From Amphibalanus amphitrite (lineage: Eukaryota; Arthropoda; Thecostraca; Balanomorpha; Balanidae), in assembly GCF_019059575.1 (NCBI RefSeq), contig NW_024881597.1, forward strand, positions 62,001 to 126,000: a stretch of DNA of 64,000 bases, in the 5' to 3' direction. The notes under the pieces are model-generated. The model was given only the letters and a program-made list of their open reading frames with translations, ran no database searches and had not been told where the DNA came from. This document shows positions 1 to 64,000 of this stretch, in pieces. The translations under genes were made by a program, and so were the position numbers. The stretch's first letter is position 1, and every line of letters starts with the position of its first letter.

Positions 1-2
1 TG

Positions 3-701
3 TCGGGGGAGAAGAGAACGCTTCGACACCAAGTGGACAGTTTCCTGTTCGCGTACCGAAACACGCCACACACAGTCACTGGAAAAACGCCGGCGGAACT
101 GTTTCTTCGCCGAGCGCCGAGGACGCGTCTGTCCCTACTCAAGCCCAATTTGAAGGCTCAAGTGGAGAAGATGCAGGAGCAACAGAAAGCAAGTCATGAT
201 GGAAAGGACATGAAGCTGCGCGAATTCACAGCGCGGCAGCCTGTGTTCGTGCGGAATTGTCGCAGCGACCAGCGTGTGACGTGGGTACCGGGCATCGTCC
301 TGTGCCGTAAGGGACCGCATACGTACCTGTGCAGGGTTCACGGTCGAGTCCGGTTCGTCCACGTCAACCACCTTCGGCACGATCCTTCTCGCCGGGAGGA
401 GGCTCACGAGGAGACAGTGGGCCGACCGTCTCCGCCTCCGGTACTGGAACGCAGGGAGTCTGCGGCTGAACCGGACCGGTCGGTGACGACACGGGACCCA
501 GACCGGGTCTATCCTGATGAGTCAGCTACGCTGGATGAAGGACGGACGACTGACGACAACGAGGCAGAGAGTAGCAGTCGGGTGGAGCCTGCGCGGCCAT
601 CTTCGTTGTCACTGTCGCCTACACCGGCGCTGCGCAGGTCAAGTAGACCTAAGCGTGCGCCTCAGCGCCTGATTGAAATCAGCGCGCTGGCCTTTGGCTA
701 A
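3..701 (+). CDS. Ty3/Gypsy integrase C-terminal fragment (partial)
   Basis: This is the tail of a retrotransposon pol polyprotein, open from the window edge (frame 3) to a TAA at 699-701. Visible are the end of the integrase core (FAYRNTPHTVTGKTPAEL, typical of the helix after the catalytic Glu) and a basic C-terminal region with a GPHTYLCRV-like stretch that matches the GPY/F integrase module. A low-complexity acidic, Ser/Pro-rich tail follows. An A+G-rich tract (776-787) and a likely LTR follow at once, so this is the 3' end of an element whose body lies left of the window. Family assignment is by motif only. Confidence 0.85.
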   Translation, partial: SGEKRTLRHQVDSFLFAYRNTPHTVTGKTPAELFLRRAPRTRLSLLKPNLKAQVEKMQEQQKASHDGKDMKLREFTARQPVFVRNCRSDQRVTWVPGIVLCRKGPHTYLCRVHGRVRFVHVNHLRHDPSRREEAHEETVGRPSPPPVLERRESAAEPDRSVTTRDPDRVYPDESATLDEGRTTDDNEAESSSRVEPARPSSLSLSPTPALRRSSRPKRAPQRLIEISALAFG

Positions 702-787
702 AGTAGTAAGCATAGCTCATGTCAGTGTCTGGCGAAGCTCTTTGTGAAGTTGAAGTTGCAGTACGTCTTATGTTCCGAGGGGGAAAG

Positions 788-922
788 TGTACTGTATTGC
801 AGCATATTGCAGCATTTTAGGTCGCCAAGTGCGCCGAGATTGTAGTGGTCCTTTGGAGGGGGGAATAATAAACAACTCGCGTGGAAACCACGGGTCTAGC
901 CAGGAGGGCGCAAACCACTACA
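788..922 (+). repeat. Putative 3' LTR of the left-edge Gypsy element
   Basis: The segment begins TGTACTG directly after a polypurine tract (GAGGGGGAAAG) and ends CCACTACA, the TG...CA form of an LTR. It has an AATAAA-type signal near 870. The termini resemble those of the complete element at 21438-25524 (TGTAGTG...CACTACA). The partner 5' LTR is outside the window, so the boundaries are inferred. Confidence 0.6.
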
Positions 923-2199
923 CATAAATACCAAATATCTCAGATCACACTGCTTGAAATGCTTGCTGTAATAACGTAAGTCAATTTTATCGCCTTGAAA
1001 TGATTCACTTATCACGTGCAATATGTGCTTGATATTTGTTTGTGCTCTTTATTGGTGACAAACTATCTTTTCTTGTTTAATATGCACAGGACTGTCAACA
1101 CACCTTATGCAATTTGCAATGCGGCAACAATAAATGATGCCGAGGACTTTGTTTATTCCGTTACCATGGAGACGATTTCGTGAGGCTTGACTTCAAACCT
1201 TAAACGTTTAAATAAATGTTTTGTAGTAAATGTAAGCGTTCTGATACACATTTAAAAATAAATTAACGTTAAATATTTAACACACTTTTATTTCTACGTC
1301 CGTGCTTAAAGGTTAGGATTGCCCTTATCCTGCGCTGTAATTTCAGAAAACAATTTGCTTCTTTGGTCGACGAGGAACGCCGCAAAGACGCGAGTAGTTC
1401 GTCCAAGGCCATAGAAACTACAGGTAGCGACAACACGCGTTTGACCTTGAATTCCGCCGGCCGGCGGGTGACGTCACTGGCGGCGAGCCACTCGGCGGCC
1501 CCGTCCGGCGACGTACTAAAACCGACTGTTTCAAACCTCGTAATGGTAAAGTTTGTCTTAAAATGAGATGCATTTAAATGTATCACAAGGTAATATGAAA
1601 GCAACCTTACCTTCTGATATGCCACGACGGCTCTTATTCACGCATATACATACTAAATACGATCCTGTCAACATCGATTACTCCTGTCAACAGCGACAGG
1701 CGCCGGCAGATGGAAGATTAAGAGCTCGTCGGCTGTGTACGCATCCAAGCTGTAAAACTGCCATTTCAGTTTAAACTCCCATGTTAAAAGAAATATATTA
1801 ACAATCGTCGTCGTCACCTGTGGCCACCTCGTCGACAGATGCGCGCAGCGCCAGACTCCCTCCTACAGCGCCGCTGTGGCGGCACACACTCGCTTTCCCG
1901 TGCTCCTCCTAAGCCGCTGTAACAGCCACACACGCTGAAGTGGGGCTGGACCTTCACCGCGTGCACAAAGAACGAGCATCTTATCGGACGGACAATGCTA
2001 ACATCGGACAAGACTGTTAGTTATCAATTGTGACTTTATTCAAACATGGTTCCGCCGGACGATTCCCGGCTCCCGGTCAGCGGAGAACACCGTGATCTGG
2101 GAGAAGTTGATCTCAAACTTCTGCACGACGGACATCCACCAGACGGACGGCACATACAGCTGGCCCCGGCTCACCACTTGAAGCCATCCTCTTGGGTCT
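923..2199. other. No gene recognised
   Basis: Mixed-composition DNA with short ORFs only. No coding motifs, splice pattern, or terminal repeats could be supported here. Confidence 0.5.
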
Positions 2200-2400
2200 G
2201 GGACAGATGCTAATGCTCTTTTCCATGTCAAGCCTTCGGCCAAAGTGCCCCGCTGAAAGCAGTGCCTGATTTCTGTACATACAGCTAATAACATTCAAAT
2301 ACGCAAATTATTGAGCTTAGGAGTAGCTGCCGAAGACACTCCGACCACGAGCTTGATATGGAACGAAGTATAGGGCCTCTGCAGATGCATCGTCCATCCT
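2200..2400. repeat. Dispersed repeat, copy 1
   Basis: About 180 bp here, from the segment around GCCCCGCTGAAAGCA to GCTTGATATGGAAC, is recognisably the same sequence in the same orientation as 15245-15420. No function is apparent. It runs up to the stop codon of the possible exon at 2399-2605. Confidence 0.6.
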
Positions 2401-2605
2401 AACAGAGTCTGCGGTCCAAATGGCGGCATTTTTGAGCCACGAAACCCGCAGCGAAAGCCATCGTCTGGTAGGATATGTCGGCTTCCAGGCTGCTGGGCTC
2501 TGAGTGGGCGGCACCGCGGACCTCTGCACCAGCCACGCGCTGGAGATCCTCCTCCAGTTCCGCCAGCTCATCTGTGATCGGTCCAGCCGCGAAGGGCTCG
2601 TCGAA
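2399..2605 (-). CDS. Possible terminal exon, transposase-like (uncertain)
   Basis: On the minus strand a CAG acceptor (TTTTCCAG) is followed by 68 open codons and a TAG. The residues are protein-like: an acidic start (FDEPFAAGPITDELAELEED) and a FAAGFVAQKC stretch that loosely recalls the YVAGYVA segment of P/THAP-type transposases. A candidate upstream exon ends at 3146 (…EAGGIDVK, then GTGAGT) and would join in phase. Both readings are inference. It could be an old transposase remnant or the end of an unknown host gene. Confidence 0.3.
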   Translation of the reverse strand, partial: FDEPFAAGPITDELAELEEDLQRVAGAEVRGAAHSEPSSLEADISYQTMAFAAGFVAQKCRHLDRRLC

Positions 2606-2699
2606 CTGGAAAAGTTACACCAGCTGCGTTTGCAAATTTAAGATAATTGACACTGAGCGATACCATTGGGCATAGGAACTTGGCAACGAGCTGCGCAAG

Positions 2700-4301
2700 T
2701 CAAATTATGTTACCATGGTTTGCAATGTCCGTTTCTTTTAAAATTAACTGAACTATTGTAGACAAGCTAGAGCAATGGCATGGCAATGAAAAATAAACAC
2801 AATCACCATAGAATGCAAACCAATTACGATTCGCAAAACATGATTCTAAAGAAATACAAAAAGTTTATAATTCCAAATGAAAAATACGAGGACCAGGGAA
2901 ATCCCGTAACGTTTTTGATAATTCTTATAAATGATTTGTATTTCTAATTTCAAGTCCTAAAATTTCTATTAATTGAAAATAACATTTTAAATACTATAAA
3001 TTGACAAGTATCATAAATGTAATATACCTATTCCAGACTCTACTGCTCGCTCAGCATTTATGTTAATAAAAAAGCACCGCAAACGCTTACATTTACCAAG
3101 ACATAAAAAAGCCACTTTCCCATATTAAATATTGAGGTTACTCACCTTCACATCGATGCCTCCGGCTTCCAGAACAGAGTCCGACAGTGTGATTGGGCAT
3201 TGCTAAGATTCTTCAAAATGTTGATATTGATATTGGGCAATGCAACCACTTTGTTTACATATTAGTAGATTTTATTTATGAATTAGTCCAAAGTTCAACC
3301 ACTTCACAACCAAGTAACCACTTAAAATGATATCAACTCACAAATAAACCTCTAAAATCAACTGGCTGTATCAGCCCTATATGAGTATGAGTGGCCATGG
3401 CAAGGGCCACGGTAACCATGGTAACGACGGTTACGACTTGTTTGTCACCTGAAAATAAATGAGCCCAAAGCGCCAATACTGTCTCTGCTTAATGTTCACA
3501 AGCAGCTGAGTCTGGTTTTTGTTAGCAAATTCCTGCGCTCTGATTGGCCGCCATCGGGCGCCGCCAAGTACGTCATCGGAGCTTCTTCAGCAAGCAAAAC
3601 CGTGACCAATGGCGTTCCATTAGGTGTCACCCCCCTGAGTTCGTCTATACTTATTATAGGTCAATGTAACAGCACAACAGCTGAATGTGTACAGGCCTGT
3701 AGTTCCAAAATGCACGTGTGGAAAATATTACTGAACGGCTCTGGGAAAGAAAAATGGAATCTGAGGTCTTTAAATATTGTAGGCACGAGGCAGGGTATGG
3801 GCACGAGGCGTAGCCGAGTGCCGGAGATTTTTTGAAGACCGAGATTTTCATTTTTCTTCCAGAGCAAGTTCAGTAAGATATTTCCTATAGGTACGTCGTT
3901 TCGCTATCCATTCATTAACTCACAATCTTATTATCTAAATAACGTTTTTTAGAGTATTTTATTACAAAATCGCCAGAACTGTAGGTCATCAACCCGTGCC
4001 GGAAAACAGTGCAGGAAAGATCACGTGCAATATTTCCTGCACGGCTAGAATAATGCTAAAGGGATATCTCAGCGTATAGGAATTATCGGGAAGAAATCAC
4101 ATGTTAACATTAGTCGACGCTCGATTTTCTCAGGTTCAGTTTATGCCCGCTTTGCTCGCTAAAACACATGCTTATTCAAAAAACATACTTTGAGCCAGAG
4201 TCCGTTTGAAAAAAAAAACTATGGTGAACGAATTTCCTCAAGTTTAAATTAGGATTAATGATAAGTAAGACGAACTATTTTTTTTTCTTTCTTTAACCTA
4301 C
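2700..4301. other. A+T-rich sequence without recognised genes
   Basis: Only short ORFs occur. I searched this stretch by eye for the fifth and sixth exons expected for copper transporter gene A and did not find them. CCATGG/GGTAACC-type short palindromes cluster at 3395-3430. Confidence 0.5.
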
Positions 4302-4355
4302 CAGTGTCCTGGAGACGACACCCTGGAAGAAGCGACTCTGTCGACGAGGATCAAC
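4302..4355 (-). CDS. Ctr1: Copper transporter gene A, exon 4
   Basis: 54 bp between a TTTTGCAG acceptor and a GTAGGT donor. It encodes LILVDRVASSRVSSPGHW, the cytosolic loop between TM1 and TM2. Same length, phase and near-identical product as gene B exon 4 (33247-33300). Confidence 0.85.
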
Positions 4356-7300
4356 CTGCAAAACATATATCGCGTGTCATTTGAGCTTTTGTTGTTGAAA
4401 AGAGTGTCCAGTTGATACAAAGTGGTTCTATTACGATTTTTTGTGCCTTTCTCCCCAAGTGACATTTGCAGTGGTCATATTAGAACGTTAAGACCTTGGG
4501 CGAGGCCAAGTTGACTACGGTGTTCTGTTCACATTCTGAAGACAAGTCGAAATATACTTTATCATAATATTTGTTTCGTCTTGAGTTCTTTCACTCTCAT
4601 TAAAGAACATTATGAGCATAAGGTCCTCATTCTTTAACACCATAATATTGATAATAATGCTCAAACTAGTTAGCAATAGCTCATATTCAACGGCGCAAGG
4701 TAGTTGGCAATCACCCAGTCTGTTACAAGGAAATTAAGTAAAAAGAGGAAAACATGTCTTCTAATATCAATCCATAAATGCCCTCAGCCCTTTGATTTGG
4801 GATTTTTGCTGTAAAAACAAAAAAGTCTTCCCTAATGAACTGAAAAAGGATATAAGTGTTCTAAAACGTGAAAATTGCAGAAAGTGTTGTAAGATAAGTC
4901 ACGCCCTCCACCAAGGCGGAATCTCACTGTACTTTTCAGACAAATGATATTGGCAATTTACCTGAAAACCTTGAGGCCCTCGAAGAGAATGGACATGATG
5001 CCCACTCCTAGGCAGGCAGCGGTGAGGGTGCCAGCGTCATGCACGTGGAATCCCTCGAACCACAGTGAGAAGTGGTTACCGCCAAAAAAGGTCATCTGAA
5101 AGGGAGAACACAATTGTTTTCAAATCATGACTAAGGCAAGGTTGCGATCAATAACAACAAAAAAAAACACTTGACAATGGCAATGATAATATGCCTATTT
5201 GTTATTACGCTTAGAAATGGATTAATTCCGCGTGTTCATTCGATAACTCGTGAAATTGTAAAGACTCTTGCGAAATAAACACCTGTCAAAAAGCACACGT
5301 AATACGGTAATGCATGTGAAGCACTAGACTACGAATAGGTATGTAATAATGTTGTCTGATTTAGCGCACTGTTTCTATTACGTGCTTACCTGCATCATCA
5401 TGCCCACTTGTTTGGAACCCACGGAGTCGGTCGCGAGTGGCCCAGGAGTGTCTTCGGTGTCACTCGGGGGAGCATGGTTCACAGCCTTGCTGATCACCAT
5501 TGATGACGCTGATGGTAAGTGGTAACATTGGGTGGGCGTCAGAGCACCGGTCATAATGCTTGCAATATGTGATAAAATGAAAATATAACTTGTCAAAACT
5601 AAAAGAAAAGTGATGTGTTTGTAGGCGCGCTGACAGCATTTTGTCTTATTTTGTGTTATCATGAGGGTCATTCAGCATGAACATATATTTTGCAATGCAT
5701 TCCCTGCCGCAACACGATCTATAGACCCTAATGGTTTCCTAGTTACTCAGTCCCATTCGCCATTTTGATCCTTTTGATCCATTTGTAGCTTGTCTTATTC
5801 GTGTGCCAATGCTGCGTGCTCCAGGCTCTTAAAAATGAGTTTTACTTAGCATGAGATAGATGCCTACTTTAGGAGAGAGTTTGTTGATAAAGAAATGTTG
5901 TATCATGCTGGTCGTTATAATAAATTGTAAGATAACCTACTTTGACCGTAACCCGCGCTCCGCAGGGAAGCAAATTTTGCCTCTCCCGTTTTTTGTTTGT
6001 TTGGTTTTTGTTTTGGTAAAAGTTCTTAGTGCGTTACGCCAGTGACTTTCAGTAGGTACCTGTTTTATTTGTACCATCGAACTAACAAAAATAATGCCCT
6101 CTATCCGAAAAATGAACAAAATGACGTTCTAGTGTTGCAATGCAACACCGTTTCCGACCGTCTAATCTTTAATGTATGCGTTCACTTATGTTCACGCTTC
6201 TTACCGGAATGTGTGCTCAATCTCATGCATGAATACTGAATAACTATAGGATATCCAATGTCTTACTTAATCGACAGTCGACACTCGACATCCACAGTCC
6301 ACACTGATATCAAAACCTATCGTGGTGATAGCCCGCAGTGCTGACCTGACCATCTCCGGCACAGGCCATTCTGCGTCCTTTGGCGGCACAAGGGGGGATT
6401 GGTACGAACCCCCCCCCCCCTCGCGTTTGGCCCCTGATCGAGCTAGAGCTTCGCGGAAAAACGAGTGTGTTGCTTGTCACGAGAGCAAGCCGATGTTACT
6501 CAATTTTAAGGTCATCGGTTGACCTTCCAGGTCAGGTCACGACCTAAAAGTGGGGAAAATCGGAACCTGTTACAACGACGTAAAGTGTGGCTGCTATGTT
6601 TTTTTCGGGGTGCTGATCACGAATATCGTGTTAGTTGTGATCACAGATGATGTCTTTATGCATTTAGGACAAGGCGGCTCAGATCCGGTCAGGTCAACCA
6701 GTAGGGGTCGTGACGGGTATTCGTAGTACGAGTCAACCACCTCTGACAGCTTTGTAACTGCTATGAAGGTCCCAAAACCATTTCGTAAATGTTCAAATGG
6801 TTGTTAAATTCGAATTCAGCTCGAGAAACTAGCCTAGAAACATGTAAAACTCGAAAGAGCGAACCGAGGTCATCAAAGGTCAATGACCTGACCTGACCTT
6901 TAGGAGACCTTAACATCCACCCTAATGCATGGGAGCGGCATCAAATCACATGTTTGAACGTTTAAAACCACGAAAAGATTGCAAACGCGCGGCTAACGCG
7001 AGCCGACATACCCTGAATCGCGATTCCGGCCAAATATGGTCTCGGAAAGTAGGTCACAGGTCAAAGATCATTTGGGTCAGGGTCCTGAAATGTTAAGGGT
7101 AGATGTAAAATCGGTCAATGCAGAGGCACTTAAACTTTCGTCGGGATCGGCCACTTCTTACGCGAGTTATTCGCGACTGAGAAACCTTAGGGGGGTTGCA
7201 CCAACCCAGTGACGTACCCAAGGGGGGGGCCACGGGGGCCAAGGCCCCCCCCCCCCCTGAGCGCCGAAGGCGCTCAGGGGGCCCCTCAGGCCCCAGGATA

Positions 7301-10300
7301 TTTTTTAAACACTGGATAAAACGTCTTTTACTCGGAAGAAAAATTGATATTAAAGTTTCATTTATGTGCCCTGGGTACCCGAGGGGCCCCTGCAGTCATC
7401 CAAGGGCCCCCAGTTTACTGGGCCCCTGGTCGCCTAGGGGGCCTCTGGTAGCCGGGGGCCTGGTCTCATGGGGGCCCCTGATAGCCTGTGGCCCCTAGTC
7501 GCCTAGGGGGCCCTGGTCGCATGGGGGCCTCTGGTCGCATGGGGGGCCTCTGGTCGCATGGGGGGCCTCTGGTCGCATGGGGGGCCTCTGGTCGCATGAG
7601 GCCCCTGATCGACTGGGGGCCCCTAGTTGCCTAGGGGGCCCTGATAGCCGGGGGCCTGGTCGTATGGGCCCCTGATAGTCTGTGGCCCCTAGTCGCCTAG
7701 GGGGCCCTAGTCGCATGGGGGGCCTCTGGTTGCATGATATTGAGGCCCCTGATCGCCTGGGGGTACCTAGTCGCCCAGGGGCCCCTGGTAGCCGGGAGGC
7801 CTGGTCGCATGGGGCCCCTGGTTGCCTGGGGCCCCCGGTCGCCCCTAGTCGCCTGGGGGACCCTGGTCGCCTTGGGCCCCTGGTAGCCTGGGATCCCCTG
7901 GTCGCCTGGGGGCCCCTGATCGCCTGAGGGCCGCTGGTCACCTAGAGGGCCCCTGGTCGCCTGGGGGCCCCTGGTAGCCGGGGGCCTGGTCGCATGGGGC
8001 CCCCTGGTCGCATGGGGGTCCCCTGGTCGCCTGGGGGCCCCTGATCGCTTTGGGGACCTGATCGCATTGACCCTTGGTCGCCTGGAGGGCCCTAGTCGCC
8101 TGGGGCAGTGGGGCCCCTAGTCATCTGGAGGACCTGGTCGCCTGGGAACCCCTGGTTGACTGGGGGCCCCTGGTCGTCTGAAAGTACGCTTATCACCTGA
8201 TTGATCCCAAATCATCTGAGTGGCTACTGGCTACTGGATATAAGTAGTGACTGGAGTAGGCACTCATCTGAAGGAGCCAATATCTTTCACGGTGCCGGAG
8301 ATATCACAGAAAAACAAAAAGGCTAAACTGAATACCCCCCAACCTTGGCCCCAAAGGCGTCATTGGCTAACACAGGGATGTGGGTCGATTTGCAATCGCA
8401 TTTCCTCCTAAGTCCTATACCTCCAATTAATACAGAGTGTCCCAGAATTACCCAAGCATTTATTTTCTGGCTAAAAGTACAATTGCGCTCGTTTCCTAGT
8501 GAAACATATAATAGCCGCGTTTACATAGGGCTAGTTGCCAGATAGTGGAATTCCGATAACGAGACATTTATTCCCCACTATTATATTATATACCTACATA
8601 TCCGGAATTGGAGGATGTGCAGTAATTGAGGCGCTCGCTCATAAAATGCCGTGCGTTTCATGCACACTCCTCAAGCAAAAATATTTTTACTTTCCAATTT
8701 TCCACATTTTCTCAAGGCTTAGACCGTTACAGAGACCGTTTTAATTGACTTTGATGAAGTTGAACGCGAGAAATCACAACCAAATGCTACATTAGGTTGT
8801 AAAGAACTGAATTGCGTTTTCCCACACACGTGGCGTTTTCTCACCTACGTCTGCAGGAGAGACAGGACCCACTATGCCCCCCCCCCCCCCACCATCGAAA
8901 GGTTCTTCATGACTCCCGGGGGCCCCGGGGAACCTGGGGGGCCCTATACACTGTGGGGGGCCCCTTCGAAAGCAGGTGGCCCCCTCCTGGGCGAAATCCT
9001 GGGTACGTGCCTGCTGACCAACCCCCTGTGCAGCGAAAACCCTTAGATAAAAGTACGAAGTTCGTAATCTCCTCCAGCACCCTTAGGGTAAGGGCGGGCA
9101 AGAGGACGCGGGCGATAAGAGTACGCATCAGCTGTTTCGGTTGCTTAGCAACGCCGGCCTGTCGAGTTCATGAAGTGACATGAAGCCGCCATTGCGTGTT
9201 TGTCACCAACGGAGGGTGGGCGTTGTGCGGCGACGCTGTTGAGTTTAAAGGTAGTGTGCCACCTTTGAAAGATTTCCCATTTTATTTTTCCTAGGATAAG
9301 AAGCTTCTGTTTTTACCTAATATCGCAAAAAAAAATCAAAAATGGGCCTGGAATAGTGCCTTTTTCGCCTAAAAGTTTATCGGTTTTTAGATATGTATAA
9401 CAACTGTAGTGGGCTCACCTGCAAACAGGCGTCGGGCAACAATCGCGAATGCGGCGCACTTGTGACAATAAGCAAAGGTCATTATAGTGTTACGACCATA
9501 CGACGTACGGGAATGAGTTATCAGCTGTCTAATCGTAGACAACAGTCAACACAATGTCGAGCCTTAAACTGTAAGCCCGTATTGGTATTGTTTCTTTTAT
9601 TTGGCTGTCGAACATTATTTATGGTTTGAAATATGATTTTATGTAAAATAATTGATATGAAAAAGCCGTCTTATAAGTTATGACCCCATTTCACCACACG
9701 CAAGTGGCAGAAATGACAATGATCAGCTGACGCATTTTTCTTGGCCGAAGTCAGAGCGCGCAGCCCGACGCACCACCACCGCACCACAAAGTATGAGCAG
9801 AAGCCGCGCCCAAAGCCAGGGCCCCGGTAACGTGAGGTAGCCGAGTCGGGGCAGCGTGCGCTGACCCAAGCCGGGGCCGCAGCTTTGGGCGCGGTCTACC
9901 GCATCCCCGCGGGCAGCCCCGGGCTATCACATGACACCGGGAGGACGCGCGGCTCCGGCTTGGGTCAGCGCACGCTGCCCTGACTCGGCTACCTCACGTT
10001 ACCGGGGCCCTGGCTTTGGGCGTGGTCTACCGCACCACCTAACAGGCGTGTTCGAAACCGCAGGAGCTGATGATGAACGGGTTTATCGAAACTTGATTGG
10101 ATGAGCATATCGGTAATAGCGATTTCAGTGTGTGCATTTATTGTTCATAGTGGTGTGAAATGTGGTTGGGGTACGACCGACAACCCGTCGGGGCGAATTT
10201 CGCACTGGGGTACTCAAAATTTGAAGAATTTAAGACGTTTCCATGAGTTTTGAAGGTATGGATAAGTTCTAAAAATCCGGTTCTCCTTATCTGGGCCATT

Positions 10301-13300
10301 AACTCCATACGGTCCAAGAAAGCTGGCACACTACCTTTAAGGCGATGAATATTATTTTCGAGCGTTATGATATTATTATGGTATGGTACAATAATTTTGA
10401 TACTTGGCAGTTGAGATAAGGTACATTTTCGTGATTGTTATGGGAAACTTGTGAGGTTTTCTGGGGAAATACTGTGCAGTGCCATATTCTGTTTGTGAAG
10501 TTTTGCACAATGTTTCGGGGTTCTTTTGTGCGCGAATTGCATGTATAGGGTAAGAGGACGCACTGTTCATGAGGGTAAGAGTCGCAGAATTATACATTAT
10601 ATCGAATATGCAGAAATATAAAATTATTAATATATCGCTTAATGACGTTTGTTTTGTAGGTATATCATCAATGGAGCACTGTGAGGCAGATCCGTTATAC
10701 CCGAAATGCTTCTAAATACGAGTTATTCTCCCTTTTTATTGTACTTTTTTTTAGAACCACAAGACATGATTATTTCTTGATTTAACCCGTGCCCTGCTGG
10801 GGGGGTGTTTGAACACCCCCCCCCCTTGTGGTTTTTCGCGAATATCTCAAAAACGGCGGCGCGGAGCTCCGCCGTTTTTAGTACACCTTATCATACATCA
10901 ATTCTACACATGTTGTAAAAATTTCAGACCAAGGTCATTAAAGGTCAGGTCACCAGGTCACTTGAAGTGACCTCACCTCATAAAAAGTTTCAATGTCTGC
11001 CATAGCTACACCGAGTGACCGATTGCTTTGAAACTTTCAGCGATTGATAAGGGTAACAGTATCTATAAAATGTATATCTCGGAATTTTGATATCGGTGAC
11101 TTAAGGTCAGGTCAATTTTGCGACCTCTCCATTACCTATAAGTCAATGGGAGAAAATTGAAATGCGCCTCTTTTGGACGAAAGACATTATAAACACTCCC
11201 AAACACTGAATTACAGGTGGTTTAGACACACTGAACATGAAAATGGTGTCCGTGACCCCAATTTATGCCCCTGAGGTCATCTCAGGTCACGAATGGTGTC
11301 TAACAGTTTTTCGCAAATAACTTTTGATAGAGGCACGCTAGAGCGGTGAGAACGCCTTAGATGTGCTCAGCTGGACGATACGGATCGACTGATATGCAAC
11401 ATGACCCTTTCCGGTCAGGTCATGACCTTAACCTGAGGTCAAATTTTCAAGTTGACCTTTCAAGGTCAAGTTATAGTTCATTCGATGCGTCTTGACGAGA
11501 GGAACACGATGCCGGTAAAAGTAAGCTCGTACAAGGCTTGGGTCAAAAGTTATTGCAGAAAAACTGTTTCCGAAAAAAAATCGGCTATTTTTGCAGTTTT
11601 TGCCCCCTGCAGGCAAAACCGTTGACGTTAGGTCAAATCTGAGAGAATTACTCAGAAAGGGCGTTAATAGGGCTATCGAATGCACTTTTCTGCGGCGCTG
11701 TAGCTTTATTGGTTCCCGAGTTATGCGTTGGCTTCCTGGAAATTGTCGACATTCGACCTGAAAATCGGCGAAATTTTGCCTTCAATGACCTCTGGTGACC
11801 TGACCTTTGACCTGACAAAAAAGTGACCGAAGTGATTTCGTCATTATTTTTGGCGCTCTTTCGAACGACGCCTTCCGCGTATCGCTACGTGGCCCAGGAG
11901 CCGAGTTAGAAGGGGGGTGTTCAAACACCCCCCCCCCCCCCCCAGCAGGGCGTGGAAATCCAGGACCCCCAGCCGGGCGCGGGTTAAAGATTTGCAAGAT
12001 TTATTTTATGTTTTTCTTTTTGGTTACTAGAATTAAATTAAATGTCTTCTGAGTTTGATGTTAACCCTCGCCGGCACAGGCCATTTTGCGTCCTTCGACG
12101 GCACAAGGGTTGGTACGACCCCCCCCCCCTCGCGTTTGGCCCCTGATCGAGCTAGAGCTTCGCGGAAAAAAGAGCGTGTTGCCCGTCACGAGAGGAAGCC
12201 GATGATACCCAATTTTAAGGTCCTAGGTCATCGGGTGACCTTCCAGGTCAGGTCAATGACCCGAAAACCGGGAAAATCGGGACCTGTTAGTAGAAAGTCG
12301 TAAAGTGTGGCTGCTATGTGGTTTTCCGGGGTGCTGATCACGAATATCGTGTTAGTTTTGATCATAGATGATGTCTTTAAGCATTTAGACCAGGTCGGGT
12401 CAGGTCAGGTCAGGTCAACCGGTAGGGGTTGTGACGGGTATTCGTAATACGTGTCAACCGCCTCGGACAGCTTCGTAACATGTTACGAAGGCACCAAAAC
12501 TACTTCGTAAATGTTCAAATGGTTGCTAAATTCGAATTCAGCTCCAAAAACTAGCCTAGAAACATGTAAAACTCGAAAAAGTGAACCGAGGTCACCCGAG
12601 GTCACCAAAGGTCAATGACCTGACCTGACCTTCAGGTGACCTTGACACCCACCCTAATGCATGGGAGCAACATCAAATCACATGTTTGAACGTTTGAAAC
12701 CACGAAAAGCTTGCAAACGCGCAGCTAATGCGAGCCGACATGCGCCGAACCGCGATTTCGGCCAAACATGGTCACAGAAAAGAGGCCACAGGTCAAAGGT
12801 CATTGGGGTCAGGGTCATGAAATTTTCAGGGTAGGTGTAAAATTGATCAATGCGAGGGTACTGAAAGTTTCGTCGCGATCGGCCGCTTTTTACGCGAGTT
12901 ATTCGCGAAAAACCTTAGGGGGGGTTGCATCAACCCCCCCCCCCCCTGTGCCGGCGAGGGTTAAGCATTTGGACAGTACAAGCTGCATAGGTGTGTGTGA
13001 TCATATGCTTGCGTACTCTCCCCGCCTGTCGTGCGTACTCTTACACACCCCATGTGGTAAGAGTACGCAACAGCAGCGGTTCAGAAAACGTCAGTTTTAG
13101 ACTATTTCCATTTACGCTGAAGGATCGTTGTCTCATGGGTTGATGGCTAATTCAATGAACTTAAATATTCCATATTTGCAATTTCTTTCTTTCAAATATT
13201 AAGCAAATGAGAGCAAGAAATCCACTAAGTGCGTATTCTTATACGACTTCACCCTGCATTTATCTCTTCGGATCTGGACTAGTTCATCTTACCTGCCACG

Positions 13301-13380
13301 GGGGCTGGAGCCGCCCGACAGCCACACACAACCACTGCCAGCACCAGCAGCAGCGGCATCGCTCGTCGTGACGACATCAT
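4302..13380 (-). CDS. Ctr1: Copper transporter (Ctr/SLC31 family), gene A, 3' exons missing
   Basis: High-affinity copper transporter of the plasma or endosomal membrane; the family works as a trimer that moves Cu(I) into the cell. Exons seen: 13293-13380, 5390-5508, 4962-5095 and 4302-4355. Phases join cleanly and the last three have exactly the lengths of gene B exons 2-4. The product starts with a signal peptide (RRAMPLLLVLAVVVCGC), then a Ser/Pro linker, the Met cluster GMMMQM used for copper capture, and TM1 ending FEGLKVFR. The TM2 and TM3 exons were not found down to position 1, so they either lie left of the window or are lost. Intron 1 (7.8 kb) is filled with mobile elements. Gene B, 30 kb away in the same direction, is the paralogue. 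Confidence 0.85.
4962..5095 (-). CDS. Ctr1: Copper transporter gene A, exon 3 (TM1)
   Basis: 134 bp between TTTCAG and GTAAAT. It encodes MTFFGGNHFSLWFEGF, then the HDAGTLTAACLG membrane segment, and ends EGLKVF plus two bases of the Arg codon. The EGLK sequence at the end of TM1 is a hallmark of animal Ctr proteins. Confidence 0.92.
5390..5508 (-). CDS. Ctr1: Copper transporter gene A, exon 2 (Met cluster)
   Basis: 119 bp, acceptor ACCATCAG, donor GTAAGC. It encodes the extracellular linker (APPSDTEDTPGPLATDSVG) and ends GMMMQ, which continues with M in the next exon. The same length and phase as gene B exon 2 (35390-35508) fixed the acceptor choice. Confidence 0.88.
5509..6345. other. Copper transporter gene A, unique part of intron 1
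   Basis: Intronic sequence before the first recognisable mobile element. No gene or structured repeat seen. Confidence 0.5.
7207..9016. mobile_element. Non-autonomous hAT-like element carrying a minisatellite
   Basis: The left end CAGTGACGTACCCAAGG and the inverted right end (CAGCAGGCACGTACCCAGG on the minus strand) form imperfect terminal inverted repeats of the kind common in hAT elements. An exact 8 bp duplication, ACCAACCC, flanks it at 7200-7207 and 9017-9024 inside a TTAA family 2 copy. No transposase frame is seen. Most of the left half is a GC-rich tandem repeat. Confidence 0.75.
7380..8190. repeat. GC-rich minisatellite, unit about 18-19 bp
   Basis: Dozens of imperfect copies of a unit like GGTCGCCTGGGGGCCCCT. 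The most regular run has four 19 bp copies of GGTCGCATGGGGGGCCTCT near 7523-7600. Long ORFs on both strands here are by-products of the repeat. Confidence 0.95.
9245..10340 (+). mobile_element. TTAA family 3 element (AAAGGTAGTGTGCCA ends), copy 1
   Basis: Flanked by TTAA, with terminal inverted repeats AAAGGTAGTGTGCCA and TGGCACACTACCTTT. Almost identical to 17931-19009, so transposition or duplication was recent. No transposase frame and no AGGTCA arrays. It holds a large internal inverted repeat (9806-10025). Confidence 0.92.
9806..10025. repeat. Large inverted repeat inside TTAA family 3
   Basis: Two arms of about 74 bp (9806-9879 and 9950-10025) are near-perfect reverse complements. They include CCCCGGTAACGTGAGGTAGC on one side and its complement on the other. 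A 70 bp GC-rich loop separates them. The same hairpin is in the second copy (about 18475-18692). Confidence 0.92.
10782..11987 (+). mobile_element. TTAA family 1 element, copy 1
   Basis: TTAA at 10782-10785 and 11984-11987. The left end CCCGTGCCCTGCTGG leads into a G-run/C-run hairpin with TGTTTGAACA at its tip, then a second hairpin of AAAAACGGCGGCG type. The right end carries another C-run hairpin, CAGCAGGGCG and CAGCCGGGCGCGGG. The interior has many AGGTCA/TGACCT hexamers and no coding frame. It sits in intron 1 of copper transporter gene A. Confidence 0.9.
12061..12964 (+). mobile_element. TTAA family 2 element, intact copy
   Basis: TTAA at both edges. Ends are CCCTCGCCGGCAC and its exact complement GTGCCGGCGAGGG. 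Just inside are the hairpins GGTTGGTACGACCCC (left) and GGGGTTGCATCAACCCC (right). The interior includes the run CAGGTCAGGTCAGGTCAACC near 12400. Reference copy for the nested ones at 6346 and 28594. Confidence 0.93.
13293..13380 (-). CDS. Ctr1: Copper transporter gene A, exon 1 (signal peptide)
   Basis: Starts with two Met codons (13380) and encodes MMSSRRAMPLLLVLAVVVCG plus CRAAPAPVA, with a GTAAGA donor after one base of the next codon. The positive n-region, hydrophobic core and Ala-rich cleavage site are typical of a secretory signal. Matches gene B exon 1 (44190-44283) in sequence and phase. Confidence 0.85.
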
Positions 13381-13733
13381 GCTGACTGCTCTGCACCGCG
13401 TCAGGCTCACACTCTGGTGGCGGCCGACCGGGCTCTGAGACGGCGGCGGCCACCGGTGGAAGGGCCGCGTCAGCCCATATATCGCGGGGGGCCCGCCGCG
13501 ATTGGCGGATTGTGTACGAGGACAGAGGACATGGTAGATAATGGTGGGAGAGTCCGCCATTCGTCATGGGCATTTCAGTGGTACCGCACACGGTAACAAG
13601 ATAAGTTGGAACGGTGCAGCTCATCCGTATCTGAAGAGCACCTCGGTTCTAAATGCGGGTTGCGGTTCACGGAATGCCATAGCTATCAATCACTTTGTAG
13701 TCCAATATTCGAATAAAAACACTAATTGTTTCT
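13381..13733 (-). promoter_or_regulatory. Copper transporter gene A 5' flank, conserved with gene B
   Basis: The flank is clearly homologous to 44284-44670 upstream of gene B, including the GGGGGCCCGCCG stretch, a GAATGCCAT-type block and CACTAATTG at the far edge. On the minus strand an ATATATGG TATA-like box lies at 13475-13482, about 95 bp before the ATG, and an inverted CCAAT (ATTGG) is near 13502. The similarity is interrupted at 13734 by a mobile element. Confidence 0.7.
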
Positions 13734-14926
13734 TTAACCCGCGCCCGGCTGGGGGTCCTGGATTTCCACGCCCTGCTGGGGGGGGGTGTTTGAACACCCC
13801 CCCTTCTAACTCGGCTCCTGGGCCACGTAGCGATACGCGGAAGGCGGCGTTCGAAGGAGCGCCAAAAATAATGACGAAATCACTTCGGTCACTTTTTTGG
13901 TCAGGTCAAAGGTCAGGTCACCAGAGGTCATTGAAGGCAAAATTTCGCCGATTTTCAGGTCGAATGTCGACAATTTCCAGGAAGCCAACGCATAACTCGG
14001 GAACCAATAAAGCTACAGCGCCGCGGAAAAGCGCATTCGATAGCCCTATTAACGCCCTTTCTGAGTAATACTCTCAGATTTGACCTAACGTCAACGGTTT
14101 TGCCTGCAGGGGGCAAAAACTGCAAAAATAGCCGATTTTTTTGGGAACAGTTTTTCTGCAATAACTTTTGACCCAAGCCTTGTACGAGCTTATTTTTACC
14201 GGCATCGTGTTCCTCTCGTCAAGACGCATCGAATGAACTATAACTTGACCTTGAAAGGTCAACTTGAAAATTTGACCTCAGGTCAAGGTCATGACCTGAC
14301 CGGAAAGGGTCATGTTGCATATCAGTCGATCCGTATCATCGAGCTGAGCACATCTAAGGCGTTTTCACCGCTCTAGCATTTCTCTATCAAAAGTTATTTG
14401 CGAAAAACTGTTAGACACCATTCGTGACCTGAGATGACCTCAGGGGCATAAATAGGGTTCACGGACACCATTTTCATGTTCAGTGTGTCTGAACCACTTG
14501 TAATTCAGTGTTTGGGAGTGTTTATAATGTCTTTCGTCCAAAAGAGGCGCATTTCAATTTTCTCCCATTGACTTATAATGGGGAGGTCGCAAAATTGACC
14601 TGACCTTAGGTCACCGATATCAAAATTCCGAGATATACATTTCATAGATACTGTTACCCTTATTAATCGCTGAAAGTTTCAAAGCGATCGGTCAGTCGGT
14701 GTAGCTATGGCAGGCATTGAAACTTTTTATGAGGTGAGGTCACTTCAAGTGACCTGGTGACCTGACCTTGAATGACCTTGGTCTGGAATTTTAACAACAT
14801 GTGTAGAATTGATGTATGATAAGGTGTACCAAAAACGGCAGCGCTCCGCGCCGCCGTTTTTGAGATATTCGCAAAAAACCACAAGGGGGGGTGTTCAAAC
14901 ACCCCCCCCAGCAGGGCGCGGGTTAA
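13734..14926 (-). mobile_element. TTAA family 1 element, copy 2, in the gene A promoter
   Basis: Inverted relative to copy 1; TTAA at both edges. The gene B 5' flank keeps the near-empty site: CACTAATTGCTAC then TTGA, and beyond it sequence that matches what follows this element (GGGT-CCGAAGG against GGGTTCCAAAGG). So this copy inserted about 350 bp upstream of the gene A start codon. Confidence 0.92.
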
Positions 14927-15011
14927 TTTAAGGGTCCGAAGGCTCGCGAGTCAGTTTTTTTTTGTGAAGTGGTTCAGTGATCAGTACCTATTAACATTGC
15001 TTCCTGAACGC

Positions 15012-15245
15012 TTAAAGTGACCATCCCACCTGAACATTAGTTTTGAGTTGAGATAGCCAAATTGGTGGCCATGGCCTGCAAATACCAGTTTTGGCACTCA
15101 CAACATCGAAAAATGCTTTAATTCGGAGATATGGAATTTCAAACTTGCAGTTTTCGGATTCTAAGGGGCTAATGCATTGGAATGCCCCCTTAGAATTTCG
15201 CGAATTTCGTCAGCGGTGATATAAGGATTTTAAAACCTTATAGTT
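15012..15245 (+). repeat. Dispersed repeat Q, left part
   Basis: Begins TTAAAGTGACCATCCCACC and matches 57562-57780 (TTAAAGGGACCCTCCCACC), including GAGTTGAGATAGCCAAA and a short hairpin around GGGGCTAATGCATTGGAATGCCCCC. Its continuation appears at about 16565-16781, separated by later insertions. Probably another TTAA-site element. Confidence 0.65.
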
Positions 15246-15420
15246 ACTATACTCTGTTCCGTTTCGAGCTTGTAGCCGAAGTGCCCTGCTGAAAGCAATG
15301 CGTGATTTCTGTATATACAGCTCTTACATTTTAAGGCGCAAATTATTGAGCGGAGGAGCGATCTGCCGAAGAAACTCCGACGCAAGCTTGATATGGAACA
15401 GACTATAATATCTTTGTGAA
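15245..15420. repeat. Dispersed repeat, copy 2
   Basis: Second copy of the repeat at 2200-2400, sharing GAAAGCA.TG..TGATTTCTGTA and GCTTGATATGGAAC. Confidence 0.6.
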
Positions 15421-15467
15421 GCAGGGTCACAGGGGAGCACTGCCGCTTCAACCCTATTGGCCGAAGT

Positions 15468-16529
15468 GTCTAACGGTGGCGGCCATATTGCGCAGACCAG
15501 GAACCGGCTGCCGCCTGTGTTGAGGAATAGGGAATTCGGGACCTCGATTTACGTTTGCGGCCGCGGTATCCGTTACGATCAAGTTACGTAGATACGGAGC
15601 CCGGCATCTTACGCAGAATTGAGTGGGGAACACGATCGTATCTTCAGAATTCCTCAAATTCACTCGCTGGACCTACATTTGCCCCGGCCGAGGGGGTTGA
15701 TTGAACCCACCTCGCTAATGCGCCGCTAATTAAATTAGAATTAAGCGGTAAAGTGGTCGTATGCGGCAAAGTATAATGCAGAGTGACTGGTAGGAACCCG
15801 CTTTAAAGGTCTTAGGTCAACCGGTGACCTCTGAGGGCAGGTCAAGTGATCTAAGGCACGGGTTCGGTTTTTGGTAAATAACTTCGCCAAAAAAGGCCGT
15901 AGAGCCGCGATTTTGGCATCATCGTGTTCAGCTAGCTCAGGCGCATCGAGTGATATACTTTTTGTTCGGGTCAGGTCAACTTAGGGTGTTGATCTCAGGT
16001 CAAGGTCAGGTCAGCACCCCCAGGTCACGAAGTTGGTCGAAAGAGGTCATGTCGCATATCGTTCGATTCGGCATGTCTTCCTGAGTCCATTGGTGGCTTT
16101 TCCGACTCGCTAGCTCAATTTGATCGGGAGTTATTGAAGAAAAATTGTGACCCTTGTGACGTCACAAATGACGTCTTGCAAGGGCAACAATGCAAATATG
16201 AAGCATAGAACCTTGCAAGGAGTGCATGAAATCATAATTCTATATGCTTGAGATAGTTTCAGATCATTCTCGGCGCCAAAATAGCAATTTTCATATTTCC
16301 CCATTGACTTATAAGGGTTTAACGTATTAGTTCCTTGTATCTGAGGATTTTTTAGGATTTCATCTTGTTCTCCACTCAATTATGCGTAAGATGCCGGGTT
16401 CCGTGTCCACATAGCTTGAACGTAACGGATGCAGCGACCGCAAACGTAAATCGAGGTCCCGAATTCCCTATTCCCCAACACAGGCGGCGGCCGCTTCCTG
16501 GTCTGCGCAACATGGCGGCACCGTTGGAC
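15468..16529. mobile_element. Foldback with 162 bp inverted arms
   Basis: Arms at 15468-15629 and 16369-16529 are reverse complements with few mismatches, from GGTGGCGGCCATATTGCGC at the outer edge to ACGCAGAATTGAGTG inside. The interior is a decayed TTAA family 4 copy. No coding sequence seen. Confidence 0.85.
15675..16362 (+). mobile_element. TTAA family 4 element, decayed copy
   Basis: Contains CCCCGGCCGAGGGGG, the GGTGACCTCTGAGG block, and the TTGATCGGGAGTTATTGA to GCAATATGAAGCAT-like series seen in the copies at 27533-28562 and 55443-56265. Ends are eroded. It lies between the two arms at 15468 and 16529. Confidence 0.65.
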
Positions 16530-16564
16530 GCCGTCTGGCGGCCGATGCGCCTTCCACATTATAG

Positions 16565-16781
16565 AGTTCAGTGAGCAGGTTATATGCTATTTGCGCGCAA
16601 CATCTGCCGCAAACGCCGCACTTCCAAAATGAAGTCGCTATAGGAACAGCGGAGATCCCAAAAAGTAAACAAAAGTAAAAGTCTAATATCTTGAAAACCG
16701 GGTAATATTTTTCGGTGAAATTTGGTAGATATTTGTTTTTGCTCTTTCTGAAACGAGCGACATCACTTTTATGCCAATTCA
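16565..16781 (+). repeat. Dispersed repeat Q, right part
   Basis: Matches 57815-57984, including GGAGATCCCAAAAAGTAAAC and GAATATTTTTCG-type sequence. With 15012-15245 it forms one repeat split by insertions. Confidence 0.65.
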
Positions 16782-16925
16782 TTAACCCTCGCCCCGTTGG
16801 GGGGGCCAATTTGCCCCCCCCCCGTGGTTTTTCCTGAATAGCAAGAAAACGGCGGCGCGCAGCAACGCCAAATTTCCAGTACCTTCCCGGGCATCAATTT
16901 GACACATTTACGAGAAAGAAATTAA
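16782..16925 (+). mobile_element. TTAA element end fragment (CCCTCGCCCCG type)
   Basis: TTAACCCTCGCCCCGTTGGG with the hairpin GGGGGCCAATTTGCCCCC, followed by GCCAAATTTCCAGTACC. It is the complement of the right end of the element finishing at 46264. Truncated at about 16925. Confidence 0.75.
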
Positions 16926-16989
16926 TAAACTGTCGCGTTTTCCCATAGACAAAGCATTGAGTCATTAGTTCGTGCCCTTACACGTACTT

Positions 16990-17627
16990 ACCTACGGTAG
17001 AAAAGGTCATGTTGCATATCAGTCGATCCGCAACGTCGAGCCGAACACATCTAAGGCGTTTTCAGCGCTCTAGCACGCCTCTATCAGAAGTTATTAGCGA
17101 AAAACTGTTAGATTCTGTTCGTGACCTGAGATGACCTCGGGGACATAACGAGGGGTCACAGTTGCCATTTTCCGGTTCAGTGTGTCAATTTTACCTACAT
17201 CTCGATGTTTGAGAGTGTCTAGAATAGCGTTCGTGCAAAACAGACGCTTTTCAATTTTCTCCCATTGACTTATAATGGAGAGGCCGCAAAATTGACCTGA
17301 CCTTAGGTCACCGATATCAAAATTTCGAGAAATGCATTTTATAGATACTGTTACCCTCATCAATCGCTGAAAGTTTCAAAGTGATCGGTCACTCGGTGTA
17401 GCTATGGCAGACATTGAAACTTTTTATGAGGTGAGGTCACTTCAAGTGACCTGGTGACCTGACCTTGAATGACCTTGGTCTGAAATTTTCACAACAAGTG
17501 TAGAATTGATGTATGATAAGGTGTACCAAAAACGGCGGCGCTCGGCGCCGCCGTTTTTGAGATATCTGCGAAAAACCGCAGGGGGGGGGGGTTGTTCAAA
17601 CACCCCCCACACTTGGGCGCGGGTTAA
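16990..17627 (-). mobile_element. TTAA family 1b element, truncated
   Basis: Matches the right-to-left reading of the first half of 34001-35180, including the AGGTCACTTCAAGTGACCT pair, the GGCGGCGC...GCGCCGCC hairpin and the TTCAAACACCCC terminal hairpin, ending at TTAA 17624-17627. The distal half is missing. Confidence 0.85.
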
Positions 17628-17934
17628 TGCATGGGAGCAACATCAAATCACATGTTTGAACGTTTGAAACCACAAAAAGCTTGCAAACGCGCGGCTAATG
17701 CGAGCCGGCATACGCCGAATCGCGATTTCGGCCAAACATGGTCTCGGAAAAGAGGTCACACGTCAAAGATCATTTGGGTCAGGGTCATGAAATTTTTAGG
17801 GTAGGTGTAAAATTGATCAATGCGAGGGTACTTAAAGTTTCGTCGCGATCGGCCGCTTTTTACGCGAGTTATTAGCGAAAAGCCTTAGGGGGGGGGTTGC
17901 ATCAACCCCCTCCCCCTGTGCCGGCGAGGGTTAA
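17628..17934 (+). mobile_element. TTAA family 2 element, right-end fragment
   Basis: From TGCATGGGAGCAACATC to GTGCCGGCGAGGGTTAA it matches the right third of 12061-12964. It abuts the family 1b end on the left and the family 3 element on the right, each at a TTAA. Confidence 0.88.
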
Positions 17935-19009
17935 AGGTAGTGTGCCACCTTTGAAAGATTTCCCATTTTATTTTTCCTAGGATAAGAAGCTTCTGTTTTT
18001 ACCTAATATCGCAAAGAAAATCAAAAATGGGCCTGGAATAGTGCCTTTTTCGCCTAAAAGTTTATCGGTTTTTCGATATGTATAACAACTGTAGTGGGCT
18101 GACCTGCAAACAGGCGTCGGCAACAATCGCGAATGCGGCGCACATGTGACAATAAGCAAAGGTCATTATAGAGTTACGACGTACGGGAATGAGTTATCAG
18201 CTGTCTAATCGTAGACAACACAATGTCGAGCCTTAAACTGTAAGCCTGTATTGGTATTGTTTCTTTTATTTGGCTGTCGAACATTATTTATGGTTCGAAA
18301 TATGATTTTATGTAAAATAATTGATATGAAAAAGCCGTCTCTTAAGTTATGACCCCATTTCACCACACGCAAGTGGCAGAAATGACAATGATCAGCTGAC
18401 GCATTTTTCTTGGCCGAAGTCAGAGCGCGCGGCCCGACGCACCACCACCGCACCACAAAGTATGAGCAGAAGCCGCGCCCAAAGCCAGGGCCCCGGTAAC
18501 GTGAGGTAGCCGAGTCGGGGCAGCGTGCGCTGACCCAAGCCGGGGCCGCAGCTTTGGGCGCGGTCTACCGCATCCCCGCGGGCAGCCCCGGGCTATCACA
18601 TGACACCGGGAGGACGCGCGGCCCCGGCTTGGGTCAGCGCACGCTGCCCCGACTCGGCTACCTCACGTTACCGGGGCCCTGGCTTTGGGCGCGGTCTACC
18701 GCACCACCTAACAGGCGTGTTCGAAACCGCAGGAGATGATGATGAACGGGTTTATCGAAACTTGATTGGATGAGCATATCGGTAATAGCGATTTCAGTGT
18801 GTGCATTTATTGTTCATAGTGGTGTGAAATGTGGTTGGGGTACGACCGACAACCCGTCGGGGCGAATTTCGCACTGGGGTACTCAAAATTTGAAGAATTT
18901 AAGACGTTTCCATGAGTTTTGAAGGTATGGATAAGTTCTAAAAATCCGGTTCTCCTTATCTGGGCCATTAACTCCATACGGTCCAGGAAAGCTGGCACAC
19001 TACCTTTAA
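17931..19009 (+). mobile_element. TTAA family 3 element, copy 2
   Basis: Near-identical to 9245-10340 over its full length, with the same inverted termini and the same internal hairpin (about 18475-18692). The left TTAA is shared with the end of the family 2 fragment; the right TTAA lies inside the remains of a family 1b end. Confidence 0.93.
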
Positions 19010-19073
19010 GACACCCCCCCCCCCGGCCCCGCCCCGGCGAGGAATCTCGGAGCACCGGCCCGGCGCGGGTTAA
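19010..19073 (+). mobile_element. TTAA family 1b right-end remnant
   Basis: GACACCCCCC, then GGAATCTCGGAGCACCGG and CCCGGCGCGGGTTAA match the right end at 35125-35180. The left remainder was displaced by the family 3 insertion. Confidence 0.8.
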
Positions 19074-19501
19074 TGATTTTAAAGGGTCTTCTAATTTTAT
19101 CATTCATTCAGTTGCATGGGATCTTCTACCACGCCAACTATATTCCGAACATATTTTTTCAATAGCTTATTGTGCCGATCCCTCCTTCATCATCGCTACT
19201 CTCACTCAACTGGCTTTGTCCAAGCCGTTTGCCGATGTCTCACGGTGTTTTCCCCTGGTGTTTTCCCATCTTGCCCCGTATACCAGATCTAGGGAAGTGT
19301 TCTACTTTTTTTTAGAAAAGTCTCTAGATCAACGATCTCGTCTGTTTGCTCCCGTTCTTGCAATTTACGATGTTGAACGGTCGTAGTGGGAACCCAGCAT
19401 AAGGCGTTCCCTTCAGACTAGAACGAATCTTTCTTGGCCTTGCTGGTCGTTGAACAGCGTCGTGAGAAGCGCTTCGTGGAAAAAGGACCATTAACCAATC
19501 A
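19074..19501. other. No gene assigned
   Basis: An open plus-strand frame of about 100 codons (to 19386) has protein-like composition, but no motif, start or splice signal that I can name. Confidence 0.4.
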
Positions 19502-20679
19502 CGGTCGTCAAGTTAGATGTAAGTGAATCCTAATCTATAATCTAAGATTCGGAATCAGGGGAGCCCCTACGATTTGGACCAAACTTGGTCTGTGGATAGT
19601 ACGTAACGTCCTGATTACGATGCACCCAAAATATAAGCTCGGCCCGCCATATTTACGAAGTTACTGATGTTTAAATTTCAAGGTCATTCGGGCGAGCCCT
19701 TACGATTTCCGTCAAAATTGGTGTACGGATACTCTTGATGCTCCTCATCACGAATATCACAAAACTTAAGCTCGGCCCGCCATATTTACGAAGTTACGGA
19801 GGTTTGAATTTCAAGGTCATTTGGGCGAGCCCCTGTGATTTCCGTCAAAATTGGTATACGGACATATTACATCCTCCTCATTACAAATATCATAAAAGTT
19901 AAGCTCGGCCCGCCATATTTTTCAAGTTACGGAGTCACAAAGTTACGGAATTTCAAGTCACTGGGAGAGCCCCACCGATTTTCGTCAAAATTTGTATGCG
20001 GACAGATTACATACTCCTCATTACGAATATCATAAAAACTAAGCTCGGCCCGCACTAGTTCAAAAGTTACAGATGTTTGAATTTCAGTGAGTTTCAAACC
20101 TCAGTAACTTTTGAAATAGTGCGGGCCGAGCTTAGCTTTTACGATATTCGTAATGAGGAGCGTTGAATGTGTCCGCATACAAATTTTGACGAAAATCGGA
20201 TGGGCTCTCTAAATGACCTTGAAATTCCTTAACTTTGTGATTCCGTAACTTGAAAAATATGGCGGGCCGAGCTTAACTTTTATGATATTTGTAATGAGGA
20301 GAATGTAATATGTCTGTGTACCAATTTTGACGGAAATCGCAGGGGCTCGCCCAAATGACCTTGAAATTCAAACCTCCGTAACTTCGTAAATATGGCGGGC
20401 CGAGCTTAAATTTTGTGATATTCGTAATTCAGAGCATCTAGAGTGTCCGTACACCAATTTTGACGGAAATCATAGGGGCTCTCCCGAATGACCTTGAAAT
20501 TGAAACATCCGTAACTTCGTAAATATGGCGGGCCGAGCTTAGATTTTGGGTGCATCGTAATCAGGATGTTACGTACTATCCACTGACCAAGTTTGGTCCA
20601 AATCGTATGGGCTCGCCTGATTCCGAATCTTAGGTTATATGTAGATTAGGATTCACTTACATCTAACTTGACGACCGTC
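19502..20679. repeat. 1.2 kb foldback with internal tandem repeats
   Basis: The left half (19502 to about 20080) is mirrored as reverse complement by the right half (about 20090-20679), from GTCAAGTTAGATGTAAGTG at the outer edge to GCCCGCACTAGTTCAAAAG near the axis. Each arm carries about four copies of a 130 bp unit containing AAGCTCGGCCCGCCATATTT and TTTCCGTCAAAATTGGT. No ORF of note. A transcript across it would fold into a very long hairpin. Confidence 0.93.
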
Positions 20680-21432
20680 AACCAATCGTTGTTGAATATT
20701 AAGCTCAGAAATAGCTCATCATGGGGATGAAACTCAGCGCTCGCTCAAACCTTTTGGGCGTCGGAGCAGGGGCGATGGACAGACCAGCGCTTTTATGCAC
20801 GTCATGCCTCGATTTAAGTGGATGGAGTTCGGCTACTAATCGATGCAGATTGGAGAGAAGCTCGAACTGCTCCATTTCGGATTCTGGAACGGCCCAACCG
20901 ACGGATTATCTTGCAGCCGCAGAGCAGCGCTGAAGGGCTCTTGACAAGTAGCGAACACCCCGCACATCACATATCTGCCGTGCTCTCTGTCAGCCGTCAC
21001 ATTTTGCAAGTAACCGTGCCGTGTCATATTTTCATGATTCTGCCATGGTCGAGATAGGACTGAATCCGCTCGTCAGCCGGTGGCCACCACTATCTACTCT
21101 CCCCAATCCCCCCCACTTGCTGTATTTTTTTCGGGGCGGCGTTTATCTTTTACCTTGCACATTGCGCAGGTCAGTGATGGTTGGCATGTTTTGTCCTTAG
21201 TAACTTTCTGAAGGAAAGAACACCTGGACGTGGATTTGTAATCAACATTTCTACATATTTATTGCGCATTTTTCTGTAAATTTCAAAATCATCCTTAATG
21301 CAATAGCGTTTCACTTAATCATGAATGTGAAGTGGGGTGTCTTTCAACCCATTAGGTTTGTTTGCTCTGTAGCATTTGGCAATTATAGGTAAAAGCAGCC
21401 ACTAGGAAGAAATAAGTACCTAAGCATTTTCC
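20680..21432. other. No gene assigned
   Basis: Only short ORFs of up to 79 codons on either strand, without recognisable motifs. Ends at the retrotransposon target site. Confidence 0.4.
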
Positions 21433-21437
21433 CCAAC

Positions 21438-21687
21438 TGTAGTGTAGTACCCCTCCCCGGGCCCGCCGCGGGCTGGCAGTGGCGGCCGGAGCCGGTCCGA
21501 CCTTTAGCCGGCCGGGTCAGGTAACCGGGACGGCCGCGCCGCGGCGCCGCGCCCGGGCCGGCCGGGAGACGGAGTCGGGTGCCCGCCGGCGAGCCGTCGG
21601 CAAGGGCGCGGGGCACATTAGTCGAGTTGATTGTTCACTGTTCAGTCTTGAGTGCGAGTGATGTATGTGTGAGTGCAATACACTACA
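21438..21687 (+). repeat. 5' LTR
   Basis: TGTAGTGTAGTACC...CAATACACTACA, 250 bp, very GC-rich in the first half. The sequence just after it (AGTGGCGACAAGAGGC) is where the primer binding site should be; I do not name the tRNA. Confidence 0.95.
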
Positions 21688-21728
21688 AGTGGCGACAAGA
21701 GGCTGAGTAAGCGGACTGCATTCAAGAC

Positions 21729-24347
21729 ATGTTCCAGTCACCGGCGCCACCGGAGTTCCTGTCGCGGCCGGGACAGCGTCCTGGGAGCTGGCGACAATGG
21801 TACGAGGACTTCCTGGTCTTCGCTGAGGCCAGCGGGTGGTTGGACTGGACGGACGGTCGTCGGACAGCGTTCCTGTTGACAGCAGTCGGAGCGGAGGCAC
21901 GTCGACTCTACCGAGCTGCTGCTTCAGCTACCAAGGAGGAGAACATCGAACCTGGAGTAAGTGACACTGACGCCGGCGGCGCTGGTGCTGTAATTGTGTC
22001 TCAGTTCGATGCTGCTGTAGCTGTTTTCAATAAACTGTTTGAGAGCGATTCTGATGTTCGTTCTGCTCGCTTGAAATTCCGGAAATGCACCCAAGGCCCT
22101 GATGAGTCATGTGTGATTTTCCTGGCCAACCTCCGCGAGGCAGTGGCCTGTTGCAGTTATGGTGCCCTGACTGACGACATACTGCGTGATCAGTTTATCG
22201 AGGGTTGTCGCTCTGACCAGCTTCGTGACAAGCTGATAATGATTGATGACCTATCTCTCTCCAAGCTAGAGGCTGTGGCCGAGGCCCATGACCGGGGCTT
22301 GCAGCGAAAAGCTCTACTGCACGACTCATCTGCCGGTGCGACTTCACCTTCAGCTCCTGCGGTGGAGGTGGCGTATACTGGGCAGCGGCGCAGCACGAGC
22401 CGCAGTGACTCAGCGCGTAAGCAGACGCAGCGTCAGCCTCCTGTGAAGAAGTCAGGTACGTGTCGTGCCTGTGGTCGACCGGGTCACTGGGCAAATGACA
22501 AGGAGTGCAGAGCGAGGAACCTGAAATGTTTCAAGTGTAACACTGTCGGACACTTAAGCAAGTGTTGTCCTCGTTCTAACAAGACCGGTGCTGTTGACAA
22601 TGTGCAGATTTTGTCCGTGTCTGCTAAGGATGACGTATGTCCGGTCGTTCAGACAGTGTCGTGCCCGTACTATGATGCCTCCATTGAGATGAAGCGTGTC
22701 AGGATGCTGGTTGACACCGGCTCGGCGGTCAGCATCGTCCCAGCGAGGACGTACTGGCAGCTCTTCAGTCACGTCCCTCTCCGTCCTGCGGGTAAGCTCG
22801 CCCAGTGGAACGGCAGCGGCATTAAGGTGCTGGGTAAGATGTCAGCTGACGTCACAGGACCGGACCAGCTCTCCGTTCCAGCGGAACTGTACGTGGCGGT
22901 GGGTGATGTACCGATCATGGGCCGTGATCTCCAGCATCAGCTCGGAGTCACGGTGAGCCGTGGCAGTGTCGTCTGCCAGGTGAAGCAGGATCAGGTGCTG
23001 CCAGCCATCAAGGGATTCGTCCACAAGGTGCGTCTGATTCCCGGAGCTGTGCCCAGCACGCCACACCTGAGGACTCTACCGTACGCTGTGAGGCAGGAGG
23101 TCAGTGACCATCTGGAGTCCCTGGAAGCCCAACGAGTCATCGAGAAGGTACCCTGTGGCTCTCCGCCCTGGTTGTCTCCGATTGTCGTGGTCCGGAAGCG
23201 AGGAGGTGAGGGCCTGAGGATCTGTCTCGATCTGACGGCGGTGAACAAAGCCATTGTCGCAAACGGCTACCCCATCCCTCCGATGCAGGAGATGCTGGAC
23301 AAGCTCCGAGGTGCCAAGGTGATGTCCAAGCTCGACATGAAGTCAGCCTATCATCAACTGGAGCTGCACGAGGAGTCCAGGAACCTCACTGCTTTCGTGC
23401 ATGAGGGTCAGACCTGGAGGTACAAGCGGTGCTGCTTTGGGCTCAAAAGTCTTCCGCAGAGTTTCCAGAAGCTCATGGAGACTGTTCTGCAAGGCATCCC
23501 TGGTGTTCAAGTCTACCTGGATGACGTACTGGTCACAGCGCCCACCCGTGCAGAGCACGACGCGAGGCTCAGCACCGTCATGAAGCGGCTGAAGGACTAC
23601 GACATCACGCTGAACAGGGACAAGTGTCTGCTGGGTGTTGTGTCGCTGGAGTTCCTGGGGTTCGTCGTGTCGGAGCGTGGGATCGGAATCTCACCAGATC
23701 GGGTCCAAGGTCTTCGAGACATGGGACAACCCCAGAACACCAAGGAGCTCCAGGCTGCACTGGGGTCCCTCGCGTTCTACAGCAAGTTCGTGCCCAACTT
23801 CAGCTCTCGGGTAGAACCTCTGCGGCAGCCGCTGAGGAAAGACGCCCCAGCCTTCCGGTGGACGGAGGAGATGACAGCTGCGCTGGAGGATGTGAAGTCG
23901 GCGATCCTGAACTCGTCTGCGCTGGCACCGTTCGACCCCAGTCTGCAGACGTTTGTCACGACCGACGCCAGCGACGTTGGTCTCGGAGCCGTTCTCTCAC
24001 AGATCCACCCAGACGGAGAGAGAGTGGTGGCATTCGCCTCCAGCACGCTCAGCGCAGCACAGCGCAAGTACAGCGTAACTGACAGAGAGGGCCTGGCATG
24101 CGTCTGGGCGTGTCAGAAGTGGCACAAGTACCTGTGGGGCAAGGAGTTCGTTTTGCGGACGGACCACGCTGCCCTTCGCTCTCTGCTGTCTGCCAAGGGC
24201 ATCGGTCGGGCCAGTATGCGAATGTCTCGCTGGGCCGTCAAGCTGATGAACTATGCGTTTCAGGTTCAGCACATCGAGGGGAAGTTGAACCAGGCTGATG
24301 GCATCTCACGCGACCAGAGAAGGCTGGCCGAAAGAGCTGGTGAGTGA
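21729..24347 (+). CDS. Gag-Pol polyprotein: gag, protease, RT, RNase H
   Basis: 872 codons in one frame. Order: gag-like region (about 1-230), two CCHC zinc knuckles (CRACGRPGHW... about 244 and CFKCNTVGHLSKC about 266), retroviral-type protease with LVDTGSAVS (about 326), reverse transcriptase with YPIPPMQEML, LDMKSAYHQ and the YLDD catalytic motif (about 595), and RNase H with TTDASDVGLG (about 743) and LRTDHAAL. The frame stops soon after the RNase H tether, where a normal Gypsy pol would enter the integrase zinc finger. A single fused gag-pol frame is usual in several Gypsy lineages. Confidence 0.95.
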   Translation: MFQSPAPPEFLSRPGQRPGSWRQWYEDFLVFAEASGWLDWTDGRRTAFLLTAVGAEARRLYRAAASATKEENIEPGVSDTDAGGAGAVIVSQFDAAVAVFNKLFESDSDVRSARLKFRKCTQGPDESCVIFLANLREAVACCSYGALTDDILRDQFIEGCRSDQLRDKLIMIDDLSLSKLEAVAEAHDRGLQRKALLHDSSAGATSPSAPAVEVAYTGQRRSTSRSDSARKQTQRQPPVKKSGTCRACGRPGHWANDKECRARNLKCFKCNTVGHLSKCCPRSNKTGAVDNVQILSVSAKDDVCPVVQTVSCPYYDASIEMKRVRMLVDTGSAVSIVPARTYWQLFSHVPLRPAGKLAQWNGSGIKVLGKMSADVTGPDQLSVPAELYVAVGDVPIMGRDLQHQLGVTVSRGSVVCQVKQDQVLPAIKGFVHKVRLIPGAVPSTPHLRTLPYAVRQEVSDHLESLEAQRVIEKVPCGSPPWLSPIVVVRKRGGEGLRICLDLTAVNKAIVANGYPIPPMQEMLDKLRGAKVMSKLDMKSAYHQLELHEESRNLTAFVHEGQTWRYKRCCFGLKSLPQSFQKLMETVLQGIPGVQVYLDDVLVTAPTRAEHDARLSTVMKRLKDYDITLNRDKCLLGVVSLEFLGFVVSERGIGISPDRVQGLRDMGQPQNTKELQAALGSLAFYSKFVPNFSSRVEPLRQPLRKDAPAFRWTEEMTAALEDVKSAILNSSALAPFDPSLQTFVTTDASDVGLGAVLSQIHPDGERVVAFASSTLSAAQRKYSVTDREGLACVWACQKWHKYLWGKEFVLRTDHAALRSLLSAKGIGRASMRMSRWAVKLMNYAFQVQHIEGKLNQADGISRDQRRLAERAGE

Positions 24348-25251
24348 TAATGGAACCCATTTCACGTCAGCACGGTTTGCATCGTTCTTGCAGGCTAACG
24401 GGATCAAACACATCAAGGTGTCCCCGTATCATCCAGCAGGTTCCGGAGCTGTGGAACGCTTCAACCGCAGTCTGAAGTCTGCCATCCAGATAGGTGAGCA
24501 GCAGAAGGCAGACAGGCGGCGGCACGTTCAGCAGTTCCTGATGGTGTACCGGGCGACGCCGCACGCCACGACGGGACGCAGCCCGTCAGAACTGCTGCAC
24601 GGACGCCAGCTGCGGACGTCACTGGAGAGCGCCGTGGTGCAGAGCAGTGACTGCAGAGGTGACGGCGCCATCCAACAGCACGTCCGGAAGAAGCAGCGAA
24701 AGATGAAGCGGTATCATGACCGAACGGCAAGGAAGCCCGACATAAAGGTAGGCGATCTCGTTCGCTATCGCCTGATGCCAAGGCCGCGCAAGAGAAAACC
24801 TCGGTTTTCCAAGCCATGTGTCGTCACCGCACAGCGTGGTCCCGTGTCGTTCGAGCTGGAGGGTGGCATCAGAGTCCATGCCGAGCGACTCTCCCCGTGT
24901 CATACATCTGTCCGCCGGCCTGACGTTCCCGGAGGAGGCGGGCGAGAACAGGCTGACGAGCCTGATCTGCTTCCTGACGACGCCGGCGGCGGCGCCGAGA
25001 CTGTCGGCGTGGAGACAGCCGAGAGAAGAGAGGCTGTCGGGCCTGACCAGCTTCCTGACGGCGCCGGAGGCGGCGCTGGGACCGTCGCAGTGGAGACAGG
25101 CGACGGCGGAGCGGCCGAAGTCGACGTAGGTGGAGACGTCTGGAACGACTCTGCCGGAAATGCCTCTAACGTCGACGTCGAGGACGCCGGAAACATGGAG
25201 GGCCCGTACCGCACGCGAGCGGGACGGGCAACGAGGCGCTGGTGGAGATGA
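24325..25251 (+). pseudogene. Integrase, N-terminal part deleted
   Basis: In a different frame from gag-pol (open from 24298, but homology begins at GWPKELVSDNG). The second catalytic Asp (SDNG) and the Glu (AVERFN) of the DDE triad are present, then a chromatin/DNA-binding C-terminus with VGDLVRYRL and GPVSFEL. The HHCC zinc finger and the first catalytic Asp, roughly 200 residues, are absent between 24300 and 24330. The tail is Gly/Ala/Asp-rich. It is a deletion derivative, not an independent gene. Confidence 0.9.
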
Positions 25252-25271
25252 GCGCTTCGGGGGGAAGGGAA

Positions 25272-25524
25272 TGTAGTGTAGTACCCCTCCCCGGGCCCGC
25301 CGCGGGCTGGCAGTGGCGGCCGGAGCCGGTCCGACCTTTAGCCGGCCGGGTCAGGTAACCGGGACGGCCGCGCCGCGGCGCCGCGCCCGGGCCGGCCGGG
25401 AGACGGAGTCGGGTGCCCGCCGACGAGCCGTCGGCAAGGGCGCGGGGCACATTAGTCGAGTTGATTGTTCTGAGTTGTTCAGTCTTGAGTGCGAGTGATG
25501 TATGTGTGAGTGCAATACACTACA
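25272..25524 (+). repeat. 3' LTR
   Basis: 253 bp, near-identical to the 5' LTR. Differences seen are a 3 bp length change with substitutions near GATTGTTC and one G/A change in CGCCGRCGAGCC. Confidence 0.95.
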
Positions 25525-25529
25525 CCAAC

Positions 25530-26139
25530 CATGGTAACTTCCCTCGAACGCGTGCGGGACCGCTGTCACCGCTCCTTTCTGTGTTGCTGTCGAGTCCCTC
25601 TGGTCATTCAGCAGGTCACCATCAGCTAAGTCCTGATGCCGACCACGATAACCTACAGCTCGTACCCGAAAATCTGTCGGTGCTGCGGTGCCGGCATCGA
25701 CTACGCCCTCTTCACACTCAGAAACAGAAAAGCCCATTAGGTTGTCTCTGAGGCACCTGGCACGACTTTGCAAAGAGCCACCCTTTGGCCTTTTTTAAAC
25801 AATTTTGTTTTTTATTTGGGCTTCAGTGAAACCCGCATTTTTATCTCTTTGGAGATAATGCGTTGGAGACCATACGCTGGTGTACGGCGCTCCAGTGGTT
25901 GGTTGCCAACATCACAATAAGCGATCTGCATTGATGAATACGTCTAATGGCTGTTGAAAATCATTGCCTAAGTGTGTGCACGAACCCTCTTCTCATTTCT
26001 GTTGAGTCATGTTACAGGAGTGTCTCTGTCATTCAAAGTTATTACACCAAAAGCACAGAGGCTAACCATCCACTCTTTTGCTGGAGGGCCGTACATTGGT
26101 CTCTTTGGAGACCATACGTTGGTGTACATGGGAAAAGTC
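25530..26139. other. No gene assigned; short direct repeats
   Basis: CTCTTTGGAGA and ACCATACGYTGGTGTAC recur at about 25850-25890 and 26100-26130, with a related GGCSCTCCAG motif. These may be parts of one SINE-like repeat with the tRNA-like segment at 26140. Confidence 0.4.
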
Positions 26140-26216
26140 GCGGCGCGCCCGGAATCGAACCGGCAATCTGTCGATTAATTAACCACAACTCTATCCATTG
26201 AGCTACCGAGGCGCCT
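26140..26216 (-). repeat. tRNA-like SINE head
   Basis: On the minus strand an A box (TAGCTCAATGG) and a B box (GGTTCGATTCC) have the spacing of a Pol III promoter. The acceptor and anticodon stems do not pair properly and no clean anticodon loop forms, so it is not called as a functional tRNA gene. Confidence 0.6.
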
Positions 26217-26978
26217 TGTCGTATATAGCGGCCACAAACGGCATTCTGTACCAGCGGCGGCGGCGGCTGACAGGCTGTCGTAACGACTTCGGTCGTGTTT
26301 TTTTTTTTTAGAGATTGGCAGCGTTTGTGGTGACGTTGGCCAAGTGTGGGTGATGTGCAGCGATAGAGTGGATGTTTGTTCACCTTTGATGGCATTTTGC
26401 CGTTCAAATGCGTTCAAATGCGCAGTTGTTGGGAAATCTCCTGGACGGGGGATCGCTAGCAAGAATTTCTTTTGATGTGTAGCGCGCGGATCGAATCCGC
26501 GGACCGTCAAGACATTCGTTCATGGAGACACCTGGGGGGTCTTCTGGACAACGGCACGGTCTTAAAAACTTCCAATGTTATCTCAAAGAAGGTCGCTGTA
26601 TCGATGTTGAGATTGATTGAGATAGTCGGCATACTAAACCTTGGCTTTCTGGAAATTTCGGCATCTAGATAATGTCTCCGTGTCAAGAGCATTTACCGGA
26701 AATTGAGACTGGCCGGATACCTCGGAGTAAGCCAATCATCGAATGTTCTAAAAACTGTTTCTGAGTGCAATTTGCTCAAGCCAAGAGGGCGCTCTCCGGT
26801 GGATCCACAGAACATTGTCATCAGATTAGGTGGGGGCCTGGGGTGGTGCTGGGGGAAGATTCGTGTTGCACGACGGCAAGAACGAGATCATTGTAAGTGG
26901 CTACCTGTCATGATGAACCTTGGTCTGGGCCTGGGGCAATGATCACCACAGCAACGAAAACGATGTGAGAGAACTCAC
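26217..26978. other. No gene assigned
   Basis: Non-repetitive sequence with only short frames. Confidence 0.4.
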
Positions 26979-27168
26979 CGTGTGTGCGGTCAGGGTCTGG
27001 CGCTGCCTCTCCATTCCCACAGTTAACTGCTGCTGCCATCTGTCGGATACGTCGGTAAGCATAATCTGCCGACGCACCATCAACTTTCTGTAAATGAGCC
27101 TCTCAAGTCTCAGCTGTTGCCCCGGGCCGAGCTCCGCTGCGCTTAGAGGGGTGGGCACTTCGATCACC
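26979..27168 (-). CDS. Possible coding exon of unknown gene
   Basis: About 63 open codons on the minus strand end at a good donor (ACG then GTGAGTT). The product is rich in Arg, Gln and Leu (LERLIYRKLMVRRQIMLTD), suggesting an amphipathic helix. The acceptor and neighbouring exons could not be fixed. It may be a real exon or a chance frame. Confidence 0.3.
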
Positions 27169-27485
27169 TCCCATAGACAAACGAAGTGTCACAACTCACA
27201 AGTCAACCGACTTTCGTTTGTGTAATGTCAAATGTCCAACATTTCTCTTTCTAACGGTGCGCTGTTTATGCATTAAAATATGTATTATGTGCCTCTCGTG
27301 GGGGCTAACTTTATGTCATTCTTTATTGATCACCCTGTACCACGCTTGCCACTTGACCTCTGAGGGACTGCTAAGAATGAAATTTGAATTCTGAGTGTCT
27401 TCTGTAATCGCAGGCTGTTTGAAATAGACAAACGCTGTTTGCTGGAATTGTGTTTTTCCATTGCTAATGCTAACCGCCATCGCAT

Positions 27486-27530
27486 TTCCCCTTTCTGTTC
27501 TCTAGCTTATTTTAGAGAGCAGAAAGGGGT
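27486..27530. repeat. Short perfect hairpin
   Basis: CCCCTTTCTG.TCTCTA and TAGAGAGCAGAAAGGGG pair over about 17 bp with a short loop, directly left of a TTAA-type element. Possibly the footprint of a small foldback. Confidence 0.7.
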
Positions 27531-27532
27531 TA

Positions 27533-28562
27533 GCTAACTCTTCGCCGGCCGAGGGGGGAGCGGGTGCCGCCCCCCCCATAAGTTTTTTTTTGCGATAGCT
27601 CCGAACACGCTGGCGATAGAGAGCTGAAACGTGGCATACCTGACCTTTGATTCAAGCCGGATCTTTTGACACCAACCGCATTTTCGGGTCAGGTCAGGTC
27701 ACTGACCGATGACGTCATAAATGAACCTCTGCACGGTCTTCAGATGTCGCAACTTCGCAACGCCCTCACTGCCAGAGGAGCTTTCACAGGGAAATGAAAC
27801 TTGCAGGATCTAGTATCCATTACGAGTCTCACAACTTGTATATCTCGGATTTTTCCTCAAGGTCATATGAGGTCAGGTCATTTTCGTGACCTCACCATTT
27901 TAAGTCAATTGGGAAAAATGAAACTGCTATTCTGGCGCCAGGAAAGATCTCCAACTATCTCAAGCACACAGAATCGTGATTTGATGCAATCCTTGCAAGG
28001 TTGAATGCGTCACTTTTGCAATGTTGATCTTGCGTGACGTCATTTATGACGTAATCAAGGTCATATTACCTTTTCGTCAATAACTCCCGATCAAATTGAG
28101 CTAGTGAGTCGGGAAAGCCACCAATGGACTCAGGATGACCTGCCGAACGAATGATATGCGACATGACCTCTTTTGACCAACTTCGTGACCTGGGGGCGCT
28201 GACCTGACCGTGACCTGAGGTCAACACCCTAAGTTGACCTGACCCAAACAACAAGTATATCATTCGACGCGCCTGAGCGAGGCGAACACGATGCTGCCAA
28301 CATCGGCGCTCTGCTGCCGTTTTTTGCGAAGTTATTCACCAAAAACTGAACCGTACCCTGGGGCACTTGACCTTACCTCAGAGGTCACCGGTTGACCTAG
28401 AACCTTAAAATCGGGTACCAATCTCTGCGTCTCGTAACGGCGCACACGCTCGTTTTTCCGCGACGCGCTAGCTTCACCAGGGGCGAAACGGCGAGGGGGG
28501 TTGTACCCCCCCCCCTTCGGCCGGCGCGTATGAAGAAAACCAATAGGTCCGGCGAGAGTTAA
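27533..28562 (-). mobile_element. TTAA family 4 element, full-length copy
   Basis: The right edge GGTCCGGCGAGAGTTAA is the complement of the left edge of 55443-56265. The left edge is CTAACTCTTCGCCGGCCGAGG. Hairpins of GGGGTTGTACCCCC type sit at the ends, with dense TGACCT motifs and several TGACGTCA-like sites inside (27705-27725, 28035-28055). Confidence 0.85.
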
Positions 28563-28994
28563 ATTATTTAAACTGATGTTTGAAGCTTGGACCTTAACCC
28601 TCGCCGGCACAGGCCATTTTGCGTACTCGACGGCACAAGGGGGGTTGGTACGACCCCCCCCCCCTCGCGTTTGGCCCCTGATCAAGCTAGAGCTTCGCGG
28701 AAAAAAACGAGCGTGTTGCCCGTCACGAGAGGAAGCCGAAGATACCCAATTTTAATGTCCTAGGTCATCGGGTGACCTTCCAAGTCAGGTCAATGACCCG
28801 AAAACCGGGAAAATCGGGACCTGATAGAAAGTCATAAAGTGTGGCTGCCATGTGGTTTTCTGGGGTGCTGATCACGAATATCGTGTTAGTTTTGATCAGA
28901 GATGATGTCTTTAAGCATTTAGACCAGGTCGGGTCAACTGGTAGGGGTTGTGAAGGGTATTCGTAATACGTGTCAACCGCCTCTGACAGCTTCG

Positions 28995-29873
28995 TTAACC
29001 CTATTAGTGGTAGGGGGGGTTGTTTTCATCCACCCCTCAGGTTTTTCGGGAATATCTCCGAAACCGCTGAAGCTACGATGCTGAAATTTTCTGACTTTTC
29101 CTAAAACTAAATTGGGCACATTCCCTGAAAATTTCAAGTTCATAACTTTACCAGGGGCGGCTCCAGAGCACTGGGAATTGGGGGGTCCTATTCGTGAAGC
29201 GAGTCATTTGGGCGAAGATCACGATGCTGCACCAGTTTTACGAACAGTGAATGAAAGGTATCATGTGATAACATATACAGTTATTGTGCATCCTCTTTTG
29301 ACACGTTTTTGCTATAATAGGCGGATCCAGGCGTCCAAAAAGGGGGGTTATGTTTTACCTCCCAACATAGGTGCCCTGACACCGCCTATGCATGACCAAT
29401 ACAATTGTAGTCGTTCTGTCATAAGAAAATTGTAACATAACAAGACCATTACCACCCTTTTTAGAAACAGTACCAACAAAAACCTTATTTACTATACTTT
29501 TTGTGTACCCCCAATCTCAATGATCTGTATCCGCTATGATTTTTGAAAATGCATATTTTTAGGATCCATGTGAATTCCTGGTGTATTCTCTATCGATCGG
29601 CAAAAGTTGCGTTAAGATTGGTTCAGAAACCTGGCCGTGATAAACAGTCTAAAATGTATCTGCAATTTGCCCGTTTTTACCCCCCTCTACCCCCCTATTG
29701 ACATTTTTTAATTTTTATTTTTTAGAAATGTAGATCACGTTGAGCGAAATCGAATGCCGTTTGAATTTTGAAAATCGGCCCGTTAGATCTCGAGATATCA
29801 AGGGGGGTCGTAAACAGCCCCCCCCCCCTGCCACTAATAGGGGTAGCCAGGAGCCTGCCACTAATAGGGTTAA
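28995..29873 (+). mobile_element. TTAA family 5 element (CCCTATTAGTGG ends)
   Basis: Inserted into a family 2 copy with TTAA on both sides. Ends are CCCTATTAGTGG and CCACTAATAGGG, followed by a G-run and preceded by a C-run. A second partial copy of the right end (CCACTAATAGGGG) lies just inside. Unlike its host element it has almost no AGGTCA motifs. Confidence 0.92.
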
Positions 29874-30040
29874 CATGTTACGAAGGCACCAAAACTACTT
29901 CGCAAATGTTCAAATGGTTGCTAAATTCGAATTCAGCTCCAAAAAAACTAGCCTAGAAACATGTAAAACTCGAAAGAGTGAACCGAGGTCACCCGAGGTC
30001 ACCAAAGGTCAATGACCTGACCTGACCTTCAGGTGACCTT

Positions 30041-30392
30041 TTTTTATAAATTTAGTCCGAACCTCTTGATGGGAAGGATTCACAAGGACAGAGCCACCGC
30101 TAAGCGAAGCTTGTTGCGATGACCCTGCCCTCTACCCTCCGATCGCGCAATTCCGATTCTATGGCAGAATTTAGAGTCCAAAGTTTAACGTGCGCACAAA
30201 GCCGCGCACGGCCGGTCCCCTCGCTGACTTCACCTGGCTACGGCCTGCCACCAACCGCAACCATACCTGTCAGGAGGCCCATAAATGTCGAGCGCCCGTC
30301 GCGCTTCGAACCCGGACTGTTGTAACCGGGAACGCGTGCTCTCACCACGCTGAGTCCAACGCTCTAACCAACTGAGCTACGGGACCGGCTAA
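30041..30392 (-). mobile_element. tRNA-derived SINE
   Basis: 352 bp flanked by ACCTT at 30036-30040 and 30393-30397. On the minus strand it starts with a tRNA-like head (A box TAGCTCAGTTGG, then a long variable region and B box GGTTCGAAGC) and ends in an A-rich tail (TATAAAAAAA). The intact family 2 copies lack it, so the insertion is certain. No SINE family name is assigned. Confidence 0.93.
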
Positions 30393-30719
30393 ACCTTGAC
30401 ACCCACCCTAATGTATGGGAGCAACATCAAATCACATGTTTGAACGTTTGAAACCACGAAAAGCTTGCAAACGCGCGGCTAATGCGAGCCGACATACGCC
30501 GAATCGCGATTCCGGCCAAGCATGGTCTCGGAAAAGAGGTCACAGGTCAAAGGTCATTTGGGTCAGGGTCATGAAATTTTAAGGGTAGGTGTATAATTAA
30601 TCAATGCGAAGGTACTGAAAGTTTCGTCGCGATCGGCCGCTTTTTACGCGAGTTATTCGCGAAAAATCTTAGGGAGGGGTTGCATCAACCCCCCCCCCCC
30701 CTGTGCCGGCGAGGGTTAA

Positions 30720-32248
30720 TCATCTTACTACAAGACACAAGTCAACGATAAGTAGCTGGAAAAGGTGATCTTTGTGTCAACAATGACGCTACCGGGCAGA
30801 TTATAGAAAAGATGTACTTGGTTGGAAGTCAATAAATATGTATTGCTTAGTAACAGCCTAATGATATCATCAGCAGTCAGCACTTCCATGGCTTTGAAGG
30901 ACTTGTGCTCAGCGGACGAATCAAACATTACATAATGGACACTTCAGTTTGATCTGTCATACTTTTTATCCTGGTTTCATGTCTCTGCCAGTCTAAATGC
31001 ATTTGTCTTGTTAAGTTGTTAGAGCAGTCCTTAGTTAGGCTCTTCTTTTTTAAGGAGCTAGGCTAAGTGGATGATACTCGAATACATGGCAGGGATTCGT
31101 GTTAGTGTCGCACGTGCCACGTCTGTACAAAAACTGAGCACCTTATAAGTGCCTACATGTGCGACCGTGTCCGACCCATAGCGCCCATAGCAAGCTATCT
31201 TTCCTAATTCCTATCTTTAAAGTTTATCAACTGCTCGACAACCTATCCAGGATCAATAAAATGTGTGACGAAGTTCTATGGTCTAGTAATTGTTGACCTC
31301 AACTTCGAGCGCCGTGTCGATAGTATCTACACTTTGATCTTCAGCTCCGTAATCTGTTGACGTTTTGTCTAGCATGCAGGTGAGGTGGGCGATATCTTCA
31401 ACGCTATTTGATGCGTCTCTATTTTATATGCACCTACCAATCATATATGCTCGTATTATAAAATGATTTATTTGATCATATTTGCTTGCATGGCAATTCA
31501 GTTTCCGACATTTAGCAGTAATATCATCGAAGGTAACAACATCATGGCTCGCAAGCAGCTTCAGATGCAAAAATGCGACTTTCTGCGAATACTGAATAAC
31601 GCTATAAACGTAAAATATCGCCGCATTATCCAAAGTCTTCATCAACAAGTTGCTGGAATTTCAGCGTTCATGGAAATTAGAACCAAAAGGTGAATCAATA
31701 AGTGACATTAATTTTCTTTGACGGCACAAATTATAATGTTATGATCGAATGATCGTATGATGATGATGGTACTGCATGAAACATTATTACTATGTTTTAA
31801 ATAACGGAACAGAATCAAACTATGAGAGTCAAACCCATCCAGCAATTGGCTTGGCCAGCAGTATCCCCACGCTCAACTCGTTGAGCCTAAAATCCCAATG
31901 ATTTCTTCTCGCACAAAACCGCTCAGCGTTTACAGTTGACCCGTTAGGCAGCCATAGTTGACCCGTTAGGAAATCACAGCTCACCCGTTGCATTATACCA
32001 GTGTGTGTCGCAGCGGCCCGCCGTATAGAGCCACCCACTTGTCTTTTTTAACAATGCAGTTACTCCGAGCCCGGCAGGGTTTCTTTATACCTTTCACTTG
32101 ACGTCTGTGTCTATTGACAGTGTTCCGTTACCCCGGCGCCCGAGTTTACTGGCAGTGATCTGTAGACCCCTTCATGTATCTACTGACAGTGAACAGTAGA
32201 CCCCAGAGCTCACGTCTATTCACAATGATCTATGGACCCCTGAAGTGC
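30720..32248. other. No gene recognised
   Basis: Downstream of copper transporter gene B. Only short ORFs. Short repeats such as GACCCGTTAGG occur at about 31937-31970. Confidence 0.5.
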
Positions 32249-32407
32249 CTATTGACAGTGGTCTGTAGAGCCGGCGCCCAGCAGAGCTCGCTTGGAGACC
32301 ATGGGCGCGAAGATGGCGTAGCCGACTCCTGCTCCGGCGCAAACGGCCATCATGATCCACGAGCTGTACGTCATGGTAGCCAGCATGAGGAAGTAGCCGC
32401 AGGTGAC
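32249..32407 (-). CDS. Ctr1: Copper transporter gene B, exon 6 (TM2 end, TM3, C-terminus)
   Basis: After CTTCAG it encodes VTCGYFLMLATMTYSS, then AVCAGAGVGYAIFAP and a short tail ending DHCQ and TAG. It contains the MxxxM and GxxxG motifs. Confidence 0.95.
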   Translation of the reverse strand, partial: VTCGYFLMLATMTYSSWIMMAVCAGAGVGYAIFAPMVSKRALLGAGSTDHCQ

Positions 32408-35400
32408 CTGAAGGCGGAGGTGCGACAATGGTCAATGCGGCCAGGGGTGAGAGGGACAGTAGACAAAGGTAATGGTGCACACATTTCTGAGTTGTATTTG
32501 ATGATTTGAACGCCCAGCTCCATCTGACTTGTTTCGTGGTGATTCGTCCTGATATTGGCCTGATGTCATCATTATCGATGGCCTTAACGCTGCGTAAATT
32601 TGCAACTGAACCTAGTCTTTGTGAAATTGTTGTAATGTAGAAAACTAACTACTGCTCATAATTTTCCACTAAGTAATAGTGTCGCTGCGAGTGATCGATA
32701 TACAACAAAATACTATAATGTGCGATTATAGTGCGATTATTTTCACCAAGCAATATTCTACTAACCTGATAACTGGCAAGGCACGCAAAATCCGACTACA
32801 TGCAGGCTGGGAGCGACACGTTATCAGTTATCGCCTCAAGCGGTGGGGGTAAAATATTTTTTTGTCTTCGAATGTCATACACGTCAGCACAATTATTGCA
32901 ACTTTTTTGGAGAACAATCTTCTAGCGTCATATAGAATTTGAAAGAATCTTGGCTACCGTTAAAAAAAAACTTACTTGCACAATATGCAGGAAGACTTGA
33001 ATCCTGAAAAGAAAAGTAAATGAACGAATGTAAATAACCAAGAAATACAAAAGCCATACAAATTGGAGGCGTCTGCTATCAAAATAATCCAAAGTCTATA
33101 AACGAACAAAAAAGAATGAAAGAATTGAATACCGTAATTTAACGCTCAATGTTTTATAAGCACTTGCTGATAGATAATTATTTAGCTAATAGATATATTA
33201 GTTTTGGACTTTGTAAGGTGTTTTACTTCCTTCCTTCATCACTCACCAGTGTCCAGGAGACGACAGTCTGGAAGAAGCTATTTTGTCGACGAGGATTAAC
33301 CTGCAAAACACACAATCGAATGTCATAAGAGCTGTCTGTTGTTGAAAAGTTAAGTCCAGGGTGTTGGTACAAAAGACCTTGTAAGTTGTAACATTATGTA
33401 CTCCCCCAGGAGAGAGTTTCTGTTTGTCCTTATTTTACAAATGATCTCTGACGGGCGCAGGGTAGGTGACGACGTGAGGCGAGATCAAGTTAATCAAATT
33501 GAGATTCAGTTGATCAAGGCGAGATCAGGTTGAGCACGACGCAAGATGATTGGCCGGTACTTCATCAGCTGCCATGAGTTAACATTGGAATGGTAAAAGA
33601 TGTAGCTATGTTTTCAATTAATTACTATCCCATTGATAAAGAATTTCTCACTGAACTAGAAAACAGCGTCCCCTCCCCCTAAAGTGCGCTGTATAGCCAA
33701 AATTTACGATTGGAAAGTGTCGTAGAATTGGCTGCGCCTTCCACCAAGGAGTGGTCTCGCTGCACTATCCGGACTTAAAGTACTAAACCATCTGGACAGC
33801 GACCTGAAGACCTTGAGGCCCTCGTAGAGAGCGGCCATGACGCCGACTCCCAGACAGGCGGCAGTCAGCGTGCCGGCGTCGTGGATGCCGAAAGACTTGA
33901 ACCAGAGCTTGAAGGTGTTACCGCCAAAAAACGTCATCTGAAACAAAGTGCATAGTTGATTTTAAAAGTGGCCAAGACAAGCTGTAACTAATAAAATGAC
34001 TTAACCCGCGCCGGGCCGGGGGTGTTTGAACACCCCCCTGCGGTTTTTCGCAGATATCTCAAAAACGGCGGCGCGGAGCGCCGCCGTTTTTGGCACACCT
34101 GTTCGTGCATCTTTTCCGCACATGTTGTAAAAATTTCAGACCCAGGTCGCCTTAGGTCAGGTCACCAGGTCACGCCAAGTGACCTCACCTCAGAAAAAAT
34201 AGGAATGCTCGTCATAGCTACACCGATTGATCGATTGCCTTGAAACTTTCAGCGATTGATAAGAGCAACTATATCTACAAAATTTATATCTCGGAATTTT
34301 GATATCGGTGACCTAAGGTCAGGTCAATTTTGCGGCCTCTCCATTATAAGTCAATGGGAGAAAATTGAAAAGCGTCTGTTTTGCACGAACGCTATTCTAG
34401 ACACTCTCAAACATCGAGATATAGGTAAAATTGACACACTGAACCGGAAAATGGCAACTGTGACCCCTCGTTATGTCCCCGAGGTCATCTCAGGTCACGA
34501 ACAGAATCTATCAGTTTTTCGCTAATAACTTCTGATAGAGGCGTGCTAGAGCGCTGAAAACGCCTTAGATGTGTTCGGCTCGACGTTGCGGATCGACTGA
34601 TATGCAACATGACCTTTTCCGGTCAGGTCATGACCTTGACCTGAGGTCAAATTTTCAAGCTGACCTTTCAAGGTCAAATTATAGTTCATTCGGCGCGTCT
34701 CGACGAGAGGAACACGATGCTGGCAAAAGTAATGTCATGGCTCTTTTGAGTCAAAAGTTATTGCCAAAAAACCACTTTTCGTAAAAACGGCTATTTTTGA
34801 AGTTTTTGCCCTCTGGAGGCTAAACCGTTGACCTGAGGTCAAATCTGAGGACATTATCCAGAAAGGTCTGTAAAAGGGCTATCGAATGCGCTTTTCCGCG
34901 GCGCTGTAGCTCTATCGGTTCCCGAGATAGCCGTTGGCAGTTTCCAAAATGTTGAAATAGTCAACATTTTAGCTTTGGTGACCTCTGGTGACCTGACCTT
35001 TGACCTGACCCAAAAAATGACCAAAGTGTTTTCGTCCTTATTTTAGACGTTCTTTCGATTGCCGCTTACCGCGTGTCGCTACGTGGCCCAGGAGCCGAGT
35101 TAGACGGGGGGGGGGTGTTCAGACACCCCCCCCCCCCGGCCCGGCGCGGAATCTCAGAGCACCGGCCCGGCGCGGGTTAAGACTTGCAAAAATGATAAAA
35201 AGTTGTATATTACATTTGGAAGTGAGCCAGTTTTGCATGCTCAAAAGAAGCGTCACATGGTAATAAGCATTAAGCATGTCTATCACAGAATGGTGTACTT
35301 GTGAATCGCTCCTAAAGTAGCGAGTTCGAACACGCACGTACAACTATCTAATTTAGTTATTAAGTACATAGTTTTATAGTGTCACGCACCTGCATCATCA

Positions 35401-38400
35401 TACCGCCTAGTTCGGCACCCATAGAGTCTTCTGTGAGTGCCGCGGGAGTGTCTCCACTGGCACTGGGTGGAGGCGGATCCACGGCTGTGCTGACCAGCAT
35501 TGGAACCGCTGTCGGCGACATTTGGCCAATCAGAGACATCGCAGCAGCCATAACACTTCGGCATGCGACACAATGGAAGCAGGACTTGACAAAAGTTTCT
35601 TTTTTTAATTACAAGCCCCGAGGACATTATCATCACCTTCGCTGTTAACCCTCGCCAAGCGAGGGCCTTTTCCATAACACGGACGGCGAGTAGGGTTGGT
35701 ACGACCCCCCCCCCCCCCTGGCGATTGGCACCTATGGCATTTAGAAACACCAAATTTACAGGGTAGATGGGTCTGTAGGAGGTCTCGCCCCTGTGCAAAT
35801 TTGGTTGCTCTAGGTCAATATTTAGGGGGTTTTTGGGGGGGTATAAGTGTAAAATTTTTGCTGAAACAGGCCAAAAGTTTTTCGCTTATAACTTTTGATC
35901 TGATTAAGATAGAGCAAAAAGAAAAGCACCAGTGAACTCAGCACGTCAAGGCGCGTCAAATGATATACTTGTTTGCTTGCTTAAGTGTACTTAAAAAGTT
36001 AAGCACATCTTAAGTACATCTTAAGTCTTAGGAATGGTCGAAATGCTTAATGTTGCATATCATTCGACTCGGCTGTTCAAGAGGAACAGAATGATGCCAT
36101 TTTGAAAGCTTTATCTTTATTGTGTGACAAGTTATTGGCACAAACGTCATTTGACCTCAGTTGACCTCATTTGACCTGACCCATGGACAAGTAAACCAAA
36201 CAAAGAAGCACCAAGTGACATAATGTTAAGTACCTACTTTTGTTTCAGAGCACCAAAGTGATAGAAAGAAGCGGATATCGCCAGTATTTTCCGAATTGAA
36301 TATTTTCCCATAGGCTTAACATTACGACGTAATGACCTCTAACTGACCTCAGGTCAGCGACATGAAAAAACGAACTATGTGTTATACAACTCGGTGAACT
36401 TAGGATATCCTGAAAGTTTGAAGGAAATCAGTTCAAAACTGTAAGTTGGTCAGGTGCATAAAGAAAATTGAAATTTGACCATGACCTTGTACCGGTTGTC
36501 TGACCTGGTGACCTGACCTGAAACGGCAGAGACCTGAAAGTTTCAGGGAAGGTGCCAAAAGGTTGCTCCAGAGGGTATGCCAAATTTGGCGGCGCTACGC
36601 GCCGCCGTTTTAACGTTATTTGCGAAAAACCTTAGGGGGTTGCATCAACCCCCCCCTCGTCGGGCGAGGGTTAATGTCATATTTTTCTGTACCTTATTAG
36701 ACTAGGTGATCTTTTAAGTTGAGTATTTATCAACTGACACGATAGATATCAAGCTGAGGGAGACCATTTATTCAAAGTTTGTTGCATCGGACTGACCGAC
36801 CTTGATCTAAACCTGAGTCCCGCTGGGGTAGACAGAATCTGCACCCTCCCGTTTTTCGCCAATAACTTCTAAGCGCGTTTGACCCGCGACGTCAAACTTT
36901 AAGCACTTCAGCATACATCAATTTAACATCTTTCCTAAAATTTTGAGCGAAATCCGTTTGATTTTTTTTAGAAAATGACGTTTAAGTTACGTCGTGTCTA
37001 CCATTTTCGCTTCAAAAACTGCAAAACTTCAAACACCTTAAACATCTCCAGGTTTTTAGGAATCAAGACGTAACAAAAAAAACTTGTAGGCAATCATACA
37101 TTGTCTTTTGAGTAGCAATCTCAGTTCTCTTTTGAAACTTTTTGATTTTGGTCCTGATCTTTTTTCCAGCTGTGTTTTAAATCAATATAAAATCAAAAAT
37201 TTGAAGCTTATCGAAAGAACCTAAAAAATATGTATGTTAGAATAGTGGTCTCTGTGCACCTACCTTCCCATTTTTAGAAGAGTTTGGTAAAAATGTAGGA
37301 GTTATAGAACTTTTTATGACGTCATGTCACACATTTTTCAACAAATGATTTTTTTCAGTTCTAGACCTCCTACGGGAACAAAAATAGCACCATGCAATTC
37401 ATCGTGAAAGCTATAAGATGAATATCTTTTTAGGTCTTAGCAATCACTTCAAAACTTGACCTGACCTTGACCTGACCTCGAACTAAAATTCATTAAACTG
37501 TGGTCCGTTGAATTCTATGGATAAAATGACCCATAGACATGTATCATACATGCCCTTTTCATATACCGTTTTTGGTGACCTAACCTGACCTTGAACTTGA
37601 CCTTTCCATGACATTGTATGCAAAGTATCTTTTCTTGATGGCCTTAGAACACGTTTTGGGTCTCAGTCCATTCTTCGCCTACATACTGCGCTCCAAAGCC
37701 GATTAGGTAGAAACTTCATTTTTCACCCTTGACCTGACCTCGATCTGACTAATGACCTAGTTTGGCAAAAAAAGACTCAAATCTCTGTCTTGTTGAGAGA
37801 TTTCGATTGCCCTTTTCCCCGTTTTTCTACGACCATCGGTTCGTAAGTTAGGCAGGGGCAAAATATGCCCCCCCCTCCCGCCAGCATGGCGCGTATTGCT
37901 GGAAAGCCCAACGGGGCGCGGGTTAACCCGCGCCCTGCTGGGGGGGGTGTTTGAACACCCCCCTAGTGGTTTTTCGCGAATATCTCAAAAACGGCGGCGC
38001 GGAGCGCCGCCGTTTTTGGTACACCTTATCCTACATCAATTCTACACATGTTGTGAAAATTTCAGACCAAGGTCATTCAAGGTCAGGTCACCAGGTCACT
38101 TGAAGTGACCTCACCTCATAAAAAGTTTAAATGTCTGTCATAGCTACACCGAGTGACCGATCGCTTTGAAACTTTCAGCGATTGCTAAGAGCAATAGCAT
38201 GTACAAAATGTATATCTCAGAATTTTGATATCGATGACCTAAGGTCAGGTCAATTTTGCGACCTCCCCATTATAAGTCAATGGGAGAAAATTCAAATGCG
38301 CCTCTTTTGGACGAAAGAAATTATAAACACTCCCAAACACCGAATTACAAGTGGTTTAGACACACTGAACATGAAAATGGTGTCCGTGACCCTTGTTTGT

Positions 38401-41400
38401 GCCCTGAGGTCATCTTAGGTCACGAATGATATCTAACAGTTTTTCGCAAATAACTTTTGATAGAGGCATGCTAGAGCGATGAAAACGCCTTATATGTGTT
38501 CAGCTCGATGATACGGATCGACTGATATGCAACATGACCCTTTCCGGTCAGGTCATGACCTTGACCTGAGGTCAAATTTTCAAGTTGACCTTTCAAGGTC
38601 AAGTTATAGTTTATTCGATGCGTCTTGGCGAGAGGAACACGATGCCGGTAAAAGTAAGCTCGTACAAGGCTTGGGTCAAAAGTTATTGCAGAAAAACTGT
38701 TTCCGAAAAAATCGGCTATTTTTGCAGTTTTTGCCCCCTGCAGGCAAAACCGTTGACGTTAGGTCAAATCTGAGAGAATTACTCAGAAAGGGCGTTGATA
38801 GGGCTATCGAATGCACTTTTCCGTGGCGCTGTAGCTCTATTGATTCCCGAGTTATGCGTTGGCTTCTTGGAAATTTTCGACATTCGACCTGGAAATCGGC
38901 GAAATTTTGCCTTCAATGACCTCTGGTGACCTGACCTTTGACCTGACCAAAAAATTGACCGAAGTGATTTCGTCATTATTTTTTACGCTCTTTCGAACGC
39001 CGCCTTCCGCGTATCGCTACGTGACCCAGGAGCCGAGTTACAAGGGGGGTGTTCAAACACCCCCCCCCAGCAGGGCGTGGAAATCCAGGACCCCCAGCCG
39101 GGCGCGGGTTAAAGGAAATATACCAATTCCCCAAGTTTTCTCCTTTTTTGCTCTAGTTTCACGAGTTTTATGCTTAAAATGATTAGGAAAAAATAATGAA
39201 TATTTACATGCAAATATAATTTCTATTTTTTATACAGGAAAAACTATTTTCCCTCTTTGGTAGAAGCTAGATAGTGTCTGCAGCGGAAGCAAATTACGCA
39301 TTAACCCGGCACCGCCTGGGCTATTTCCGTACCCACGACAGCCTGGGGGGGTCGGATCCGACCCCCCCCCCCCTGTTATCTCGAGAACCAATGGTTGTAT
39401 CGAGCCCCGCGAGGTGGCGTTCGAAAGGTCTCTACGAGACCTTCCTAACGCACTCTTAAGATTTTAAGATTGAGGTCAACTTTTGGGTCAAGGTCAGGTC
39501 AAAGGTCAAATTCTGGGGTTTTGCATGATTAGGCTTACGGACAGCGGAATCGATAGCTGCTGCTCGAAACTCACCAAAAATGACCTCAAAGACCTAGTGA
39601 AGGTACCATGTGCGTAAAGGGGTCATACTTGGTACAGGTCAAGGTCAGGTCAGGTCACGAAAGGTCACGGTTTTCACTTTCTGCTACATGGGCGTGCGAC
39701 ACATGTTTTATGGCTTATTTTTCGCAACGAATCCGATGGTAATGGTTATATGTAATCCCCAGGTCACTGTGCTGGTGATAAGTGTGCATTCAGCATTGAA
39801 AGCATAAAAAATTGTTTGTACCATACATAACTAAACGAGGGCTAAGAAAAAAAGTCAATTTTTCAACTTTTTATTTTTGACATAAAAATGCACTTTTCTA
39901 GACGAGCGTTGGCCCAGAAATCTAGTGGTGCCATTTGTTTTTACATGTGATGTTCAAAAGTGCCTCTAATTCACGAAAATGCTTATGACGTCACCATGCC
40001 CTATGCATGTTGGAGCTATTTTTTACAATTTGGGGGTCAAAATCAAGATAGAAAGTTGAAATTTGGGACATCTAATGTTCTAATAGAGCTCTATAACATA
40101 TATTCCGGTTTTTTATAATTCTCAAAATTTTGGATTTTATTAGCTGTTTTCTAAAAAATATCGTTTTTGAATTTTTAGGGGTGAAAAACGCATTTTATGG
40201 AAAATCCGAGATAACTATTTTAAAGAACTCGTTGAGTTGCTTCGATTTATGTCCTTAATTTGCAATTTGCTTTAAACCTTGATTTTTGGCGATTTTTTAA
40301 ACATTTACCACTTTTTGACTGAAAACGCCATGTAGTTGATCACTAAAATCGATATATCTAAAAAAAATTGGAACATTTTTCTTAAAAATTACACAGGAGA
40401 CGTCAAATTGATGGGGGAGAAGGTATGCCAAGTTTCAAGTTGATAGCGTAAGCGGTTCATGAGTTATTCGAGAAAAACGGAGGGGGTCGGATCCGACCCC
40501 CTCCCCCCAGGCGGTTGCGGGTTAACCCGCGCCCGGCTGGGGGTCCTGGATTTCCACGCCCTGCTGGGGGGGGGGTGTTTGAACACCCCCCCCCCCCCTT
40601 CTAACTCGGCTCCTGGGCCACGTAGCGATACGCGAAAGGCGGCGTTCGAAAGAGCGTCAAAAATAATGAGGAAATCACTTCGGTCAATTTTTTGGTCAGG
40701 TCAAAGGTCAGGTCACCAGAGGTCATTGAAGGCAAAATTTCGCCGATTTCCAGGTCGAATGTCAAAAATTTCCAAGAAGCCAACGCATAACTCGGGAACC
40801 AATAGAGCTACAGCGCCGCGGAAAAGCGCATTCGATAGCCCTATTACGGCCGTTCTGAGTAATTTCCTCAGATCTGACCTAACGTCAACGGTTTTGCCTG
40901 CAGGGGGCAAAAACTGCAAAAATAGCCGATTTTTTCGGAAACAGTTTTTCTGCAATAACTTTTGACCCAAGCATTGTACGAGCTTACTTTTACCGGCATC
41001 GTGTTCCTCTCGTCAAGACGCATCGAATGAACTATAACTTGACCTTGAAAGGTCAACTTGAAAGTTTGACCTCAGGTCAAGGTCATGACCTGACCGGAAA
41101 GGGTCATGTTGCATATCAGTCGATCCGTATCGTCGAGCTGAACACATCTAAGGTGTTTTCATCGCTCTAGCATGCCTCTATCAAAAGTTATTTGCGAAAA
41201 ACTGTTAGATACCATTCGTGACCTAAGATGACCTCAGGGCATAAACAGGGGTCACGGACACCATTTTCATGTTCAGTGTGTCTAAACCACTTGTAATTCA
41301 GTGTTTGGGAGTGTTTATAATGTCTTTCGTCCAAAAGAGACGCATTTCAATTTTCTCCCATTGACTTATAATGGGGAGGTCGCAAAATTGACCTGACCTT

Positions 41401-44283
41401 AGGTCATCGATATCAAAATTCTGAGATATACATTTTGTACATGCTATTGCTCTTAGCAATCGCTGAAAGTTTCAAAGCGATCGGTCACTCGGTGTAGCTA
41501 TGACAGACATTGAAACTTTTTATGAGGTGAGGTCACTTCAAGTGACCTGGTGACCTGACCTTGAATGACCTTGGTCTGAAATTTTCACAACATGTGTAGA
41601 ATTGATGCATGATAAGGTGTACCAAAAACGGCGGCGCGGAGCGCCGCCGTTTTTGAGATATTCGCGAAAAACCGCAAGGGGGGGTGTTCAAACACCCCCC
41701 CCCCCCCAGCAGGGCGCGGGTTAACCAATCATATCACCTAGCTCGGACCAACTGCATGCTGATTGGCTGACGATTGGCGTCTGCCATAGGTGGCTGCATT
41801 CTTGGAATTCTTCCGTAAAGAAAATATTTCTGCGCAAGGGAATGATTTCGGGACGAGAAATGGAGTGGCTTTGCCTAGGGTGATTGTTGGGCCGTAAAAG
41901 CTCCCGATTTGTGCTAATCTCAGCCCAAGCTACAAAACTGCTATTTCAGTTCAAAACCCCTTTTTGAATGACAAATGTCGTATATTTCCTTTAAACATAT
42001 ATCGGCCTCAGCTTAAATATTATTTGATTGTAAAAATAAACGGAGATTTTGAATCCGTTCTTATAAATAACTTATGAGACCTTATGTCATCAGCAAAAAG
42101 ACGGATGGTCAAAATATTTCAATGATATCTAATTAAAATATGATTATCAACTTTCCACAATTGTTCAACTGGCGTAGTCTTTCTTTCCTCTAAACGTGGA
42201 GACCGCGTACTTGTATATTTATACCCAGTGTTCAATTTATAACAATTTTTCAACTTATCAAGCTTAAGATGACGCAATCACACCATCCTTGTCTTGAATG
42301 TGTCTCCTTCACATGTGTATGTCAGGGGGTTACGGTTCTATGCTGCCACATAGGGAGGGCTCAGGAGACAGATGACGTCACGGGGTATCAAGGTTTTGTC
42401 GATTTTCAAAATTTTGCTGTGCAGTAAATTATATTTTTTAGACTCTAAGGGAGCCTAAAGGTTAATATCAAACTGCCTTAGAGTATAAAATCCTCGGAAG
42501 GTTAACCCTAGAACGCCTAGGGGGGGGTTGTATCAACCCCCCCCCCCCTCTGAGGTTTTTTCGAAGTGCACGCTAAACGGCTTGTCGTAGCGGGCTGAAA
42601 TTTTCAATACCCTCTGGGGCAACCTTTGCGCATCTTTTGCCGAAAAAAAATTGATCGGGTCATGTCAGGTCACGGAGTTATGACGTCATAAGAGGTACAG
42701 CCTCCGGCCGACAGTTACCAAACGTGTGCGCCGAATCCCTAGGTTTTCTGCCGGTGATACCCACATTGTTTGATGGATCATGATGAAACTTCCCATGCAT
42801 GTTGGGGCAAGCATTGGCTATCGTGTGGTGCAAGAAAATTGACCGGGTCAGGTCAGGTCACGGAGCTATGACGTCACAAGAGGAACAGCGTCCGGTACTA
42901 TTTTTGAAAAGCGCCCGAACCACTATTTTGCTAATTCTTGTCACCTCAATGGGAATATGCAGCAATATTAGCTTCTATAGGGAGCAAATGGACCTCCCAA
43001 ATCCAAAAATACAATCAGATTTAAAAAAATTAAATTTTGATTTTTCGAATTTCTGCCGCCGACTGTGACCTTGCCGACTTCCGGCGCTCCCAACGCGCCA
43101 TTTTTAGAGCTAGGGAAACCAAATACATACCAAACGATAGAGAATTGATCAAGGAACACGATAGTGAAGATTTCAAGTCGATATCTCCCACCGTTTTGCC
43201 GCAATCGCCGCGGAAAGTTGAAAAAGGTCTATTTTTCCGAAAATTTGACCTTTGACCGGTCAAAAGTAGGTCAAATGTTGACCTAGGACCAAAAAATATA
43301 CCACCAATCGCGAGATCTCGTTGAGAGCAATCCGTTGGTTTTTTCCGCTAAGCTCTATGACCTTCCGTTTCGAAACGCCAGGGGGGGGTCGTAACAACCC
43401 CCCCTGGTCGTTCGTGTTATGAGAAATGGCCTGGTCGTGCGAGGGTTAATATTGGCGAAGATTGGTAGACACCCGCTGACGTCATCTGTCAATGTCACCG
43501 ATGTAAACAAACGGCTAACCATTTTACCTCCTATATACGGCCTTGGTGTATGTTATGTAGGTGCAGTGTTCACCAAAGTGATGCACTCAATGCTCATGCA
43601 TCTATATGTATATTCTATATCTATAGAAGTTATATCAATCTTATAAATTTACAGGCGACACTCACAATGGTATCAGTATCCTATTGTGGCGATAACCCAC
43701 TGAACATCCCACTTGAATAATTAGTAGGTATCTAATGCCTCTTGCCCAGTCCATTCATGGATGGAGTCATAGTTAAGCTCTTATGCCTGTAGGCCAAATA
43801 AATAACGAGATCGTGGTGGAAAATCCCCAATGGCTCAAATATAGATAACATGAATCTGAATGGCTCAGGTCAAGAATGGCTCAACTACAAAATTTAGATC
43901 CTAGCCTCGAGCTATGTAATCAGATCCACCCAGGTCACCGATCCAATGCTTGGATTAATGCACAATGCACATCGCACAGTTCACAATGCACAAGTCTGAT
44001 GCCATAGTACTAAATCTCGTCCCTGGCGTTTTCACTACGAATTTGCAAATTCTAACAGGTGCAACTGCGAGGGTTTAGTTGCAATAAAACAAGACACGCT
44101 AAGGCAAGTACGTTAATGTGACATAATGAGCCTTAATTACACTCCTAGAGCAACACTCCTACTATCTATTATGCCGCAGTTGCCCTTACCTGCTGCGGGG
44201 GCCGGGGCCGCTCGACAGCCGACCCCGCACAGCACTACCGCCAGAAGCAGCGGCACCGGCAGCGCTCGTCGTGACGGCCTCAT
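32249..44283 (-). CDS. Ctr1: Copper transporter (Ctr/SLC31 family), gene B, complete
   Basis: Six exons (44190-44283, 35390-35508, 33804-33937, 33247-33300, 32976-33003, 32249-32407) join in phase to 588 bp, 195 aa plus stop, the usual Ctr size. Order: signal peptide (about 1-25), Pro/Ser/Thr extracellular linker, Met cluster MMMQM that captures copper, TM1 ending YEGLKVFR, a 20-residue loop, TM2 with the MxxxM selectivity motif (FLMLATMTY), TM3 with the GxxxG packing motif (GAGVGYAIF), and an HC pair near the C-terminus (DHCQ). All functional motifs of Cu(I) importers are present. Introns 1 and 2 contain TTAA elements; exons are clean. Confidence 0.95.
32976..33003 (-). CDS. Ctr1: Copper transporter gene B, exon 5 (microexon)
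   Basis: 28 bp between TTTTCAG and GTAAGT, encoding IQVFLHIVQ at the start of TM2. Found because both flanking phases require it and Ctr proteins have LLHIIQ at this place. Confidence 0.88.
33247..33300 (-). CDS. Ctr1: Copper transporter gene B, exon 4
   Basis: 54 bp between TTTTGCAG and GTGAGT, encoding LILVDKIASSRLSSPGHW. The other open frame across it is a shadow; phase with exons 3 and 5 decides. Confidence 0.9.
33804..33937 (-). CDS. Ctr1: Copper transporter gene B, exon 3 (TM1)
   Basis: 134 bp after TTTCAG; encodes MTFFGGNTFKLWFKSFGIHD, AGTLTAACLGVGVMAALYEG and LKVF. The donor GTCGCT is weak compared with GTAAAT in gene A, but the phase fits. Confidence 0.93.
34001..35180 (+). mobile_element. 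TTAA family 1b element in intron 2 of gene B
   Basis: TTAA at both edges, ends CCCGCGCCGGGCCGG and CCGGCCCGGCGCGGG, terminal hairpins GGGTGTTTGAACACCCC and GGTGTTCAGACACC, and many AGGTCA motifs. Intron 2 is 1452 bp here and 294 bp in gene A; removing this element leaves 276 bp, so gene A serves as an empty site. Confidence 0.93.
35390..35508 (-). CDS. Ctr1: Copper transporter gene B, exon 2 (Met cluster)
   Basis: 119 bp, acceptor CCGACAG, donor GTGCGT. Encodes VPMLVSTAVDPPPPSASG and ends GGMMMQ. Length and phase equal gene A exon 2. Confidence 0.9.
35645..36673 (+). mobile_element. TTAA family 6 element
   Basis: TTAA at both edges, ends CCCTCGCCAAGCGAGG and CGGGCGAGGG, hairpins GGTTGGTACGACC and GGGGTTGCATCAACCCC, AGGTCA/TGACCT interior. 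In intron 1 of copper transporter gene B. Confidence 0.88.
36815..37926 (+). mobile_element. TTAA family 7 element
   Basis: The left end is eroded (CTGAGTCCCGCTGGGGTAGAC). The right end CCCAACGGGGCGCGGGTTAA shares its TTAA with the next element. The interior has scattered TGACCT motifs and poly-T stretches. A related copy is nested at about 61613-62815. Confidence 0.75.
37923..39112 (+). mobile_element. TTAA family 1 element, copy 3
   Basis: Full-length, same orientation as 10782-11987, with the subterminal hairpin GGCGGCGCGGAGCGCCGCC intact. It abuts the family 7 element on the left at one shared TTAA. Confidence 0.93.
39301..40525 (+). mobile_element. TTAA family 8 element (CCCGGCACCGCCTGGG ends)
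   Basis: Both edges TTAA. Each end has the perfect palindrome GGGGTCGGATCCGACCCC. AGGTCA motifs are confined to the left part (39470-39680); the rest is A+T-rich. Confidence 0.9.
40522..41724 (-). mobile_element. TTAA family 1 element, copy 4
   Basis: Inverted relative to copy 3 (37923-39112), sharing a TTAA with the family 8 element. Copies 3 and 4 form an inverted pair of about 1.2 kb arms within intron 1 of gene B. Confidence 0.93.
41725..42501. other. Unique intron sequence of copper transporter gene B
   Basis: A+T-rich, with no repeat or gene recognised. Confidence 0.5.
42502..43449 (+). mobile_element. TTAA family 9 element
   Basis: TTAA at both edges, left end CCCTAGAACGCCTAGGGG, right end GGTCGTGCGAGGG, hairpins GGGTTGTATCAACCCC and GGGGTCGTAACAACCCC. 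Interior has GGTCAGGTCA near 42845 and TGACGTCA-like sites. Confidence 0.87.
43711..43837 (+). repeat. Inverted repeat arm (left), partner at 48117-48246
   Basis: About 127 bp from ACTTGAATAATTAGTAGG to TCCCCAATGGCTC is reverse-complementary to 48117-48246, with few mismatches. The two arms enclose 4.3 kb containing exon 1 of copper transporter gene B. Confidence 0.88.
44190..44283 (-). CDS. Ctr1: Copper transporter gene B, exon 1 (signal peptide)
   Basis: ATG at 44283, encoding MRPSRRALPVPLLLAVVLCG and VGCRAAPAPAA, then one base before GTAAGG. Same phase and similar sequence as 13293-13380. Confidence 0.88.
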
Positions 44284-44670
44284 GGTGCACCTTTTTCAGC
44301 CGCTGAGCACACACCGAGCACCGGGGACCAACGCCGGAGCACACGCCGAGCACCGGAGACTACCGCAGGAGCGCTACAACAACAGCCGTCACCGGCGGGC
44401 GGCCCGTGTCAGTCCTATCGCGGCCGTCGCCGGGGGCCCGCCGTGATTTGCAGAATGTGAGGGAGGATAGAGGGCTCGGCAGATAATCCGTGGGGGTGTC
44501 CGCTACTCGTCAAGAGGGACTCTGCGTCAGCAAGATAACACGCGAGTTGGAACGGCATGGTCCTTCATATTTGAAGTACCATGCACCAAATACGGGATGC
44601 GGTTCCCGGAATACCATGAAGTACCAATCACATGTTCCAACGACCACACTAATTGCTACTTGAATCCGGG
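44284..44670 (-). promoter_or_regulatory. Copper transporter gene B 5' flank, conserved with gene A
   Basis: Homologous to 13381-13733 plus the sequence beyond 14926, so it keeps the state before the family 1 insertion near gene A. The TATA-like box of gene A is replaced here by GCGATAGGAC, and the inverted CCAAT is not preserved. Confidence 0.7.
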
Positions 44671-45088
44671 GTTCCAAAGGTTTGAGAGGGAACTTCTTAT
44701 AGCTTTTGTGAAAATTAATGATTCGGTTATCAGCATACCGTATATTCACACCATCGTCCATGACATTCATTCAAGACGCCAATGCAGTTGAGAATAAAGA
44801 ACGTTTTTGAATAATTGTATTAATTATTCCGAATATATATACTTGCGAAACGAAACCTAAACGGTAACTTGCATATGTATGTAAAACATGCCGATCAGTC
44901 AAAATAAGACTAGTTTAGTTTTGTATGCTTCCATTTCCATAATCCATTATGCTTTAAACTCATATAATTAATATTCCGGGCTTCCATTGTTTGATGCATT
45001 TTACCTCTTCGATCATATCGAAGGTCAGCAACTTTCGCAAACAAGACACTTTGATAGAATATGAGACTTCCAGAACAGCTTTAAAATC
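44671..45088. other. No gene assigned
   Basis: A+T-rich sequence upstream of gene B with no recognised element. Confidence 0.5.
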
Positions 45089-46264
45089 TTGACACACGTC
45101 CCGTTGGGGTCTGCAGAGCAACGCGCCCTGCTGAGGAGGGGGGCATTTTGCCCCCCCCCCCCCTAAGATCTCGAGAACCACGCAACCTAGCGACAAGCGG
45201 CAAACGGTGTTGGATAGCCCCATCAGGGAACTACCTTGTGACCCAATTTCATTGACCTAGGTCAAACCGATGACGACACAGGTCAGGTCAAATGTCGAAT
45301 TTTCACCGTTTACAGGCATTTCAAGAAATGCGTTGAAAAAGCGAGTAAAATGCATTTCATTGAAAATCATCGATGGGAAAATGTTCGTCAAACACATATT
45401 TTGCTATTTGAGGTCACTGATACCAGGTCAGGTTACAGAGGTCAGGTCACTGAGGGTCACAATATGAAAATACCTATCATGTGATGCATGTTATATGGTC
45501 CATTTTATATGCCAAATACGATTATGTGGGTCAGGCAGCCTTTGGGGTCAGTTATGATTATGTTCTGGTGAAGGTCAGGTCAAGGTCAGGTCAAGGTCAG
45601 GTCAAACTAGGTCAAATTTCAAAGTTGATATTTTTCATAAAATGGGTATCGATTCGATGCAACTCGTCACGGAGAGTTCAATGGTGGTCTTTGTTTTGCG
45701 CTACGTGGTCTAGAATTGCTAAAAATTTGAGTTCAAAAATTTGACGTCATCAATTTTGAACAGTTTTTCACTATAACTTGGCCAAAAAGGAAGGTATCGA
45801 TCTGAAATTTGGTATGTATATAGAAGAGCGCAGGGACTATCACATATTTCGTTTTTTTTCGGAATTCGGAAAAAATTGTTTTTAAACGTTTTTCTAAAAA
45901 AAATCAATTTTTGAATTTTTTAGGGGCAAAAACCCAAAATTTTGAACATTCGAGATAGCCATTTTGTAGCGCCGCCTTTTGTCTACATGACCATATAAAG
46001 AACTTTGAAATTGCTTGGTAACTGTAGATTTTGTGAGCGTTTCAAGATTTCATGTTTTTTGCTCATTTTCGCTCGAACATGACCTCAGTTTGACCTCAAT
46101 AACTCCTGACCTAAGGTGACCTAAGACTTGAAATTTTGTGCGAAGGTGTCAAATTGATGCCCGGGAAGGTACTGAAAATTTGGCGGCGCTTTCTTGTTAT
46201 TCAGGAAAAACCACAGGGGGAGGGGGGGAAATTGCCCCCCCCCCCCCAGCGGGGCGAGGGTTAA
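45089..46264 (+). mobile_element. TTAA family 10 element, copy 1
   Basis: The left end is decayed (TTGACACACGTCCCGTTGGGG, compare TTAACCCGCGCCC at 63491). The right end is AGCGGGGCGAGGGTTAA. The hairpin GGGGGCATTTTGCCCCC is at the left. It contains the densest hexamer run of the window, at about 45570-45615. Confidence 0.88.
45568..45620 (+). repeat. AGGTCA hexamer array
   Basis: Alternating AAGGTCAGGTC units give about seven GGTCA pentamers in a row, then a further AGGTCA. The same array begins at about 63968 in the sister element and is cut by the window end. Confidence 0.95.
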
Positions 46265-47653
46265 GTCAAATTGAAATAGGTAAGGGATTGAAAAGAAATT
46301 ACTTACCATACGCTGGATGTAAACACTCGTTTAGGATCATATGAATCATAGTAGGAGCATCCAGCCCCCGGGAAAAGTGACTCGATGAGATTGACGCTGG
46401 ATCTTTGAAAACGTCATAGGTACCCTATAAAATACGACAGATGCATCAACGCTCATGAAAAAAACGTGCAGCTGAGCTAAGTGCAGAAGACATGTTACAT
46501 TATTCCTGGGACAGGCTGTCCATGCAGGCAGGTGTAAATGCTTCAGCAGTACCTACATTTTAAATGGTTAGTCCCTGGCCTGAACCAAGGCAATCGTCTT
46601 GTTCTGAGCTCTGTTCGGGCGTTGTTCGCAGATATCTGATTGGGAACGGTGGGGACATTAGAAGTGGTAGGTAGTTATAGTGCAAAGGCCCTTCCAGTAT
46701 GACTCGCCATATATTTATTCAACAGAAAGACACTAATCAAGCATTCATAAAGGCTCTAAGGGCACTGTTCAAAACAATGCGTAGGAGCACAACGCGAGCT
46801 CGCTCAACAGTGACACCTACAGCATCACCATTCATTATACCTATCTTCACAGTTCATTTAACGCACGACGCTAATAAGTTTGGCGATAAGGACAGCTCAA
46901 TGTGCGTTGTGCAGGTCTCCATTGGTCGGATTTGGAAGCGATGGTAAACAATTTTGCTTGTTTTGCTTCGCTGGCTTATGCCTTTTCAGTTTTCACCGCA
47001 TAGAAAAGAGCCATGTAACGCGCCGCAGTGATTGAGCTTATTCCTTGGGGACGGGACTGCAATGGTGGGCAGTCAGGCCGAACAGGTTTTTCGGTGACCA
47101 AGAATGAGGATGGGTTGGTCCTGAGGATTGATGGGACGGACGAAGACAAGCGCCGCGTGACTGCGTAGAGCACCGAAATTTATAATAAAGAAACTTGACG
47201 TCGTTCAGCCAGAAATTCACAGTTCACGCAATGTTACACCCATTTCGGTACTCGTCACATCTCCAACACTCAGTTACACGACTATCCTCAAAAACTGTTC
47301 GACCACAACATTTGGCGAGTGAGGCTCTCCACCCTTTGTGACGTAATTTCGTTGGCTGCCACCGGCACCGGGCTTTAGTACGGCCGTTCACTCTCGAGCA
47401 GTGCCGACCTCTGGCGCTCCAAAGGTGCTGCCATCTAGTAAATCTTCCGCTGCTGGTCCGGTGTAGTCGACAAGGAGAATGGATATGCTAATTTCCACGA
47501 CTCGATGTTAGGGTGACTCATGACTTCAGCGGCCAGCGGGTGTCGTACTCGTTAGACAGACTTATGTCCCGAAACCTGCGGGAGGTTATAAATGTCATTC
47601 AATGTTCAACCATAAATGCTCACGACCATGCAATCAAACACGCGGGAGAAGCC
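46265..47653. other. No gene recognised
   Basis: Several short frames (46699-46947 plus, 46976-47220 minus), none with a recognisable motif. Confidence 0.5.
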
Positions 47654-47954
47654 GCACTGAAAACAATTTAACCAAATGCCGGCGAGTAAACTGGTGTTTC
47701 GCGGGTACCCCTATCCGCAACCATTTTTAACCATCCTCCCAGGAGTACAGTAAGGCTCCATTGCAGTGTAGTCGTCCCTGCTCTCAGCGGACATGTTCGC
47801 TGACAGCGGTTATATCCGCTCAGAGCAAGTACGACTACACCGCAATGGGACCTAGCACTACTCCTGGGAGGGTGGTTAAAAATGGTTGCGGATAGGGGTA
47901 CCCGTGAAACACCGGTTTACTCGCCGGCCTTGGATTAAATTGTTTTCAGTGCGT
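47654..47954. repeat. 300 bp near-perfect foldback
   Basis: Arms 47654-47805 and 47808-47954 are reverse complements with few mismatches, from GCACTGAAAACAATTTA at the edge to CAGCGGACATGTTCGCTG near the axis. The stem includes GGGTACCCCTATCCGCAACC and CCTCCCAGGAGTA. Either a foldback element or a source of long hairpin RNA. Confidence 0.92.
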
Positions 47955-48116
47955 GAACACAGTTAGGAAAGCACAAAGCCCAAAGGTGAACGATCTTCCA
48001 CATGAAAAAGATCGCGAGTAACGGAAGCTAAATAAAGCACATAAAATTTGTGAATTGTACCAATCTCAGATGTATCATTATCAAAGATAGTTAGTATAGT
48101 ATCATTATCAAAGATG

Positions 48117-48246
48117 TTTGAGCCATTTTGGGATTTTTCCCCACGATCTCGTTATTTATTTGGCCTACAGGCATAAGAGCTTAACTATGACTCCATCCAT
48201 GAATGGACCGGGCAAGAGACATTAGATACCTACTAGTTATTCAAGT
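48117..48246 (-). repeat. Inverted repeat arm (right), partner at 43711-43837
   Basis: Reverse complement of the left arm. Includes CCACGATCTCGTTATTTATT and CATTAGATACCTACTA. Confidence 0.88.
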
Positions 48247-48408
48247 TACTATCAAGCCATTTGAGCTGATACTTTGACACTATCGTGTGTTCAATACCTG
48301 CCTATCCAATGCCCATGCTGTGAGCAGATGAACTTTCTCTCACTACCCCTCCCCCCCCTCCTCACCCAACGACCCCGCGTCCCTCTCTCCGTACTCACCA
48401 GATGCTCG

Positions 48409-48711
48409 CTATTTCTCCTGCACCTTGTAGCGGAAGCTCTCACAGGCAGACAGGTTGGTACTGTACGGGCCGCCGGCCGCCAGTGGTTCACCCGCCTTCA
48501 TCGTGTACGGGTCCCAAAGGAACACGTAGTACAACGACAGCATGATAGCCGCCGAGGACACGCAAAACACGTAGCCGAGCACGGTGAGGATGCGCACGAT
48601 CTTGATGTTGGGCCGCGGCTGCTGTTCGAATAGACGCTCCACGCCGCGATCGTCGGTGGAGGAGGCACGCTCCTCGCGACGGGACTCGTCGCGACCGCTG
48701 GGGCACGCCAT
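48409..48711 (-). CDS. InaF-motif small membrane protein
   Basis: 100 codons from ATG (48711) to TAG. A charged N-terminus (residues 1-35) leads to a single membrane segment with the InaF signature: IVRILTVLGYVFCVSSAAIM then LSLYYVFLWDP. In Drosophila the InaF proteins associate with the TRP calcium channel; the vertebrate relatives are INAFM1/2. The extracytosolic tail is short, with one Cys. No intron is needed. A (CT)n tract lies about 200 bp upstream. Family call by motif; function in this animal is inference. Confidence 0.8.
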   Translation of the reverse strand: MACPSGRDESRREERASSTDDRGVERLFEQQPRPNIKIVRILTVLGYVFCVSSAAIMLSLYYVFLWDPYTMKAGEPLAAGGPYSTNLSACESFRYKVQEK

Positions 48712-48916
48712 CGCTGCCGATCTGAGCCGATCGATAGAGCGGCCGTCGGAGACGACGACCGTCGGTGCCGACGGCCGTCGGCGCCGATGGCCCGACGGGG
48801 TCGTCGGGCGCGCCGGCGCCGGCGCAGCACCATGAGAGGGGCCGGGCGGGCGGGTGGGGGTGGGGGTGGGGTGAGCTGCTTATATGACGGGTAAACATCT
48901 GAATGAAAGAGGGTAG

Positions 48917-48917
<1 letters not shown>

Positions 48918-48979
<62 letters not shown>
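48918..48979. repeat. (CT)n microsatellite
   Basis: About 30 CT units, broken by one TTT, upstream of the InaF-motif gene. On the coding strand of that gene it is a (GA)n tract. Confidence 0.98.
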
Positions 48980-49084
48980 GCACTGGTTTTGGGTCTAAAC
49001 AAGCTTTAAATTCCATTACATCATCAAGTAATACAAAATGATAAAAGCTACAGATCTAATTGACTCGGCAGAGCTGGCACTCGC

Positions 49085-49325
49085 GGGCAGGCGGTGGCGG
49101 TGGCGGTGGCGGTGCCTCGGACAGGCGGTGGCGGTGCCTCGCGGGCAGGCGGTGGCGGTGGCGGTGCCTCGCGGACAGGCGGTGGCGGTGGCGGTGGCGG
49201 TGCCTCGGACAGGCGGTGGCGGACAGGCGGTGGCGGTGGCGGTGCCTTGCGGACAGGCGGTGGCGGTGGCGGTGGCGGTGCCTCGGACAGGCGGTGGCGG
49301 TGGCGGTGGCGGTGCCTCGGACCGA
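49085..49325. repeat. GGTGGC-based minisatellite
   Basis: Tandem higher-order repeats built from GGTGGC hexamers separated by GGTGCCTCG(CG)GACAGGC. All three plus frames stay open as repeat artefacts (for example GGGGGASDR). Confidence 0.97.
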
Positions 49326-49845
49326 GACTGAGTTCGGGCGGCGTGCTTGTTGGCCCGATTCCTGAATATGACGCTCCTCTTGCCGCAGAAAGACTGTCCT
49401 AAGGATGGAAAAGAGGGAACGGTGTGCTGAGAGAGCTGCGATTAAGTATGAAAATGGGTTTGTCTGAGGACTGATGGGAACCTAAAAGCCGTGAACGTGA
49501 ACATGTAGAACCTAATTTTAAAAATTGTCCATGGACAGGTTTGACGTCAGTGTGCAGAAGTTCACGCGACCGGTATTACAACTGTCACTTCCTAGCTATT
49601 GGTCACTTCTAAACTGTTTTCACGTTGCTGCGGTTTGGACCTTCTTGCACTGACTGCTATAGAACACTGGATGTCTTAGTATTGGTGGACAGCTATGGCA
49701 TGTCTGGCTCACCCGAAGAGCGGTCCGTCGAAATGTCGTGAAACGTGCTAGTGCAATGGGAAATGGTCATTGGTTATGAAATGGGTGCATTCAAGCCGAG
49801 CTGGAGCTTGGAGGGATGAATTTCCTCTTCAAACGACATTTGTAT
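49326..49845. other. No gene recognised
   Basis: Spacer between the minisatellite and the 3' end of lectin 1. Confidence 0.5.
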
Positions 49846-49851
49846 TTTATT
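49846..49851 (-). promoter_or_regulatory. Poly(A) signal of lectin 1
   Basis: AATAAA on the minus strand, about 104 bp past the lectin stop codon. Confidence 0.6.
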
Positions 49852-49954
49852 TGGCATCTCCACTACACCGTCGCCAATTTTGAAGTAGCTAGGTTATGAT
49901 CATCATAAATACATGCGCACAGTACATACACCGTGAAGGTCGGCAGCAATGTCT

Positions 49955-50410
49955 TCAGGCAGTGGCGGGCAGCTTGCAGAGGAAATGGCGCTCCTCTTCG
50001 CAATGTTCATCATCCCACTCGGCCCCGTTCGGGTTGTCGATATACGGCAGGTGAACGCAGTCCTGGCCATGGTAATCATCGGGCTGCTTCTGAGCCCAGT
50101 TGGTGAAGTCCACCTTGGAGCCGTCTGTCCACTGGAACGAGCCCTCCGTTTCGATATCGTTCAGCCCAATCCACGTGTCGCCAAAGTTGTAGGTCTGCAT
50201 GACGAAGGCGTTCTCGATTAACGAATGAATGGAGGCGAGCTGGGAACCAACGCCGACCGTGGGGCAGGCGATGACGGCCTGCTGCCACGAGGTGGCGTAG
50301 GTGGAGCGCCAGTAGCAGAAGCCGTCGAACCCCTGCCACTCGACGTTGGTCGGACAGCCAGCCGAGGCCAGGCCAGCGCACAGCGCGACAGCCAGCAGTT
50401 GGTACAGCAT
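49955..50410 (-). CDS. Secreted C-type lectin 1, galactose-type
   Basis: 151 aa in one coding exon. Signal peptide MLYQLLAVALCAGLASA, then one long-form carbohydrate-recognition domain with six Cys: a first pair (GCPTNVEW, GFCYW) and the two conserved pairs. WIGLND is the usual core. The Ca2+ and sugar site reads QPD (KQPDDY), the galactose-type motif, with WDD in place of WND. This architecture resembles barnacle hemolymph lectins of the BRA type, with roles in immunity and shell mineral proposed in that family. The start is supported by the signal peptide. A TTTTCAG acceptor lies at 50448, 37 bp before the ATG, and a 5' exon ends at 50886. Confidence 0.95.
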   Translation of the reverse strand: MLYQLLAVALCAGLASAGCPTNVEWQGFDGFCYWRSTYATSWQQAVIACPTVGVGSQLASIHSLIENAFVMQTYNFGDTWIGLNDIETEGSFQWTDGSKVDFTNWAQKQPDDYHGQDCVHLPYIDNPNGAEWDDEHCEEERHFLCKLPATA

Positions 50411-50885
50411 AGTGGCGAACTGATGAGGTAGGTATTCTCCTGTGTTTCTGAAAACGAACGGCAGTCAACATGAGTGCACCTAGTTCAAGTTATATCCCCA
50501 TTATTGACATGACAATGTCGTCAACAAATGGGCAAAGCAAAGACTGGCGCACTTATACTTCTCGGCTGAAGTGCCTGATTTACATATTGTCTTATCATGA
50601 GACATTGCAGCATCAATAACGTAAAAAAATGGTTAAGTAGCATTAAAACCAGATGCATAGGTAATAGGTATGTGATCATGTTGTTTGAACACTTGCCTAT
50701 CTTGAAGTTAGTAATAGCATATATTACATAAGATTTCGCTTGGCACATCTTACCTTTTCCAAGAGTAAACTACATAGTCACCAAATTCAACGAGTTCTTC
50801 AACACGAAGCAATATCATTTAGACGTATAAAAGCATGTTTCTACCCCTACAGAGTACAGGCCAAGCAAGTAGCCCCTCCTCTAAC

Positions 50886-51085
50886 CTGATCGTCAGTCGC
50901 GCAGCGTTGCTCCGAGGCCGACGGAAGGACGACCCACTAAGTCCCAGATACCAGCCTCCGGGTGTAGACAGCCGTCGCGCCGCAGACAGCTCTGTGCCAT
51001 TCTCATCATGACCGATCCCCCTCCCCCTCCCCCTCCCCCAGTAGGAGAAGATGGCCCCGATTTGTCGATGAGAATGTGTGAGTGT
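50886..51085 (-). promoter_or_regulatory. Lectin 1 promoter and 5' UTR exon
   Basis: The untranslated exon ends GACGATCAG at 50886 before GTTAGA, giving a 438 bp intron to the acceptor at 50448. The CGTCCTTCCGTCGGCCTC stretch and TTTGTCGATGAGAAT (51060-51075 on plus) are shared with the lectin 2 and right-edge promoters. The position of their TATA box here reads GGTATCTG, so it may be weak or altered. A CCCCCT tract lies at 51015-51040. Confidence 0.65.
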
Positions 51086-51222
51086 AATGTCTAGGTTGAG
51101 GCTTCATGAGGTGTCTAAAAGCAAAAGGGAGGATTATGAAGAAGTCTTGCCACTTGCCACTGTAAGTGTAGATGCGATTAATATCAGAAAAAGGCACACT
51201 AGCTGGTCACAGTACAAACAAG

Positions 51223-52405
51223 TTAACCCGCGCCCCAGTGGCGGTCTCAGCCAACTTCGCCCTAGTGGGGGGGGGGGGCATATGCTACCACCCACCTCTA
51301 ACTCAAAAACTAAGAGGGCAAGAAAGACGCGGTAAAAAGCAGTCGATATCTCTCAATGCGTACGTTTGAAAGTATTTCAGTCATTTTTCATCTTAGAGCA
51401 ATATTGGGGTCACCAGAGGTCATCAAAGGTCAAAATTTGCCAATTTTCATTATATTTTTCAGAAAACATGCCGTTATCTCAGGAACTATGGTAGCTAGAA
51501 AAACGCATGGAACAGCAATCGATAGATTTTGAACTCTTCTTTTGATAAGGTCATTCTCGAAATTGACCTCAGGTCAACGTTTTAGCCTCCAGAGGGCAAA
51601 TACTCCAAAAATAGCTGTTTTTACGAAAAGTGTTTTTCGACAATAACTTTCGACTACAAAAAGCCACATTTCTATTGCCAGAATCGTGTTCCTCTCGCCG
51701 CGACGCGTCGCATGAACTATAATTTGACCTTGAAAGGTCAATTTGAAAATTTGACCTCAGGTCAAGGTCATGACCTGACCAGAAAAGGTCATGTTGCATA
51801 TCAGTCGATGCGTCTCAACAAGACAAACACAATGAGACCATCCCCAGCGTTCTATATCTTTCCAATCGCGAGTTATTGGCAAAAATCTGTTTGTAGCCTC
51901 AAATGACCTCGGATGACCTTTCTAGAGGCTATCAGCAAAAATGACACCTAGGTCATCACGGGTGGTCCAAATCATTGTTATTCTGAAATATTTGGACTGT
52001 TCCTATGCGTACACACGGATCTAAAGGCATTTTCATTTTTCTCCATTGACTTGTAATGAAAAGATCACGCCACTGACCTGACCTTAGGTCACCAATATAA
52101 AAAATCCGAGATATACAAATTGTAGGCGCCCATAACAGCATGCAATCCACCAAGTTTAAAACCTTTCTGACAAACACTGCAGGCTGGGCATGATTGCAAA
52201 CTTTTTTAGGCTTGGTCAGTTAACTTGACCTGGTGACCTGACCTGACATGACCTGGGGTCGAAAATTTCACACATTGTCCAAAATTGATGTACCAAAATC
52301 TACCCCAAGCGGCGCGGCGCTACGCGCCGCGGTTTTTATTCACACGCAAAAAACGCGACAGGGTGGTAACATATGCCCCCCCCCCCCCACTGCGGCGAAG
52401 GTTAA
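51223..52405 (+). mobile_element. TTAA family 11 element, copy 1
   Basis: TTAA at both edges, left end CCCGCGCCCCAGTGGCGG, right end CACTGCGGCGAAGG, hairpins with GGGGCATATGCTACCACCC-type arms. AGGTCA motifs, and a GGCGCGGCGCTACGCGCCGC hairpin near the right end. Confidence 0.9.
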
Positions 52406-52431
52406 AAAGACAATTTAAGGGAAGGTCCAGA

Positions 52432-54006
52432 TTAACCCGCGCCCCGTTGAGGTCTGGCAGGTTCCAGGTCCTGTTGGAGTGATGCACAAGGTATAATATC
52501 GATGAACTCGATATTTGACCTGTGACGTCACAGGAAGGCCAAAAAGGTCAAATCTGTCCATTTTTCAGTGCCGAGAAGTTGGTCATAAAAAAAAACGAAA
52601 TCTAAGCTTCTAAAATGAGTTTGGATATGACGCATATCATAGATCTGACATCTTGATAGTCATCTGAATGGACGTTGACTTGTGATGTCACAAAAGAGGT
52701 CAGCCTCGACCAATCAGAAGACACTTGCATGAATCATATGGAACGCCATGCTGAATTGTGAAATTGTGAATATTCGAGTCTTTATGAAGACATGTCATAT
52801 ACCGGGTGGCCCAGAAAAAACGTTCCCAACTTTAAGTCAATATTCCTCAGAAACTGATAAAGATACAACTTCGAAACTTCGAAGAGTCAATGCGGCACAT
52901 GTGTTCAGTAAATGGTGTGATTTTCATGCTATTCGGTAAATTACTTTTTGAACGGTTTGTGTTTCAAGCATGCCATGTAAAAAATACTTTTTTGCTCCGA
53001 TGTTTACTAAAAAATGTGAGTGAACGGGTTGCTTCGAGCAGGAAACTTTCACCTTCGCACTTTCACCCCGGCATCGCGGCCTACAGCCAGGACTGCCACT
53101 GGCAGCTAGTCTCATTGATAGTGTTGGCCTTAGGATGACACATTCCCTCAGGCAACCACGATGGCTCTGTGCCAGCGGCAACATTATCGGAAGAAGTTTC
53201 CAGTGTTTTAACCATCTTGTGGCTCAAATGCTTTCCTGGCTGACATCCCTGGGAAAAGGTAGCTTTTCAACCAGTTTTTTTTTGTGATCTGCTGGCTTTG
53301 TTGTTTTTCATGAGTTATTCTGTGGTCTTCTGGTACAGGAACCAGTCTGCTTAAGTTTGTTATCCTTATCCGGTCGATTTACTGTTTGATCTACTGAAAG
53401 GAGGGCAATCAGCAGCAGTCCATGTACCACGCCACTCCTGCTTGAAACATGATTTGGTGTTGAAACGAATGGCATCCATGAGCACCATTTTGGCTCAATA
53501 TATTTGGCACATAATTGATACAAAAATATTTAAAATAAGAACATACGTGCTGGTTTCATTCACGTGCTCTAATTTTCTATTCTTTTTTATAGCATGGAAC
53601 GTCTAACCCAATCATCACTATCGTTCGATATCGGCAAAAAAAGCAAAAACGTCTTGCTTAATTGAACTTAAGATTGTCAGCTTGAAAATGATGGTACAGT
53701 GTTATAATTTGGCATACCAATGCGCAAAGAAATGACGCAACCTTGATAAAAATTTTGGCTCGTTATTTGCACTCGAATTTGAGATATAAGCCTCCAAAGT
53801 TCGGAACGTTTTTTCTGGGCCACCCGGTATATGCAGCCACAGAGACCTCTTTGATCATTTTTCTTGGCTCTATGACGCCACAGGAAGGTAAAAAAGTTCA
53901 CATCGTAGGTACCCGCTTACGATGACAAAAACATTTCATTACGTAAAGGTGACTTCTATCGCCAAAGAAACGACAACGTTCATGCTTAGAGAGGTGAATA
54001 AGTATC
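52432..54006 (+). mobile_element. TTAA-type element, left end and body, with nested mariner-like element
   Basis: Left end TTAACCCGCGCCCCGTTGAGG; TGACGTCA and AGGTCA motifs follow. The right end is not clear. The body is split by 52802-53827. Confidence 0.55.
52802..53827. mobile_element. Mariner/Tc1-like non-autonomous element
   Basis: TA on both sides (52800-52801 and 53828-53829), with inverted termini CCGGGTGGCCCAGAAAAAAC and its complement, continuing into CGTTCC.AACTTT. No transposase frame. TIR form and TA target are typical of IS630/Tc1/mariner elements. Confidence 0.88.
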
Positions 54007-55206
54007 ATAACCCGGCAGGCGGTGGGCCTCCCAGCCACCTTCCGCGCGGTGGGGGGGGGGCATTTTTTTGCCCCCCCCCCCCCTCGTATCTCCGAAACTA
54101 CTGGACGGATCCGGAAAATTCAAACGGCGCTCGATAGCCCTGTCAAATTTGTCGAAGGAAACCAAATTTCATTGACCTCAGGGTCACCGATGATGTCACA
54201 GGTCAGGTCAAAGATAAAATGTTTCACCGTTCACGGGGCTTCTAGGGAAAGCGCTATAACACCGAGTAAAACGCATTTTATCGAAAATCAGCGATAAGGC
54301 GTCAGTTTTCTAGTACATATGTTGCAATTAGAGGTCACTGGTCATACCAGGTCAGGTCACAGGTCAGGTCACCAAAGGTCACCAAGGGTCACCACATGAA
54401 CCCAACTTTACTAAGGTTGTGCGATGCATGTTTTATGGCCAGTTTTTCATTTCCAACTCAATGGTATTGGTTATAAGACCATCAGGTACGGTTTAGGTCA
54501 CTTTCTGGTGGAGGTCAGGTCAACGTTAGGTCAAAAAAGGTCAAATTTCAAAGTTGATATTTTTGCATGAAATGGGTATCGATTCGATGCAGCTCGTCAC
54601 GGGGAGTCTAATGGTGGTCTTTTTTTGCGCTACGAGGTCGAGAATTGCTAAAAATTGAGTTTGAAAATTTGACGTCATCAATTTTGAACAGTTTTTTTCG
54701 CTATAACTTGGCCAAAAAAAGAGGTATTGATCTCAAATTTGGTATGTAGATAGAAGGCGGTAGGGACTATCACATATATTCCGTTTTTTCGAAATTCAAA
54801 AAACCTTTTGGATTTTTTGGCTATTATATTCAAAAAATATATTTTTTGATTTTTGGGGGTCAAAATCCAAAAAATTCGAAAAGCCGAAATAGCAGTTTTG
54901 TAGCCCTTTTGATTCCACACCTTTTATGTCGGAACATTTTTCTGTATCTCTAAAGCTGTAGGCCTGACAGCTCTTCCCGCGAAACCTTTTTTTGGGTCGA
55001 AAATGGCAAAAATGACGTCACTCTGACGTCATTAGCGGCCAACCTATCATAGCCTTTGGAAAAAAAATTTTGGTCACCATGTGCGCTAGCTACTCCCGGG
55101 AGAGTACTGAAGTTTGGTGACGATCGGCGCAGTGGTTCTCGAGATATATCGAAAAAAAAAAGGGGGGCAAAAAATGCCCCCCCCCCCCCACCGCCTGGAA
55201 GGATAA
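54007..55206 (+). mobile_element. TTAA-type element, CCCGGCAGGCGGTGGG ends
   Basis: Related to family 8 at the ends (CCACCGCCTGG right) and to family 10 in the interior (TTTCACCGTT..., GATTCGATGCAGCTCGTCAC). The flanks have decayed to ATAA and ATAA. Hairpin GGGGCATTTTTTTGCCCC at the left, matching GGGGGCAAAAAATGCCCCC at the right. Confidence 0.8.
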
Positions 55207-55442
55207 TTTTTGCTCTAGACTGATTTTAAGTAAAAACAATACTGACAATAATGCGACGTAATAAAAGCAGTCAAAATGTTCTTAGTCTTTCAAATGGTTA
55301 TATCTCTGGCAGTTTAAGAAATATTTTGTTGACTTTTGGCATGTGTAAATGCATTAAGGGAATGTCTGACATCTATTCCGTTTTTTATCAAAATGTCAAA
55401 AATATCTTAATTCTGCATTTTGAGTAAGAAAATGTCAACGTC

Positions 55443-56265
55443 TTAACCCTCGCCGGACCTAATGTCCGTCAAGACAGCCCATATTCAGCCCAGATTCAGC
55501 CCGGATTCAGCCCAGATTCGGGACACCTCCGATCAAGCTAAAACTCGCACACAATGTAGGCCATGACATGCCCAATCCACAGTCCAAGTCATTCGGTGCC
55601 GGACCTATTGCTTTCTACAAGCGCGCTGGCCGAGGGGGGGGGGCGGGTACGACCCCCCTCGCCGTTTCGCCCCTGGTGGAGCTAGCGCGTCGCAGAAAAA
55701 AACGAGCGTGTGAGCCGTTACGAGACGCAGAGATTGGTACCCGATTTTAAGGTCCTAGGTCAAACGGTGACCTCTGAGGTCAGGTCAAGTGCCCCAAGGT
55801 ACGGTTCAGTTTTTGGTGAATAACTTCGCAAAAAACGGCCGCAGAGCCGCGATTTTGGCAGCATCGTGTTTGCCTCGCTCAGGCGCGTCGAATGATATAC
55901 TTTTTGTTTGGATCAGGTCAACTTAGGATGTTGACCTCAGGTCACGGTCAGGTCAGGACCTCCTTTCCCGACTTAATTTGATCGGGAGTTATTGACGAAA
56001 AATTAACATGACCTTGATGACGTCATAAATGACGTCACGCAATGTGAACATGGCAAAAGTGACGCATCTAACCTTGCAAGGAGTGCATCAAATCACGATT
56101 CTGTGTGCTTGAGATAGTTGGAGATCGTTCCCGGCGCCAGAATAGCGGTTTTCATTTTTCCCCATTGACTTATGTATAATGGTGAGGTCACGAAAATGAA
56201 CTGACCTCATATGACCTTTAGGAAAAATCCGAGATATGCAAGTTGTGAGACTCGTAATGGATACT
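55443..56265 (+). mobile_element. TTAA family 4 element, 3' truncated
   Basis: Left end TTAACCCTCGCCGGACC matches the complement of 28562. Four copies of an 11 bp unit CAGCCCAGATT occur at 55475-55519, not seen in the other copy. It breaks off at GTAATGGATAC beside the poly(A) signal of lectin 2. Confidence 0.85.
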
Positions 56266-56267
56266 CG

Positions 56268-56273
56268 TTTATT
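56268..56273 (-). promoter_or_regulatory. Poly(A) signal of lectin 2
   Basis: AATAAA on the minus strand, about 150 bp past the stop, directly at the break-point of the truncated element. Confidence 0.55.
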
Positions 56274-56424
56274 TGATAAAAATTCATGTAAATATGCATA
56301 ATGTCACTATTTAGTTACTTAGCATCCCAGCTAGTTATGAGGTGCTCTCCCACCACGCTGGTTAACATGGTTCTAGTTGCTTGGTCATTATTACACTGCT
56401 GTGAACGTCGGGCGCCGGAACTGT

Positions 56425-56880
56425 TTAGGCAGTAGCGGGCAGCTTGCAGATGAAGAAGTGCTCCTCTTCGCATCCAGAGTCGTCCCACTCCGCCGCGTGC
56501 GGGTTGTCGGGGTGGGGAACGCGCGTGCAGTCCTGGCCGAACTGGTTGTCGGGCTGCTGACGCGCCCAGTTGGTAAAGTCCACCTCCGAGCCGTCCGACC
56601 ACCGGAACTGACCCTCCGTCTCGATGTCGTTGAAGCCAATCCAGGAGTCGGCAAAATCGTAGGTCTGCATGACGAAGGCGTTCTCGAGCAGAGAGTGAAT
56701 TGAGGCGAGCTGGGCCCCAGCTCCGACCGTGGGACAGGCGTTGACGGCCTGCTGCCACGAGGTGGCGTAGGTGGAGCGCCAGTAGCAGAAGCCGTCGAAC
56801 TCCTGCCACTCGACGTTGGTCGGACAGCCAGCCGAGGCTAGGCCGGCGCACAGCGTGACAGCCAGCAGTTGGTACAGCAT
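56425..56880 (-). CDS. Secreted C-type lectin 2, galactose-type
   Basis: 151 aa, a tandem paralogue of lectin 1 in the same orientation, with the same signal peptide apart from one residue and the same six Cys. WIGFND, QQPDNQ (galactose-type QPD) and WDD are present. Differences cluster in the sugar-site loop (QFGQDCTRVPHPDNPHAAEW against YHGQDCVHLPYIDNPNGAEW), so ligand choice may differ. A TTTTCCAG acceptor at 56904 lies 23 bp before the ATG. The 5' exon ends at 59094, giving a 2.2 kb intron. Confidence 0.95.
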   Translation of the reverse strand: MLYQLLAVTLCAGLASAGCPTNVEWQEFDGFCYWRSTYATSWQQAVNACPTVGAGAQLASIHSLLENAFVMQTYDFADSWIGFNDIETEGQFRWSDGSEVDFTNWARQQPDNQFGQDCTRVPHPDNPHAAEWDDSGCEEEHFFICKLPATA

Positions 56881-56949
56881 CTTGGCGAGATACTGACAGG
56901 TCTCTGGAAAACATGGCGAACGAAATTCGTTAGCGGAAACCTGCTCTCA

Positions 56950-56972
56950 TTGTATTGTATTGTATTGTATTT
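56950..56972. repeat. (ATTGT)n microsatellite
   Basis: Four ATTGT units in lectin 2 intron 1. Confidence 0.9.
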
Positions 56973-57561
56973 ACATTTAAGAGCGATCCACATACGATGT
57001 GCGTGGCGATTACTGCTCATTGGCTGCGCGGTGAAATGACAATGATTGCAGGTCAGCAAATTGATTTGTTGTATCATGCGGCAATCCTTATTATTTACTG
57101 TTCAGTCCGTTTACAATGGGCGCCCGGGACCTTGGCCACCTATTGTTTCTACTTCTCTTTTCTATTGTTGGCCACTGCTACCCAAAAACTGGTGACCTCG
57201 TTTTCCTCCTTTTTTAGGCAACGGCAATTACGAGAGTCTACCTCACTATTTGTGTCGCAGCTGGGAACGCTTTGGGGGTCAAGCGGCTCCGGGAGTCCGA
57301 TTTGGTTCCTCCCGATTTCCGAACAAATGCCTAATTACTAGCTGCGCCACCAGCGCTGCCATCCTATCATTGGGACCTTATTTGCATAATGATGCAAGCC
57401 TAGTTATACATAATAACCTATAGGCATAGGTCTCGTATAGACATCAATAACGACTCGGTAGATGATAGCGCCAGCCTATAACTTTATTGTGCTTCGCTCA
57501 ACTTGTTTTCATTCTGTTATAACAACAAAAGACACACAATGGGTGTAATCCGAACAAGCAA
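56973..57561. other. Lectin 2 intron 1, no feature
   Basis: Unique intronic sequence with only chance open frames. Confidence 0.5.
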
Positions 57562-57984
57562 TTAAAGGGACCCTCCCACCTTAGCATTAGATTTGAGTTG
57601 AGATAGCCAAAATGGGGTCCCTGGCTCACAATTACCGGTTTCGGCATTCACAACATCGAGAAATGCCTTAAATCGGAAATATTGAATTTCAAAATTGCAG
57701 CATTTTGATTCAGAGGGGCTAATGCATATGAATACCCCTCTGAATGTGTGACGTCATGGCAGATATCTAACGATTTTTAAATGTTTGACTAAAACGTTTT
57801 GTAGCACGCGGTGGTATATGCTGCTTTGCGCGCAACAAATGCCGCACTTTCAAATAAAGTCGCTAGGAACAGCGGAGATCCCAAAAAGTAAACAAAAGTA
57901 AAAGTCTAATATCTTGAAAACCGGTGAATATTTTTCGATGAAATTTTGTAGATATTCGTTTTTGCTCTTTCTGAACCGAGCAAT
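57562..57984 (+). repeat. Dispersed repeat Q, copy 2
   Basis: Starts TTAAAGGGACCCTCCCACC and is continuous with the part equivalent to 16565-16781. The hairpin GAGGGGCTAATGCATATGAA then TACCCCTC is conserved. It is cut by the element at 57985. Confidence 0.7.
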
Positions 57985-58742
57985 GATTTGGACCACCCGT
58001 GACGACCAAGGTGTCTTTTTTGCTGATAGCCTCTAGAAAGGTCATCCGAGGTCATTTGAGGCTACAAACAGCTTTTTGCCAATAACTCTCGATTGGAAAG
58101 AGATAGAACGCTGGGGTTGGCCTCATTGTGTTAGTCTTGCCGAGCCGCATCGACTGATATGCAACATGACCTTTTCTGGTCAGGTCATGACCTTGACCTG
58201 AGGGCAAATTTTGAAGTTGACCTTTCAAGGTCAAATTATAGTTCATTCGACGCGTCTCGGCGAGAGGAACACGATTCTGGCAATAGAAATGTCGTGGCTT
58301 TTTTTAGTCAAAAGTTATTGTCGAAAAACTGTTCGTAAAGACAGCTATTTTTGGAGTTTTTGCCCTCAGGAGGCTAAACCGTTGACCTGAGGTCATTTTT
58401 GATGAAGAATTTATCAAAAGAAGAGTTCAAAAGCTATCGATTGCTTTTCCCAGCATTCTTCTAGCTATCATAGTTCCTGAGATAATGGCATGTTTTCTGA
58501 AAAATATAATGACAATTCGCAAATTTTGACCTTTGATGACCTCTGGTAACCCCAATATTGCTCTAAGATGAAAAATGACCGAAATACTTTCAAAAGTACG
58601 CATCGAGAGCTATCGACCGCTTTTTACCGCGTCTTTCTAAGCCTTCTTAGTTTTTGAGTTAGACGTGGGTGGTAACATATGCACCCCCCCCCCCCCCCAC
58701 TAGGGCGAAGTTGGCTGAGACCGCCACTGGGGCGCGGGTTAA
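57985..58742 (-). mobile_element. TTAA family 11 element, copy 2, truncated
   Basis: Reverse of 51223-51965: it starts in the GGTGTCNNTTTTGCTGATAGCC region and ends CCACTGGGGCGCGGGTTAA. In lectin 2 intron 1. Confidence 0.88.
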
Positions 58743-59093
58743 TTGTCCGAAACAAACAGAAAACATTATTGCGCAGAGAACACAAAATAATGCGTCTTAG
58801 GTCATAAGCAAGACTTGTCTGTAGAGGATATGCTGTTGAGTGCTCTCGCGAGGAACATCTCGCTATGATAAAGTATAATATTTGTGATGACCTTGTCCTC
58901 GAATTAAGAATGCCTTTTCCTCAAATGTCCTGTGGGCAAAAATTCACTCATTAGAATACATCACTTTCGACTTTTTTACATTTCTTAATTCGATAAAAAA
59001 AGTCATAACAAATATTATACTTGCCTGTAGATATGAAGTCTGTCCTCATTCTCCACCACCCCAGTCTGCCCGAGTGTCTGACCTTCTTCTCAC
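58743..59093. other. Lectin 2 intron 1, proximal part
   Basis: Unique sequence. No feature beyond the 5' splice site at its right edge. Confidence 0.45.
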
Positions 59094-59385
59094 CTGACTG
59101 TAAGACGTGAGGCTCCGCTCTGAGGCCGAGCGGCGACCTCCTCCAGCTGATAAAGGGCCACTGTCGCCGGCAGCTGCGTCCCTTCTCACAGTATGGCGTG
59201 ACCTCCCACCACCTCCCACACCGGGAAAGATAACTCTGGTTTGTCGATGAGAATAGTAATGTGCCGCTTCCAAAATGTTCGCATATGCTGCTAAAAACGA
59301 TGTGTATACATAAAATACACTGGTTTTAAATGATACGTGCCCCATGCGTAATCACGGTTACATAGTAACTAAGATTAATGATGTA
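59094..59385 (-). promoter_or_regulatory. Lectin 2 promoter and 5' UTR exon
   Basis: The exon ends TACAGTCAG at 59094 before GTGAGA. A TATA-like box (TTTATC, 59149-59154 on plus) lies some 55 bp upstream of the donor. Conserved blocks shared with 63040-63348: ACGCAGCTGCCGGC, GGCCTCAGAG, TTTTGGAAGCGGCACAT, and TTAGTTACTATGTAACCGTG. Confidence 0.72.
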
Positions 59386-59564
59386 ACAGAAGTGAAATGT
59401 TGTGCGGGTGGCCGGTATATTGACAATAGGATAGGGAGCAGAGAACTTGCAAAATTCCACGAATGAAAGGGGCACTTATGTGGCTATTGCCCATGATTCA
59501 TTAAAATGTTCACCGATGCTTCCGCTAGGCCTTCAGCAATCTACTAAGCCATAAAAAAACATTC

Positions 59565-60553
59565 TTAAAGGGACAGTATCACCATTTTGATGAAATTTGA
59601 CATTGCATAGGCCCCATTTTTCTGGTCCGGGAACTGAAGACCGATCCTCGAAGCTCCACACCGTTATCCCGCTATCGCCGCTCAAAGTACGAAAGGTGTA
59701 CTACACTTTGAATCGTGCTTCACTATCTTCACTGTTTAAATGTTTGCGCCGTTTTGAATTGACCGCCAGTAATAAAACTTTTACCCTGGTCATTTCATCA
59801 AATTTTATAAAGCCAAAACGTTTTTCGCACTTATTCATCACCGTTAAATTCATTAAATAGTCGTAGGCAATTTCCGCTGTTTCCTTCGGATTCTAGCAGC
59901 TCAACAAAGGAATTCCTCCAGCTTGAATCACAATCTCCCTCCAATGTATGACGTATATGTATGACGTCATCTGATCAGTCTCGATCTCAACGACAACTCA
60001 ATCAGAAGAGCGGCCGCGTAAGCGTAGCGTCAATAATGTATTACCTGCGCCAGTTCTGTAGTAATTTCGCAGGCTTCCAAAGTGGCGGCCATGCTTGTAG
60101 TGGTGGTTCGCTCATGAAAATGACTCGCTCATGAAAAAATATTTTTCACCGAGTTCGGTCCTCAAACTATGTTTTTCTTATTCAGAAAAATAAGAAATGC
60201 TAGTAAAAAAAATCAGCTCCATACAAGCCGTTTTCACGACGGCCGTCTGGTACACATTTGGTGCACAGGCGGTACAGATAAGGTGCATAATTGGTCAAAT
60301 CAGGTTCAGTGTGTCCTCTTAGCAGCTATCAGCTAGCACTACTAGCTTATATGCACTAATTGCTTATATGCCTGCTTTGTCATAATATTTTCAGAGAGCA
60401 TCATCGATTAAAACACTGAAATAAATTCATAAAATGAAGCTATTTGCTGTAAAAGAAATAACGTGCAGATTTGATCAAGTCAGGTGCATTCGCCGGATAG
60501 CCCGTCGTGAAAACGGCCACATTGATTTTTTTTCGATGATACTGTCCCTTTAA
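59565..60553 (+). mobile_element. TTAA family 12 element (AAAGGGACAGTATCA ends)
   Basis: TTAA at both edges and inverted termini AAAGGGACAGTATCA and TGATACTGTCCCTTT. About 990 bp without a transposase frame. Contains TATGACGTATATGTATGACG and no AGGTCA array. Resembles family 3 in the form of its ends. Confidence 0.92.
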
Positions 60554-60707
60554 CTTCAAAGATTCTGATCCTGATGTCCAACACAAAACCCACAGAACTC
60601 TGTCAAATGTGTGTTGATCCAGAATGATATGATCTGACTCAAGTCCCGACCGCAAACGCCGCCTATTTTCATTTTCATTGACTATTTCTATTTGTCCCAT
60701 CATTTTG

Positions 60708-62985
60708 TTAACCCACGCCGGGCCGGGGTGTTTGAACCTACCCTTCCAATGCGATGTTCCGCGAATATCCCATTAATGGAAGCACATCTTTTCAACACAT
60801 GTACAATTTTCAGACTCAGGTCGCTCAAGGTCAGGTCATCAGGTCACGCCTTGTCTCAGAAAAAGTTCTTATGCAACAGCTAAACTGACCGAACGATCGT
60901 TTTTGAACTATTGATTGATAAGAGCGATTGATAAGAGTGGAAAGATGTAGAAAACGAAGATACCTCTTGAATTTTCCTTTACCTATTGGTGACCTAAGGT
61001 CAGGTAATTTTGCGACCTCTCTAGTATAAGCCAATGGGAGAAAATTAAACTGCGACGCTTTTGAACGAAAGCCATTGTGAACAGTCACAAATATCGGGTA
61101 ATGGGTAAACATGACAAACTGAATCGGAATATTGCACACATTGCCTTTTGTATGCCTTTGAGGTCATAAAAGGTTTCCAACAGTTTTTTTTTTATACAAT
61201 AACTTATGATAGAGACATGCTAGAGCGATGAAAACACCATAGATGTGTTCAGCCCAACGATACGAATCGACTGATACGCAGCATGGCCTTTTCCAGTCAG
61301 GGTGTAATGTTGACCTGAGATAAGATTTTCCAAATGATCTTTCAATGCTATGGTATATTACTGTACCTACCTACATTTGGCACGTCTCGACGAGAATGAT
61401 ACGATGCCGGTAAAATCAATGTGCTGCAAGTTTAAAGCAAATGCTATTGCAGAAAGGAAACATTAAAAAAAACATTACCTTAAAAAAAACTCTGCAGGCT
61501 AAACCGTTGACCTTGGTCATACCTGAGAGTTCACCCCAGAGAGATGTTGAATGAGCTACCAAAAGCGTTTTCCGCGGTGCGGTAGCTCTGTTCGTTCCCG
61601 AGTTAGCCCGCGTCCCACTTGAGAGGGCTGTTTATTCCCCGCCCCCATCCCCTCTCGTTTTCTGCAATAACTTCTAAACCGTTTGGCGTATCGTCGCAAA
61701 ACTTTCAATACCTTCGGCTACATCAATTTAACATCTTGTGTCAAAACCAGAACTTCGTAGCTACCATAGGTCGGCCGGAAATGACGTCAGAGTGACGCTA
61801 TGTTCGGCCGATTTTGATGCAAAACATTGAGCTACGGTAATCGCTCTCAAGAGCTGAGTTTTTTTAGATAGGTCCAATTTCTTTGCATGAGAGGACTTAA
61901 AATACATATGGCTATAAAACTGCTCTCTCGGATATTCAAGATTTTGAAAAATCCTTTATATAAAATCTAAAAATTATACTTTGCCTTTTCTAAAAGTTTT
62001 TGTCTTTTTGAAGATTTAAATTCAGAGTATACAGAACACATACCGATGAACTACTCTAGAAAGTTTTAGCCCGATATCTTCAAAAATAGCTAAGCTATAA
62101 CTACGCATTACCTATAGTTAAAATTTCACTATCATATATTTTTCAAATCAACTTTTCAGTGCGTTTTTTTTTTTTACATCGTATGTACACCAATATAAAT
62201 AGCACCATCGTGTTCCTGAGCTTAAACTACATCCGATAAATACATTTTTTGTTGAAAACTTTCAACTTAAAAGTTTGACCTTTTTGACCTGAAAGTGACC
62301 TAACCTCAGCTATATTCAGCTGAAAATGACCTCGAATGGCACAAACGACTGAGTTCGAAGCCTATGGCCTAAGTGGACCATAAAACATGTGTCACGTAAC
62401 CACTGAATGTTGTTATATTTCCGTGACCTGGGATGACCTGGCCTTGACCTTAAAATCAAAGATCAAGTTTGACAGCCGCAGGGTATCTTAAGTATCTAGT
62501 ACCGAGTGTGTACACCAAAATTGAAACTGAGCTGACTTGTAAGCCGGCGGCCAGAGCCCAAATTGTGAACAAGCCAAATATTAATAATTTTTATTTTGAA
62601 CTGACCTGTGACGTCATCGGTGACACCGAGGTCAATGAAATTAGGTTTCCCTCGACAACTTTTTCCAGCGCCATCAGGCATCGTTTTAATTTTTACAGTC
62701 TGCCAACTGCCAAGTGGTTTCGGAGTTAGTGGCTATAAATAGTCCTCCCTTCCGTGGGGCGCGTTACACACAGAGAGACCCCAGGGGCACCCCAGCGGGC
62801 TAGCGCCGATTTTTCAAAATAAAAAATCGTCTAAAAAATCCTTTAGATGACCTCCGGAGACCTGGTTGTTGGCCTGACCTAAAAATTTGCTGAAGTATTT
62901 TTTCATGACTTTCGGCGCTCTTTCGAATGTCGCTTACCGCGTGTTGCTACATTGACATGGCCCAGAAATTCACTGTTTCTCTGTC
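60708..62985 (+). mobile_element. TTAA family 1b element, decayed, with nested element
   Basis: Left end TTAACCCACGCCGGGCCGGGG. The order of internal blocks follows 34001-35180 up to about 61612, and resumes at about 62816 with CCTCCGGAGACCTGG and the TCTTTCGAATGTCGCTTACC block. More diverged than other copies. Confidence 0.8.
61613..62815 (+). mobile_element. TTAA family 7 element, nested copy
   Basis: Starts TTAGCCCGCGTCCCACTTGAG and follows 36815 onwards (TTCTGCAATAACTTCTAAACC, CATCAATTTAACATCTT). The right end near GGGGCGCGTTACAC/CCAGCGGGC is blurred, so this edge is approximate. Confidence 0.65.
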
Positions 62986-63039
62986 TCTTGCTGAAACTAT
63001 CTACTACTGAAAAATCTTCATATCATTTCAAGAACACCT

Positions 63040-63348
63040 ATTACGTCATTGGCATTAGTTACTATGTAACCGTGGTTACGCATGGGAATCTTATCGATAA
63101 AAGCATACGTTATTGCGAGTAAGTTGTGTACACGACCTTTGTGTTGTAGCATGAGGCGACGTTTTGGAAGCGGCACATGACCGTTCTCATCGGCAAACCA
63201 GGGGTATCTTTCCATAGCGCGGCTCGGAAGGTGGAGGGTCAAACACCATTATGTGGGAAGGACGCAGCTGCCGGCAACGGTGGCCCTTTATATTCCGGGA
63301 AATGGTCGTCCTTCGGCCTCAGAGTCGATCTTCACGTCCTGTGGTCAG
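63040..63348 (+). promoter_or_regulatory. Third lectin-type promoter and 5' UTR exon, inverted
   Basis: Homologous to 59094-59385 in the opposite orientation. It has a good TATA box (TTTATA, 63288-63293) and an exon ending CTGTGGTCAG at 63348 before GTGAGA. No lectin coding exon follows within the window, so if active it should serve a gene beyond 64000. It could instead be an orphan duplicate. Confidence 0.65.
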
Positions 63349-63490
63349 GTGAGATGGCTGAGGGTCACCCGTTCGGATCCAGTGGATTACCCAGGAGGGA
63401 CGCGTACCATCAGTCTACAGCTCTAATTAATGACTCGCTTTTCATTAATTAATGACTTATAAATGATTGTTTTCAACCTTTGTAGCCTAT

Positions 63491-64000
63491 TTAACCCGCG
63501 CCCTGATGGGGTCTGCCGAGCAACGCGGTCTGATGGGGGGGGGGCATTTTGGCCCCCCCCTCCCAAGATCTCGAGAAACACGCAACATAGCGACAAGCGG
63601 CAAACGGCTTTAGATAGCCCCAATGAGGAACTACCTTGTGACCGAATTTCATTGACCTAGGTCGAACCGATGACGTCACAGGTCAGGTCAAAGGTCGAAT
63701 TTTCACCGTTTACAGGCATTTCAAGAAATGCGTTGTAAAATCGAAAAAATGCATTTCATTGAAAATCATCGATGGGGAAATGTTCGTCAAACACATATTT
63801 TGCCATTTGAGGTCACTGATACCAGGTCAGGTCACAGAGGTCAGGTCACTGAGGGTCACAAATTAAAAATATCATGTGATGCATGTTTTATGGTCCATTT
63901 TATATGCCAAATGCGATTATGTGGGACAGGCAGCCCTTGGGGTCAGTTTAGATTATGTTTTGGTGAACGTCAGGTCAAGGTCAGGTCAAGGTCAGGTCAA
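63491..64000 (+). mobile_element. TTAA family 10 element, copy 2, cut by window end
   Basis: Intact left end TTAACCCGCGCCCTGATGGGG with hairpin GGGGCATTTTGGCCCC. Follows 45089 onwards closely, and runs into the same AGGTCA array at the last bases. Confidence 0.92.

Follow-up and report, generated by a model that had tools for sequence, protein, structure and literature searches.

Short TTAA-flanked elements of the barnacle Amphibalanus amphitrite as probable non-autonomous members of the piggyBac superfamily

Short elements in the window

The window, i.e. the whole analysed stretch of 64,000 nucleotides, contains TTAA-flanked elements without coding capacity, which were counted as 13 families (A to L and Q). 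The delimited elements and fragments amount to 25,028 bp, corresponding to 39.1% of the window and 43.4% of positions 6346-64000, a figure which takes in the foreign inserts in K and B2 and in which the bounds of H, I, K, L and the fragments are approximate. These values agree well with an earlier note on this DNA, which had put the share at roughly 40% and the number of families at ten or more. The elements are as follows (window coordinates, strand, description):

6346..7207, +, B0, fragment of family B, 85.5% to B1; TTAA on the left degenerate, right end missing
10782..11987, +, A1; left end single, right end double; empty site found
12061..12964, -, B1; left end double, right end single; empty site found
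13734..14926, -, A2, copy of family A
15793..16318, -, fragment of family H, 85% to 27894-28419
16782..17627, +, chimera X; left end of the G type, body and right end of the A/Q type
17628..17934, -, right-end fragment of family B
27530..28562 (approximate bounds), +, H1; left end single, right end double
28594..30719, -, B2; split by D (28995-29873) and by another insert at 30041-30392
28995..29873, +, D; lies inside B2; motif repeated at +27 (15/17); one GGTCA only
34001..35180, +, Q
35645..36674, -, C; left end double as judged by eye, motif repeat non-significant
36813..37926 (approximate), +, I; degenerate single end left
37923..39112, +, A3; one TTAA in common with I
39301..40525, -, E
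40522..41724, -, A4; one TTAA in common with E
42502..43449, +, F; internal-deletion relative of the full-length element L064
45089..46264, -, G1; left end double and degenerate
51223..52405, -, J1; left end double, right end single; 71% to an arm of the full-length element L068
52432..54000 (right bound approximate), -, K; degenerate; insert at 52796-53833
54009..55205, -, L; TTAA degenerate on both sides
55443..56265, -, fragment of family H
57981..58742, +, J2, fragment; double end right
60708..61620, +, diverged Q-like copy; lacks a clear palindrome, right end not located
63491..64000, -, G2; left end double; continues past the window edge

The complete elements listed carry TTAA at both sides, as is typical of the piggyBac superfamily, and their termini are of the CC(C/T) type, from which a few degenerate ends (H, L) deviate. 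A single TTAA serves the neighbours I and A3, and likewise E and A4. For A1 and B1 the target could be observed directly, since the joined flanks align through both sites in the loci L028 and L073, where neither element is present. The empty site is TTAA for B1 and TTAT for A1, and for these two elements a single-copy target and a duplication of TTAA are thus seen. In chimera X, positions 16782-16908 are 79% identical to G1, and positions 17000-17627 are 91% identical to Q.

The abundance of the ends is also reflected by word counts. TTAACCC and GGGTTAA occur 17 times each, compared to about 4 each expected from length alone, and TTAACCCKCGC occurs 27 times compared to 0.10 in dinucleotide shuffles, which bears out the CCC(G/T)CGCC-like termini described in the earlier note. 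The GGTCA-rich interior described there holds for most families: the density of GGTCA/TGACC is 16.7 per kb within the elements and 2.4 per kb outside them in the window, a roughly 7-fold difference, but D (one site in 879 bp) and K (4 sites in 1,569 bp) are poor in it.

In the assembly searched (807.6 Mb), the single-end pattern TTAACCCKCGCCNNNNNGGGGGG gave 13,181 exact matches and the A-type double-end pattern 4,316, while the reversed control of the former and the control of the latter gave none. With 5 matches of TTAACCCKCGCCNNNNNGGGGGG, the window is about 5 times denser than the genome mean of about 1.04 per 64 kb. One genome thus bears a large load of short elements, which is plausibly driven by piggyBac. 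Of 37 listed end pairs from the window and fetched loci, 29 span 1150-1250 bp; a constraint on length near 1.19 kb is not claimed, since many of these pairs belong to family A and interiors are common to several families.

Further features lie between or within the short elements. Two TTAA elements of 1.1 kb (9245-10341 and 17931-19010) are 97% alike and have purine ends (AGGTAGTGTGCC) and, internally, an inverted repeat of 77 bp; an empty site for the first is present in the locus L028, and by their end type we take them to be Kolobok-like. An LTR retrotransposon at 21438-25524 has 253-bp direct repeats that are 97.6% alike, with matches to reverse transcriptase, RNase H and integrase. The insert of about 1 kb in K (52796-53833) has inverted ends ACCGGGTGGCCCAG at TA and looks mariner-like, while the insert in B2 (30041-30392) resembles a tRNA-derived SINE by eye only; ARAGORN finds no tRNA in it and no tRNA gene in the window, and no RNA family reached the gathering threshold in the window. 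An 18-bp minisatellite of GGGCCCCTGGTCGCCTGG (7420-8180) begins just past the truncated right side of the B fragment. Two C-type lectin frames (49955-50410 and 56425-56880) are 83% alike in DNA, and the former shares 91% identity with a protein of A. amphitrite that bears the name BRA-3.

Architecture of the ends

Two kinds of end can be distinguished. A single end consists of TTAA, CCC, a motif of about 16 bp and a palindrome whose arms are a G-run and a C-run; in a double end, a second motif copy follows the first 26-27 bp inwards and precedes the palindrome. At 27 of the 34 window ends, the G-run/C-run palindrome was the best palindrome within 17-75 bp from TTAA (our reading of the script output), in line with the hairpin inside each end that the earlier note had seen; at the remaining 7 the script chose another or a weak palindrome. 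The repeat of the terminal motif at +26/+27 reached p<=0.02 at 14 of the 34 ends and was not significant for the double ends of C, E and I. By our reading, the repeat is clear at one end (9-13 of 13) and weaker at the other in 35 of the 37 listed end pairs, the two exceptions being E (9 vs 8) and one spurious pair.

Comparison of three motif copies per family showed a mean agreement of 10.11/14 within families compared to 7.08/14 between families, and none of 5000 permutations reached such a value. For G and I the agreement was no better than the between-family mean, and in F the motif differs between its two ends. Thirty genome loci, which were the first pattern matches on one contig and therefore a non-random sample, show the identical plan in further families with other pairs of motif and palindrome. 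The occurrence of many family-specific pairs of motif and palindrome in one genome is new here.

The plan as such is not. The earlier note had not recognised the combination of such termini with G/C hairpins and hexamer-filled interiors as described, but a palindrome beside the motif and a motif duplicate at one end only are the published layout of T. ni piggyBac. According to the available text of PMC7351741, the ends of that element are asymmetric: RE bp 34-63 recur nearly unchanged as LE bp 7-35, shifted by 27-28 bp, and both ends contain a palindromic repeat to which a CRD dimer binds. The barnacle ends show the same asymmetry, motif copy and adjacent palindrome, weakly in the case of C, E and I. 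By analogy, the palindromes described here would be binding sites for CRD dimers as well.

Full-length elements and class assignment

A genome search with DDE_Tnp_1_7 yielded 116 scored matches, and the ends were inspected around 41 of them (30 and 11 more). Since 22 of the first 30 loci showed at least one CCCATTA-type end by our count, most of the piggyBacs seen have another kind of end. Nonetheless, a DDD piggyBac-type transposase was found between the same ends as those of the short elements in two complete elements, L064 and L068, to which other families can be connected only via related ends or interiors. The former (55-4031, 3,977 bp) carries F-type ends around a 590-residue open PF13843 frame, and the latter (233-4955, 4,723 bp) carries the ends CCCGCGCC/CCTTCGCC, which form a matching double and single end around an open frame of 666 residues. 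A third locus, L061, is 99% identical to L064 over 3.6 kb and contains the F double end, the other end lying beyond the stretch. These are candidates for the autonomous relative that the earlier note had proposed to search for by joining these ends to a piggyBac frame, and its piggyBac lead is now tied to transposase genes.

Both proteins match PF13843 and, as the best among solved structures, T. ni piggyBac (E 9e-79 and 1.3e-56); the catalytic region and the Cys-rich tail can be aligned with that transposase, and the match to piggyBat is weaker for both. In a tree of 18 distinct frames, a clade with 100/100 support unites L061, L064, L068, L028 and L062; a long-branch warning applies to it. 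Around L028 and L062 no own ends were found, so that "these ends" is established as a label for only three rows of the tree and needs two changes on it. For the transposases at C702 and C778, own ends were not found, the ends nearby belonging to separate short elements.

The short elements are related to the two full-length elements to different degrees. F aligns with L064 over the outer 394 bp at 95% and over 332 bp of the other end at 87%, and is an internal-deletion derivative of it. A aligns to both ends of L068 (66-79% alike), and J to one of its arms over about 700 bp and to two stretches of the other (66-79%). Around the 41 of 116 matches inspected, no full-length element was found specifically for B, C, D, E, G, H, I, K, L or Q. 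The gene of L068 occurs in three copies printed as 100% identical, of which one scores slightly lower. The copies have different left flanks, and the two right flanks seen are different as well, which points to recent movement rather than to a duplicate assembly. In L064, the stretch of the gene that matches P0002 contains one stop, and this copy may be non-functional.

Altogether, we are highly confident that the elements are non-autonomous transposons of the piggyBac superfamily, moved into TTAA by the piggyBac transposase of rarer full-length elements via ends composed of motif and palindrome. The short elements very probably use piggyBac transposases encoded elsewhere in the same genome. 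Such a transposase, supplied by the rarer full-length elements, would recognise a single end by the terminal motif and the adjacent palindrome, and a double end by the succession of motif, about 27 bp, motif and palindrome; it would then excise the element, in this superfamily seamlessly through a TTAA hairpin, and insert it at TTAA. The families would differ because pairs of motif and palindrome change together with the specificity of the transposase. The elements are thus an unusually rich and well-resolved variant of a known superfamily with one unexplained structural feature. Many matched versions of the piggyBac end code are apparently present in one genome, and at least two of these are backed by transposase genes, so that a change in piggyBac specificity could be read from natural sequence.

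The earlier note had suggested one transposase and a repeated re-origination of the families. That all families re-arose independently and use one transposase is very improbable. The two transposases found behind such ends are only about 38% identical and differ in their pairs of motif and palindrome, which are family-specific, so that the notion of one transposase is not supported. For re-origination the picture is mixed. The common end plan and at least two separate deletion origins (F on the one hand, the A/J group on the other), related to two different full-length elements, speak for it, but the interiors of many families align collinearly, with an identity of 0.55-0.89 in the best 36 or so listed pairs and a median of 0.46 over all pairs compared. 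Most families are accordingly diverged relatives from common ancestors. A Kolobok-type transposase as the moving force can practically be dismissed: it would account for the TTAA target sites, and other TTAA elements with purine ends (AGGTAG) do lie in the window at 9245-10341, with an empty site, and at 17931-19010, but Kolobok ends are purines and its transposase differs from that of piggyBac, whereas the elements studied start with CCC and the transposases found between such ends in L064 and L068 are piggyBac.

With the piggyBac assignment, T. ni piggyBac (PDB 6x67/6x68; PMC7351741) is the closest known system as far as its available text goes: the TTAA target, the CCC ends, the palindrome after the motif, the motif copy 27-28 bp inwards at one end only and the aligned catalytic region and Cys-rich tail are alike, while the G-run/C-run arms, the other cores of motif and palindrome, the long arms with GGTCA clusters and the very many non-coding copies distinguish the barnacle elements. 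The element piggyBat of Myotis lucifugus, whose transposase is more distant from the barnacle proteins than that of T. ni, belongs to the same superfamily and also has repeated binding sites of motif and palindrome at one end, but according to the accessible part of PMC11707139 these repeats lie at left-end bp 11, 55 and 99, and the right end has no palindrome. The CMITEs of Acropora corals are TTAA-flanked with CCC ends and comprise families with different ends and a common interior, one of them traced to a piggyBac; they provide a precedent for conserved interiors with differing ends. In contrast to the barnacle elements of 0.9-1.2 kb they measure about 100 bp, and the available text of PMC2872659 describes no GGTCA array, G/C palindrome or single and double ends for them. 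Pokey/mPok of Daphnia, as far as its description was available, is a crustacean piggyBac with short derivatives that targets rDNA, and is likened by description only. No description of the barnacle elements was found in the portion of the literature searched, with Repbase and Dfam outside the search.

Some piggyBacs of another end type lie next to or within short elements. One with CCCATTAGTGCC ends (L014:507) adjoins an E-type end, and another with the same ends (L020:7-3825) sits inside a G-type element; in these cases one piggyBac lineage has inserted into short elements of another.

GGTCA clusters in the arms

Pooled over 11 families, the GGTCA sites recur with a period of 170 bp, and none of 500 nulls was as strong; since the families are related, these are not 11 independent tests. 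In 8 single sequences the signal is weak, with p of 0.003-0.125 in the band of 156-192 bp and of 0.009-0.209 for any period of 100-260 bp, and the periodicity of F peaks at 100 bp. Both full-length elements carry dense clusters in their non-coding arms and only scattered single sites in the coding frame, and the short elements retain mainly the cluster-bearing arms. In 391 of 530 cases a clustered site is retained from one family to another, compared to 3,117 of 13,669 for flanking pentamers, a difference that repeat alignment or slippage could inflate, while isolated sites are kept no better than background (10/51). Without this split, 543 of 790 sites are kept, compared to 27% of all pentamers. 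Base identity in the sites compared to beside them is 0.87 vs 0.60 in one pair, but the difference is small in the two remaining pairs (0.66 vs 0.55; 0.66 vs 0.56). Clusters spaced by about 170 bp and kept between families better than their flanks are new here, and in DNA without coding they pose a testable puzzle. The regular spacing, roughly one nucleosome repeat in full-length and short elements alike, had not been anticipated by the earlier note.

One explanation, to which we give an even chance, is that the clusters are passive remnants without function of a 170-190 bp subterminal unit that was tandemly duplicated in ancestral full-length elements. In the left arm of L064 a self-repeat is seen at a distance of 188 bp, each unit containing one GGTCA cluster, which can account for the spacing of the clusters; F shows the same spacing (42615-42707 vs 42803-42895) and L068 a weaker self-repeat at 173 bp. 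The background-level retention of isolated sites agrees with a passive origin, but the better retention of clustered sites argues against it, to the extent that it is not inflated as described above.

AGGTCA is the known half-site of nuclear receptors. It is conceivable, but rather unlikely, that the clusters are a selected cis-array offering phased docking for a host factor of the nuclear-receptor type or for the transposase, so that the elements stay accessible and mobile. The short elements lack any coding content but have retained the clusters, and such selection would therefore act on mobility and not on transposase expression. Adjacent GGTCA pairs favour pentamer gaps of 0 (78) and 5 (40), with few head-to-head pairs; a nuclear-receptor spacing code is not claimed, because pentamer slippage would give the same preference.

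A GGTCA-type word also occurs at 19485-20680, in the unit of 133-bp tandem repeats that lie in a large palindrome.
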